Positions 1-64,000 of a DNA stretch of 64,000 nt are shown in pieces. The stretch spans positions 4,278,001 through 4,342,000 of the forward strand of contig CM007990.1 of assembly GCA_002189035.1 (NCBI GenBank), written 5' to 3'. The notes under the pieces are model-generated. The model saw only the letters and a list, made by a program, of their open reading frames with translations. It was not told the origin of the DNA and did not search any database. Source of the DNA: Utricularia gibba. Taxonomy: Eukaryota > Streptophyta > Magnoliopsida > Lamiales > Lentibulariaceae. A program made the position numbers and the translations under genes. Every line of letters starts with the position of its first letter. The first letter of the stretch is position 1.

Positions 1-199
1 AGGTTTTGTTTCGGATCGAGAAATTTTCTGTGAATTCCTTTTCTGTGAGGGTTGCTAATCTTTTTGTTTGATCGAAGGTTTCTGAATTCGATAGTCTAGA
101 AGTTGGTTGAATTGTAGGAAGTTCAACGGTTTAGATTCTCCTCTCTTCTTGTGTTGTTACTTTTATTGTGCCTGTTTAATCTTGAATCGGTACCAGAAA

Positions 200-1155
200 A
201 TGGTGGATTCGATGAACTTGCACGTGCAGCATCCGCAGCATCTACCTCAGGTAATCAACTTTCCTCAGGATCATATGTTTGCATCACAGCTGGGTCATAT
301 CATTTATGTTGGACCTCAATCTATTCAGATGAATCCTGGATACGATAATTGGATTCTTCCGCTGGAGTTTCAGAAACCGAACCCTAGCTTTGGGGCTTGG
401 AAGCCGCCGCAAGCTGGGTTGAAAAGGTCAATGGGTCCAAGGGTCAACAGGGACGGCAAGAGGTATAACGGTAAGGGGAGGACGCAGGTTCATAAGTCGC
501 TGAACAGGAAATCTGTTGATTATAATTCTATGTTGGTGAATGATTTGCAGCATCGGGGTGTGCTGAAGCCTAGAAATTTCCTCCCCCGAGCACCAATCCT
601 CGTCGGAAGAGCTTTGGTAACGATAGCGTTGTTCCTTTTGCTCCTAGAAACACCACTTCTTTCTTAATCAGGTCAAAGGGAAGACGCGGGAACGCGCCTT
701 CAGTTACCCCATCTCCACAAACTCCCGCTGTATTTCCAACCCCGAAGTTCTCGCCTTTGCCGGACGCTTTGGTAAACAAGGCAGAGGAAGCGTGGGGCAT
801 TGATGGCTATGGCTCTATGAATGGGCTGATCAGGTTGAAAACACAAGGGCATGAGCCCCCTGTCGAGGTGCAAGTAGACGATGAGGATGTGGGAGAAATG
901 GAGTCAAGCGAAAGTGATGTGGAACAACATGTTGAGATGGAGAAGCGTGTGGATCAGGATCTCAGTAGGTTCGAAATGGTACTCAATCCCACATCGATGA
1001 TCAGAAAAATGGACGACCAAGACACTCATCTGGCTCATCTGCAGGAGGAGAACTCGATTCTGAAGGAAAAGGTGGTAATGATTGAAAGAGAGATGGAAGA
1101 GCTGAGGGCGAAGATGGATCTTTTTGGCACAAAAGAAAACGGACGAGAGCAATGA
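200..1155 (+). CDS. Plant-conserved coiled-coil protein (PRLI-interacting factor A-like), one apparent frameshift
   Basis: A hypothetical plant protein of about 318 residues. It starts at the ATG at 200 (MVDSMNLHVQ); the reading frame is open upstream, but an acceptor-like CAG at 193-195 suggests the exon begins just before. The N-terminal half is basic and Gly/Arg rich. The centre carries PFAPRNTTSFLIRSKG (about 627-675), a block I remember as typical of a land-plant family annotated as PRLI-interacting factor A. The C-terminus has a heptad-like coiled coil (DDQDTHLAHLQEENSILKEK, about 1012-1071). The first part (frame of 200) and the second part (frame of 757) join only if one base is added near 571-577 (AGAAATTT); this looks like a consensus deletion. 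Function is unknown. The family name is from memory and less sure than the gene itself. Confidence 0.68.
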
Positions 1156-1559
1156 AACTCATTGCAGCATCAGATGAATCATTGCACCTTCAGTGGAAGC
1201 AGCAGGTGCATGGAATAGGAACTGGTGATTGGAGTATCATCAGATCGCAACTTCACTACGTTGTCATTAGCCAAGAAAACACCAGCTTTTTTTCCCTTAA
1301 ATTTCTCATGTAACTTAGTATTTATTTCAAGTATTGAAAACTGTACTAAATTGTTCGCCCTCTGTCCCCTTGGTTGTCACGCTGGTTTATAATATGCAAA
1401 TAGTGATTTTTTCCCCGCATAAATTAATATTAAAAATGTATAGAATCCGATGCTCAGTTATTGCAATAATATTATTCTGATACAATGCTAACCAAAATTG
1501 ATATCATCTGTTTGGAATTTCAGTAAAATTTAAAACCATCAAATTCCGATGCGGGAAGT
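1156..1559. other. 3' flank of the coiled-coil gene
   Basis: This stretch holds the probable 3' untranslated region, with T-rich sequence near 1288-1330, and then AT-rich spacer. I see no gene in it. Confidence 0.5.
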
Positions 1560-2330
1560 TGAACGCCGTTATTGGGCCCATTGGGCCTGTGAAAAAACGC
1601 GAGAAAAGATGGGCATGGAGTAGGCCGGCGTGTCGCCTGATGCCCGACTTGTGAAGATTGATTTGCAGGGCTGCTGCTGAATTCTGAGTTGTGAGCGCGA
1701 ACGCTCACCCTAACTGATTCTGACGCCGCTGCTAATGGGGTTTCCGTTTTGTTGTTCATTTTGGGGACCTCGAAACTTGTGTATTCTCTTGATATTAACT
1801 TTTTTCCCGTCTCTAGTATCTACCAGCTTTTGGGTTGGCAGGCAGGTTCTCCTTCTGGGACAATGGAAAAAAGCTTACACCTGTTTATCAATCAATCTCT
1901 CCCCCCCCCGGCCCCCCCTTTTTCCACCAGTAGTGGAATCGGAATCCATCCACCATCAATCTCGCAACTGCACTGTTCTATCTATCCCATCTTTGCAGAT
2001 TAGGAACTGCTGTTCTCGATCCGCGAAGCCCTGCAGCGGAGGAGAGCAATATGCGGGGGACGCTGATATCTCGGCGCGGTGGTCCATGAGTAGTAGAAGA
2101 AGGAAAAAAGAGGAGTGGGGGGGACCGGAAACTAAACTCTGAGGTTAGGTTCCTTGGGGAGAAAGTGAAGGGCTTTTAAAGTCGATAGACATCAAGACAC
2201 AACTGCTACATCGCAGCAGCGCGCCCACTGGGGAAGAAGAGAAGAGAAGAGAAGATGGAGAGGGAGACTCAGACTGCCAGTGGACCCAATCCCATCAACC
2301 CTCAAACTCCCCTTTGACTGTGAAACCTTG
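1560..2330. other. GC-rich island without a recognisable ORF
   Basis: About 770 bases of mixed, gene-like composition between AT-rich flanks. Open frames up to 135 codons exist (1735-2142), but none resembles a family I know and two overlapping frames are equally open. A perfect 7-bp stem with a 4-base loop lies at 1691-1708 (GTGAGCG CGAA CGCTCAC). It could be a first exon and leader of a gene whose body is lost, a non-coding transcript, or a decayed gene. Confidence 0.4.
1573..1587. promoter_or_regulatory. Paired site II (TGGGCC) elements
   Basis: Two TGGGCC-type elements sit back to back at 1573-1587 (TGGGCCCA followed by TTGGGCC). In plants such pairs are TCP-binding site II promoter elements of housekeeping genes. 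They mark the left edge of the GC-rich island that follows. No protein gene I can recognise lies immediately downstream. Confidence 0.55.
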
Positions 2331-5300
2331 GAACTACTTAGCCTAGGCTACGCATCATTTACTATATCGGATAACCTTGTAATAGGAGTATTTTGCTTCT
2401 AAATTTGATATAAATTCAAGATTTCTAAGCTGCATGATTTCTCGTTTTTTAGATTTTCATACTTTTTGATACCAAAAATGAGAAATTTATTAAATATATT
2501 CGTATTTAAAAGATAAATTTAGTTATTAAGAAATAATTTAACCACAATATTATAATTAGATATTAGACATTATCAACCAAGCTAATGTCTAATACATAGA
2601 ATAACAAAGATAAGTTGACATAATGTACCATCATCTATAATTGAAATAAAAAGTCGAGCTACTTGAAAGATTGTGTTAATTTTGTGTTGCTATTTATAGT
2701 AACATACAAACTTACTCATTTTAGATCACACACAACATTTTAAAAAAAATCCAATCACCAAAATACATCATTTTCTTTCTCATATATTGCAAAGAAGAAG
2801 AAAAAGATAAAGAATGCAATAAAAATGTTGTGCTATCTTACAAATCATGATAATTTTCTTACAAAATATCGTTTTAAAACTAGTTTTGAGTCGATCATGT
2901 TGAACATGAATGTTTGGTGGATAGATGAAGCTTTGGTGATCGAAATATAAACTTATGTTAGACTTGAAGAAACAATTCCCATAATTTAGAGTTTAGGATT
3001 TAGAATATGATATTGATAAAAAAAAATATATCTTAAATTTGTTTTATGTTCAAGAGTCAAATAGGGTAGTTTTTACATCACAGGAGAAGACTGCACAATT
3101 TGGTGGTACAATTATCTGAATTGGTCCGAGAGAATTGAATTATTGAAACTAATTATTAGTCCACAATTTGTTTGTTTGTTACCCCCGAGAATTTGGGGAT
3201 GAGGAGTCCGAATGGAGACAGTTGAGAGTACGAGGGCAATCAATAAATTACCACACCGTCAGCTACGGTAAAAAAAAGCGTCCTTTTTTACGGAGGTAAA
3301 AAAAGTGGGTAGCTCTCAGCTCAGCTCAGCTCAGGGCATTATTTACCGTTCCGTGGACTGCGCTGCTATTTACTGACTGTTGAGGCGCAGTAAGTGACTT
3401 CAGTTTTTGACGTAGGAGGGGGGACCATTGGGAGGGCACGGCCCCCTACACCCCCCCTCTTCAATACATTGACGGATGGAGGGACGACCTCAGCACAATT
3501 AAAACGTCACTCTTGATTAAATTAAATTAAATTAATATAATAAATAATACACGAAATAATTCGCTAGCCAGGCCTTATGAAGAGACATTCCATGTGCTCA
3601 TAATCCCCTTTAGGCTCGTACTTGCTAAAAATAAAAACACACACCGAGATAGATTTCATTTGAGAAATCTAAGAAATGGTGTAAGTATTTTAGGAGAATT
3701 TCACATTGACTACGATTATTTTAGAGAAGCTAGTGATATCATTTATATAGATGTAACTTTACTAATCGTATATAAGGCATTTTATTTAGAATGAAAGAAT
3801 GTAAAACCATTAATATTGATAATCCAAAACGAATAATATAGTTTAGGCAAGGTGAGCGTGACATAATTTTTTCATGTTTGATGATAAAATTAATTGTGCA
3901 AACTTTGTACGAGTGCTTTTATTGACAATAATGGACCTTACTTGGAAATCACATAAATTTTATGATAAGGGAATCATTTATAAAATTATTAAATATAAAA
4001 AACGTAAAATCGTGAGATTTAGATATTTTTAAAAAAACAAAATGTGAATTAAGTTACTAGATTGTTGTCTCTGCAATCTAAATAAATGGCATTTTTATCC
4101 TAAAATGCAACAAGTTATAATATGATCAAGTTAAGAGATGGCAATCATTTGATGGGGTTATTTTTGTGATGCACAAAAGTGAATGATGCGGCTTATTCAT
4201 TAATGACATGCCCATATGGAGGGGGACAACATCCACCATAATAGTAATAATGGGACTGGTATTACTCATAATAATAGAAATAAAAATAGTACTTGCACGT
4301 GGGTGGCGGAAGATCGGTAGGCAATAAAAACGTGCCATTATTGAAGATCATGCCACTAGACCCTCTCGTCTCCTCTCGTCTCTAGTACATCATCCACATT
4401 ACAATATTAGACATGATTTTGCTTCTACACCATTCATTCCTTGCTTGTATTTTGAATCTTTTAAAGACGTTAGTTCGTGTTAAAATTTACAAACGAATTT
4501 CGCATACTTGAGTCGATAATTCGATGTCGACTGTGCTCTATAAAATTTCCTAATTTGTCATTTGTATAAACTAATGTTCTTTTTTCATATAGTTTCTCGA
4601 GAATTACTTTTCGAAAATGCATTCAAAAAATTAAAATTTAAGTAGCGTTCTAAAAATATTTTGAAAGCTATTTTATTTTTTTTAATTATTTTTAAAAAGT
4701 AAAAATAAAAAATTACTCCTTAATTTTTGTAATATAATTTCAAAAGTATTTTTGATATAATTAATTTTACAATTGATACTGTTCTTGATCACAATTATTT
4801 TTTTTGAAAAATAGAAATAATGTTAAAAAAATTTTAGAATAGAAAATTAGGGTTTTTTTTAATTGTTTCTAAATTTTAAATTTTTTGAAGTAAAACTTGT
4901 ATATATTTAATAATAAAAATATTTTTTACCAAAAATAGAAATTATTTAAAACAGAGGGTAAAGCACACTTAAGCAGTGAGGGATGGACATGTTTAGAAAA
5001 ATAATTGGAATCAAATAAAGCCGATGAAGTGTGGGATTGGTAATTAAGCCACTCCAATAATAATTAAATTTGTGTGAATAGATTTTGTTACTAAATATGA
5101 GTTAATTCTAAATAGAAATTTAATTATTTTTATTTTTAAAAAATTACAATACTTAAACTTCTCTTCTATTAACATTATTTAAAAATTGATTTTGAAGAAA
5201 TTGAGAACCTATTTATAAACATAATTTCTTAAATTTCTAATCTTCAAACGTTTAGTAGTAAAATTATAAATTCATATTCTATAATTAAACTTAAAAACTA

Positions 5301-6649
5301 TTGAATTTCTTAACTATCGCTATTTTATTATTAAATAAAAATTAATTAGGAAAATATATATTTTTTAATTTTTATTTACTTTAAAAATATATTTAATTGA
5401 TTCTATTTTCATAATTTTCATAATTAAAAATACAGTAAATAATTAGAATTCTAAATTGGATTGGGTGATTTAGGCTGCTCCACTTGGCAAAAGTAATCCC
5501 AACCTCACAATCCAAGTCAACCAAAGAGCTTTGATTTCAAGGAATCTATTTATAATTAAAATATTCCCTATTTTTCTCCTCCATTACTAACCATTGGAAA
5601 ATAGACATAGTATCCTTTAGTCATACATCCACATTAAATCATTTTGGATTGAATCGAATTCAATAATTTTTAATTTATTTAAAAAATTGAAAAAATAAAA
5701 AATATTATTTAAACAAATTGAATCTATTTTTAAATTTAATCATGAATTTGATTAGTATCCTCTTGATATTATTCATCGGCCCCTCTTTATTACAATGCGA
5801 AGTGATGCATATTATATATTTTGTAGACCTTGAAAAAATCCCCCCCATGCATTTACAGCGGCCTTTTTACTTTTTACAGCGGATGGGGTTTGTAAAAAGT
5901 CGTTTTTACCGCAGGTCAAAGACGTTTTATTAACCACTTGTACTTATTTCACCTTGGATTTTAACCCGAAGCGGATTCGGTAATCTCGCCGTGGATTGGT
6001 CGTAATTAGGTCAGCAATTAGTTTTAACTTTTTTTTTGGTTTTTTAATTATAAAGAAAAATTTCCACAAACTAAGAAAATTGGTCACTCGTTTGAGTGCA
6101 TAATAAAAGTGGACATCGTATGTTTAAAAAATTGATCTTAACGTATTAGTATACACAATTTAGATTAATGTCACAGGACGTGTTTTATTGTAATTTTGTC
6201 GGGGAAATAATTTATGACGTAATTTTCGTGGTTAAAGAAATATTAAAAATATGCGTGAATTTGAATAAATTAAAAAAAGGGACAGGACGAGGATTTGTTG
6301 AAGGGGAGGGGACAAGATCCCCGCTGAATCCGGAACCTCCAGACCGGGACGGTCTACGTACGGTTTTCTTGTATCTATGTAAAAGAAAATAATTTATTAA
6401 TGTCTATTTTTAATTACTTCACTTATCTTAAATAATTCTGACCACAACACTGTCGCCCGGCCCTTCACATTTTCTGGGAGCACGTGCGTGCCAGATCTCT
6501 CAGTAATACATGTTTTTTTCAATAGAAAAAAAATAAAAATTAACATATTAAATCATGATTTAAAACTATGAAATGGGAGTATTTGGAGGCTTAAGTATGT
6601 GATTAATTATGTAAGAGATGTATTATTTGGATAGAAATAAATTTTATTT
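2331..6649. other. AT-rich intergenic DNA
   Basis: Over 4 kb of strongly AT-rich spacer with no supported gene. It includes a short CAGCT tandem run (about 3314-3333), a GC-richer patch at 3180-3480, and a hairpin at 5869-5900. Open frames here are short and unrelated to known proteins. Old transposon debris is likely, but I can define no element. Confidence 0.6.
5869..5900. repeat. Perfect 10-bp inverted repeat
   Basis: ACTTTTTACA at 5869-5878 and TGTAAAAAGT at 5891-5900 are perfect reverse complements around a 12-base loop. The words ACAGCGG and TTTTTAC recur around the hairpin. It may be the end of a small inverted-repeat element. Confidence 0.55.
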
Positions 6650-6652
6650 TTT

Positions 6653-7194
6653 TATATATATACACTTTTTTTCTGTCTCTCTCTCCTCACATGCAATAGG
6701 ACATGGAGCGCCGCTTCCGCTAACCTCTCCTGTCTCTCTCTTCTCCGGCTGGGAGCTGCAAATTTGCAGACTTGCTTCTTCTGTCACCTGCAACAAATTT
6801 CTGATCTTTCTTTCTTCCTTGGACCCAGAGGACTATCCTTCATTTTCACCTTCGGTATAACAGCAGGATCTGCGATTTACACAGATGGATGGATATGCGT
6901 GAAGATCAGAGGGATTTTCTCTTCCATGAGAAAGAAAAGCAGTGGTGGGTATTTGGGGGTAGAAGAATAGATGGGAGGAGGGTAAATGCAGAGAAGTAAA
7001 TGAAAGTTTCGATTTTGTCTGCAGGTGGTGAAAAGGGGAGCCCGGGTTTAAAGCTGATAGCCTCTGGTTAGATAAACTTTTCTGGTTGCTCGTGATTTGT
7101 CATCTCTGGAGGAGGAAGAACCCCACTGAGTCTGATTCGCCCACTGTTGCTGCTGCGGTTCTCTATGTGAGTTTCGCTGGTTGAGGGATCTGAT
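6653..7194 (+). promoter_or_regulatory. ARF3 core promoter and AUG-rich leader
   Basis: A TATATATATA run at 6653-6662 is a plausible TATA box. The following leader is CT-rich (6671-6690, 6730-6745). If it is unspliced it contains at least ten upstream ATGs (for example 6691, 6703, 6885, 6889, 6926, 6971, 6986, 7000, 7165). The longest upstream frame is 36 codons (6889-6999), and its TAA is followed directly by the ATG of a 23-codon frame (7000-7071). Leader uORFs that reduce translation are known for Arabidopsis ETTIN. An intron within the leader is possible. Confidence 0.6.
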
Positions 7195-10133
7195 ATGGTT
7201 TCTGGGCTTATCGATCTCAACACCGTCAACGATGAAGACGATGCGACGGCGGCTGCGCCGGAGAGGTCCTCCTCCGAGGTCTGTATGGAGCTGTGGCACG
7301 CCTGTGCTGGGCCTTTGATCTCTCTTCCGAAGAAGGGAAGCGCCGTCGTGTATCTTCCTCAGGAGCAGTTTGAGCTTCCGTCGGAGAACTCCCCCGCCGC
7401 CGACGGCCATCAACTTCCACCTCATGTTTTTTGCCGCGTCGTCGATGTGAAGCTCCATGTAGTGAAATTGCTTCCTTTTTTTGCCGCAGTTGATTTTGGG
7501 CCCTCTGAGTCCTTTTATGAACTTTGATCTGTTTCCCTTTGCAGGTGGAATCGGAATACGACGAGGTCTATGCTCAAGTTTCGCTTCTTCCAGATCAACA
7601 GGTACCTGAAAAATGCATAGAATTACACAGTCTCACGCTCAATAACGATTTCTTTTGCTTACACTGAAAAGTAGGCTTTGCAAGATCATGACTCCATTTG
7701 AAAAAATGGGGAAAGCTTGCATTTTTATGCGACCCAATTGACGGCTTTTGATCTATCTTGACTGGAAATGTTTACCTTATAATGTGGATTCTGGCAGATT
7801 GAGCGTGAATGGAAGGAAGGCACACTGGAAACTCATGCTGAAGATGAAGTTCTTGATACTCCTGTTAAGGCTCTGACACCCCATATGTTCTGTAAAACAC
7901 TCACAGCATCGGATACCAGTACTCATGGTGGATTTTCTGTTCCTCGTCGTGCTGCTGAGGACTGCTTTCCTCCTCTGGTATTCCCAGTCATACATACTAA
8001 GATCGCAACAAACCACATTCCCGATTGTCTAAATTCTGAATCTGCTTTGACCTTCTATGTAGGATTACAAACAACAGAGACCTTCCCAGGAGCTTGTTGC
8101 TAGAGATCTGCATGGGACTGAGTGGAAGTTCCGGCATATTTACCGAGGCAAGTTTTCAGTTTCTGATCCCAGTGATTGTAACTTTGCTGACTGTTTGACT
8201 TGTAAAACAGGTCAGCCTAGAAGGCATTTGCTGACTACTGGTTGGAGTGCCTTTGTCAATAAGAAGAAGCTTGTGTCTGGAGATGCAGTGCTCTTCCTAA
8301 GGTTGGCACACTTACACATGATTCATCTTATTGAAACTTATAGCATTTCAGGGTGATAAAGACACCGAAGATCCCTGGAAATAGCTGTTCACCTTTATGC
8401 TCTTTCAACAGTAGAATTAACTGTAATACACTGCTGCAGAGGTGGTGATGGTGAACTCCGGCTTGGAGTTCGGAGAGCCGGGCAAGCAAAACCTGGTGCA
8501 TCAGTTCGCCCCCCAAAGTCTCATTTCAATGGTAGCATTGCTTCTGTGGTGAAGGCAGTATCCAAACAGACTGCTTTTGATGTGTGCTATAATCCCAGGT
8601 AGTTATGCTCTGAGGCAGTTCCAAGAAATCATGTTTTCTCTACCATTAGGAAGACTCTCTGATCAGTCTTCAGCCTTGGCCGCAATTTTTAATCCGGGTT
8701 GATGCCTACGTTTACTGATATGCAGGGCTTGTTCTTCTGAAGTCATTGTGCCTTTTGCGAAATTCGCAAAGAGCCTTACTCAGCCATTTTCCTGTGGGAT
8801 GAGATTCAAAGTGCGATACGAGACAGAGGAATCTTCTGATAAAAGGTTGGTTGCTCGATAGATAGCCGAGTATTTCATGCAGACACATTCCACTCAAAAT
8901 AATTCATTCCAATTTCATCAGGAGCAGTGGTGTCATTGTTGGGGTTGGTGATGCTGACCCAGCCAGATGGCCATCTTCAAAGTGGAAGTGCTTGTTGGTG
9001 AGGATCTTGTTGGCATTTGCTATCAAATAAATTCTCATATTTGTTGAAAAGTTGCATATGAGTCCAAGGAAGCTTCTGCTTGCTTTATCCTTATGTGGCT
9101 TTCTGGCTTGATCACTTGCAGGTCAGATGGGATGATATGGATGCCAATCACATCAATCGAGTTTCACCATGGGAGATTGAAGTCTCTGGATCGGCTTGTG
9201 GTGCACCCAATGGCTTTGTACTGCCTGCCACTAAAAGAAGCCGCATTGTCTTTCATTCCTCAAAACCAGATCCTCCAGGTACTGGAGTCTGTAAAATTTA
9301 TCTTTGTAACAGATGCAGTTTGCTTCAAGTTTCGGGTTTGCTCAGATTGTGATGCAGACATCAGGGAGCCTTCAAGGTTCCAGAAGGTCTTGCAAGGTCA
9401 AGAAGTGTTCGGGTTCAGAAGTCCATATGCTGGAGCAGACGGCGCAAGGAAACATTCATTCGATCTTGGGTGCTATTCCAGATTAACCAGTGGCAGCATG
9501 GCACCAGATGGACCCTTCCAATACCACAAGGTCTTGCAAGGTCAAGAAACTACTTCGATCCAGTCATTTCGAAGAGGCCGAGAATTTGATCATACGAAGG
9601 AAAGCTCCACTGGAGGAGTTCAGGTCTTTAGGCATGGAAATAGTTGGACCTCAGTGTACAATACATCTGGACACCATGCATCATCAATCCCAAGAGTGTC
9701 TTCACCCTCGTCTGTGCTGCTACTGCAACAGCCTTCTACTCTTACTGCTCAATCATTCAGTCGCAGTTATAAGAGTGAGCTTGATGGCGAAAGCCCAGGT
9801 TTGCCACGATTTGTTTCTCAAAGAGATTCAAGGATGATGAATCACTCAAGGTTTGGTACTGGCCACGCCTACAGAAAGGGTTTAAACAGGGAAGAGGAGA
9901 GCCAAGCTGCTCTTGCAGAACCTCATCAGCTCTTTGGGATCCCCCTGAGCTTGACTACTAATGAAGAGCCTCTGATGAAGAGAAAGCATGAAGACACATT
10001 TTCGCTTTCTCCAGCCTTTGGTGCCAACAGCGACTCAGATCATGGAGTCAGTGAAAAAAATCTGTTCGAACCACGCTTGGTGGTAAGCGGATTAACGAAT
10101 CTGAGAGATCGCATGCTTGACATAGCTCTATGA
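7195..10133 (+). CDS. ARF3: Auxin response factor 3 (ETTIN)
   Basis: A nuclear transcription factor that binds auxin response elements and controls abaxial identity and gynoecium patterning. Ten exons: 7195-7458, 7545-7601, 7798-7977, 8063-8147, 8211-8301, 8440-8598, 8726-8845, 8922-8997, 9122-9278, 9358-10133. Phases agree throughout and give 654 residues (Arabidopsis ETT is about 608). The B3 DNA-binding domain runs from about residue 130 to 230 ([20 protein letters not shown], then [13 protein letters not shown]). The ARF dimerisation/middle domain follows to about 390. There is no C-terminal PB1 domain, as expected for ARF3, and the Ser-rich tail carries an LFG motif (HQLFGIPLS). Exon 10 holds two tasiR-ARF target sites. 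Intron 4 uses a GC donor (CGAG/GCAAGT). The reading frame is intact. Confidence 0.96.
9384..9404 (+). promoter_or_regulatory. tasiR-ARF target site A
   Basis: The 21 bases encode KVLQGQE within exon 10 of ARF3 and begin AAGGTCTTGCAAGG. They pair with the TAS3-derived tasiR-ARF (recalled as ending in GACCUUGUAAGACCUU) with essentially one wobble or mismatch. This is the conserved post-transcriptional control that restricts ARF3 to the abaxial side of organs. Confidence 0.93.
9528..9548 (+). promoter_or_regulatory. tasiR-ARF target site B
   Basis: This is an exact repeat of the 21-base site at 9384, 144 bases downstream and in the same frame, again encoding KVLQGQE. Two sites per ARF3 transcript is the known arrangement in angiosperms. 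Confidence 0.93.
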
Positions 10134-10358
10134 TATGGGCATGTTGCTGCCTGGTTCAAGTCTCACACAAAACTCTTTCAAACTATCTGCTATGCTTCAC
10201 ATGTTGTTGATTTACCTTCGTAATGGCATCTTGCGTTGAAATATTAGTGACATGGTGCAGTTCAAGCGCCATGAAACCATCGTCTTATCAGTATACATAT
10301 GTTCCTCGACAGGATTGTGTAAAGAACCAACATCAAAGTTCAAATTCATTCTCAGGCT

Positions 10359-11804
10359 TCAGCTGGATGTTGCAAAGTCACTGAGTTCATAAATCAACTT
10401 ATCTTGCGAGAACTCAGTAGTTCTACGCACTTTGGGTCGACTCATGAAAGCATCTAACAGGACATTCCATGTTACTCCACAAGGAATGCATCCATCAAGA
10501 ACCATTTCTTCAAGAATTCTGTACGCCCTGAGCAGATCACCAGCCTTGCAGCAGCAGCTAATAAGATATTCAAAAGTTTTTGGTTCTAGCGTTATGCCTC
10601 TGCTACGCGTGCTTAAATACAGATGAAAAGCTTGATTAGAATAGCCATCTTCACAAAGCCCTTGAACCAAACGATTGTGAACCCGAACATGAAGGCCCCA
10701 AGTAACACGATTGGGTGTTATCCCAGAAAGAACCATTTCATCGAGAAGGTCTGTAGCTTCACGAAACTTGCGGATGTCACAAAAAGCATTCACAATCTTC
10801 GAATACAGCCCAGCATCAGGCTTCAAGTCTTGAAGCTTCATTCTATCAAGAATCTGAATGGATTCGTGAATTTTACCTTCCAAGCAGAAACCATGAATCA
10901 ATGAACTATAAGTAATCGAATTTGGAACAAGTTTCTCATCAACCATTTTCTCCAACAATACCTTGGCTTGAAGAGAGTGTCCATTCTTGCAAAGGCCATC
11001 AATAAGCGAGCTGTAAGTATAAACATTTGGGGGAACACCTTTCGATTTCATCTCCTTCAGCATTAACATTGCATCTTCCAACTTGTTCATTTCGCACAAA
11101 CCATGTATTAAGCAACTGTAGGTGATAACCGTGGGAAAACAATTCTTAGCCTGCATATCGATTAAAAGCTCCTTTGCTTCAAGAGTTCTCCCAACACGAC
11201 ACAGCCCACTAATCAAAGTCGCGTAAGTGTAAGAATCCGGAGTATGCCCCTGCCTTTGCATCTCATGGAAGACCTGAAAAGCAGATTCTATGGTTCCAGC
11301 AGTCTTACAAAGTGCTTTGATCAAAACATTCAGGAGCGGTACGGAAGCAGGAATGCCCTTCTTCCTCAAATCACGATAAAATCGGAATGCCATTTTCAAG
11401 TGGCCCTCGTCCACAAGAACAGAAAACACAGTTACATAAGACTTCACCGTGGGCTTACATCCATAATCCTTCATCTGCTCAAACACCCTGACAACTTCAA
11501 GCGGCTTATGAACTCTCGCATACGCTTTGTAAATAGACAAAAAAACATCTTCACCAATTTCACACTTTTCTTGTTTCATCTTAAGAAGCATATCCTCAGC
11601 TGGGACGAACTTATTTGCGGAGAGTAATCGCCGTATCATTGACCCAAAAGTCACTTGATCGTGCCTGAAGCCATGAGAGTACTCTGCAGTGGCCGAATCG
11701 AAAATAGAAAGCGCTTTATCCAAATCCTTTTCCGAAGAAATCAGCCGGTGAACCAAAGACGGGGTAATTTGCTCCGGCCATTTCATCCTTAGCTTACTCC
11801 CCAT
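10359..11804 (-). CDS. P-class pentatricopeptide repeat protein (At5g46100-like)
   Basis: An intronless gene of 481 residues starting at MGSKLRMKWPEQITPS. The protein is built of consecutive 35-residue PPR motifs (for example PDSYTYATLISGLCRVGRT, PTVITYSCLIHGLCEMNK, PNVYTYSSLIDGLCKNGH, PNSITYSSLIHGFCLEGK). There is no E/DYW extension, so it is P class. Such proteins bind single-stranded RNA, usually in mitochondria or plastids; the target here cannot be read from the sequence. The N-terminal block (AEYSHGFRHDQVTFGSMIRRL) and overall layout match what I remember of Arabidopsis At5g46100. It is tail-to-tail with ARF3, with 225 bases between the stop codons. The frame is intact. Confidence 0.9.
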   Translation of the reverse strand: MGSKLRMKWPEQITPSLVHRLISSEKDLDKALSIFDSATAEYSHGFRHDQVTFGSMIRRLLSANKFVPAEDMLLKMKQEKCEIGEDVFLSIYKAYARVHKPLEVVRVFEQMKDYGCKPTVKSYVTVFSVLVDEGHLKMAFRFYRDLRKKGIPASVPLLNVLIKALCKTAGTIESAFQVFHEMQRQGHTPDSYTYATLISGLCRVGRTLEAKELLIDMQAKNCFPTVITYSCLIHGLCEMNKLEDAMLMLKEMKSKGVPPNVYTYSSLIDGLCKNGHSLQAKVLLEKMVDEKLVPNSITYSSLIHGFCLEGKIHESIQILDRMKLQDLKPDAGLYSKIVNAFCDIRKFREATDLLDEMVLSGITPNRVTWGLHVRVHNRLVQGLCEDGYSNQAFHLYLSTRSRGITLEPKTFEYLISCCCKAGDLLRAYRILEEMVLDGCIPCGVTWNVLLDAFMSRPKVRRTTEFSQDKLIYELSDFATSS

Positions 11805-12051
11805 TTCCTCACCCACCTTTTCGTTACCTCAGTTTCGACAAGTCTCTCAAAGGCGGATTTTCATCGAACACCTCCGCTTTAAACCCTTCGGAGGAATCCT
11901 TCCAATCCATTATCGTCTAAACCCTACAAAAATGTAAAACCACTGGTATTAATTAATGACTACTTTATTATATAAAAATAGCGACAGAAGCCTCATTAAA
12001 AAAAAGAAAAGAAAATCAATTGTACTTCTTCGGAAGCAGTGGTTGATTTCA

Positions 12052-12507
12052 ATGGATGAGGAGGCGAGCTGGGAACAAAAGGTGAATGCCGTGACGCACA
12101 TCTTCATCCACCCAACGACGTCGCCGTCGCTCCACTCCCAGTTCTTCATCGCTTCTCAGATCCCCTGCTACCTCCACTGGGACTACCCTCCGCTCCTCTG
12201 CCGCCGATCGCCTGCGCCGTTCCTGCAGTGGGCCTTCTTCCGGTTTCTCCGCAAGGCGTCGCGACGCGAGACTTCGTGGCGGTCCAAATGCCCCTACATC
12301 CTTCCGCCGCCGCTGATTTGGGCCGGTGGAGTCGAGGAAGGGCGGTGGGGCGATGAAGAGAGGAGGAGTTTCGCGAGGAAGAGATTTTCGAGGCGGAAGA
12401 TTAGGATCGAGGTTAATCCCTTAATTCCCATTTTGGTACCTAATCTTCTGCTCCTTTCACTGTTGTGGTGGGATCCGGTTCCCATTGATGATCATGGATG
12501 GACCTGA
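12052..12507 (+). CDS. Small conserved plant protein of unknown function
   Basis: A single-exon frame of 151 residues starting MDEEASWEQKVNAVTHIF. I recognise the pattern (SLHSQFFIASQIPCYLHWDY, SWRSKCPY, then NPLIPILVPNLLLLSLLWWD) as a plant-conserved family without an assigned role, though I cannot name a locus with confidence. It has an Arg-rich middle (about residues 95-125) and one hydrophobic C-terminal stretch that could be a tail anchor (NPLIPILVPNLLLLSLLW). It is divergent from the PPR gene, with 247 bases between the starts. The stop codon lies inside the CCTGAC repeat that follows. Confidence 0.72.
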   Translation: MDEEASWEQKVNAVTHIFIHPTTSPSLHSQFFIASQIPCYLHWDYPPLLCRRSPAPFLQWAFFRFLRKASRRETSWRSKCPYILPPPLIWAGGVEEGRWGDEERRSFARKRFSRRKIRIEVNPLIPILVPNLLLLSLLWWDPVPIDDHGWT

Positions 12508-12528
12508 CCCTGACCCTGACCCTGACCC
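12503..12528. repeat. CCTGAC hexamer tandem repeat
   Basis: Four and a third copies of CCTGAC. The first copy contains the TGA stop of the preceding gene. Confidence 0.85.
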
Positions 12529-13189
12529 GAATGAAGAAGATACTCCATGGCCATGCATGCCATGGCCCATGTACATCTTAACTGGAATTGGCATGTTGTT
12601 TTATTAATCAAATATATTTTATTTTATTTATATATCTTTAGTCGTTCTATGCATTTTTAATAAAATAAAGAAACACTTTAAATTTGGATTAGTAAAAGAA
12701 TTTAGCAATTAAATTTCAAAATTAGAAAAAAACATTTTAAGTTATCAAAATCATATAACTAAAATCTAAATAATTTTTAAAATTTTTAAAAAATGAATTG
12801 ATTCATTAAACTAACTCTTATTTCAAATCTATCGAAATTTCGTATTAGGGTTTTTTAGAATATGAGTGATAAGAAATTGTTTATAATGATGTATTATTAT
12901 TATAATATTAATACTATTTAATAATATAAAATATGAAATATATAATTTCATAAGTTTGTGAAATTAATTATTTATAAAAAAAATAAATTGAAATTACTAT
13001 TATATAATTTTAAAATTTGAGGGCTAAATTTTTTATAATGACCATGAATTAGATTGCCCAAAAACTACATCCTTAAATTATACTATCAAACATAGTTAAG
13101 TAAACTGATGGAGATGAAAATAGGTGGATTTTTAAAACCCCTAAAAAGGAACAAAAGCCCTAAACAATTTACCGGTCTCTGCATCCTCG
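12529..13189. other. AT-rich spacer
   Basis: A near-palindromic CCATGG/CATG cluster (12545-12567) is followed by very AT-rich DNA. I see no gene. The last 100 bases are the promoter region of the first NFD6-like gene. Confidence 0.6.
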
Positions 13190-13836
13190 ATGGCTTCTTT
13201 CGCCGCTAGGTCGCTGCTTCGATCCGGCGGTTCCTCCGTTCGTGGAATTGCCGGGAAGTTCTGTAGCACGAGACCTAGAACTTCGCCATCTTCGTTTGGG
13301 ATGCCATCTAAAAGCTCGCCTCGCATTTTGAGGTTCGACGGATTGTTATCTTTTTTGTTTTTTCAGAAGCTTTTCAATGAAGCTTTGCTTCCTGTCAATT
13401 TCGATTTGGTAATCAGGTCACCTGTGGCGATGAACTACGTATGTGCTGTATCGATGCTGCCGTACCATAGCGCTACTGCCTCAGCTATTCTCACCTCGAT
13501 GCTTTCAGTTTCACCTTGCAGGCACGCTTGGACGCTTGAAGGTGACCGCCTCTCTAGTTTTCTGTTTCAATAAGGGTTCGTGTTTGTTATGATATTTTAT
13601 CCCGGTGCCCGAGTGATTTTTCCACAATATCCCGTACAGTGGGATTACCCCAGTCAGCTTTGGCTCACACTTAGTGGTTCAGAATATTGTCGATTTGAAT
13701 CTGATTATAGGTTATATGTTCTGGTTCTTTCGCCTAGGTTTTGATTTCCCATTTGAATGGAACTGGATGGATGCCAAGATAAATAGGGGTTATACATTTT
13801 TTTTTCATTTTTGTAGGGCGAAAGAGGACTAGATGA
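13190..13836 (+). CDS. NFD6-like protein, tandem copy 1
   Basis: Related to NUCLEAR FUSION DEFECTIVE 6, a small organelle-targeted protein needed for karyogamy in Arabidopsis. Three exons: 13190-13332, 13417-13541 and 13817-13836, giving 95 residues. The N-terminus (MASFAARSLLRSGGSSVRG) is Ser/Arg rich and lacks acidic residues, as in a mitochondrial or plastid presequence. Exon 2 carries the family core (SPVAMNYVCAVSMLPYHSA then TASAILTSMLSVSP). Exon 3 adds only the tail EGRKRTR, matching the usual EGQxKTR ending. Genes of this family are often spliced alternatively at the 3' end; a second acceptor-like site lies at about 14255 (TTCCAG/ATTGCAATG). The next gene is a direct duplicate. Confidence 0.85.
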
Positions 13837-14537
13837 AGTTCCTTAAAGAAGGTGAAGTGGTTTTCATTATATAATATAAGGCATCTCCTAGCTCCCTTGT
13901 CCTATGACCCGTTAGTTCTTCATAACATTGGAACAAAACAATATGTAAGCCTTCTTCAATGTAAGTGTCGCATTGTGGCGTTCGATGTGAAAACGGATTG
14001 AGCATAGAAAGTCTCAACACCTTGAGGTGGATTAAGGTTGTGAAGCTGGTGCTAGTGGAGCCTAAGCCCCTTGTTTTTTTGATTATCTGTGTGTGTATCT
14101 GTGTAATGCTGAAGTACTCGGTTTTGGAGTGTTGAGAAAACGACTAATCCCATAGGGAGATCACCCGTTTCTCTGAAAGCCATTCTGCGTTCTTTAAGAT
14201 GAATGCCATGACCACTGCTTCACATTAATTGTACTCATCTGTTGTGTCTTCCAGATTGCAATGAGGATGTATGAGGACCGTGGGCAGAGTGGAGCTCATG
14301 ATGACGCCCTGAAAGCAAGAATTTGTTATTACCTTTTCATCCTTTCTTGCACCCAGATGCCATCAGCCAGATACATTTATGTTTGACAAAAAAGCATGAT
14401 TGGCGGGTATTCTTTATGTTGATGAATGCTTTACGCATAACCTGTTTCAGACGCCGGAAGATGGCGAGTTTTGAACTGGAGTTCCGATGCATCAGGATGG
14501 AGTGCATGAAATGTTTAAATTACTTTAGCACCTACAA

Positions 14538-14675
14538 ATGGCGACAAAGTTATGGAAATTAGCATTTTTGGCCCATCGGAAAACCGTGATTGAGAATTTC
14601 GCCGGCGATATGCCGTCTCGGTGGATGACCGGAGACCCGTTAGAGATCGACGTCGACGACGATCTGGAGAAATAA
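14538..14675 (+). CDS. Orphan 45-codon ORF between the NFD6-like copies
   Basis: A small open frame (MATKLWKLAFLAHRKTVIEN, then a DMPSRWMTGDPLE segment and an acidic DVDDDLEK end). Composition is protein-like and GC-richer than its surroundings, and the Asp-rich terminus ends naturally at TAA. I do not recognise a family. It could be a real small protein, the last exon of an unrecognised transcript, or a captured fragment of another gene; neither NFD6-like copy encodes it. Confidence 0.35.
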   Translation: MATKLWKLAFLAHRKTVIENFAGDMPSRWMTGDPLEIDVDDDLEK

Positions 14676-14789
14676 ATAAGAAAAGAGAAATCTTAATTCT
14701 GATGATTTTTCCAATGTGCGCAAAATAGCTTATTTTTCAGAATAGCTTAAATAAGTATGAACTCACGAAAGCCCAAACGCTACATACTG

Positions 14790-15412
14790 ATGGCTGCTCT
14801 CGTGGCTAGGTCATTGCTCCGTTCCGGCGGTTCATCCGTGCGTGGAATCACCGGGAAGTTCTGTAGTGCGAGACCTACAACTTCATCATCTCCGTTTGGG
14901 ATCTCATCTAAAAGCTCGCGCACTGGTCGCATTTTCAGGTTCCCCAGACTATTGCCATTTACATTTTCAGTAACTTTTTCACTGAACTTTGCGTCCGGAG
15001 CAAATGCTTGTTGATGATCAGATCACCTGTGGAGATGAATTGCGTTTGTGCTGTATCGATGCTGCCGTTCCATAGCGCTACTGCCTCGGCTATTCTCACT
15101 TCCATGCTCTCTGTTTCGCCTTGCAGGCGTGCTTGGGTCCTTGAAGGTGATGTTTTTTTTTCCGGAATTGTGTTTTAATTCAAGTTAGATGATTGGTTTT
15201 TTCTGTGTGAATCTTTTATCTATTAAAAAGAGAGTACCCCAGTTCAGCTTTGACCGAATCCTCTTGAATGTTGTCGTTGGTGTTGAAATTATTGTGGATT
15301 TGAAGTTGATTACGTAGATGTGATTTCCAGTTTGAGTAGAACTGGATGATGTCAACATATTTAGGGTTATATGTTCTTTTTCATTTTTGTAGGGCGAAAG
15401 AAGACTCGATGA
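14790..15412 (+). CDS. NFD6-like protein, tandem copy 2
   Basis: The second copy of the duplicated NFD6-like gene. Three exons: 14790-14938, 15022-15146 and 15393-15412, giving 97 residues. The start is the ATG at 14790 (MAALVARSLLRSGG), which aligns with copy 1; an in-frame ATG at 14757 is less likely. The presequence and core (SPVEMNCVCAVSMLPFHSA, SILTSMLSV-type block) are conserved, and the tail is EGRKKTR. Both copies keep open frames and proper junctions, so both may be functional. The sequence from 15860 to 16284 has the remains of alternative 3' exons and no other gene I can name. Confidence 0.83.
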
Positions 15413-16474
15413 AGTTCATTAGAGGAGGTGAAGTGGTTTTTCATTTTCTGGGTTCCGTTTTCTCTGGAATCTGTTATAAACCATTAGAACAAAACAATTC
15501 TTCAGGAGTGCCCTATTCTGTCATTCGGCTGATGCTTGAAAGGAATCAATGCAAAAACTTAATGAGCTTAGAAATTGAGAGTGGATCAAATTTTTGGACT
15601 TGGCTCATGATTGTGAAGCCTAAGATGCATTTCTTGTTTGACTAGATGGTTTAGGGAATCACACAGTTAGCACCAAGATGATCTCATCTATGTGTATTTC
15701 CATAATGCGAAATCTAGTCTGCCTTTTTTTTAGCGACCCTTGATCTTTCTGCTGGATTCATTACCAAACCTGCGGCCTCATCTGTTTCCAGCAAATCCTT
15801 TCGCATTCTCTGTTTTGAGCATTATTTTTGCATTTATTTTACTGAAATATGGTGTTTTTCAGATTGCAATAAAGATGCCTAATGACAGTGGGATGCGCAG
15901 GCAGAGCTTTATAAATGTTGCACCAAGGAGTTCCTGGTGATGAGCCTAATGCAAGAATTTGAGAGATTCTTGTGATTATCTTTTATTTTCCTTTCCTCTT
16001 TTTGTACCAATGGGACCTGCCAGATGGATGATCATGTTAAGCGATCGCAATCAAAAATTCCCAACACCTTAGTGATAATTGATATTTCTCTACCTGCGTT
16101 CCTCTGCATATTGTTTTTCACTAACAGACTAAAATGTGTTCGAGCATCCATGGTGGAGTATCCAAGTTCTATTTGTCAGAACGGGGTCACTGTCTCTGTG
16201 GAGTACCATGGAGCTCGGCCTGGCGATCCTGTATTCATTGATAGTTGTTACCAAGGCTCAGCTCCAAGTGAAGGTTATTGGTAATCCATGACCTCAAATA
16301 ATTACAGACATTACCAGTGAAAGATGAGATGCTGCATTATGGAAGAGTTTACCATGGAAAGTTATTCTCAAACCATAATAGAAATCATGCATGAAGGGGA
16401 AACAAACAGCTCGAGCATTTTGACGTACTGCTAACATTGAGGATCAAGAACTCTTATTCGCAGTGTTTCCTTCA
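15413..16474. other. 3' region of NFD6-like copy 2 and spacer
   Basis: This holds probable alternative 3' exon sequence (AG/ATTGCAATAAAG near 15863) and a short frame ending PVFIDSCYQGSAPSEGYW at 16284 that I cannot assign. There is no independent gene I can support. Confidence 0.4.
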
Positions 16475-18294
16475 TCAAGCCGCCTGAAAATCTCCAAAGT
16501 CATCATCAGCTGGATCTGCATCTTTGTTTGTAGGCAGTTCTGATTCCCTCAGTTGAAGGCTTTCCAAGTGAGATTCTGGCGTTCCGGGGTGTTTTTCACG
16601 TCCGAATGAGGGGTTTTCAGCAGTTACAACAGGTGATGGTGGTGCTGGAGGAGCAGGGAGTTTTAATCCGACTGCAGTTTCTTTGCCTTTCCCTTTTACA
16701 TCTACTGAAAGTTCTGGCTCAAAAACTTGGACCTACTGGTTCCGGATGTTTTCTGGCCAGCCCAGCAACCGAAGAAATTCTACTCAGGTTTCCACCATAG
16801 TTGTGTTAACTAGGTATAAAGGAGCAGGCGATCTTACATTCTTGAGCTGAAGCACCAGTGTCTCCCCATCTTTCAAACTGTAATCAACTGAAGAAGTGTG
16901 CTGGTAGTGCTGTTCCATTTCCTCAGCAGCTTTCTTCTTATGCAGATACCTTCATTTTGAAGCCCAAGGATCATCATAAATGAGCACAAGAACACAAGCA
17001 AAGGGACGAGGTAACAGACTTCATGTGATCATGGAGGGCAGCTTGAAAATCGTATGCTTCAGGTCTCTCTCGAAATCCAATACCAATGAAAGCATGCCGA
17101 GGACGGCCATCTGTATGACAAGAAATAAGTTTTACCATTGGAGTTCTATTCATCTTTAGCTGTGCAAGAAGGCCGTTCCCAGTCCATCCTCTGCTCGGCA
17201 TGTCAACCCACTCTTGCCGCAGAAGCAGTTCGAGCAGTTAGACACAGCTGAGGGTTCAGGACAGTCACAGCAACAGAGTTCTGTCTAACTTGAAACAGCT
17301 CATGCAAATGAATGATGATGCCAAGGGTTCTTAACATAGAAGACTGGCATTTATCTAATCTCTCAGATGCAATGTCTTACCAATATTTTCTTCGACGCGA
17401 AGTACAAAGTATCTGCGAAGCACCAACAGAAAACTTAGCAAGGCCACCTTCATGGAGAACTCTAACTGACATGGGGAAAAGGTAAGATGAACTTCCCAAT
17501 TTCCCTACCTGCTGCTATCAATCACTGGCTCCACAGGATGGGGCTCCCCTTCCCTCAGAAATGCCTGTGCATACAATTCGCCTGTTCGATTCCACAAGTT
17601 AGATACCAACGATGATCAGGATAAGTGCATTTCAATCAGAATGAGTATACAATCACCACCAGAAGTTTTGTCTTCTAATCGAATAATGCATTCTACTCCT
17701 TTGCTGACTACTTTAAGGGTTCCTTCCCATGCCCATTTGTTAACATTCCATTCATCAGCTCTGCAGAAAGAGGAAAAGGGTCCTCATGTACCCATCCATG
17801 AGGCAAAGCAGGTGAACAGATACCAAAGATACTGAATTCATGAAGCCACTTCACAACATGCATCTTAGGAGTCAACTGAAGCATATTTCTCATGAAAAAA
17901 AACCTGTAAGAAGCTGCTGTTTTCCTTGGAGGTATCTGCAAGGTTAATAATCAAAGTATTAGTATTTTCCTCTCTTCACTATGCATTTTTGCAGAATCCA
18001 AGACCAAACTAAGATCAACAGCCATGGTGGTTTCAGCAGAAAGGTCCCCTTCTTAATGGGCACTTCAAGCAGTAAAAGGGTATCCACAGAAAAACACACA
18101 AGGATCAAGAACTCTCAATGAACTCCTTTGCCAGTAAATTGTAATCCAAAGCAGGAAACGCATGGAAGACAGCATAAGGGGCAGGTGAGAAAATATACCA
18201 GGTACACATAGCATTCGGAAACTTGAAACAAAACCAATTCAATTTCTTCCCTTTCTTCTTCCTCCAGTTCTCCCCTTCTGTGCTGCTGCTCCAT
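16475..18294 (-). CDS. NECAP-like protein (adaptin ear-binding coat-associated), one apparent frameshift
   Basis: An endocytic accessory protein acting with AP-2 and clathrin at the plasma membrane. Eight exons on the minus strand: 18199-18294, 17904-17935, 17660-17760, 17509-17581, 17381-17412, 17020-17110, 16838-16949, 16475-16752. The N-terminal PH-like NECAP domain is complete (IELVLFQVSECYVYL, IPPRKTAASYRADEW, YFVLRVEENIDG, HAFIGIGFRERPEAYDFQAA). It ends with the acidic DDDFGDFQAA motif typical of At3g58600-type proteins, with a Pro-rich linker before it. In the last exon the frame is restored only by one more A in the A5 run at 16721-16725; with that base the length is 271 residues. It is head-to-head with BAC1. 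Confidence 0.87.
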
Positions 18295-18673
18295 GCGATA
18301 CGGTACTCAAAAGTATAATGTGTATATACTCGAAACCGAGAACCCAGATCAAGGATCGACCGATTCAGATGAAAAGCCCGAGAAAACTGAAATCTGAATG
18401 ATTCGAGTGTGCTGATTACGAAACAGGATGCAATGCTATTTGTTCGCAGTATGGGATATGGAATGTCCCTTGGAATAATTGAGATTAAACAAAAAAAAAA
18501 CAAGGGGAAAATTCTACATATGAAAATACTTTTTTTTCAATTATATCAGGCGGCGGCGAAGCCAGGGTTGAAACTGGAGATGACCACCCTATAAACGCCG
18601 GCGAAATGGGTCGCCTTGTGAAACGGGTCTCTGTTTCGGATTGAGAAAGGGGCGATTCCTGCAACCGTCATTG
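18295..18673. promoter_or_regulatory. Head-to-head intergenic region, NECAP-like / BAC1
   Basis: Only 379 bases separate the two start codons, and both leaders must fit within it, so the two genes probably share promoter sequence. An A10 run lies at about 18490. Confidence 0.6.
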
Positions 18674-20720
18674 ATGGATGAAGGTGAAAGTTGGCGTTTT
18701 GGATCAGGGTACAAGGAATATCTAGCGGGTATGATGGCCGGAGTTGCAACTGTCGCCGTAGGCCATCCCTTTGACACTGTCAAGGTTACGTCTTTTGCCC
18801 TTAAAGTCGTTTTGCTCGCAACTCAAACGAGAATTTGCATTTGATTTTCTTCATGATCTTGGGAGGATGAACGCGTGATTTTATATTGCATTGATGCAGC
18901 AAAACTGGTTTTTTTTTTCCGGTAAGGTTGTTGCATTTTCACTCAGTTTCCATCGGGCCTCACGGTTTTACCCGTTTACAGTTTCACTTTTCTGGTGAAT
19001 CTCACGTTGTTATGCATTGTTGGGAAAGGTCATGGCTAAACCCATTTTTGATCGTGCAATGATTTTATTATATTTCCTTTCTGATTGTTTGAATGCTCTG
19101 AGCTACGCAGTTTATGGCAAGTTACATATTTGGTACGGTTCTATATGACATTCTTTTTTTAACAGACTTTTCCATTGACATGCTGATGACTGATTATTTT
19201 CGTTGTTCATTTCGATCCATAATGAAGTGATCTGCAGCTGTAATAACTTCTTAAGCTGAAAAATGACAATGTTTCATCGGATCTGATTTTTTGTTTTTTT
19301 TTTTTTTTTGTTGTTGCTGCTGATGGAACAGTTTTCATTATTTTAAAGGCATCAGTTTACCCTGGCATTTTTTCCCTTCGATCATTTGGCTCTTTGTTAC
19401 CAGGTTCAGCTTCAGAAGCATAATACGGGAGCTGATGGAGTGAAATACAAGGGTTCTATGCACTGTGCATTCAGAATATTGAAGACCGAAGGCGTATGCT
19501 TCTTAGTTTTCCATTGATAAATTCTTTGGTTGAGCATATGCACCGTTCTCCTATTGAGTGTTATAATAACAGGTGAAAGGCCTTTATCGTGGTGCAACCT
19601 CATCGTTTGTGGGGATGTCATTCGAAGGCTCACTTGCATTTGGAATCTATTCCCAAGCAAAAAAGTATTTACAGGTACTTCTGCATACATGTCAAAGGCA
19701 TTTCAATGTATTTTTCATGTTTCCAGTATTCACATTGTTTTTCGTTTCCTTTTTTTTTCCAAGGGTGAAGTTCTAGATAGGCCCAATCCTCTTGCAATAG
19801 CAAGTTCTGGAGCTTTTGCGGGAGCTGTCATCAGCTCTATCCTGTGCCCGACTGAGCTAGTGAAGGTGAACTAACATGAATCTTCATTAGTAGTTCCTCT
19901 AGTCATTCGTATGATGGTGGTGTTTTCAGTGTAGAATGCAAGTTCAAGTTGTCGATTCTCCCTCTCCGGATCCAGAAGATACAGCGGTCCAATTGACTGT
20001 GCTCTTAAAACCATGAAAAATGAAGGGGTAAAAAGTTTTATCTATGTCACCCAAAAACTGCTTCTTGATATTTTTAGCTGATTTTACTCTCTTCAGCTTA
20101 CAGGCATATTCAGAGGAGGAGTTGCTACCCTTTTAAGGGAATCCATGGGAAATGCAGTTTTCTTCTCCACTTACGAACAAGTGCGCTATCACATGCATAA
20201 ATTAATGAGAGATACTTCTTCTGGTCCATCTCCATTTACTGATGTTGCCATCGGCATTGTAAGTGGAGGCCTTGGGGGGATTGCAGTAAGTACTCCTCTC
20301 ATTGAAGCTTATATCACGGAGAGCAATGAAATGTTCATCATTCTGCTCTTCCTTGTGTTGGAGTTCAAGGCTATCTGTTCTTTTGATGCTCTGGCTTTTT
20401 TATGTGGCTTTTAGTTCTGGTCAGTAGTTCTACCAGCGGATGTGGCCAAGACAATAATTCAGACTACATCTGAAAGTACACAAACAAGAAATCCATTTTC
20501 TGCTCTAGGATCAGTAAGTGCTACTAGTTTTGCATTGATATGCATGTCATGAATGATCTCAAAGTGTTTTCGATGCTAGATTTATAGGAGGGCTGGAATT
20601 AGAGGATGCTATGCAGGTCTTGGACCTACAATAGCAAGAGCCTTTCCTGCTAATGCTGCTGCCATTGTCGCATGGGAACTCTCTTGCAAAATGCTGGGGA
20701 TCGAGCATGACTACGACTGA
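18674..20720 (+). CDS. BAC1: Mitochondrial basic amino acid carrier, one apparent frameshift
   Basis: An inner mitochondrial membrane transporter of arginine, ornithine and lysine. Eight exons: 18674-18784, 19404-19493, 19573-19674, 19764-19865, 19930-20027, 20097-20285, 20415-20513, 20580-20720. It has three mitochondrial-carrier repeats with signature motifs HPFDTVK, CPTELVK and LPADVAK, and the family blocks GLYRGATSSFVGMSFEGSLA and GCYAGLGPTIARAFPANAAA, matching Arabidopsis BAC1 (At2g33820). Exon 5 loses frame after SPSPDPE; one extra A in the A2 at 19976-19977 restores RYSGPIDCALKTMKNEG and a 310-residue protein. The start MDEGESWRFGSGYKEY is favoured over an upstream ATG at 18641 by alignment. 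It is tail-to-tail with the DUS gene. Confidence 0.92.
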
Positions 20721-21122
20721 TCAGCATGGTGCATAAAGTTGTTGCCTCTGGCATAACTTTTGGTTCGAGATTCTTCGACTTGATTCGGATCGACGAGGTC
20801 TTGCAGCATCTTAAGGTCTGGCCATTTTGGTTGCGTCATCATGCTCAGTTTTTCCAGGTTTTTGAGAGTACTACATTACACCGTCTGTGGTGTCATCCAA
20901 TTCATTACTTTCCTCATTCAAAATGTCATCAGCTACTGCATATACATTTCAAAGCTATTTTTGAGAGAAACTGAAAATAGTGCAAGAAATTTCAAGTTAT
21001 AAGTGGCGTTTATCGCCAGCTGTTTAACAAAAACTGTGATGCAGGATGAGTAGTTAGCTACTCTGACTATGTAAAAGAGCAAAACAGTTGCATAATCAAG
21101 AATGAGTAACCTGGGGCTACTA
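20721..21122. other. Convergent 3' regions
   Basis: This holds the 3' untranslated regions of BAC1 (plus strand) and the dihydrouridine synthase (minus strand). No further gene is seen. Confidence 0.6.
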
Positions 21123-23156
21123 TTAGCCATTCTCTGCTTTGTCGTAGGCGTTTGACTTGTGCTTGGGAGAGAATGTGAAACCGGCAGGTACCTTTCCCAG
21201 CAACATTTCAGATATGCGAACCCAATCAGCAGCCGAATCAGAAGCCATCATGGTCTCAAGATCATTGCGGCCAAAGTAAGAGGGTGGTCTCCAGTTTATC
21301 CGTTGGGGGATTACATCTAAAAGACCAACAGGTATATACCTGCAACTGTAACTCAGCCATTCCAGAAGAAAATGTCTCGTGGTTTCCACGCCCTTCGAGT
21401 CTGAGCCCCAATGCTCGAGGCCAAAACGAACATAATCCTTCAGAATGTCGAGCCTTTCTCCTGAGCTGATGTCCCAGTGCCTCTGTTCCTTGATTTCGGT
21501 GAATATCCAGGGCTTGATCAACGCCCCCGGGCAATCATGCATGTAGAGAGCTCAGGGCAATTGGCCTTGTGACGATTCCAGTCATCATAAGAGAAAACGT
21601 CACCATTGCCTAGGACTTGCAGTGTCTTGGGAGCGGCTCGTGCACATTGGTAAATGTAGTCCCAATCAGCTAGTTTACTGTACCTTTGTTGCCTTGTGCG
21701 TCCATGAACTGTTACTGCACTGGCTCCCCAATCTCCAATGTCTTGTATCAACGTGTCTATCCGGTTCTTCCCTTCAAAATAACCTGTTCGAACTTTGATG
21801 GTCACGGGTGTGTTGATAGCTCTGGAGCAAGCCTCTACGACACCTTTCATTCTCATTGGCTTGGTTAGCAAAGCAGAGCCAGCACCCTTGTTGACCACAA
21901 TATCTATTGGGCATCCCATATTGATATCAATGAAGTCAACCGTGCATTCCTGCTCAACAAGTTCAACAGTTTTTGCAACTGTATCTGGATATGCCCCGCA
22001 GATCTGTACACCAAAGAGATCTTCTGATGAGTGCCGCCTCAGAAGAGCCCACTCTGAGGCCTGACCTGTAGCAAATTGGTACACATTGCCATCTCACCGC
22101 ATGTCACATCAGCTCCAAGCACCTTGCAGATCCTCCTGAAAGGTAGGTTCCCAACTGTCGTCAAGGGAGCTAGATAAAGCTTTTCACTGAAATCAATGAG
22201 CTTCTTTTCACGTTGGTGTAACTTCAGGGATTTATCATTGTCATACATGGCGTGCTCATGATCAGGAATGCTACTGCGCTCATTCTGAGGATTTTCATCA
22301 TCATTCGAAGGCAGAATACAGGCTTCATCACTTGAGCACTTTGTTTTCTTTGGTGGTGGTCTAAGTTCATTGTCCATGCCGTCGCCATCCGCTGTCTCGG
22401 TATGACCAGAGGAATCCAATGCATCCTTTGAGTCATTTGCATCTCTTAAACAACCATTGACAACATCATCTCCAGAGCCATCCGTGATTTTCATCTTGTT
22501 CAGAAGCCCAAGGACCTTGAGTGACGCATTTGCCTTAGGAAACTTCATTTTGTTTTTCCACAGAAGTTTTTGCACATCCTTCTTCAACACATTCATCTCA
22601 CTCTCTCTCTTCCCGCCATTAACCATTTCACTGGATAACTGTCCACCATCAGCCTTGTGCGTACCAGCGAATCTACAGGCTAAGCCAAACGGGCAGGGTC
22701 CTAGGACAGCCAAGAAGGGGCATAAACCGTCTAAATCTTCTGGTTTATGAGCCTTGAAGGCCTCCACATCATGACTAAAGCGGCAGTTCGCCCCATAAAC
22801 ACAGGAACTGGCATCCCACTTTTCGCAACTTCGGCGCATAAATGCAACGGAGACTTCAGTTCCTGGCGTCGCTCACGCTTCAGCTGACGTTTCGATTTCT
22901 TCTCCCTGAGAACTGAAGAACCTGATCCAGCAGCATTACCCTCTCCCTCTCTTCCGTCAGCCTCATCCACTGTCTTCTTATTACAGTCCCTGGTGGGAGG
23001 CGGACAGAGGAACTCCCTCTTCACAGGCGCTATCGATTTCGCCACAAGCTCCTCCAGCGACGGTGAACCCTCAACCGGAGTCACATCTGTCTCTATACTC
23101 CCCACAGTATCCGAACGGTCCATCGAACTCCTCGAACTTCCCCAAAACCGACCCAA
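21123..23156 (-). CDS. tRNA-dihydrouridine(47) synthase (DUS3-like), three apparent frameshifts
   Basis: A flavoenzyme reducing uridine 47 of tRNA to dihydrouridine. A single open block of about 678 codons once three one-base gaps are allowed. N-terminal part: two CCCH zinc fingers ([11 protein letters not shown] and CPFGLACRF), which are typical of eukaryotic DUS3. C-terminal part: the Dus TIM barrel ([35 protein letters not shown] with the catalytic Cys, [35 protein letters not shown]). The breaks lie at T4 22820-22823, C2 22065-22066 and C5 21524-21528, each repaired by one added base. The start may be 23156 (MGRFWGSS) or the next Met at 23123. Three clean one-base breaks in strongly conserved sequence point to consensus error, not decay. 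Confidence 0.9.
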
Positions 23157-24316
23157 TCCAAATCAAACCAACATCGATCGAAAACAAAGCATACAGAATC
23201 AACCGCACAACGAACAAAATCAAACCAGGATCACAATACGATGAAGAGCAATCTGCAATTACCAGTAACCAACTGCAAGCACGCCGGCGGCCAAACGAAC
23301 CTTCCGCGTGAGTTGCGGATGACCTGGTAGAGCGCGGCACACGAGCAGGCTTGGGCCGGCTCAATATGTTTCCGACATTCCAATTAATTACAGTTTATTC
23401 TTCAATGGGTCAACGAGCAGCCGCCCCGCCCCGGACGGGCTCATCCCAGCCCAGCCCAAAGTCTAGAAATATAACAGTTCAATTTCTAGTTATAGGATAT
23501 TATCTATTTTGATTATTTAATTCATACGATTTTATATTCTCTTCTTTCAAAAAAAAAAAACTCAAATAAGATTAAGAAAAACACCTCCATATAAAATGTA
23601 ATTTTATTCATTCATAACCAATATGAGATTCATCTAAAATCCTTACAATCTTACTTGAATCAGTCAATTAAAATTATTTGAATTTTCATCTGATCATAAC
23701 ATATATATTTATACGGACAGCATTTTTTTTCTAAATATAGATTTATTTATAATTGATGTTTGTCGGTTCCCTTCCCACGGTGTGCAGCCCGCCATTCTGA
23801 AACAAAAAGGTCTATGTGTCCACGGAGAAGGGATAAGGTAGAAAGGGAGAGTATTTCTCCACGTAGAGAAAAGCAGTTACAGCCATAAGCATGGTTAGTG
23901 CTTCCAGAATCATCAAACAGCCTCGTCTCTTTATATCCACCAATCAAATACCTCCGCCTTATCCATCAAACACAGCCAGCAATCAACTTCTACAACTGGA
24001 TAAGTATTTTGAGCGTATCAAATTGTATTTTGATTTCTCTTTAAATTATATAAAAATATACAAGTTTTATTTTTTCTTTAAAAGTAAAAAAATTGTAAAA
24101 TAATGTTCCTCCTTTGGTTCCGATCACCGATTGCTCATTAGTATTACGTTGATGCCACAAATCACTATTGAGTATAGAGCTTCACCTTCTAATAAATTTG
24201 TGAATATTATTGTGTGAAATAATAAATAAATACAACGCGTGCATTTCCAGGTATAATAAATAAGGGTTTATGCAAAATTAATTACCGAACCGTTTTTATT
24301 TATGGAAGATGAAAGC

Positions 24317-24845
24317 ATATTAAAAATAGATAATGACCAGACACAGTTGGGTTTAAGAGGATAATGATCGTTATTTTTTTCCATTAAAAAGGGAAAGAAA
24401 ACTACATAATGACAACACAATTGGGTTCTTTCAGTCCGTGTAGAGTTGCGACTTGTTCTGTTTCGGTTCAAAATTGAATGATCGGTTCATAAACTGCTAT
24501 TCGTTGTCAACTTTGATTCCATTTTTTATTTGAAAACGAATTTTTAAATCTTGAATCAAACCGAAACTGGAACTGAATTGCATGATTTCATTCAAAACTA
24601 GAACGGAAAATGTTGAATGGTTTTGGAATCCAATAACAAATGTTAAAAATATCTATAAACAATTCTGAAAAATATATCATTCTTTTAAATGTTTTTTCAA
24701 GTTCTCAAATTGAATTTATGAAATATGAAAGGTTATTAAAAGTATATAATGAGGACACAATTGATGTAGGAGGATAATTATTCCATTAAAAAGGGAAAGA
24801 AAACTACATTATGACAATACACTTGGGTTCTTTGGGTCCATGTGT
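24317..24845 (+). repeat. Diverged direct repeat, about 115-125 bp units
   Basis: Unit 1 spans about 24317-24441 and unit 2 about 24733-24845. They share CCATTAAAAAGGGAAAGAAA, then ACTACAT-ATGACAA and TTGGGTTCTTT. Spacing is about 415 bases. Confidence 0.75.
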
Positions 24846-26089
24846 ATGTATGCATACCTACTCCTACTCAGCATGTTGGTGGCAATATCCACGTGTCATC
24901 TCTACCCTTATCCAACACGCGCAAGCCGCCTTCTCAGACCATGCCCACATGTGCCATTCTTGGCTGCCTCAGAGCCAAACCCACGTCCCACAAGTTCAAG
25001 TGCAACAATATAAAGGGAAACCCTCACATTTCTATGCCTAATAAGCAACATTGTCGATATGGTATACATAAGTTTATAGTTTTATAATATAAAAAGATAA
25101 TAATATTCCTTCAATAATATTACATACTTAAAATTATTTTTTAAAAAAACTATTCAAACATTACTTATTTTTAACTATTTAAAAAATCATGTAGCACATA
25201 GTTATTTTAATAATATCACGTATAAATTCAATTATAAAACTATATATCCAACACGTGAGAAATAATCAATATTTTAGATAGCATTATCTACAAAATATTC
25301 AATTTTTTCAAATCATTTATTTTGTTATAAATTAACGCATTCACATTCAGTAGTATACAAAATTAAACCATTCTATCAAATGAACTCTAAGCAAAAAGAA
25401 TGGCATATGGCATTGTCCAAACACTTCCGCCACGGCACGTTTTATAAGTAAAAAAAAAAAAAAAATCTGCCGGGCACATTATAGTTCCATTATTAATGTT
25501 CATGCACATCGGAATGATTATTATCATAGATAAAGCTGGGGGAGCTACAGTGGCATTGAGACATTTGAACTACCACGTGGCAAGTACATGTATGTTATCG
25601 GGGCATATTCGGGTCGCCCACCCACCCTAATCAATAATACCGACTCCGCGACAAACCCGCGAACTTCGCGCCGCGTAAATAATTTCCCTCGGTGGGCTCC
25701 ACCGCCTGCGGATAGACGTAATCCACGTGGCGGGGTGACGTGCCATCCTGTCCAGTAATGATAATTCGTCACATGGGACCTGCCGGTTTATTTTGAAAGT
25801 TACCCACTCTACATTTTTATCACACTAAACACAAAAAAATGCACGTAACTTGGGTATTTTTCTAAACAAAGTAAAACACAGTGGGTATTTTTCAAATTAA
25901 CTCGGGACCTGCCCGGGGAAATGAGTTAAATACCTGAACTTTTTTATTTTATTTGTCATTTAACCTAGTTATAGCAAAGATTTGTAAATTACCAAAAAAA
26001 TAAGTTGTTCTTTGGGTTTTACCCTACTTTATGCTTTTTTTGTTTTTGAATGTTTTTTTTTTGGATTTCTAATTTAGGGGTTCAATTTT

Positions 26090-26400
26090 AAAGTTTAATA
26101 TTTAATATTTATAATTTAGAAATATTATATATTAAGTTTTCATAATTTTATGATTACTGATTTAGAGTTTAGGGTTTAAGATTTCATAATTTTTTAAGAT
26201 TACTGATTTAGGGTTTAAGATTTTAATTGGGATTTAATTTTTTTGGTTTCAGATTTAAATTTTTGAGTTGAAGGTTTAGATTTTAGAACTTGATATTTAG
26301 TTTTTGATTTAAGATTTACGGGTTTAAGATTTGAAATTTAAGTTTTAGATTTTAAGTTTAGATTTTAGGGTTTATATTATGATATTTTTAAATTTCAGAT
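26090..26400 (+). repeat. Degenerate TTTAGGG-like tract
   Basis: The tract is rich in variants of GATTTAGGGTTTAAGATTT. A unit of about 45 bases beginning GATTACTGATTTAG is repeated at about 26152 and 26200. It resembles decayed interstitial telomeric sequence, or simply A/T-rich drift with TTTAGGG words. Confidence 0.5.
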
Positions 26401-27322
26401 TTAGTATTATGATTTGAATAAAAATTAAGTTTTATGTGTTTTTATTTTTTATAATTTAATTTATAAATTAAATCTTAATATAAGGTATTTTACAAATGGT
26501 AGACGAACATAAGGTAATTTTCAAAGAAAAATTGAAAATAGGGTAAAATGCAAATATAATGGACCTGACAAAGGTAAAACGTCGAGGGAGCCGGACCTGC
26601 CCACCTGGACACCTCATATGATTCACGACTGACTCGGAAAATCCAAATCTCCAACTCCAACTCTTTTTTCTAAACTTGAACCGGATCTACCAGTTTTCTA
26701 ATCTTATGTTTAATTATTATGTAACTCAATTATATAAAATGTTTAATATACGAGAATACAAATTCACGTATATAAATAATATAGATGTAATTAATTCATC
26801 TCTTAATTTGTGTATATCAATTATGTACTTAAAAAATATGTATATTTAAATAGTATAGTATTTTATACTATACTATCAAAGACTTTCTTAGTGTCATGCT
26901 TATGGGTATCTGCTAATCATGTTGATAATTTCACAATGTAATTAAATTATATCGATAGCTTAGCTTATTATAGAGTTTTAATACGGGATTATGGAAAATT
27001 AAGCATGAACATTAAAATATTGTATGAGTGGTGGACCTGTGGCAGCTGTATTACTTTATTGGAATAAAAGTAATTAACGTTTGTTACTAATTTTATATAA
27101 TAAAACTTAATAATTATTGAGTGGAAATGTGTGGAATATTCAATTGGTAAATCTGGGGGTTTTTGGATAGGGGAGGAGCGAGAATATGCGGGCATATCCA
27201 CCGCTCGCTGGGTAGACCTGCCGATGACGTGGATCCTGGTTGTCCGGGCACGCCGGTTCGGACCGGACATCCAATGAATACGGATATTCTGGGGGTGACT
27301 CGCGGGCCCCACTCGCTGCGCG

Positions 27323-27329
27323 TATAAAA
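27323..27329 (+). promoter_or_regulatory. TATA box of the DUF506 gene
   Basis: TATAAAA in a GC-rich context (GCGCGTATAAAATGG), 81 bases before the ATG. Confidence 0.65.
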
Positions 27330-27409
27330 TGGTACGAGCGCTCACAATTATTTCTCTGCGCAGCATTCGGTGTTTTTTTCTTTTCGAGGAGGAATAATTG
27401 GAATTTGGA

Positions 27410-28647
27410 ATGCGGAAACAGGGGCCTGGAGTTCCAACGAAACATCGCCGGATGCTGTTGTGGGACAGCCGTGCGCCGGAGGTTGACGGAGAGCCGGTCA
27501 TCAATTTGTCGGATGACACCGTTTTTGAGTTCCTGTGTGGAGAATTCTACGATTCGTCGCCGTTGAGCGGGGATGGCGGTGACCGAGGCCTTGGTGAGGA
27601 GCTGGAAACTGAGAACGAGGATGGGAATCAGGATGCCGAAGGCGATGATTTCTGGCAAACGCAGCATAACTTGTTACAGGTAGGGTTCCTGAGATTTCGC
27701 GATTCCCCAATTTTTTGGGCGGATTTCATGTTTTCCCTATTCTCTTTTTTGAACTCGGAGAATGTTTTGGTTGATTCGAGATTTTTCCTAATGTTTCATG
27801 CAGTCGACGATATGCAGAACGACGTCGTTGGAGACACGGATTCGAAAAATTACCAACCAAGCTGTAGAGGAAGCACGCGAATCATGTGGCTGCTGCACCG
27901 CTCCTCCCACCGGCGCTTGCCGGAAATGCCTCATGAAAGACGTTTGCTGGCGACTTCGAAATGCTGGTTTCGATAGTGCGATTTGCAAGTCCAAGTGGAT
28001 AAGCTCACCAGAAATTCCCTCAGGTTGGTTGGTTCATCCATTTCTTCACTTGAAACTCTTCCACTCACTCATTTCATCTGCCCTCTACTGGTATACATGA
28101 ATGAATTCCCATCTTTCAAACATATCCCGCTGCTTGTTTGATAGCTTTCTGTGACTCAAAGCTCTAAATTTCTACAAACCGTGATCATGTTCACTAAATG
28201 GAGACGATGACTGTCGCAGGGCAACACACATTTCTGGATGTAGTAGACAACTCGAACCCGAAAAAGGGGCAAGTCCGGGTCGTCATCGAGTTCAATTTCC
28301 AGGCCGAATTCGAAATCGCCCGGTCCAACGACGATTACAAGAAGCTGGTGCAGAGACTTCCCGATACATTCGTCGGGAAAATCGAAAGGCTGCTGGGAGT
28401 GCTGAAGATAATGAGCACCGCCGCAAAAAAGTGCATGAAGGATAGCAAAATGCACATGGGGCCGTGGAGAAAACACCGGTACATGCAGGCAAAATGGATG
28501 AAAACTTGCGACAGGCCATCCAATTCACCCAACTCCTTCAATTATCAGATTTCTGTTCCACCCGGAAGACCCAGAATGTCAATGCTTACTCTGGATCTGA
28601 ACGAGAGTTTGGCCAGTTTGCGTAGGCCTGCGGTGCAGGTCGTCTGA
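27410..28647 (+). CDS. DUF506 (PDDEXK-like) family protein
   Basis: A plant-specific family with a predicted PDDEXK nuclease-like fold and mostly unknown function; some members act in root-hair growth and calcium signalling. Three exons: 27410-27679, 27804-28023, 28220-28647, giving 305 residues with all phases agreeing. Visible family marks are VFEFLCGEFYD near the start, a Cys cluster (SCGCCTAPPTGACRKCLMKD), DAVIC-like GFDSAICKSKW, the core FLDVVDNSNPKKGQVRVVIE with EFEIARSNDDY, LPDTFVG, and the closing AAKKCMKDSKMHMGPWRKHR-YMQAKW. The start at 27410 follows a TATA box by about 80 bases. The frame is intact. Closest by memory to At3g22970/At2g38820. Confidence 0.9.
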
Positions 28648-29595
28648 GGAAGAAGAAGAAGTTTTTCAATCCTGACCATGAGTGAGTCGGCGACACACAT
28701 ATATGTACCTAGCGGCTGTTTTTGGCTTCCTCGGAAAATCTACCAACTGCCGCATTCTTTCAGAGCGTCAAGATCCTGAAACCTCTGATCGGCCCTAACT
28801 AGAGAGCTGGCAATGGCATCGTTCCTTTGTTTTTTTTCTTTTTTTTTTTCATATGCCGGAATAAATCAAGAGCGTTATTTATAAGATTCACATGCCGGAT
28901 AAGTTTATGATTTATCTTTGTTTATAATTTAAATTGATATAAATAATTATATAATATCTACAGCGATGTTTATCTGTATGTATATTTTTTTATCAAATAT
29001 GAGAATATTTTAAATATATATGTGTAAAATTTATATATCAAATATAATTTCAATTATAACTATATAATAATGTCTTTTGGAAGGGTGAAATACAGGTCAT
29101 CATCTTGAATGGCAATCTGGCACAGGGTGTTCCAAGTCTGGTTCGTTAACAGGAATGCGACTGAGGGGGAAAGAAGTATTTTTTTAGGAGATATTTTAAC
29201 GTAGATTTATTTCTGATGCATAGTCTTGTGATTCATTATACATACTTGTGGTGTTACTGTCCAGTCGCTTGATGACCTTAAAACGACATCGATGTCACCT
29301 GAGCTCTCCATTTCCTTCACCGGTCGCCGGTCTCTGTCGCCCAGTTAAGATCGGATCACACATGAAATAAAGTACAAAAGAAACATGAATTTCATCATAA
29401 AATATTAGACCTAATGAATTACTTAATGATTTAAAATATTTTACATAATTAACTATTTAAAATTTTATATTTTACAAAATTTAAATTTATAATATTTTTA
29501 TTATAGATGAAAAGTAAACAAAACTATTTCAAGTCAAAATGTTGTTACTCCAAAGATGTGCATGGAATCACTGGCCGGCCGGGTTAGTGATACGT
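28648..29595. other. Intergenic spacer
   Basis: It holds the DUF506 3' region (a T-rich run near 28830-28850) and AT-rich DNA. I see no gene. Confidence 0.6.
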
Positions 29596-29623
29596 GGGCC
29601 TATTGTGTATGGGTAATAGGCCC
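29596..29623. promoter_or_regulatory. Palindromic pair of site II elements
   Basis: GGGCCTATT (29596-29604) and AATAGGCCC (29615-29623) form a perfect 9-bp inverted repeat with a 10-base gap. Each arm includes a GGCCTA/TAGGCC site II-like core. It lies about 200 bases before the next start codon and is probably its promoter. Confidence 0.65.
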
Positions 29624-29827
29624 ATTATTAGTAGCAATGAAAGCCCAAAATCCCCAACCGCGTGATTTTTTAAAAAACCGGCGTCTCCACTCTCAGACCG
29701 TTGCTGAAAACCCCTGCTGTATTTCGATGGTCGCGGAGTGGTGCTATTTGACGATTGATTTTGCTCTGGAGGTGTATTGAATTGTGATGGTTGAATGCAG
29801 TTTGGGGACATTAGTGTGCGTTAAAAG

Positions 29828-30671
29828 ATGGGGAACGCAGTGGGATCGTTATTCTCTGGAATTGGGCAAGTTGTTGATAAGATCCTGGGTCATCCATTGG
29901 ACTTTCTCTCTGGAAAAGCTTGCGAGTAAGTTTTTCGCGTTTTTGTTTTAGATTCGCTTCAATTTTGATGAAATGCGCTTTTTTTTGCAGTTCAGCATGC
30001 CGCCCTACGTGGGATCTCGTGTGTTACATAGAGAATTTCTGCGTATCCCATTTGCTCAAGTTAGCGTTGGTTGCAATTTTGGTCTACTTTGGTATTGATC
30101 GATAAGTCTCTGTGTGTGTGTATGTGTTTTTTTTTTTTTTTTTTTTTTCTGTATGTATTCAGATTGTCCATTGCTTAATCCTTTCACTTGATTTGCAGTC
30201 CTCTTGTTCTTGTATCTGGTGTACAAACTGGGAATCTGCCAATGCACTTGTCACATAATCTGCAGAACTCTATGGGGGTGTTGTCGTGCCTACATTTATG
30301 CAATAAACTGTTGTTGCTCCTTCTTATGCCTCAAGCTTCGAAGCGTAAAGCACTCGAGGCCGAGGAGAAGAAGGGATCCCGAGGAATGCTTTACAGAAAG
30401 TGAAGAAGAGAATGAAGCTTCCGGTTTCAGTAGAAATGCCAGGCGAAGAATCAGAAGAGATCACAGAAGAAGGCATATAAGGAAGTCATTGAGACCTATG
30501 GGGCATCGAGTAGGGGTGGAGATATCAGGCAACTTGAAACGCAAAAAGTTTGATTCTTGCATCGATGAAAATCGCACAAGCCCACTTCAACATCATATTC
30601 GAGTCACTAGAAGCTCAAGATTCTCTATCAAAGGCTCGCATCGCAGGAAGAGGAAGCATGATCTGAGGTAA
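29828..30671 (+). CDS. Cys-rich plant membrane protein of unknown function
   Basis: Three exons: 29828-29925, 29991-30091 and 30199-30671, giving 223 residues. I recall similar uncharacterised plant proteins but cannot name one. The N-terminus MGNAVGSLFSGIG is a candidate N-myristoylation site. Conserved-looking motifs CRPTWDLVCYIENFC follow, then a hydrophobic helix (about residues 52-75, LLKLALVAILVYFVLLFLYL). A cytoplasmic-side segment of residues 80-110 contains ten cysteines (CQCTC, CC, CCC). The C-terminal 110 residues are Arg/Lys/Ser rich and look disordered. The Cys cluster could be palmitoylated or bind metal; both are inference. Intron 2 carries a TG and poly-T run at 30112-30150. 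It is tail-to-tail with the phosphatase gene, 134 bases apart. Confidence 0.78.
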
Positions 30672-30805
30672 AGTACCCTTGAACCATCAAGTTTGTATCC
30701 AAAGCAGAAGGAAAATATACCTGTGAGTCTTCTAATGCGTTGCATTGGTCTTCTTTACATGATAACGCCTAACAATATGTATACATTGTGATGAACTTTT
30801 GTGTC

Positions 30806-32318
30806 TCAGTAGTCGTACAAGTGATCAGTATGCATATGAGAGGTCATGTTGAGATTCTGAAGCATTGTTTCCCCTCTTTCGTTGAAGCTAAAAACAGTCA
30901 GCCCACCATTGTTTATGTCGAATGCACGAAACCTGCAGAACAAACAAGAACATAGTATCGAATCGCAATTTCGAATGGAATGACTTATACCAAGCATACC
31001 TGTTAGGACCTAATCCGAGAGCTGTGCATACCAGAGCCCTCAAGATTGATTTATGTGTGACAACGAGGAAGTTTTCTCCCTGCTCATACCAGCAGCAGCC
31101 ATGAACACCTAGAAGAAGTATGGGGATGTGGACTGTAAGTATAACAAGGGCTCACCGGAGTAAACAAGATCTCAAGCCAAGCTTCACGAGCAGTCCTCCA
31201 CAGTTCTCGAATCGGGTAAACGCCATTGACATGGAAGTTCGAAGGATCTTCTCTCCAATTAGTGAACTCATCCGGATACATTCTTTTGGCATCCACTGTC
31301 TCCAAAGACTAAATGTGACTTGCAATGTGGTAGATCACCAAATAAAAGGCAGTTGCTCATTATTCTCATTAGTTTGATCTCTGGGGTGTTCCCAAACAAC
31401 TTTCAGACACCAAACCAGACGAACTTTTGCTGACAACGAAGATGTAACTACTGAAAGTGAAGCTGGTGAAGGAAACACTGACCATTTTTCATGCCTTCAA
31501 GGAAGTATAAGTGAGCTTCTTTCAGGGAGTCAAGAAAAACCATTGGCTGCTCCCTTCCTTCCCACACAATCTCAGCAGTCGTCTTCAAAGTTGAAAGCAT
31601 ACCTAATGAGTTAGCAGTTGAAATAGAGACAAGGCCATCAGAGTCAGAGTTGCATTGTGGCGAACCTTGGCACGTGATATTGGGCTTGAAAAACAGCAGT
31701 CGAAGTGCATGCTCGATAAGGCCACCCTGCACCTCTTAGCTTGTGCAACACCAGCTTCTGTTAGGATCGACATGTTGGAGCTCCCCTGTCAAGAGTAACA
31801 GAACACTTCTAAATTTCTTTACACGGTAAGAGGCAAGGTACATAGAACACAAAGATGGGGAACACAGTGGAAGAGATATGATTTTCAGGAAACCTGAATT
31901 CTGCTTTCTTTATTCCAGGAGCTAAGACCATGGCGCAGGAGGGTTATCTTCTTGGATGATGACAACAACTTCCCAGAAACCAAACTACTTGCTGGTCCTT
32001 CCAATTCAAGCGCTCGACCATTCCATGACCCATCGTTTCCAAGAATCTCTGCGCCAGTTACTCACTCATGATCAGCAAGAATCTCAGCAGATCATCAAAC
32101 TTCTATGATTTCGCAAATCGATTCAGGAACCCACAAATCCTCTACCCAATACCCATTCAACATCCGAAAATGAAAGAGCAAAATGGAGCGCAAATACCAG
32201 TAGTGATCGAATCCGGGGAACCAGATGACGAACACGTGACAATCCTGGAAGCTTTCCGAGTATCAGCAATGAGGGGCTTGAGGAAGTTAAGGGGATTGAT
32301 AACCAGAGCGCAACTCAT
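30806..32318 (-). CDS. Histidine phosphatase (phosphoglycerate mutase-like), At1g58280 type
   Basis: A member of the RHG histidine phosphatase superfamily, probably plastid-targeted. Seven exons on the minus strand: 32198-32318, 31894-32048, 31666-31785, 31483-31582, 31156-31295, 31000-31079, 30806-30932, giving 280 residues with consistent phases. The first exon (MSCALVINPLNFLKPLIADT) reads as a transit peptide. The catalytic motif is LLRHGLSSWN (RHG at 79-81). Further marks are FSSPISRAKTTAEIVW, the LDSLKEAHLYFLEGMKN block, ELWRTAREAW, NFLVVTHKSILRALVCTALG with the second catalytic His, and the ending LNMTSHMHTDHLY. The layout matches my memory of At1g58280 closely. The substrate is unknown. 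The frame is intact. Confidence 0.9.
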
Positions 32319-32571
32319 TGCAGAACTTATGGGTTTTCTACCTAACGATCAGTTCAGAGCTGCGAACTCCAAAGCTACGGGAGAGCAGCAGAATTAGCAG
32401 AGAAGATCTTTTGGGGGGCCTTGATTTTTCTATGACTCATATTCCATTTGTTTTCTCTCACCTTTTTTTGAGGCTTGAATTATCCATCTAGAAGAAACGA
32501 AAAAAAAATTCAATCTTTGTCATAAATGAAACACACACTAGAAACAGAGTGTCTTATTACACCAACTTCGT

Positions 32572-34766
32572 CTACTCAGACAAGGTAGGGAGCAGCTCGC
32601 CGGAGTTGCTAAGCTCCAACACAATGTCACACCCACCGACCAACTCCCCTTGTAGTACAACTGCGGGTAAGTTGGCCAGTTGGAGAACTTCTTGAGCCCT
32701 GCCTCACCTCCTCATCACTCAAAATGTCGAAGGAACCGAATTCCAGGCCTACGGATTTGAGCGCATTCACCACCTTTGAGCTGAACCCACATCTCGGAGA
32801 ATCTGGGGAACCCTTCATGAAAAGCATAATGGGATGGCTTCCTATCACGCGCTTCAACCGGTCTTCGAGTGTCGTCTCCTCGGGGTTGATGATTCCTTTT
32901 TCCAGTAGGACCTTCTTCAGTTCTCCGCTCTTTTGCATCTCCAAAACAATATCTGATCCACCAATTAACTCGCCCCTTATGTAAAGCTGAGGGTAACTTG
33001 ACCAGTTTGAATATACCTTCAGACCTTGACGGACTTCATCATCAGTAAGAATGTTGAAGCTTTCAAACTTGATATTCTCCTGTCTGAGTATATCAACCAC
33101 TTTGCGGCTATAACCACAGCGAGGTTCATCTGGTTCACCCTTCATAAACAGAATAACTGGAGCTGAATTTATTAACCCACCCAACCTTTCACTTAAAGCA
33201 GCACTCAGGCCTGAGGCTACAAACACCCCACCCTTCCCGCCGTCAGTGTTGGTGGTTATTTTCTGATCAGAGTCAGCTATTTCCACACCATAATCTCTAA
33301 AAACCTGTTGGAGTTCTCCACTTTCATGCATTGCAATTGCAATGTCACAGCCACCCAGGAGCTCTCCCTTGCAGTAGAGTTGAGGAAATGTTGGCCAGTT
33401 CGAAAATACTTTCAGCCCCTCTCGGACTGCATTGTCAGTAAAAATATCAAAGCTTCCAAATTTAACCTTTTCCTTCCTGAGGATATCCACCACTTTCTGA
33501 CTAAACCCACACTGAGGTGACTCTGGACTCCCCTTCATGAAGAGCATCACTGGCTGTGAATTAATAAGCTGCTGAAGTTTCGTTTTCAGTTTTTCTCCTA
33601 TGCCAGAATCTGGCTGGCCACCATTTGAGGATTTTTCATTTTCCTTAGAAAGCTCTTTCACAGTTTCAAGAACAGTGGGCCCAGCAGCCATTCCAAGGCT
33701 AGCTGGAGCAGCAGGTTTGCCGCGACTGACTGCTTCAGCCACTTTGGCGACCTTGTTTGCTAAACTGGATGGATCGGCACCTTCTAACTTGTCCACCAAT
33801 TTTCCGCCCTAGAAGAAATTAAAGCACACAACACTTACACATCAGAGTTGTATGTCTGCACAGTCACTATTTAAGTATATAGCCCATTTGATAACTGAAA
33901 AGCAATTTTCTTATAGTGAACTTTCTGACGCCCGAATGGACTGCACTCTAGCTATTCACAATGAACAATCGACTTTGCAATTTCGTGAAGTATACAAAAT
34001 GTGAAGTGTGATTGAACTATTGCATAGATATCGTCTGCAGCTTGAAAATCCGAATGCAGAAGAGACGAAAAGACTAACTTATTTACCTTGAAGAAAACAA
34101 AAAATGGCACAGCAGATACTGAGTATTTCTCAGAAATCTCGGGTTGTTCCTCAGCTTCAACCTACAAATCATTAAAGAGCATCAGAAAGTTAAAGAATTT
34201 TTTTTTAAAAAAAGAGGCATAAGGAAAAGTTAACAATAGCAACTTAAACTGAAAATGGTGCACTTGTGTTTCATTTCCCTTCCAAGTACTTATCCTCATT
34301 CATCCAGATTTCTAACTTGCCACTCGAATAATATCAAGAAAACAGAAGTTAAAATGAACTACCAATAACGACGATTTAAAGATACAGCAATCACGCACAA
34401 CAATATTCACATAAACAACTGTTCACCAAAACTGAAATATACCACCTTTAAAGGAGAATGAACAAAAAGAGCAGGTTTGGCACCTTTCCGAAGCAACCAA
34501 GAGTTCATGAAAACGAATGAAAAATATAGATTTCAGGAACTCGATACGCGGTATGAAAGATAAAAATCAATCTAAAAGCTTATTACCCTGAGGAACCGAA
34601 CGAGAGGAAAATCGGTGGCAAGTTGGGAGAACACTTGATCCATGTGCTTGGAGGCCTCGCACCAAGAAGCCCAAAAGTGTAAAGCCAAAGGAGCACCTTC
34701 TCCGATGATGGCCTTGAGTTCTTCCGCCGATCTTACATCCTTCAAAGTTCCTCCGGTCGCCGCCAT
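32572..34766 (-). CDS. GRXS17: Monothiol glutaredoxin S17, two apparent frameshifts
   Basis: A cytosolic/nuclear multidomain glutaredoxin that binds Fe-S clusters and acts in redox signalling and thermotolerance. Three exons on the minus strand: 34587-34766, 34087-34161, 32572-33808; about 497 residues after repair (Arabidopsis 488). An N-terminal thioredoxin-like domain (HFWASWCEASKHMDQVFSQL) is followed by three monothiol Grx domains with active sites CGFS (about 185), CGYS (about 316) and CGFS (about 425). The middle site has Tyr where CGFS is usual. The start MAATGGTLKDV has a strong ACCATGG context. Near the 3' end two one-base gaps (CCC 32697-32699 and CCCC 32646-32649) break the frame; adding one base each restores [20 protein letters not shown] and the normal end. 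Confidence 0.94.
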
Positions 34767-35190
34767 GGTTCTCTTCTCCGGCACGAATCAGCAGAACGGT
34801 CTCTCGGTAATAGCAACCAGCGAAGCCCTAATTCAACATATATCTCTTCGGAGACGAAGGTATGTTGTCTAATTATAATTTTTTTAAATTACCATAAATT
34901 TCAATCTTTTTAAACTAAAATTAAAGATTCAAATTTCGAAATCAATTTAAAAAATAATCAATTTTTTCAAATTTCTATTTTTTAATTAAATAAAAAAATA
35001 GATTAAAAAACACACAAATTCAAATGTCTTTAATCGAAAATTAGTTTTTTTAGTTTTTTGTTGCTGACGTGAATTCCATGCATATTAAAAAATCATTATA
35101 AAAACGAGCCAATACTCACAAAGCACAAAGAGTTGTAGCGACGTTTCCCCAATTTCAAAATAATTCGCGCGCAAAACCCAGATTTCTGCA
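34767..35190. promoter_or_regulatory. Head-to-head intergenic region, GRXS17 / ASY4
   Basis: There are 424 bases between divergent start codons, AT-rich in the middle. It must hold both promoters. Confidence 0.55.
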
Positions 35191-36833
35191 ATGTCGGCGA
35201 CGAAAGCGAACTTGAAGCGAGCATCGGAAACGGAACGCTTGAAAACGGACCGGAAAAAGATGCTTACTATCGACGATGATTTCGATTCTCTCATCTCCAA
35301 GTAAGTTTTCCGTCAGCGATCTCCTGTCCCCTGGCGATTCATGCACCTGTTTGTTGTTTTCACTTACGGATGATCTATTCTTGTTCGGATGCAGTGATAT
35401 TAAAGGAATCATGAGCGCTCTTCAGCAGATCAAGGAGAAGGCGCAAAAAGATGGCCAGGAAAAGAACGAACAGACAATCTCCAGGTGATAACTCTATTGG
35501 ATTTTCAAGTCTACCTGATTCCTTCTTCGGCTTCTGTTCATTCTTAGCTCGATGCATTCGTTGCAACCAATGATAGTTTTAAGGTCGATCCATGTCTCTG
35601 AGTTTGGCAAATCTTCCGACAGTGCTATCTTCAAACACAGATTATATGATTGAATGTGTTTCGGCATTAAATGGCTATCCATTAATTTGAATTCCTTGAA
35701 GCTTTTTATGGATCACAGAATGAACCCACTTCTGTTACAGTACCTGAGAAATGTGTTTCCGCCTAAAATATTCAAGTTGCTGCTTCCACAGTGTGGCATC
35801 AGATATCAAATCAAACTTGGATGAATTGAAAACTAAGCTTGAGAAAGATAGGTGAGATTACGATCCTCAATTTAGCTTATTGCTAATATTTCACACGCCA
35901 TTCCACCATACCTTCTTGCGTATCCATTGTTTCATTTGGCAGGCAAAGCTTTGCGAAGGGACTAATAAAGAGCTCTAAAGAGGTCTCTACATTTTTCGTC
36001 TTAGATGATACATTGGTGGACTCCTTTTTAGTTTCTGAATGCTGATCATTAATTAGAGCAGTGTGAACATTTACTCAAGTGTGAGTTTTCCAAGTTCCAA
36101 CAACTCCATGAGAAATTTGCTAAGGAGAAAGCCGTGCATCTGCAGGCTGTGAAAGGTCATTCATTCTCACTTTCTGTCACTGAATGTGGAATACATTTTC
36201 TTTGTATCTCTACTTTTTATTCTCATAAATATCCTTCCTGAGTCATGGCAGTTGATTGTCCATACTCTCTCTTCAGCCTTCTCCTCATGCTCCCATTTAT
36301 CCAAATTGCTTTATTTCTCAGATGTTGTAGCAAAGTATGAAGAAGAGAAAGAGAGGTTATTTGTGCGCTACGAGCAACTGAGTGAGCATTGGCAGCAGCT
36401 TTCTTATATGTGAATCCACATTGTGGGGATACTCTTAAGATTTGGTAACTTCTACCAGGAAGGAAAGAAAAGAGTATGCTGACTGAACATGAGAAGCAAA
36501 CTGCCGCCAAAATATCTCAACTGGAGGAGTCTCTTAAGAAGAAAAAGCAGGTAAAATATCCACTCTCATTGCATTCTTCCTTGGCACACCTTTCGCCCCA
36601 AGTCAGCTTCGCATCATGCTGCCAATTAGGCTTGCTGCTACATCTTTTCTGCTTCATGTCCCTAAAGCACATGATGTGGTTGGTATACTTAATTGCATCT
36701 GTTCTTTGGCTGCGCTTGAACTCCCCCTTCGACGTTGCAGGATGACAAAACATTCAGCATCCTAAGAAAAACATTAGGATCCTTTCTCGGGGACGCATCA
36801 GATGAGGACTTTCCTCTGGAGGACGATCACTGA
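35191..36833 (+). CDS. ASY4: Meiotic chromosome axis coiled-coil protein (ASY4-like)
   Basis: A small coiled-coil protein resembling the C-terminal coil of ASY3, a component of the meiotic axis needed for normal synapsis and crossover. Eight exons: 35191-35300, 35395-35484, 35792-35851, 35943-35982, 36062-36155, 36322-36381, 36459-36550, 36741-36833, giving 212 residues, the length I recall for Arabidopsis ASY4 (At2g33793). The protein is charged and coiled throughout (IMSALQQIKEKAQKDGQEKN, LEKDRQSFAKGLIKSSKEC, KYEEEKERLFVRYEQL, ISQLEESLKKKKQ) and ends in a conserved block (TFSILRKTLGSFLGDASDED). Flanking genes are also neighbours in Arabidopsis, which supports the name. The frame is intact. 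Confidence 0.85.
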
Positions 36834-37667
36834 TGCATTTTCGTAGCCTTTTCTATTGAGGTTTGGAAACCTTTATAATGGGTGCAGCTGCATGCCGTTT
36901 TAGATGCTCAAAATGCTCTGTTTCATTTGCCATTTTATTGAAAACGATGTATATGAATGATCCATTCCTCATACAACTAGGAACTTATTGTTCAATATCA
37001 TTCTATATGGTTTTATCTAGAGAGTGACAATTTTATTGTATGAATTAGTTTATTAGTATATTTGTTTGCGTCTTCCAATGTGCGTAGATTAAGAATTACA
37101 TTTATTTGATAAACATGTTTTTCGATGCATATATAATTTATAATATATGTATATAATTTCTTCAATTATATTTTTCAAAACTCTTTGTATATGAATTTTT
37201 TTAATTGACCGATTTTTGTTATTTATTTATTTATTTTAAATGTCTATATATTATATTATACATTCATAAAATATATGTATTAAATATATTTTCATTTTTA
37301 ATCACTTTGATGTATGTTTATTAAATTAAAAATAATTAAAGTACATTATTCATTAAATTATCCTACCCAACATTCTTTTAATGGCACAATGTTAACTAAG
37401 TCCAAATTACAACGACCGTTAAACCGTACACTAAACATTACCACAATTTACCCACGTTAACAGTAAAAGGAGATAAGGTAAAAAAACGTTTTGCCTTAAC
37501 AACTTGTCGAAATTAGTACTCTGACTCCAACAAAAAAGAAGCAACAATTTGAATTACCGTAATTCTGCTTTCATCCTTCCAGAAATTGGCCCAAACCACC
37601 GCAGTGAAAAACACTCTTTAAGGTAAATTTCCTAAACCTTTTTACCGGCACCTCTGACTTCCCATAG
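36834..37667. other. Intergenic spacer
   Basis: It holds the ASY4 3' region followed by AT-rich DNA, then the beta-expansin promoter. No gene is seen. Confidence 0.6.
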
Positions 37668-37674
37668 TATAAAA
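37668..37674 (+). promoter_or_regulatory. TATA box of the beta-expansin gene
   Basis: TATAAAA lies only 17 bases upstream of the first in-frame ATG (37691). A usual 25-35 base spacing would place the transcript start after that ATG, which favours the second ATG at 37733. Confidence 0.6.
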
Positions 37675-37690
37675 CCACCATGCATCCACC

Positions 37691-39013
37691 ATGGCTGCAA
37701 ACACTCAGCATTTCTTCATCAGTATCTCCCTAATGGCTTCTTCCTGTACAAAGTCCCTGTCTCTGGTGTTAACTGCAGTCGCCCTCCTGATCACCCAATC
37801 CTCCGCTTCCTCCCCCATCGCCACCTGGTACGGCGATCCCGAAGGCGCCGGCAGCGTAGGTACGGAAGCATGGACATGCATGCGTTCCAACTCCTCTGCG
37901 TTTGACCGATCACCATCATCCTCTCCATGGTTTTGCAGGCGGGGCTTGCGGGTTCGGAGGGGACGTGGAGAAGCCGCCGTACTACAGCATGGTGACCGCC
38001 GGCGGGAGCTCGTTGTTCCGGGGAGGGAGCGAGTGCGGTGCTTGCTATCAAGTACGTGTGTTGCATACTGTCGGACTTTACTATTTTTTTAATATAATTT
38101 TTGAGGGGCTGTGGTTGTAGGTGAGATGCACGGAGCATCCATCGTGCTCGGGTAAGCCGGTTACCGTGACCATCACCGACTCCTGCCCCGGCTGCGACGG
38201 CGACGTTCACTTCGACTTGAGCGGCAAAGCCTTCGGCGCCTTAGCGAAGCCCGGCCAAGCCGCCGCCCTTCGATCCGCCGGAAGGATCAACGTCCAATTC
38301 CAAAGGTATCATCAAGTTTTAAAATGCAAGTTCCATTTGCATTTTTATATTAATTTTTAATAGCAAAAAATAATTTTTGGATCCTGTTTTTCATTATGTT
38401 TTTATCAAAAATAATTTTACACAGAATACTTCCTATTTTTATTTCTATTTTTTCTAAAAAAAATTTAGGATATAGTTAAAAATGAACCAAACTAGAAATA
38501 AAAAAAATAACTAATTCTATTTTTTGTTATCAAATTTCTATTTTTACTTTTTCAAAAAATTTCTACTTCTATTTTTTATTTTTTAAAAGTAAAAATAATA
38601 TTCAAAAATTTTCAGATAACAAATTAATATTGAAAACTTATTTTTTGTTTCTATAATAATTTTAAACATATTTATGAATAAATGGACAGGGTAGCGTGCC
38701 ATTACAACCACGTGGGCCTGGCGTTCAAGGTGGATCCAGGATCCAACCCCAACTATCTTGCCTTTTCGATCGAGAACATCAACGGCGACGGCGACCTCGG
38801 CCGCGTGGAGGTGCTGCCGTCGGGGTGGTCGTCGTGGGCGCCCATGCAGCGCTCCTGGGCCTCACATGGGACGCCCAGCTCCCCACCGGAACCAAAGGCC
38901 CCTTCTCCGTACGAGTGACGACCCTGGAGTCCCGGCGATCGGTGGTGGCGTGGAGCGTCATCCCCTACAACTGGGCTCCCGGCCGGACATACTACTCCGG
39001 CGTAAACTTTTAA
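37691..39013 (+). CDS. Beta-expansin, one apparent frameshift
   Basis: A secreted cell-wall loosening protein. Four exons: 37691-37859, 37939-38051, 38121-38305, 38690-39013; up to 263 residues from the first ATG, or 249 from the in-frame ATG at 37733 ([19 protein letters not shown]), which begins a classic signal peptide. The mature protein starts near [15 protein letters not shown]. The DPBB domain shows GGACGFGG, the conserved Cys residues, TITDSCPGC and the HFDLSG motif, and the CBM63 domain follows ([20 protein letters not shown], ending [11 protein letters not shown]). Frame is lost after APMQRSW; one more G in the GGG at 38857-38859 restores [19 protein letters not shown]. Introns sit at family positions. 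Confidence 0.92.
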
Positions 39014-40938
39014 CGAGGAAACAGGAAGAGGATACACAGATGCGTTACCATTTCATAATAACAATAAAAACATTTTAATAACAAGATGAATCCCTTTTTC
39101 TTGATCTACACTATTTTGAATCTATCATGCACGTATTATACTGTTTTATATAAATTTATGTATTCTATACACGGATTCAAAGATACATAATATTGATGTA
39201 TGTACATGTATCTAATAATTTTTCATTAAAATTTAAAATTATTTTCTTTATTTATTTATAAATTTTCAATATTCAATTTAAGAAAAATGAAAAACAATAG
39301 AAAAATATATATTATTTAATAAACTTATTCAATTCTATAATTATAATTTTATTTATTTTACTAGTGATGGTAGCGATTACTTTTTTTTATTAAGATTAAA
39401 AATATGCTATTCTTTGATGTTAATCTTGATATTTTTTAATATTATATTTCTCTTTTAAATATTGATTAATATGATATTTAATTATTTATATTGATTTATT
39501 ATTTCATTATTGATAATAAAATTTAAAATGTATATATATCAAAGTAATTATTTATTGTTATATAATTTTATTTTTTAAAATTTATGTATTTTTAATCAAA
39601 AAATTATTTTAAATATGGATACATCTAAGTTTCATGAATCCCCGTGCTCATGTCCGTGTATCCCCGAATCCATGAACTCACTCACACTTGTGCATCATAT
39701 TTTTTAATCAAATTTATAAATTTTTATTATATATGTTAAAAAATAAAAATAAGCTTGTTATACATCTAGATTTTTTGTTTCATAAAATCAACACACAAAG
39801 ACTCATGTATTCAAATTAAACTTAACCTAACCCTAAATTGAACCGATCATTTTAAACATTGTTCTTGCAATTGATTCAAATTTCTAATTTTTGTGGTTTG
39901 GAATTAGGGTTTCATTTTTTTTTCATTATTTATTTTTTTTTGTGGATAATATGCGTGCATGAATATGATGCTACATATTGTGTAGAAATGCCCTAAGTTC
40001 GACCCATGAGTGGTTACATCAAACCCTAAGTTGGTTGTGTTGTCGGTTGGATCGGTTTTAGGAACCATGATTCCCATTCTTCATATTCCTAAACCCCAAC
40101 AACGTTTAGTCACAGTCACACTCTTAAAGGGAAAAAGAAAGGGACCATCCTTGACCCTGCACCCTCTTCCTGACATCCCAAACCAAGGGACCTCGTCGCA
40201 CCGGTCCCCAAAGTATCACTACATATATTGTATTATGTGTGAGAAAATCGATATCAAATGTAACAATTCAATCTCTTTTTATTATATTGTTCACTTCGGA
40301 TATCTAATAATCACGATTTTACGTTATCCTTTTTTGAAAAAAATTAATTTATACAAGATTAAGAAAACTCATCTATTTAATTAGGTTTCATTCTCAATCC
40401 ATAACCAATGATTAGTTTTGTAAGGATGTGTTTGCACAAGTGGTTTTATTGTCACATATGAACAATTTATGTTTCAAAAAAAAAAAAAAAACTTAGAAAT
40501 AGTTAGACTCTTCTTGAAACATATTTTTTAGAAGTAATTTTATTACCAAATATAAATTATCTTTATAAATTTTTTTAAAAAAACCTCTTGTTTTTAAAAC
40601 TGGTAGAGACTCGAATTCTATAATTTATTATAAAAAAATTTCAAAATATGAATTTGGATAAACATAACAAATGAAATATTATATTTTATTAGGATGTGTA
40701 ATAATCCATGGTTTATTAATGAGGTGATTTCAAATAATGAGTTAGTATATCTATTATTTTGAAGGCAATAATATGTTTTAAAATTTTTGGGGTTAGATAA
40801 TGTTTTTATTACTCCATTTATTACCCACGACTCCATAATGATGATGCATGCAACTGCAGAGTGCAGTGCACCCCCACCATCTATAAGTTCAAAGGAACCC
40901 CTCAGAGCTTTTCACAGTCGGGAAGAAGACAGAGGCCC
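39014..40938. other. AT-rich intergenic DNA
   Basis: This is an extended AT-rich spacer with no supported gene. The last part is the promoter of the Ole e 1-type gene; CTATAAG at about 40879 may be its TATA element. Confidence 0.6.
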
Positions 40939-41514
40939 ATGATGATTCCTTCTCCCTTCCTTCTCCTCCAGATTGCTGCTCTCCTCTTCTCCGCCTCCCT
41001 GGCGGCGGGGGCTCTGCCGCCGGCTGAGGCCCCCAAGCCCAGCCTGCCCCTCCGGAGGTTCGTCGGCGTGCAGGGCGTGGTCTACTGCAAATCGTGCAAG
41101 TACATCGGCGTCGACACCCTCCTCGGCGCATCTCCGATCGACGGTCAGTTTTTAGATATCAGAGTTCCTTTCTGGGATAGAGAATGATAGTATGGTTTTT
41201 CAGGGGCGGTTGTGAAGCTGGAGTGCAACAACACGAAGAAGACGCTGGTGGAAGTTGCCAAGACTGATAAGAACGGCTTCTTCCTGTTTAACCCACGCGC
41301 TCTGACCACCGACGGGGCGCACAAGTGCAAGGTGTTTCTGGTTTCAAGCAACAGCTCCAGCTGCAGCCTTCCGAGCAATATAAACGGCGGAGTCTCCGGC
41401 GCGGCGCTGCTGCCGTCGACGTCGGAAAAGGAACGCACCGCCCAGCTCCCTTTCGCTCTCTTCGCCGTCGGACCCTTTGCGTTTGAGCCGAAGAAGGATC
41501 AGCCTTGCAAGTAG
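40939..41514 (+). CDS. Ole e 1 / AGP30-like cell-wall protein
   Basis: A secreted protein of the pollen Ole e 1 allergen and extensin family, most like the non-classical arabinogalactan protein AGP30 by domain and by position next to ASY4. Two exons: 40939-41143 and 41204-41514, giving 171 residues. The signal peptide is MMIPSPFLLLQIAALLFSAS. A short Pro-rich stretch (PPAEAPKPSLPLRR) follows. The domain shows VQGVVYCKSCKYIGVDTLLG, GAVVKLECNNTKK, VAKTDKNGFFLF and HKCKVFLVSS with the conserved cysteines, and the protein ends DQPCK. The long His- or Pro-rich region of typical AGP30/31 proteins is missing here. The frame is intact. No AGP activity can be shown from sequence. Confidence 0.88.
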
Positions 41515-44403
41515 AGTAGCTTCCTAGTTTCGAAGTGTACGGTATCATGTCCGTTGTTGTTAAGTTAGTTCATCGTCAGTGTAATGCAGTTTGAGGTTGC
41601 CATAACGCTTAGTGTAATGCAGTTTAGGGAAGCCATTGAACAACTTCAAAAAAAAAAAAAAAATTATGTCATAAAAATTAAAATAAACTATAGATGTCAT
41701 ATTATGTCTTACTTTACGTTATTTGGAATGGAATGAATGATAAACGTTTGAAACAAGTTAAATTCTCATAATAAACTACTTTATTTATATGGTTCTGATA
41801 TCAAATATAATATGAAAAATTATATATTATAAGTAGTATTAAAACTTTATAATGATAATTAAATATATCTACTATTTTATTTTTAAAAATTAAAAAAAAA
41901 CGTGTTTAATGATCAAAAAGAGTTGATAAATATAGAAAAATGCACGTGCAACGTAAGATTGATTTTTTTAAAAAATAAAAATAAAAATAAAAATAATTCT
42001 TTGAAAATTTAATTGTAAAATTCACGTGCCATTCTGATTAAATTAGTCCTTATTAAAATATAATAGTAGTTTAATTTAATAAATGATATATTTTAATTAT
42101 TTGTGTTAATAGAAGCATAATTGAAATTTGAATGTATACTTGTAAGTATTATGAATGCATCTTTAAAATAATATTATATTTTATTATATATGTTTCTAAA
42201 ATGTGAAAAAAATAAATCAGAAGTAATTTGTGATTGACAAAATTGGTTCGCATTCAATTGGACCCAAAAGATGATTGGGAAATCATTTAATATATTTATT
42301 TGCGTTTAAATGCAATAAATATTCGCATAGTACGATACGATATTTAATACCTTGATAATTGATTGCATTTTAAAACTTTATATTATACACGAAATAATGA
42401 CAAGACTTGTGCGTTTGGCATGGAAAAAGTCCACGGGCACGCGTACTATCCAAAGGTAGTTAACGCTCATCATCCATTAATTGGCGACTGGTCCATGATT
42501 CATTTTCCTACTCTTATTCTTCCTTTAATATAATTTCACGATAATTGTTTTCAAAAAATTTTGAATTTAAGGTTTTTCAACTTATTAAAAATAAAAAATG
42601 ATTCTAAATTGTGAAAAGTTCAAAATAGAAGTCGCTCGTATTTGATAACAAAATTGAATTTAGATTTCCAATTTCATCCATCTCCAAAATGATCGATACT
42701 CGTTTATTCTGCTTGGTTAGATTATATGGAGATGTTAGTAGTCCCTTTTATATGGTTTTAGTAAAGTTTTGATTTTAATAAAAAAAATTAATGATCATTA
42801 TTATAAAAATTTTATTTAATGTTAAATCAAAGATTAGATTTTGTTAAATTTTTAATAAAATCATGCTTTTATAACTTGAACATTAAGTATACTAGCTACC
42901 AAATATTCCAATATAAATAGGTAACGGAAGATGGGCTGGCCCAACTACAACCACCATATTGTGAGCCCAAAAACAAGTTGAATTGCATGATCGAAACAAG
43001 GAACATTCAATGATAAGGTTGAATGTCTAAGTGAGAGAATGTAAGATTTGAAATCTTGCTATGGTACCTCATATTAGTTAAAAATGAATAAAATGATGTA
43101 TTTTAATAGATAGATTATGTTAATATTATATGATATTTTTTTAAAAAAAATAATATAAAACTGTGAAGATTGTATATATGAAGCGAATAATATTATATTG
43201 TTAATGTAAAATTTAAATAACACTCCTTTATAATTCTTCTACAAAAGTGTCTATCGTGTTAATTTAAATCATTAAATACATTGATTTATCGTGTAAGAAG
43301 GTAGCATTTGTGTGTATTACACGCTCTTTATCTCTAGTATATTGATTGGGTCATCCATCGACAAGAAAACAACATGACATTTGTTTTCCTATTACAAGGA
43401 GGTATGCAACAAAATGTTCAAAGTAGTGGACGCAATAATGAGATGATGGGGGTGATAGATAATCTAGTGGTGGAGACAAAAGCATAACATTGATGATGAG
43501 ACATTTGAAGTCAATGCCCTAAATCGCTACCTCTTTGACCATTACATGCATCTGCACGCTTTGCTTCCCCTACTCTCCCTTTTTGCGCGTTAATCACACT
43601 TTTTTATGTTACAAATTTTTCTTTGAATGGGTAAGAATCATTTTTAAAATGGATTATTCATACCATGCATTTAAATTTAACACTTTTTATAATGTTTTGA
43701 AGCAAGGGAAATAATATTCAAGATATTTCTAATTGGGTACAAAAGAGGGGTATTCCTTTAGGTTTTAATTATGGGTTTGAAAGGTATTTCTATGCTTATC
43801 CTTTTCTAGGGTTTGATCTATGCACATTTATGGGTCATAGATGATAGGAAAGAAAAAGGATTGGTGGAGGGTTGGGATTTCTAATTAGAAGATTTGTGAA
43901 ATCTCATTTGACTCTTAGGTAAAATGTAAATATTTAATGTTGCAATCAATGATTTCCATATATGATAATATATTGAAGTATTTAATTCTTACAATTTTAT
44001 ATTTTTGAATTAATATTTTTACAAATACTTGTATCCTAAAATTGATTCAATCCTATTTTTTGGATTGGGTGGGACTACATTTGGTTTCCTTGTTTGTAAT
44101 GACAATGTGAATTTCTAGTGTATCATATTTATACTGCAAGAAAAATGTATGGCATCCTAAGTCCTAAATGGATTCTGATTTTTGAGGAATGGGAATAAAG
44201 TAGTGATGATGAGGAGTTTGACTCAACCCATAGGGCGTGAGAACACTCGCTCAGATTCGCGCGTGGGCCATCAAGCATGACTTCCCTTTCCTTCAATTAG
44301 ACAGACGTCTCGCAAACTCTAGGCTTCCTGTGCTGAACACAACACTCATTCTTCTTCTTCTTCGTTCGTCTGATTCAGGATTTCTGAGGTTGCATCGGCA
44401 TCC
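41515..44403. other. AT-rich intergenic DNA
   Basis: About 2.9 kb of AT-rich spacer with many stop codons in every frame. I see no gene. GC rises after about 44220, where the VQ gene leader begins. Confidence 0.6.
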
Positions 44404-44931
44404 ATGGCGGAAAATCCATCTTCCCCAACTCCAAGAGCGGACCCAAATAGCCCCTACCCAACCACCTTCGTCCACGCGGACACCTCTTCCTTCAAGCGCG
44501 TCGTTCAAATGCTAACCGGCTCTGCCGACACCGCCCGTGTCGCCTCCACCGCGGCTCGGGCTAAAACCCCGTCTTCCCCCTACAGAAAGGAGAAGCCCAG
44601 CAACACTTCCAGGCTCTACGAGAGAAGAATCAGCAGCAACTTCAGTATCAGCCCGTTGGCAGCATCTGGGCCGCCGCCCCCTGCCCAAATCCAATCCACT
44701 CCGGCAGCGATTCTCTCGCCGAGCCTCCTGGATTTCCCGGCGCTGGTTCTCAGCCCGGTGACGCCGTTGAACCCGGATCCGTTCAACCGAAACGACGTCA
44801 TCGTGGCGGAGGAGAAAGCCATTCAAGAAAAGCGGTTCTATCTCCACCCCTCCCCAGCAAACACTCCACGTGAGTCGGAGCCCCGGCTGCTGCCGCTCTT
44901 CCCACTGTCGTCCCCCCGTGGGAGCTCTTGA
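44404..44931 (+). CDS. VQ motif-containing protein
   Basis: A plant transcriptional co-regulator that binds WRKY factors or MAP kinases in the nucleus. It is intronless, 175 residues, with the VQ motif FKRVVQMLTG at residues 30-39. The rest is Ser/Pro rich with several SP and TP sites, including ALVLSPVTPLNPDPF and the conserved ending block (AIQEKRFYLHPSP), which places it in the VQ4/VQ11/VQ31-like group of MAP-kinase substrates. Multiple SP/TP sites suggest phosphorylation, which is inference. It sits beyond the AGP30-like gene as in Arabidopsis (At2g33780). Opposite-strand open frames over it are shadows created by its high GC. Confidence 0.9.
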   Translation: MAENPSSPTPRADPNSPYPTTFVHADTSSFKRVVQMLTGSADTARVASTAARAKTPSSPYRKEKPSNTSRLYERRISSNFSISPLAASGPPPPAQIQSTPAAILSPSLLDFPALVLSPVTPLNPDPFNRNDVIVAEEKAIQEKRFYLHPSPANTPRESEPRLLPLFPLSSPRGSS

Positions 44932-46240
44932 GATTGCTATTATTTTTTCGTTGTATTGTGGAAATTGGGAGTGGAAGGAGGTGGTGAGAGATGAATGATT
45001 CTTGTCCCTGATTGGCTGTTGACTGGTGCGAGTCACGGGAGAGACCACTCCCACTCCCATTCCCAGTCCCAACAGGAAGACAGACAGAGAGACAAAAGCG
45101 AAGAAGAAGCATTGCTGGCTGTCCAACTCCAACAAGCGACATTGCTTTCCAATAAACCACTTTCATCTTTATGCATTCTCCTCCTCTGTTCTGGTTTCTG
45201 ATAGTCACGAATAAACATAACCAAACACACAGTCACGAACGGAGGTGCTGCGTGGGCAGATACCACCAGTACACGCTGTGGAAGTAGTGGAGCATCAAAG
45301 TGAGAGCTTTTTCGTGAATGGAGACGGGGAGGAATCCTCTTTACTCCTCCTTTTTGGTGCGGGGAGCCACCTTTTTCAGGACGCATCCTCAACAAAGACG
45401 AACGGAGAGGATTCTCCATCGTCACACTCCAGCACGCAGCACCTCAGTCCCGACCTCCACATCCATCGTTCCCCACAAAACAAAACGTAAACCCGAGTAC
45501 GATGATGAAACAGCTTATGCTCCCACACTCAACCATAATATTGTCACTTTGATAACTCAATAATCACGGATTTTATGTTTTATCTTTTGGATAAAATATC
45601 TTCTACAAAATTAAGAAAAATCTATTTATGTAAACATGCATTTTTCACCATCTATAATCAATGTGGTATATATCAATCTTTGATCAGATAATATCATAAA
45701 TAAATAATATAGATTGCAACATTTGATATCACAATCAAAACCGGATATATGATAATATCGTAATAAGAAGAACAATATCGTATAAGGATAGAATGAATGC
45801 TGATATTTCATTGAAATTATATTTCCGTTAAAATTGGTTTTTGTTTATTAAAAAATATTTTTATAATTAAAATATCTTAATCTTATTAAAAATTAAAAAT
45901 TCTTTTAAAGTTTTGAAAAATCAACAAACTAGTCTTTTTCTAAAAATAAAATTAATCTAAATAGAACCTTAAACTAGCCTTTGGTTGAAATTGATATTAA
46001 TTTTTTGAATTTTACAAAAATTGAATCGAAAATTTTGAAAAATATGATTAGAAATATTATGTAATTAATTTATAATTAAATGTGTATGAAAAATCCATTT
46101 TCCGGCATTTCGTATTTATTGTTTATTTTCTAGAGTCCGAAAGTCTCTGAACGTCTATTTATTTATTATTTTGTTTTGTTTTGGTGGGCCCGACGGCTCT
46201 GAACGGGAGGTCCCGAAACAGAAAGCCCATTTCTATCATC
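44932..46240. other. VQ gene 3' region and AT-rich spacer
   Basis: The first 350 bases are moderately GC-rich 3' flank with short open frames on both strands that match no family. The rest is AT-rich spacer. Confidence 0.5.
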
Positions 46241-48170
46241 TGATCGGAAGACAAAATGCCGGTGGCCGAGTCGCTACATTGTCGATGATGCCTCCTGACG
46301 GCGCCTAGAGCACTCTCCGATGGAATGTCCCTCTTGAGCCGCCTCTCATCATCGCCGATGCTGTTGCTGCGACCGACAACCCACTTCTTCTTGCAGTTGC
46401 TGCTGCATCACTTGAGGATGAAGCCTTCTTGCTGCTGGTGCCTGAGAACACACTGCCCTTGGTGTTTCTCGCGGATATGGGGAGGGAACGACACTGCTTC
46501 CGGCTATGACTACGTTGGAGGTCAGGACAGTCACGATCAAGATTTGTCTTGGGCTAGAAACAGCAAGTTTCGCGGGTAGTGCCTGGTGGAGTCGAGCGAC
46601 GGTGATGGCCGGATTCTGACGATCAGGGACTGATGAGGTTGCAGGAACCTTCTGCAAAAGATCCAAAAGAAACATCACTTTCGGGGCGAACCTAATACCA
46701 AAGAAGCAGCAAAGAATTTGTCTTCAGGCCTCCCCACGACAAAGAGTTCAAATGGGATTCATCAATTTTGTAACTTGATTTTCTTGAGTGAATCCCCAAC
46801 AAAGTCAGCAACCGGTGATTGAAAGCTTCGCAGGGGGCTCACATTAAAGAAATCCAGCGGCAAACTGTACAAATAATAAAGAAGAAAGGTACAGATTTGA
46901 ATCCTGTGAAGGAACGTCAAATGTGATGCTCCCCCTGTCCTTCTCCTGTTCTGTGTGAACGAGAGCTGTAGTCAAATTTGGGACCGCCATTTGATCAGAC
47001 ACATCTACACAGAAACAACCCATGTCAATCAGTAAGCAGACCCTTAACTCAGTCATATTTTTTTATAGTTCATAAGCTCTCAGATTTACAGAAGCCTACT
47101 TCTTCAATTACCCTCTACCTGTTTTAATAATCTCCACATGATCCCTAAAGGAGTTATCTGGTATACCAAGAATGAGAAGCAGTGTTGCCTTGGAGGAGAA
47201 CTATGTGGTAACGTATGTGGTGGCATTCCACTGAAAGCAACGCCTATATGGGACCAGCACCACAACCTCTGCAGGGGACTCCAAACCTGGTTGAAAACCA
47301 GGCCGGTGTAGATTAAAAGCATCAGGAGCCATGGACATCTAATTCTCGCCATTGCATCTCTGCAGCTGCATAGACATAAGCATCACAAACCATGCAACCA
47401 TATCACAGTAAAAAAACTGCAGCCTCAGTTTCATTGTGGCACATGCAAGATGTGAATCTATGATACTATAGATCGGTCTTTTGGATGATTTTCCTATTCA
47501 CGCGCAAAGATGCCACACCACCAACTTAGAAGATTGAAATCACAGATTTGAGTAATATTTTGGAGATATAACTTAAATGTTTCATGTTGGAATCACGCTG
47601 ACAAAAAGACTACTAAAATATCATGGCTTGCTTGCATTTGAGGATCTAAAATGTTTGTGAGAAGACTACCAAGGGGAACTTCTTGTTGGCAGCACAGCAG
47701 ACAGAAACTTTTTCAGTTTATCAAGCTTTGTCTAACAGAAGAAATTTCGCACTCGAACAAGAATATTAGAGGATTACTGTACCACCAGGAGGGGCAGGGA
47801 GTTTCTTCTTTCTTCCTGGACAGTTGTATCTCAAAAATTCAGTCTTCCCATCAATTCACTGCCATAAAAAGTGCCATTAACTGAAGCAGGGATATTAAAA
47901 TTACCCCTACTGCCAAAAACCCACTGACTGATGGCCCATCTGCGGTCTTGTTTACCCCATAGCACCAATGGTCACCGAGTGAGCCTCAGTCTTCTGAGAT
48001 GCCCCATGTTCTTCAATCCCCTCAGCAGCAGCAGACTGTGTAGGGGATGTAATATTGGATTGTGGGTTGCGTCGTTCCGTGTCAATTTCAAAATGAAACC
48101 ACAATGACACCATCATTACCCAGAAAGGATGTAACAGTGATCAGAGAGAATGATGGAAAAGGAGAATCCC
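46241..48170. other. Gene-like but unassignable region
   Basis: Composition rises to gene-like levels from 46190 (TGGGCCCGA, a site II-like element). On the plus strand 46340-46490 reads as a protein-like segment (DNPLLLAVAAASLEDEAFLL), and short open frames lie on the minus strand at 46844-47352. None extends or joins by plausible splicing, and I recognise no family. The best description is a decayed gene or untranslated or non-coding transcript. Confidence 0.3.
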
Positions 48171-48216
48171 TTCATGGATAGTATAGTCCAATGTTGCACA
48201 TACCTTGTACAAGAAA

Positions 48217-48393
48217 TGCACTCCCACCATTTTCTTCACTGTTGTTCTTGGACTCCAAAATTCTGTCAATTGTATCCAAGTGTCTTCTTGGGTAGTAGGT
48301 ATGCAGTAAAAGCTCAGGACATACTTTATATGTCTGTAGACTTGCGTTTCTCACAGAAGCTAGTAAACAACACTTGCCTGTCAAAAAAGGCAT
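48217..48393 (-). pseudogene. Exon-like orphan fragment
   Basis: On the minus strand a frame reads ASVRNASLQTYKVCPELLLH followed by TYYPRRHLDTIDRILES and ends at a good donor (GTACAAG/GTATGTGC). It has a possible acceptor upstream (TTTTGACAG). It looks like one internal exon of a larger gene whose other exons I cannot find; upstream sequence on that strand is the oleosin remnant. The family is not recognised. Confidence 0.3.
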
Positions 48394-48430
48394 CTTTTAG
48401 TACAGAATGGGCAGTGGTGGGTAATCACAA

Positions 48431-48760
48431 ATAGTCTCTGAGTCTGCAGCAAACGGAGTAGCGAAAACGACCACCTCGGTGGCTATGGGAGCCTCCCTGG
48501 TGGCCCATTCCAGCCTGGCACTGGCTGCAACGGTAATAGGCCTCGTCATCGCCACGCCGCTCTTCGTGATCTTCAGCCCGGTGCTGCTGCCCGCTGCCGT
48601 ATCTGTTTTTCCGATTCTCGCCGGATTTCTAGCGTCTGGTGGATTTGCAGCGGTGCTGACCTTCGCATTCTATTGGATGTATCGATCAGGGGAAACGGAT
48701 CGGGATCGACCGGCTCAACGACAGATTAATGGGTAAAGAGGCTAAGAACATCTTTATTCA
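48431..48760 (+). pseudogene. Oleosin-like remnant
   Basis: The frame 48431-48736 encodes an oleosin hairpin: SLALAATVIGLVIATPLFVI followed by FSPVLLPAAVSVFPILAGFL, with the proline-knot residues P...SP...P present, then ASGGFAAVLTFAFYWMYRS. Oleosins coat seed or pollen oil bodies. No ATG precedes the hairpin in frame except one inside it (48485). After WMYRS the expected amphipathic tail continues only in another frame (GIDRLNDRLMGKEAKN), so there is a frame change near 48692-48696. The homology then stops about 15-25 bases before a solo LTR. It is most likely a truncated pseudogene; a functional gene with an unseen first exon is less likely. Confidence 0.6.
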
Positions 48761-48773
48761 TTTACGAAAATGA

Positions 48774-49336
48774 TGACGTGGCTTATGTTATTAGTAACTT
48801 AGTTTCATCATTATAGGGGATAAATCGGTAAGGTTAACCGATTACTAAAAGTCTGTCAAAAGGGGAATATGAAGGGATAATGCCAGTCGACTGACCGATA
48901 TCTGTTAGAAATCTGACAGGCATGACCATATGACACAATTTTGAAAGCGGCCGAATTATGGTATAACAGGCGACCGATATCTAAAAAACGAGATCGTATA
49001 GCAGTTACAGAAAGCAACCGATATTTGCAAATGTCAAGGTTCAATCAGATTGAGCCCTCTTATAAATAGAATTAATTATGACAAACATTAGGGGGATTCA
49101 AAAAAAAACTTGTATTCTCTTCTTCGTTACCTCCATCGAGTGAAAACTTTTTTCGGCAAGCTTCAATAGCTCCGTGATTTTTCCGCTTTTCGATGGTTTT
49201 CACGTAAAAATCTTTGCCCATTTTTACTTCAATTGAACTAATTGTAAACAAACGCGACTAAGTGCGATATCCCCGACCGTACCTATCACCTTAAATCGGG
49301 CTCCCACCGGATACCGATTTTACCCATAACACGTCA
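48774..49336. mobile_element. Solo LTR of an LTR retrotransposon
   Basis: The 563-bp unit begins TGACGTG and ends CACGTCA, a perfect 7-bp terminal inverted repeat with the TG...CA ends of LTRs. AAATG flanks it on the right (49337-49341) and on the left (48768-48772, with one extra A before the element), consistent with a 5-bp target duplication. A TATAAATA box at 49061-49068 followed by an A9 run fits an LTR promoter. The word CCGATAT recurs three times before the TATA. There is no internal retrotransposon sequence, so it is a solo LTR; the superfamily is undetermined. Confidence 0.65.
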
Positions 49337-49341
49337 AAATG

Positions 49342-49667
49342 GTTTACACAACATATAAATTTGATAATAAAAATCATTTTCGGAAAAATAAAAGTGATTT
49401 GAGGAAAAGCATTTCCGGAAATCACTAAATATGACCTAACGGCCACAATGCGGCCGGGCGTTGAGCTGATCGGAATGTGATGCACTGTGTGGCAGGCTTC
49501 GTGTGTCTCGTGTTTGCATGCTATATTTCTGGTTGAATTCATGGTTCCTCTCTGGGTTTCATCTGTATAGTTTTTGAAGAACTGCTGAGAATGGCGTTGG
49601 GGTAAAAAAACAAAAACCATAAAATCTCTGAATCGAATGAAAATCCACCATCTCCAGCCTCCAATCG
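49342..49667. other. 3' flank of the CHX gene
   Basis: This is AT-rich DNA next to the solo LTR and the probable 3' untranslated region of the antiporter gene on the minus strand. No gene is seen. Confidence 0.5.
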
Positions 49668-52301
49668 TCACTGTTGTGGCGGCGTTCGTGGCCGCGAATC
49701 AAGCGCCTCCGTTTGTTGGGAGTGAGTTTGAGAAGGGTTGCTCTGAGATTCGACCGCCGTATCCCCATGCTCCTCAGTTCCGACATGCTGTTGTACCACG
49801 AGAACAGAACACGCCGCCGGGAAATCAGGTGCTGCTAACAGATCGCCGATGGCCCCCAATTCAGGGCACTCGCACCAGTCTGTTATCCCCGCTAACAATG
49901 GAGACTCCGTGCTCTTCCCTCTACCCACAATGAACAGATCGTGAACTGATCCCATTGCCCTGATCGCAGCGACAGTGTCTTCACCGTGGCTCACAATTTT
50001 TTCCCAGTACTCAATCGAAGAATCAGTCTTCGTTCTTTCTTGGAGCATGTTTATGCAATGCTCATCTTTTCGCTTTTCCTTCTCCGAACCTGGTGAAGTT
50101 CGAATTTCCTCTGCAGCTAGAAAACGGGTCACCGTCAAACTGACGCTAGGGTTCTCCGACATCCTCAATCCATATGCTAACGCTTCTCTGTCATCTCCCC
50201 CGCCGAAGAACAGAACCGCCACGTGGTTACCCACTCTGGTTCTATCCAACTTCGTTGATCTGGAGAGGCCGCGATCAACGAAAATACCCACCGAGCACGG
50301 AGCTCCGGCTAACACGTTTTCATTGATGGCTCTGTAAGCCGGATGCGCAGCTTCCATGCCCCCATCAACCGTCTGTTGTTTGTGAAACGGGACGATGATG
50401 AGAGCAGCATGCTTATCCTCAGCCACATTGCAGATATCTTCGTGCATAGTGGAGTAAGGCGACACAGCAGTGAGCGTTTGGATGGAGATACACGGCGTCT
50501 TGTTTTCAAAATTCCTAAACATCGATATGATGTGATCGGACTGCGACTGCGTCCGGTTGATTCCGCCTGTGTGGACGATGAGGACGGCGGAGTCACGGCC
50601 GGTGAGCTCGGCAAGGTGGAGGACGAAGGCGGAGATAGGGGACTTCTTTGTGGGGTTAGAAAGCCCCAAGAGAGTGATAAATGAAGCTGCACTTCTCAGA
50701 TGATGGATGCAGACGAGGATTCTCAGATCGGCCTCCTGACTCGATCCCCATAACGTGCGTTGCTTGTAGTTGTAAGAAGATTGCTTTCTTGTGAAGTTGT
50801 AGATGGCGATGATGGACGGCGACACAGTGGAGGTCATCACCAATGCTGCTAACACCATCACTGCAAAAGCTTTGTCATCTAGAACCTGAGTTACAGCCAT
50901 GGAAGCTGTAAGCAAATCTAAACCAGCAAACCAGATCAAGGTTTAGGGAGGAAGATTGATACCTTCTGATCCTTGCCAAGATTGAGGACAATCATCTCCA
51001 CTAGGCCCTTGCTGTTCATCAGCAGTCCAAGTGCAAGGCCTTCAATCAGCGGCATTCTGTAGTAAGTGGAAACCAGCATTGTTCCTGCTACTTTTCCCAG
51101 AAAGGAGAAAATGGTGACCAGAGCCAGAGCTATCCATGTTTCTGCATCTCCTATTGATGACATATTGGTTTTGAGGCCACTTATAGCGAAAAACAGTGGC
51201 AACAGGAGACCTGAAACGAAGTCTTCAAGCTTCTCCACAAGGGTGACTCCCAAGGAGCCATGAGGGATCACCAGACCGAACACGAAGGCACCAAACACTG
51301 AGTGGGTTCCTATTGCATCTGTCACGAACCCTGATATCATCACCCCTGTTAAGATAACGCACAGAGAGAACTCGTTTATGGATTCCCCTTCAGGGACTTT
51401 ATCCATCATCCAGCAGATCAATGGCTTGATCACAAAGACGCAGAAGGCAACGAATGCTGCGCTGGAGAGAATGGTTCCGAAGGAAGCTAGTGATATGATC
51501 TCGTTTTCAGCTAAGGCAATGGCGAATGCCAGAAGAATCCATGCACACATGTCGTTTACCAGCGCAGCTGACATCGCGATCCTCCCGATTTCGGTGTTCA
51601 GAAGCTTGAGCTCGGCGAGGATTCGAGCCAGGACTGGGAAGGCTGTTACAGAGAGGGAAACTCCAAGAAACAAGATGGATGTACTTAGAGGAACGGTATC
51701 GGAGTCGGATCGGATGAAGATGGCGAATGAAGTTGCAATGAGACATGGCAAGATCATGCCGGAGATGGCAATGGCGAAAGCCTTTTTCCCAGTTCTTCTC
51801 ACAACTCCCATGTCCATTTCCACTCCCACTAGGAACAGGAAATAGACAAGACCCAAATTGGCCATTGTTTCCAGAATCATCACACTTCTGAGTGGGAATA
51901 CTGCGTCTGCAAATCTCTGGCTTCTCCCCAGCACAGAGGGACCCAGAACTATGCCACCCTATCATTCACAACAACAAGAACATGTCAATCAGAGCTCTAC
52001 ACAAGCTTCTAACCAGTAACACGAGTACCCTAAAGAAAAACGAAAACTTGGAACATGAATGAATGCAGAAGCACTTTACCAGGATCTCGGAAATGACACG
52101 AGGTTGCCGAAGGGGTTTGAGGGCGAAGACCAATATACGGGTGATGACGATGATGAGAACGAGTTGCACAATGAACAGTGGCAATGAATACTCCAAAGGA
52201 TTGTTGCCCCCCCAGATACCGTTGGTGGTTATCATCGTCGGAGCATAACAGACAACCGTCGGCTGCGAAGCGTTCGTCAGATCACCATTTGGCCCTGCCA
52301 T
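49668..52301 (-). CDS. Cation/H+ antiporter, CHX15-like
   Basis: A monovalent cation/proton exchanger of the CPA2 family in endomembranes or the plasma membrane. Three exons on the minus strand: 52080-52301, 50963-51958, 49668-50885, giving 811 residues with all phases agreeing. The start is MAGPNGDLTNASQPTVVCYA. The N-terminal half has the 12-helix Na/H exchanger domain (NPLEYSLPLFIVQLVLIIVI, GGIVLGPSVLGRSQ, VNDMCAWILLAF with the Asn-Asp pair, THSVFGAFVFGLVIPHG). The C-terminal 380 residues are the soluble CHX regulatory domain (RILVCIHHLRSAASFITLLG, VSHGEDTVAAIRAM, DLFIVGRGKS). It matches CHX15 (At2g13620) by memory. The frame is intact, in contrast to several neighbours. Confidence 0.94.
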
Positions 52302-52934
52302 CCTCCTCCTCCGTTTTCCGATCACAACCTAATCAAATGTAGCAGAAGCTCTACATCAGGAAGAATCTTGATGCCTTCCCCGTTTCTGTGTCTCGCATCC
52401 GGCGCACGACATTCAAAAAAACAGGTAGTTATGGGCGGTCGGGAGGTGGACAAGGCATTTGTAATGGAACCTGATGAGGACACGTGGATATAGATGATTG
52501 GTACTCGTGTTATTTATAGTTGTCCTTTATTACACAAAATAATATCTGACCATAATTGTCCCAACATATTGCTTTTTTTTTTAAAAAAAATAAAACTCCT
52601 ATTTAAACATAAGATCCGATATAATTGAGTGAACTAAGATCATAGATTTCAAGGATGTGTAACATGGATTTCAATTGGATCCTAGTTCGAAATTGGGTCG
52701 GACCAATCCGACCCGAGTCGACCCAACTTTCATCCCTACAGCGGTTCCCAATGGCATTTCAAGCATTTGGTGTGTGTGTCCATATCCAGCACCGGCAGCA
52801 AAGAATTCTATCAGGGAAGCAGTACTCGCAAACAACAATGGTGGGTAACATTTACCCCAAAGATTTACAGATATCATTCAACATTCACGGACAAGGCACG
52901 AGGGAGAAAGAGGAGTGGTACCATAAATGAAGAA
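52302..52934. other. CHX promoter and DeSI 3' flank
   Basis: This is spacer between two minus-strand genes. CACGTGG-type ABRE/G-box sequence lies near 52481 (GACACGTGGAT). No gene is seen. Confidence 0.55.
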
Positions 52935-54069
52935 CTAGAGAGTATCCTTTGCAAGCTTCACTGGTTTGTCTTCCAGAAACGCAACATCAGTGGTGGGTGT
53001 TAGGAGCAGATGATGATCCATATCTTCCACTTCACTGTCTTCAGATGCGTCTGATGCATCGTCTGAACCGCTTCCATCTTCTGTTTCAGGAAAAGAAAAT
53101 GAAACTTGATTAAATACAGGAAACATCTGCAAGAAAGATGTCAAACAGCTTTTGTAGTTGGGGGCGACTGGTAACCAGCAATGCATAAGAGAAAAGCTGA
53201 GAGAGATCCCACAGGAGGCAAGCTTAATCAAAACTAGAAAGTGGTTTCCCTGTCAACAGAATCACGGAGACCCAGATGTGCAAAAGAAGGAAAATCACTT
53301 GCCTGAATAGACCTTGTTATTAGAAAGATGCTCGATTCTGGTGGACCGAAGACTTTCAGGCAGAAGACAGTTACAGAAAGATCCTGTGGTTGTAGGAGAA
53401 GACGATAAATGGTGAAAGTTCAAGGTGCATACAATGTTTACCAGGTATTGACAACTTTGGATAAAATGTAACTAAGAATCGAATTAATAAAACCACTAAG
53501 AAAACCTATTTATCTCACCTAGGCGCGCCAGCCGGTTCACCCATCCAGGAATTGGCTTCCCAGTCAGTCTTAAAGAAACCTCATCGGTGAAATGATTGCA
53601 GTTTTTGGAAATCAAATGATATGTATCTCCATGGAATTCGTTGGATATGTGCTCCATGAATGATCGAAATTCAGAAGAAGACATGCCAGTGCTTCCCAAA
53701 AGGATAGACTTCCTAAACATAAAACCAGGGCAGTTTCTTGGCTCAACCTCAAACACTCCACTCGATGGGTACTCATGAGCACCAAAGCCATATTCCATCC
53801 CATGAACTTTTCCCATAAAAAAGCAGAAAAAAAAAAATCAATGAGGTTATAAGGCAATCAATTGTTGAGCCACAGAAAGAGAAGCTGTCACACTTTAAAG
53901 AAGATCATTTGGCCATACCTTCAATGCCAGAATGATAGATTCCGAGACCAATCCAGTAAAGATAATTATTTATAGGAGTGAGGTCGTATACATTTAAGTA
54001 GAGCATCGCAGGATTTTTCTCTGCATCATTCTGATCAGAGGAGTAGCAGGGAGTGGGAAACAGTCGCAT
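52935..54069 (-). CDS. DeSI-like (PPPDE) cysteine peptidase
   Basis: A member of the deSUMOylating isopeptidase-like family, related to At4g17486; proposed to remove SUMO or ubiquitin. Four exons on the minus strand: 53919-54069, 53519-53806, 53303-53383, 52935-53080, giving 221 residues. The PPPDE domain shows YLNVYDLTPINNYLYWIGLG, the catalytic His in GIYHSGIEVHGMEYGFG, GVFEVEPRNCPGF, HGDTYHLISKNCNHFTDEV with the catalytic Cys, and GKPIPGWVNRLARLG then SFCNCLLPES. The acidic Ser/Asp tail (SGSDDASDASEDSEVEDMD) is typical. The third intron uses a GC donor (TTCAG/GCAAGT); phases work only with it. The frame is intact. Confidence 0.93.
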
Positions 54070-55059
54070 TGTATTTTGAACCTTTCCTCACCGACAGCTC
54101 AATACTTCAACATGCAAGACAACAGAAAACATATTTGTTATACGCAGAACATGGTAGTTTCATGCAATTCTAAAATGAAATCAAGTAATGGGTAATCAAG
54201 AAATATATTCACGAAAAGATATATTAAACTCACTGTAAAAAAAATGATCATGTCACGAATGTAATGACCATTGTTGAGCAGTCTCCTCCAACAGGGATTC
54301 CAAAAGATGATGGATCAAATGCAGTATGACGTTTATTTGGTCTCTGAGAGGAAGAGCATAACATCCAGTTGAATAAAGCAGCTTGCATGCACCAGCTTCC
54401 TACTGTCAAGCAAAAATAAACAGATTTCAGATGAAGATGGCATTTATAATGACAGCCTACACCTAAAAATTTAAGCTTGAGACTCTACACAGACTACAAC
54501 AATAGGACACTTATTAATCAGAACCACAAAAAAATATGAATTTGCTCCTTCCGTCACATAATATCCATGAACACAGAGCGCAAGTTAACTGCATGACAGT
54601 TCTCAAATCCCAACGCATAAGCAGGTGCCACGTAGAAGTTTAACCACGAAACACGGCAACCGATCGCCGTATCATGACAAAGCACCAACGCATCAATTCG
54701 TCCAATCAAATTAACAAGAAGGATTCATGGAATCTAGAATGTCTGCCCACGGTCTACAATAGAAAGAACAAAAATGCTTGACCACTTGGAAATTCGAAAA
54801 TTCGCCAAACAGAATATCCCCTAACCTGTGATTCGAGAAGCTCGCGCCGAATAAGATAGATCTGAAAGAAAATTGACCTTTTCTTTTGTCGACCGGCGTC
54901 GGCTGGTGGATACCGGAATCCGACCTCGCAGCGTCTTTCCTCTCAAGCCCTAAAAGTTCCTCATTTTGCAATGCCCCCCTCGTAGTTATTTTATTTTCAC
55001 ATTGGTCCCCCCAATTCCCCCGTCATTTTTTTTTGACACGTGATATAAACACGTTTTCA
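54070..55059. other. DeSI leader and upstream region
   Basis: The minus-strand 5' leader of the DeSI gene probably extends to about 54950, with at least one leader intron likely. Open frames here (for example 54711-54971) have no known relatives. The region ends at the hAT insertion. Confidence 0.45.
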
Positions 55060-55067
55060 TGTATGAT
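55060..55067. repeat. Target site duplication, left (TGTATGAT)
   Basis: The 8-bp sequence TGTATGAT is repeated exactly at 58171-58178. Eight bases is the hallmark of hAT insertion. Confidence 0.9.
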
Positions 55068-58000
55068 CTACAAAGCACGGATATGTGTGATTTATACTTT
55101 CTACCTATTGGATACGTACCTGATACACGGGTACACGGATACGTTTGGATACTTTGATATTATTAAAAAAAATTATAAAATATATTAAATGCTTTTATTA
55201 TTTCAAAAAGTCACTTTAATACAACTCCCACACAATTGTTGCGAAAACTAGAGAATCGGGTACGGTAAACATTCGATGAAAGGGCTTTACAAGCAGCATT
55301 AGCCTTCTTCACTCATGAGATATTGATGGATTAAGCTTTCACCCATTGCAATAGACTTCTAATTTTTGAATTAGTTACCCATTTTATTTAGAGTTTTGTA
55401 TTAGGGTTTTTAAGGAATGCATAGATTTATTTTTTCATCATATCTATTATTTTTTTCAGAAATCATGACTCAAGAGAATAGAGATTCAGATTTTATAAAT
55501 TTGGAAGAAATTGCAGTTGAATCTGGAAAAAATATTGATGAGGATGATGATGATAAATGACCTTTATGGGCATATGTTGAAGAGAAAAGAAGCAAGGGGA
55601 TAAAGGTGGAAATTCAACCTTGAGGTGTTATTTGTGCTTTAAGGTTTTCATATGATCATATTCTAGAGTAAAAGCACATTTGTTGAAGTTACCTTGCAAT
55701 GGGGTTTCTATTTGCAAAAAAATTACGGGACCTCAAATTGAAGAACTGCAAAAGATGGAGAAAGAAGCTGTAATAAAGAGGCAAACACCCAGAACTAATA
55801 CAGTGGAAATTGGTAATAGCTCGCCTGCAACTTAAGCCTCTTTTAATTTGCATTTATCACCATCTAGTTCTTTGGAAGTACATAAAAGAAAGACATCCAT
55901 GTAGTTGAAGATAGATGATGTTTTTAATACAATGATATTAAATGCAGAGCAATTGAATGTCATTATTGCTAGAATGTTTTACTCTGCCAACCTTTCATTT
56001 CATCTTGCAAGGAATTCATACTATGTTGAGGCTTTTTCTATGGCAGCATCAAGAACAATTCCAGGTAAATTATATCTTTTTTAAAATAATATTATTTCAT
56101 CTTATATATTTTTTATTATATTAATCTTTTGAATTGTAGGTTACAAGCCACCTAGATATAATAAGTTGAGGACTACTCTTTTAAAAAATGAAAGAGCACA
56201 TATTGAGAAAGCATTAGCCCTACTCAAAATACTTGGAACTCTTTAGAAGTAATTTTGACATGTGATGGATGGACCGATCCACAAAAAAGTCCTTTGATAA
56301 ATTTTATAGCTTTGAATGAGGGTGGAGCAATGTTCATTAAAGCTGTGAATTGTGAATCAAAATTCAAGAATAGTGAATATGTTGCTTCATTAATTAAAGA
56401 TACTATTAAACAAATTGGCCCATCAAGGGTAATACAAGTTGTTACGAATAATGCAAAGGTGTGTAGAACTGCTGGTCAAATTATTGAGAGAAAATATCCT
56501 AAGGTTTGGTTTATTTTATTAATTATAATTTGATTTGATGATTTGTTTTAATATTTTTTACTTTTGCTTTGTAAATTAGTTATATTGTTTTTCTTTTTCA
56601 GATCTTTGGGACTCCTTGTATTGTGCACACTTTAAATCTTGTTCTCAAAGATATTTGTGTACCAAAACAAAAGGATCCAATCAGGTATGATGCATGCAAA
56701 TGGATTTCTGATATCACAAGTAGAATGATGATGATTAAGCATTTTATTACTAATCATTGCATGAGGTTGTTCTTATTCAAGAAATATTCAAAGTTTAAGC
56801 TTTTGAATGTTGGTGAAACAAGGTTTGACTCGGTTGTAATTATGATTAGAAGATTTGTTTTACTTAAAAAAGAGCTGAAGGCTTTGGTGATCAGTGAGGA
56901 TTGGTGTGAGTATCAAAATGATAATGTTGCAAAAGCTAGAGAAGTGGGAGATGTTTTATTAAATTATTCTTTTTGGAATTCTGTTGAGTATATACTCTCT
57001 TTCACAAATCTTATTTATGAGATGTTGAGATTATGTGATACAAATGAAGCAAGTTTACATCTGGTTATTGGAATGTGGGATTCTATTTGTATGAAAGTTA
57101 AAGAAGCGATATACACTTATGAGCAAAAGCATTCAGATGAGGAAAGTTCTTTTTGACGTGTTGTGGAGTTGGTGCTATTAAAAAGAAGAGGTGATAGTTT
57201 GACACCATTGCATGTATTGGCTCACACTTTAAATCCAAAGTATGCTTTGGATATTCAAATTATATTTAATAGATATGTTTAAAGTTATTTAAAAATTAAT
57301 GATAACTTTGTTTGATATTATGATAATTTACTTTTTTTATAGAGTTACACAAAAGAATGTAAGAATGAACATACTTATTTTCCGGATGTTGCAAAAGATA
57401 AAGAATTAACACGTTCAAGACGATAATTTGTTGAGCGTTATTTCTCTATTCAAGAAAAACGATTGGATGCATATGGTGAGATTGCTAACTTTGTGGGTTG
57501 CTTATCTGATTTTGGTATCACTGATGCCATGGTTGGAAGGTTAAAGATGAAACCAATTGTGTGGTGGGTTACTTTTGGGATAGAAACACCTATCATTCAA
57601 ACCTTAGCAATGAAAATACTTGGTCATGTTTCATCTTCTTCAGTTTGTGAGAGAAATTGGAATACCTACAAGTTCATACATTCAACAAAAAGACACAAAT
57701 TAGCAGATGAAAGAGCTGAAGATCTTGTGTTTATTCACAGTAATTTACGTCTTCTATCAAGATTTTCAGATAAGTATCATGTTGGTGAGAACAAATTATG
57801 ATATATTATGGAAGATGTATTTGAAGCAGTTAATGTTAGCATTTTGGAGAATGTAACTATTTCATTGGATGAACCTGAATTTGAAATGGAGGAATTGGAA
57901 TTAATGTTCAATAAGATATGAGTAGACATTGAAGGAGTTGATATGAAAAAAAGTATTATAACTTTGTTATGTATTTGATCATTTGAAATTTAACTTTGAA

Positions 58001-58170
58001 TTTAGTATGTTTTAATTATTGATATTTTAGTAAGATTTTGTTTTTGTATTAATAAAAATATTAAATTTTAATTAAATGTATCTATTCTAATACGATATTT
58101 TTAAATTTGTCGTATCCGTATCTCCGTATCGATATCCCTACTAATACGCATCAGTACCCATGGTTTGTAG
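55068..58170 (+). mobile_element. hAT superfamily DNA transposon, complete but inactive
   Basis: A 3,103-bp element bounded by 8-bp target duplications. Its ends form an imperfect terminal inverted repeat: CTACAAAGCACGGATA at 55068 against CTACAAACCATGGGTA read inward from 58170, 13 of 16 identical. Subterminal regions repeat TACGGATACG/GATACG words on both ends (55128-55150 and 58090-58135), as hAT transposase-binding regions do. Inside lies a decayed transposase in plus orientation. The perfect target duplication suggests insertion is not extremely old. It separates the DeSI gene from the acyl-CoA oxidase pseudogene. Confidence 0.9.
55465..57801 (+). pseudogene. hAT transposase, degenerate
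   Basis: Segments in order: an acidic N-terminus (MTQENRDSDFINLEEI, 55465) broken by a TGA at about 55558; a BED-type zinc-finger region whose CYLCFKVF and LLKLPCNGV pieces (about 55620-55720) need frame changes; a DUF659 block (TCDGWTDPQKSPLINFIALN, 56255-56530) with a probable small intron after it; the central RNase H-like region (CIVHTLNLVLKDIC, LNVGETRFDSV, 56610-57153), ended by a TGA; and the hAT C-terminal dimerisation domain (WWVTFGIETPIIQTLAMKIL, SSSSVCERNWN, 57538-57801). Multiple stops and frame changes mean it cannot make a full protein as given. Confidence 0.88.
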
Positions 58171-58178
58171 TGTATGAT
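58171..58178. repeat. Target site duplication, right (TGTATGAT)
   Basis: An exact copy of 55060-55067 directly after the right end of the hAT element. Confidence 0.9.
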
Positions 58179-58328
58179 TGCCGGCGTCCGCTATCACCGG
58201 TTTCTTTCAAGAACTGATAACGATCGGAAAGCGTTATCGGTTTAAAGGGGGCAAACCCGGTTTCTTTTACTCTTGAGTTGCACTTTTCTTCAGTGTTGAT
58301 TGCAGGGGCGCTGTATCATTTGCTCATC

Positions 58329-59856
58329 ATGGTGGGCGTAGAATATCTGGCCACGAGAGGAGGAAGGCCGATTTCGATTTCCAGGCAATGGCGATTGTGT
58401 GGAAAGGCTTACGCCACGTCTTTGATGTTCCTGATCGCATTTCCGAACTCGTCGCTAACGATCCTGTAAATCATTTCACCCCCTGATATGCTTCAGATTT
58501 TGCTTGTGCTTTTCAGTAACCGAAGCTGGGAATGCTTTTTGACGAACTTGGTAGTTTAGTGTAGTATGGAGTGTTTTTCTTGGTTGGTAGTTTAGAGACT
58601 TTCTTTTACCTGAGCGCCAGCAGATCTACGTCCGGATTGTAATGTGCGTTGCCAGCAATAATTTTCCGGCATGTCTTCGAGTAAAATCTGAATGGAATTT
58701 GCTGTAAGTGGGAACGAGTAACATTTTTTAATCATCATTTTCTCTTTTATGGAGTCCTTTTTCTCTAAATTTTTTCAATGTTTGTCCATGTTTTCATGTA
58801 GGTACTCAAGAAAGATAACAGGGCTATGCTTTCTAGAAAGGAGCTGTTCAAGAATACTCTCAGGATCGCTGCTCATGCATGGAAACGGATTACTGAGCTT
58901 CGGTTGTCAGGCGAAACCTCCTCTGAGACTTTGAAGAGGTTTTAACTTTTTTTATTCACCAGTCTACTCTTTTATTTTTCATGTTTTTAGAGGAAGAGGC
59001 ATCCCAGTTGAGGTTCTTTATTGGTGAGCCAGCCTATACAGATTTTCTCTGGGTATTTTCGTTCATTTATCTCTTTGGGAGTATGCTGATCTTCCCTCAT
59101 GTACTATCTTGTGTTTAGGGAATGGTCATATCAGCCATGGGTTAAATGTACAAGGTCTGTTTGAAAATAAACAAATCAAATCTAGTAGAAACTGGCTCTC
59201 GAAAACATCATGCGAATGTGCTAAGCAATTGATATTTCACAAGGAAAGAGGCATTTTGCCTTCCCTGTTAGCTTAGTGCCTTGTCCAGGCTTCGCAGAGT
59301 TGTCACCTGATTTGGTTGAGACTGCAACTGCCATTGCCAGCTTATCATCGTATCCAAGTAAGACCTTTAGTACTCCTATTTCGTGCATTCAGCTGGTTTG
59401 GTATTGATTGTTTGGTCTGAATGATTTGATTCATGCTGCATTTGTGCTGTAGGTTTATCAAACTACTCCATCAAGACACTCCTGGTGAAGATGTGAACCA
59501 GCAATTAGAAGCACTCTGGCATTTACAGTCTCTCCCTTGTACAAAAACACCAAGGGCGAGTTCCTTGCAACTGGCATTTGCAGGCAGCGCTGGCAAACGA
59601 TCAGCCCAGATGGCTGTACACCAAGGGTTGTCTTCTCCCTCATCGATGCGTATCCCAGATTCGTCCCAATGCCATCTCCCTCATCGATGCCTTCAACTAC
59701 ACTGAGCATTTCCATGGGCACTATGACGGAAATGTTTATCCCAAGTTGTGCGAAGAAGCGTGGGAGTATCCATTGAACGAAACGGCCGTGCCCGACGGGT
59801 ATCGCGAGTACGTGAGGCCCCTGATCAAGCAGCAACTCCACTCTGCAATAATGTGA
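58329..59856 (+). pseudogene. Peroxisomal acyl-CoA oxidase (ACX1-like) pseudogene with the middle missing
   Basis: The 5' exons match the N-terminus of ACX1: 58329-58465 (MVGVEYLA, then KADFDFQAMAIVWKGLRHVF after a one-base gap at 58351-58352), 58802-58938 (AMLSRKELFKNTLR, AHAWKRITELRL), 59013-59052 (FFIGEPAYTDFLW) and a piece from 59119 (GMVISAMG) that hits TAA at 59143. Only about 145 bases later the C-terminal exons begin: 59289-59357 (GFAELSPDLVE) and 59453-59856 (GEDVNQQLEAL, ALANDQPRWLYT, IRPNAISLIDAFNYT, YDGNVYPKLCEEAWEYPLNE). Roughly 450 residues, including the FAD and substrate sites, are absent. The tail has further frame changes, an 11-residue insertion, and ends SAIM instead of a peroxisomal targeting tripeptide. 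Confidence 0.8.
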
Positions 59857-60857
59857 TCATGTCGAAGGAAGGAAGTCTATTATAATATATTTAGTGATTT
59901 CCGGAAATGTTAAACGTTCAGCAAATCATTTTTATTTTTATGAAAATCACTTTTATTTTGAGTTATATGTTGTGAAAATTATTTTAAGGAAGCTTCGTTT
60001 CTTTATGAAAACTCAATAACGAAATTTATGTAATCATTTTCGTAAATCAATAAAAATGATCTTACTTGTTTCTGTAAATATTCACATGATATTTTCGAAA
60101 ATTAAGTTATTAAATTTTTATTATATTTGTATTTATTTATGTGAAATCTTAATATTAAAATAAATATTATAAATTATATTTTAAATCATTTTTGAAAATA
60201 ACATAGATTTATTCATTTCCGTTTCTGAAAAAAATGAAAAATAAGATTACTTATTTATGAAATATTTATATCATTTTCGAAAATACCACATCTATCATTT
60301 CCTCAACCAACTTTAGCTCTAACTTCATTTAACTGGTTTGTGTATTTCTGTGTATTTAACAAGTCGGGTATGTGCATTGCTTCTGATTCCAGTTGCTATT
60401 CTCGTTTCGCCTTCTCCGTTTGGATCCAACTTCCCTAACAGAAATTAAACGTTCATCAGAATTTGCAGCAGAGCAGCTTCATTCCTTAAAATTCATTCAA
60501 GAATACGGAGACATTGACCATAGAGCCACGGGTTTTGACGCCGCCGCCTGTGGATGAATCCGTTGGAGAAGACGGATCTGGTAAGGCGGGGCACTGGGTG
60601 TTGGTCGGAGGTGGCGGTTTCCAAGAACACCCCACCGCAGGTTAATGAATCTTCACCGTGGATCAAGATTCATATTTAACATCAATCAATACGCCCGCGT
60701 TTTCTTTTTGGAAATAATGAGGGTGACACTTGCCGCTCACGTTTCACGCACACAAAGGTGATAGTGCGTGTTGTCTCTTCCCGGATCCGCGCAATCACCG
60801 GCCCTTGAATTGGAGTTAATGTGATTAGTGAATTGATAGGGCGAGCCCGCTGCCGCC
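59857..60857. other. Intergenic spacer
   Basis: AT-rich DNA to about 60330 with repeated TTTTCGAAAAT/CATTTTC words, then GC-richer promoter and leader sequence of the deformylase gene. No other gene is seen. Confidence 0.55.
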
Positions 60858-62881
60858 ATGAATCTCCTTGAAAGAGTTTCCTCACGGCACTTGCCACCTT
60901 TTCTCCAATCTGTGAACAGGGGATTCCAATCTCTGAATTTGCAAGGAGATAAAGTGGGAAGCATCAATTCCAGTGCTCTCATTCACGGAATCCATGTTCT
61001 CCATTGCCCGGTAATCCCTTCTACTTTTTCTATGCGTTGTTTTCAAATGGGCCATCTTCAAAGAATATGATTCGGATGAGTATGCGTGCGCTTTTGTTAA
61101 ATGTGGTAATATCCCATTAGGAATTAGTTAGGATCATCTTTAGCATTTGGGGGCGTCGTCTGCAGATAAGTCATCTTTAGCCTTTATGTACTGGCTCCTA
61201 TCCTCGGCACTACACAAAGGGTAGGGTGTGATGGTAGCCTGTCAGTGCAGTTAGATATTATGCTTACTAGGTGTACCTGAAGTCATTTAATGTCTAATGC
61301 TGGAGTGTTGAATCAGCTGCTGTGGGGGAGCTGTTGGAATCTTGAGCTTATGGTATTTCACTTCAACAGGATGTAGTTGGAATAGTCTCTAAAATATCAG
61401 AATGCATCGCTTCAAGGAGCGGGAGTATTTTTAATGCAGAAATATTTGTGCCTGAGAAAGCAAATATTTTCTACTCCAGAAGGTACACTGCTTGTTCTCC
61501 GATTCCATTGTATCTGTACTGAATTTGGCTTTTTCGATATTTCAAATGGTAGTGCATGGCGCTAGAACTGATATTTTCCCAATAAATAGATCAGGAACAA
61601 GACATCTTTTTTATTTTCTTGCTACTATTCGATGCTGTGTGGTCACTTGCACGAGTATTTTTGTAGTGAGTTTGTCTATGATCCTGCGAAGTGGCCAAGG
61701 GAACAAATGACTGAAGATTTCTTAAAGCTTGCTAAGAAGTTCAACTCATTTAGATCTGTTGTCCGTGTGCCCTGTCTTGATCCTAGATACAAGATTGCAG
61801 TTCTTGCATCTAAGCAGGTATGGATCGGGGCATGTGATAACCAGCTCATGCAACTAATAGAGATGCCTGTCTTTTTTACGGTAGCCTTTTTTTGCCAACG
61901 CTAGGATCATTGCCTTGTTGACTTGCTCCATGGATGGCAAGATGGAAGATTTCCTTTTGACATCAAAGCTGTGGTGAGGTAATAATAGAATTATTTTGAC
62001 GTCTTACAGTTTGTAACTGAGTTTACAATGTGATGCACTAAACTAATAGCACAAGTTACACCTTTAGCAATCATGAAAGAGGCGCCAACACCCATGTGAT
62101 CCGCTTTCTGGAAAGGCATGGAATTCCCTATCACTATTTAGACACAACTAACAAACATAAGCGAGAAGCGGAGATCTTGCACTTGGTTGAGGATACAGAC
62201 TTCCTTGTACTTGCTAGATACATGCAGGTAAACAGATTTGTCCCTTCTTACATCATTGCAGATTCTAGTTGAGGCCATAACATCAATGTCCTTCATTTGA
62301 ACTTTCACTTTCACCCTTCTGGTGCAAATTACCGTATTTGCATCCAGTTTCCTGAGTTTCCCCTTCTGTTCTTGACTCCATCAGCACAGTAATTACCTGT
62401 TAATTTGCTGCAGATTCTCTCAGGAAATTTCTTAAGCAGCTACGGGCGGGATATCATTAATATTCATCATGGGCTGCTGCCTTCCTTCAAGGGTGGGAAA
62501 CCATGTAAACAGGTTAAATTTGCATAGTTCTATTTCAAGAACTTGATAATGTACATATGACTTGCTGTCTAATTTCCCCAGGCCTTCGATGCTGGTGTGA
62601 AGCTGATTGGTGCAACAGCTCATTTTGTTACTGAACAACTTGATGAAGGTCCCATCATCGAGCAGATGGTAATCCTTCTACTCATTCTGATGTTCTCTTT
62701 TCCTAGCACTGCTGATTCGAACCACTTCTGTTAGGTTGAGAGAGTTTCCCACAGAGATACTCTAAGGTGTTTCATACAGAAGTCGGAGAACTTGGAGAAG
62801 CAATGCCTTGCCAAAGCAATAAAATCATACTGCGAGTTGCGAGTTTTGCCCTACGATGACAACAAAACAGTTGTCTTTTGA
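60858..62881 (+). CDS. Formyltetrahydrofolate deformylase (10-FDF, PurU-like)
   Basis: A mitochondrial enzyme that hydrolyses 10-formyl-THF to THF and formate, supporting photorespiratory one-carbon flux. Eight exons: 60858-61010, 61370-61482, 61667-61817, 61905-61978, 62068-62227, 62414-62512, 62582-62668, 62735-62881, giving 327 residues with all phases agreeing. The N-terminus ([20 protein letters not shown]) reads as a mitochondrial presequence. An ACT domain follows ([20 protein letters not shown]). The formyltransferase-fold domain shows [20 protein letters not shown], then [19 protein letters not shown] and [20 protein letters not shown] with the Asn-His-Asp catalytic set. It is like Arabidopsis PURU1/PURU2. 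The frame is intact. Confidence 0.95.
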
Positions 62882-63364
62882 TCAGCAAAACAGCATCAGG
62901 TATGCTATTACCTTCAAAAGTTGAGGTATCAAATCCTTCATTTTCAGAATACCAGAGTGTTGGCTAACAAGCTAATTTTTTAGCTGAAAACGCGAAAGCA
63001 AATGCAGCCAAAACAGATGTTGCTGAAGAGAGCACACCCCTTAAACTCGACTTCTTTTGAGCAACTCAAGTTTTTCTCCCATGTCCTTCACCTCGTCCCT
63101 TCCATCCTGAACAAGTCGATTATCGTTTCCATTTCCATAGCGAATGGTTTTACCTCCTTATTTGTCTGAAATGGCACATCAATGCCATCTTTCATCTCCT
63201 TTTTTGCAGAAAGCTGTTGTGTTCCTCAGCATGGTTAGAATCATCGCAGTCCTGGCATCAGCCAGTTAGACTTCACCCTTCTTTGATTTGGTTTCCGTTT
63301 GGAAAGCACTCACCATGTTTTCCATTGGGCGTAACCCAGTTTCCAGAATCCCCAGATGTACCTT
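62882..63364. other. Deformylase 3' region and spacer
   Basis: This holds the probable 3' untranslated region and a second non-coding stretch. A minus-strand continuation of the coiled-coil gene is possible but stops are frequent. Confidence 0.45.
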
Positions 63365-64000
63365 CTACTCTTCTTTTTCATCAAAAACGGCATTCCCCAT
63401 AGCTTCTGCTTCCACTGCAGTCTCAATTTCAGCCGTAAGGTCATCACTCTCACTTCTCAATGCTAAAGCTTTCTGCCCCTCCCCATCAAGGAATGTTTTC
63501 ATGGCATCCCTCTGAGATTCAAGATCCTCGAACTTGCACCTGTAGTGACCAACATTACCTTGCAAGTTCTTCACGCTTTCAGCGTCAACCACAAGGCGTT
63601 CTTCCAAAGTAGAAACAAGAGCTCTTTGCCCACCTTCAGGGTCTCGTTATTGAACCACATCGCTATGCAATCTGGCATTTTCCTGAAGTATATCCTTGTC
63701 GTGAACCACTGCGCCTTTGCTTTTTCCAAATCCATCTCTGTTGCAGCTTTGCTCTCAGACAACTGATTGGCCCTGTCCCAGGCCAGTCTTTTTTCTGCTG
63801 CCAATTGATCAATCTCATTCCCCAGCTTCATGAACATCATGCCACTTTCACTGATCCTTTTCTTGTCTCAGCCACAGCAGCAACCAATTCCCTCTCATGC
63901 CTCATCAATTCGATCGTCATTCCTGTGTGTTCATGAATGACTGTCCTCAGAGACTCTTTTCTTTGCTTTACTACATCCTTCAGCTCTTCAATCTACTGTC
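63365..64000 (-). CDS. Coiled-coil protein, partial (runs off the window), several apparent frameshifts
   Basis: On the minus strand the sequence encodes a nearly continuous coiled coil that enters from the right edge: IEELKDVVKQRKESLRTVIH, then ISESGMMFMKLGNEIDQLAA, ANQLSESKAATEMDLEKAKA, ALVSTLEERLVVDAESVKNL and CKFEDLESQRDAMKTFLDGE, ending FDEKEE at 63365. The pieces lie in different frames, with breaks near 63858-63861 (T4), about 63710, about 63650 and about 63626; at least three are cured by one added base. No catalytic domain is visible and I do not recognise the family. It may be a microtubule-, kinetochore- or plastid-type filament protein; this cannot be decided from the visible part. 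Confidence 0.6.

Follow-up and report, generated by a model that had tools for sequence, protein, structure and literature searches.

Residual consensus errors of a long-read assembly as the probable cause of eight one-base frame breaks in Utricularia gibba genes

One-base frame breaks in the window

The 64,000-nucleotide stretch of Utricularia gibba DNA analysed here (the window; bases 4278001-4342000 of the 6.19-Mb contig C2) holds several genes that appear to be broken by a single missing base, raising the question of whether they are broken in the plant or only in its published sequence. Recognizing that the initial annotation had listed nine such losses, we examined translations in every frame at the nine sites and measured the spacing between the conserved anchors flanking each, with frame loss defined as anchor spacing modulo 3 on the coding strand; in addition, read-through proteins carrying a single X at the junction were compared with Pfam, solved structures and known proteins. 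At eight of the nine sites the coding strand lacked one base modulo 3, the direction being constant on both strands of the window. The anchors flanking these eight lay 2 to 20 bases apart, and each possible interval contained a G/C run of 2-5. Five genes are affected, namely the first gene (~571), the BOU-type carrier and the beta-expansin (one break each), the GRXS17-like gene (two) and the DUS3-like gene (three), as follows:

574-597, plus strand: frame break 1, one base short between anchors, in an uncharacterised plant gene at about 200-1155
16733-16837, minus strand: predicted GT-AG intron of 105 nt in a NECAP-like (DUF1681) gene, frame kept open
19960-19976, plus strand: frame break 2, placed by anchors, in a BOU-type mitochondrial carrier gene at about 18676-20720
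21126-23123, minus strand: DUS3-like tRNA-dihydrouridine synthase gene with three frame breaks
21522-21528, minus strand: frame break 3, coding-strand G5 run in the DUS3-like gene, with the read-through aligning to Dus enzymes across the site
22065-22068, minus strand: frame break 4, coding-strand G2 run in the DUS3-like gene, with the Dus domain unbroken over the site
22813-22820, minus strand: frame break 5, coding-strand G3 run at the first CCCH zinc finger (zf-CCCH_DUS3L) of the DUS3-like gene
32540-34766 (limits approximate), minus strand: GRXS17-like monothiol glutaredoxin gene with two frame breaks
32644-32649, minus strand: frame break 6, coding-strand G4 run in the GRXS17-like gene, placed by anchors
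32694-32699, minus strand: frame break 7, coding-strand G3 run in the GRXS17-like gene, placed by anchors
38856-38866, plus strand: frame break 8, G3 run in a beta-expansin C-terminal domain, placed by anchors

The ninth site, 16721-16725, has another explanation. The acceptor ...ACCAGTAG, paired with the donor at 16837, yields a 105-nt intron and the open frame QLKN|VQVFEPELSVDVKGKGKETAVG, and with this intron the NECAP-like frame meets no further interruption over the remainder of the gene; the exons before the intron match DUF1681 in Pfam. As the 105-nt intron keeps the frame, a missing base at 16721-16725 is unneeded, and we surmise that the site is an ordinary GT-AG intron with no assembly error. 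An earlier reading, with the exon placed after ...GAGTAG, would have called for a 58-nt intron plus an error. The annotation's claim of one-base losses, as judged by anchor spacing and translations, was accordingly retained for eight sites and given up for this one; its claim of conserved flanking protein was borne out at the eight by anchors and by Pfam or structure matches. Its siting of the breaks in homopolymers also stood, with G/C runs in the possible intervals of all eight, except that at two sites the position is ambiguous and a G/C run is the better assignment: break 1 can be placed in the C5 run at 583-587 as readily as at 571-577, and break 5 in the coding-strand G3 run at 22815-22817 as readily as in the T4 run at 22820-22823. 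The possible interval of break 2 takes in a C3 run.

When read through, the DUS3 protein matched Dus enzymes over two junctions with no gap, and the GRXS17 protein aligned ungapped with human GLRX3 (2YAN) at 1e-35, both junctions lying within the match. The carrier protein displayed three Mito_carr repeats in Pfam. The expansin halves, singly devoid of a Pfam match, gave Expansin_C at 2e-18 when joined with one X, and the joined protein aligned with maize EXPB1 (2HCZ) apart from a single-residue gap where the halves meet. The first gene has paralogs in the genome, and the one on contig C317 is open in one frame over the homologous stretch. Besides the frame breaks, no in-frame stop or other lesion was seen in either the DUS3 or the GRXS17 read-through protein, and a genome search, which may miss weak matches, found no second copy of either gene. 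Elsewhere in the window, a PPR ORF of 489 aa was checked and is intact. The same holds for CHX, as the annotation had stated; a split of this gene into two ORFs was rejected, with one intron joining them and the domains complete. The stretch at 25915-26595 is a dispersed repeat with about ten genomic copies elsewhere at 89-96 percent identity.

GRAS genes and twice-assembled loci

As a genome-wide control we chose the GRAS family, because its domain is mostly intron-free and a frame break is then easy to see. A GRAS profile built from intact matches was aligned to DNA with shifts of one or two bases allowed, in a set of 38 genes (41.6 kb) from which three probable intron carriers (L063, L065, L067) and one gene on a duplicate contig (L013) were excluded. 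This frameshift-aware alignment found 15 of the 38 genes broken, with 22 events: 19 of -1, one of +2 (the same frame change as -1), two of -2 and none of +1. A G/C run of at least 4 lay near 55 percent of the events vs. 8 percent of random coding positions (permutation p about 5e-5). Among G/C runs, about 1 percent had an event at length 3, 4 percent at length 4, 7 percent at length 5 and 44 percent at length 6, and of the 264 A/T runs of at least 4 in the control none had one; events were assigned to the longest nearby run, a rule that favours long runs but gave A/T runs the same chance of being chosen. Within the window, A/T runs are both commoner and longer than G/C runs. Three GRAS genes on three contigs (L028, L029, L064) break at the same C-run encoding Gly-Gly-Pro-Pro, and two more (L027, L030) break within a few codons of it; this C-run in paralogous genes is a motif-driven hot spot of error. 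HSP70 was dropped as a rate control, given that its conserved breaks near profile positions 213 and 421 span 40-75 nt and probably represent introns.

Loci assembled twice bear on the type of error. Between contig C422 and the end of C414 there were no substitutions and four gaps in 1151 bp (three of one base, one of five), and in all four the bases are missing from C414, the carrier of a broken GRAS copy, the C422 duplicate being intact. C316 and C412, compared over 3.7 kb, are separated by a single substitution and by three one-base gaps, all of these gaps in G/C. Alleles would differ mainly by substitutions, and both pairs therefore show error. They prove the type of error and not the window's own sites, because the duplicates compared are small contigs or the end of one, and coverage there may fall below that of the window; a genome search for a second assembled copy of window 16500-17100 and 19900-39500 found none. 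The near-identical pair C241 and C304, with 5 substitutions in 3.4 kb, may represent alleles. Both contigs carry an HSP70 gene (L053, L054) with its break at one and the same G5 run. This is the single case that could reflect a real mutation, shared by the two, although a systematic error could recur just as well.

Origin of the breaks

The analysed assembly comprises 100.09 Mb in 516 contigs, the biggest seen being 8.5 Mb. A U. gibba assembly of 581 contigs (N50 3.4 Mb) has been described as assembled by HGAP, with Quiver polishing as the last step, from PacBio data at 88-fold coverage (review, PMC5793159), and since size and contiguity fit, we infer that ours is this PacBio-only, Quiver-polished HGAP assembly (516 contigs here vs. 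581 described). Single-base deletions in homopolymers are a known feature of PacBio consensus, as exemplified by Enterococcus faecium ATCC 700221, where Illumina reads revealed 561 deletions (PMC4888979). In the window, the eight breaks are very probably errors left in the consensus of an assembly built from long reads only, in which G or C runs would have been called one base too short in the consensus and then left without short-read correction. We favour this reading because 1) the sign of the change is constant; 2) the breaks lie at G/C runs; 3) other damage is absent; 4) the pattern recurs genome-wide in GRAS; and 5) duplicate contigs display it. The annotation's proposal of uncorrected assembly error thus gained support for eight sites, mainly from the GRAS control, the run-length trend and the duplicate contigs. 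Most likely, the plant's own genes are intact and only the published sequence is broken, the eight bases being presumed present in the living plant.

Could the breaks nevertheless be real and recent loss-of-function mutations, with the genes now pseudogenes? U. gibba is known for gene loss, real indels likewise prefer deletions and homopolymer runs, and the HSP70 G5 break is present on two contigs. Because of this shared preference, the annotation went too far in excluding pseudogenes by sign and homopolymers alone, and it is the added controls that carry the argument. Eight breaks in five genes are accompanied by no in-frame stop or other lesion that we could see, and the genome search found no other DUS3 or GRXS17 copy that could act as an intact paralog and cover the function. 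In addition, 15 of 38 GRAS genes (40 percent of an unrelated family) would have to be dead too, mostly via the one-base class; A/T runs are spared, though replication slippage should favour them; and the double-assembled loci differ almost solely by missing bases. We consider pseudogenes a very improbable explanation. Real deletions could also arise from a lineage-specific bias toward one-base deletion in G/C runs, which would leave a large fraction of the conserved genes freshly broken or rescued post-transcription; we give this version hardly any credence. Equally slight are the prospects of misread splice sites, a reading that holds for 16721-16725, where the 105-nt intron restores the frame; at the other eight, an intron would not fit between anchors so closely spaced and homologs continue across the sites. 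Programmed frameshifting, with the ribosome correcting the frame, would account for the identical direction of correction at all eight but is the least credible of all, as these unrelated housekeeping genes have no slippery motif in common and arbitrary G/C runs show the same pattern genome-wide.

Consequences for use of the assembly

Consensus error, as opposed to any of these alternatives, places the finding in a known class of artefact and not in biology; as biology it is ordinary, and its value is that of a warning on assembly quality. The likeness to the E. faecium PacBio consensus (PMC4888979) extends to the loss of single bases in homopolymers, high contiguity and fragmented genes, but the present case concerns a plant genome with errors strongly confined to G/C runs, and their density, about 0.5 per kb in GRAS coding sequence, is greater than the 561 in roughly 3 Mb of that bacterium. 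Kastor (PMC12007338) treats gene-fragmenting errors of long-read assemblies and similarly deals with indel errors resembling pseudogenes; it is directed at small genomes by comparison with a reference, whereas we draw our evidence from within a single assembly. Should the GRAS rate apply generally, a false frameshift would be expected in about four in ten genes with ~1 kb of coding sequence; at such a frequency, claims of gene loss, pseudogenes or truncated proteins that are based on this assembly have to be backed by transcripts or short reads. In one published case, that of the truncated U. gibba DCL3, the check was made by RNA-seq and 5' RACE (PMC8333044). Small contigs of the assembly also repeat parts of large ones (C422 and the C414 end, C316 and C412, C241 and C304), a redundancy that can inflate gene counts.
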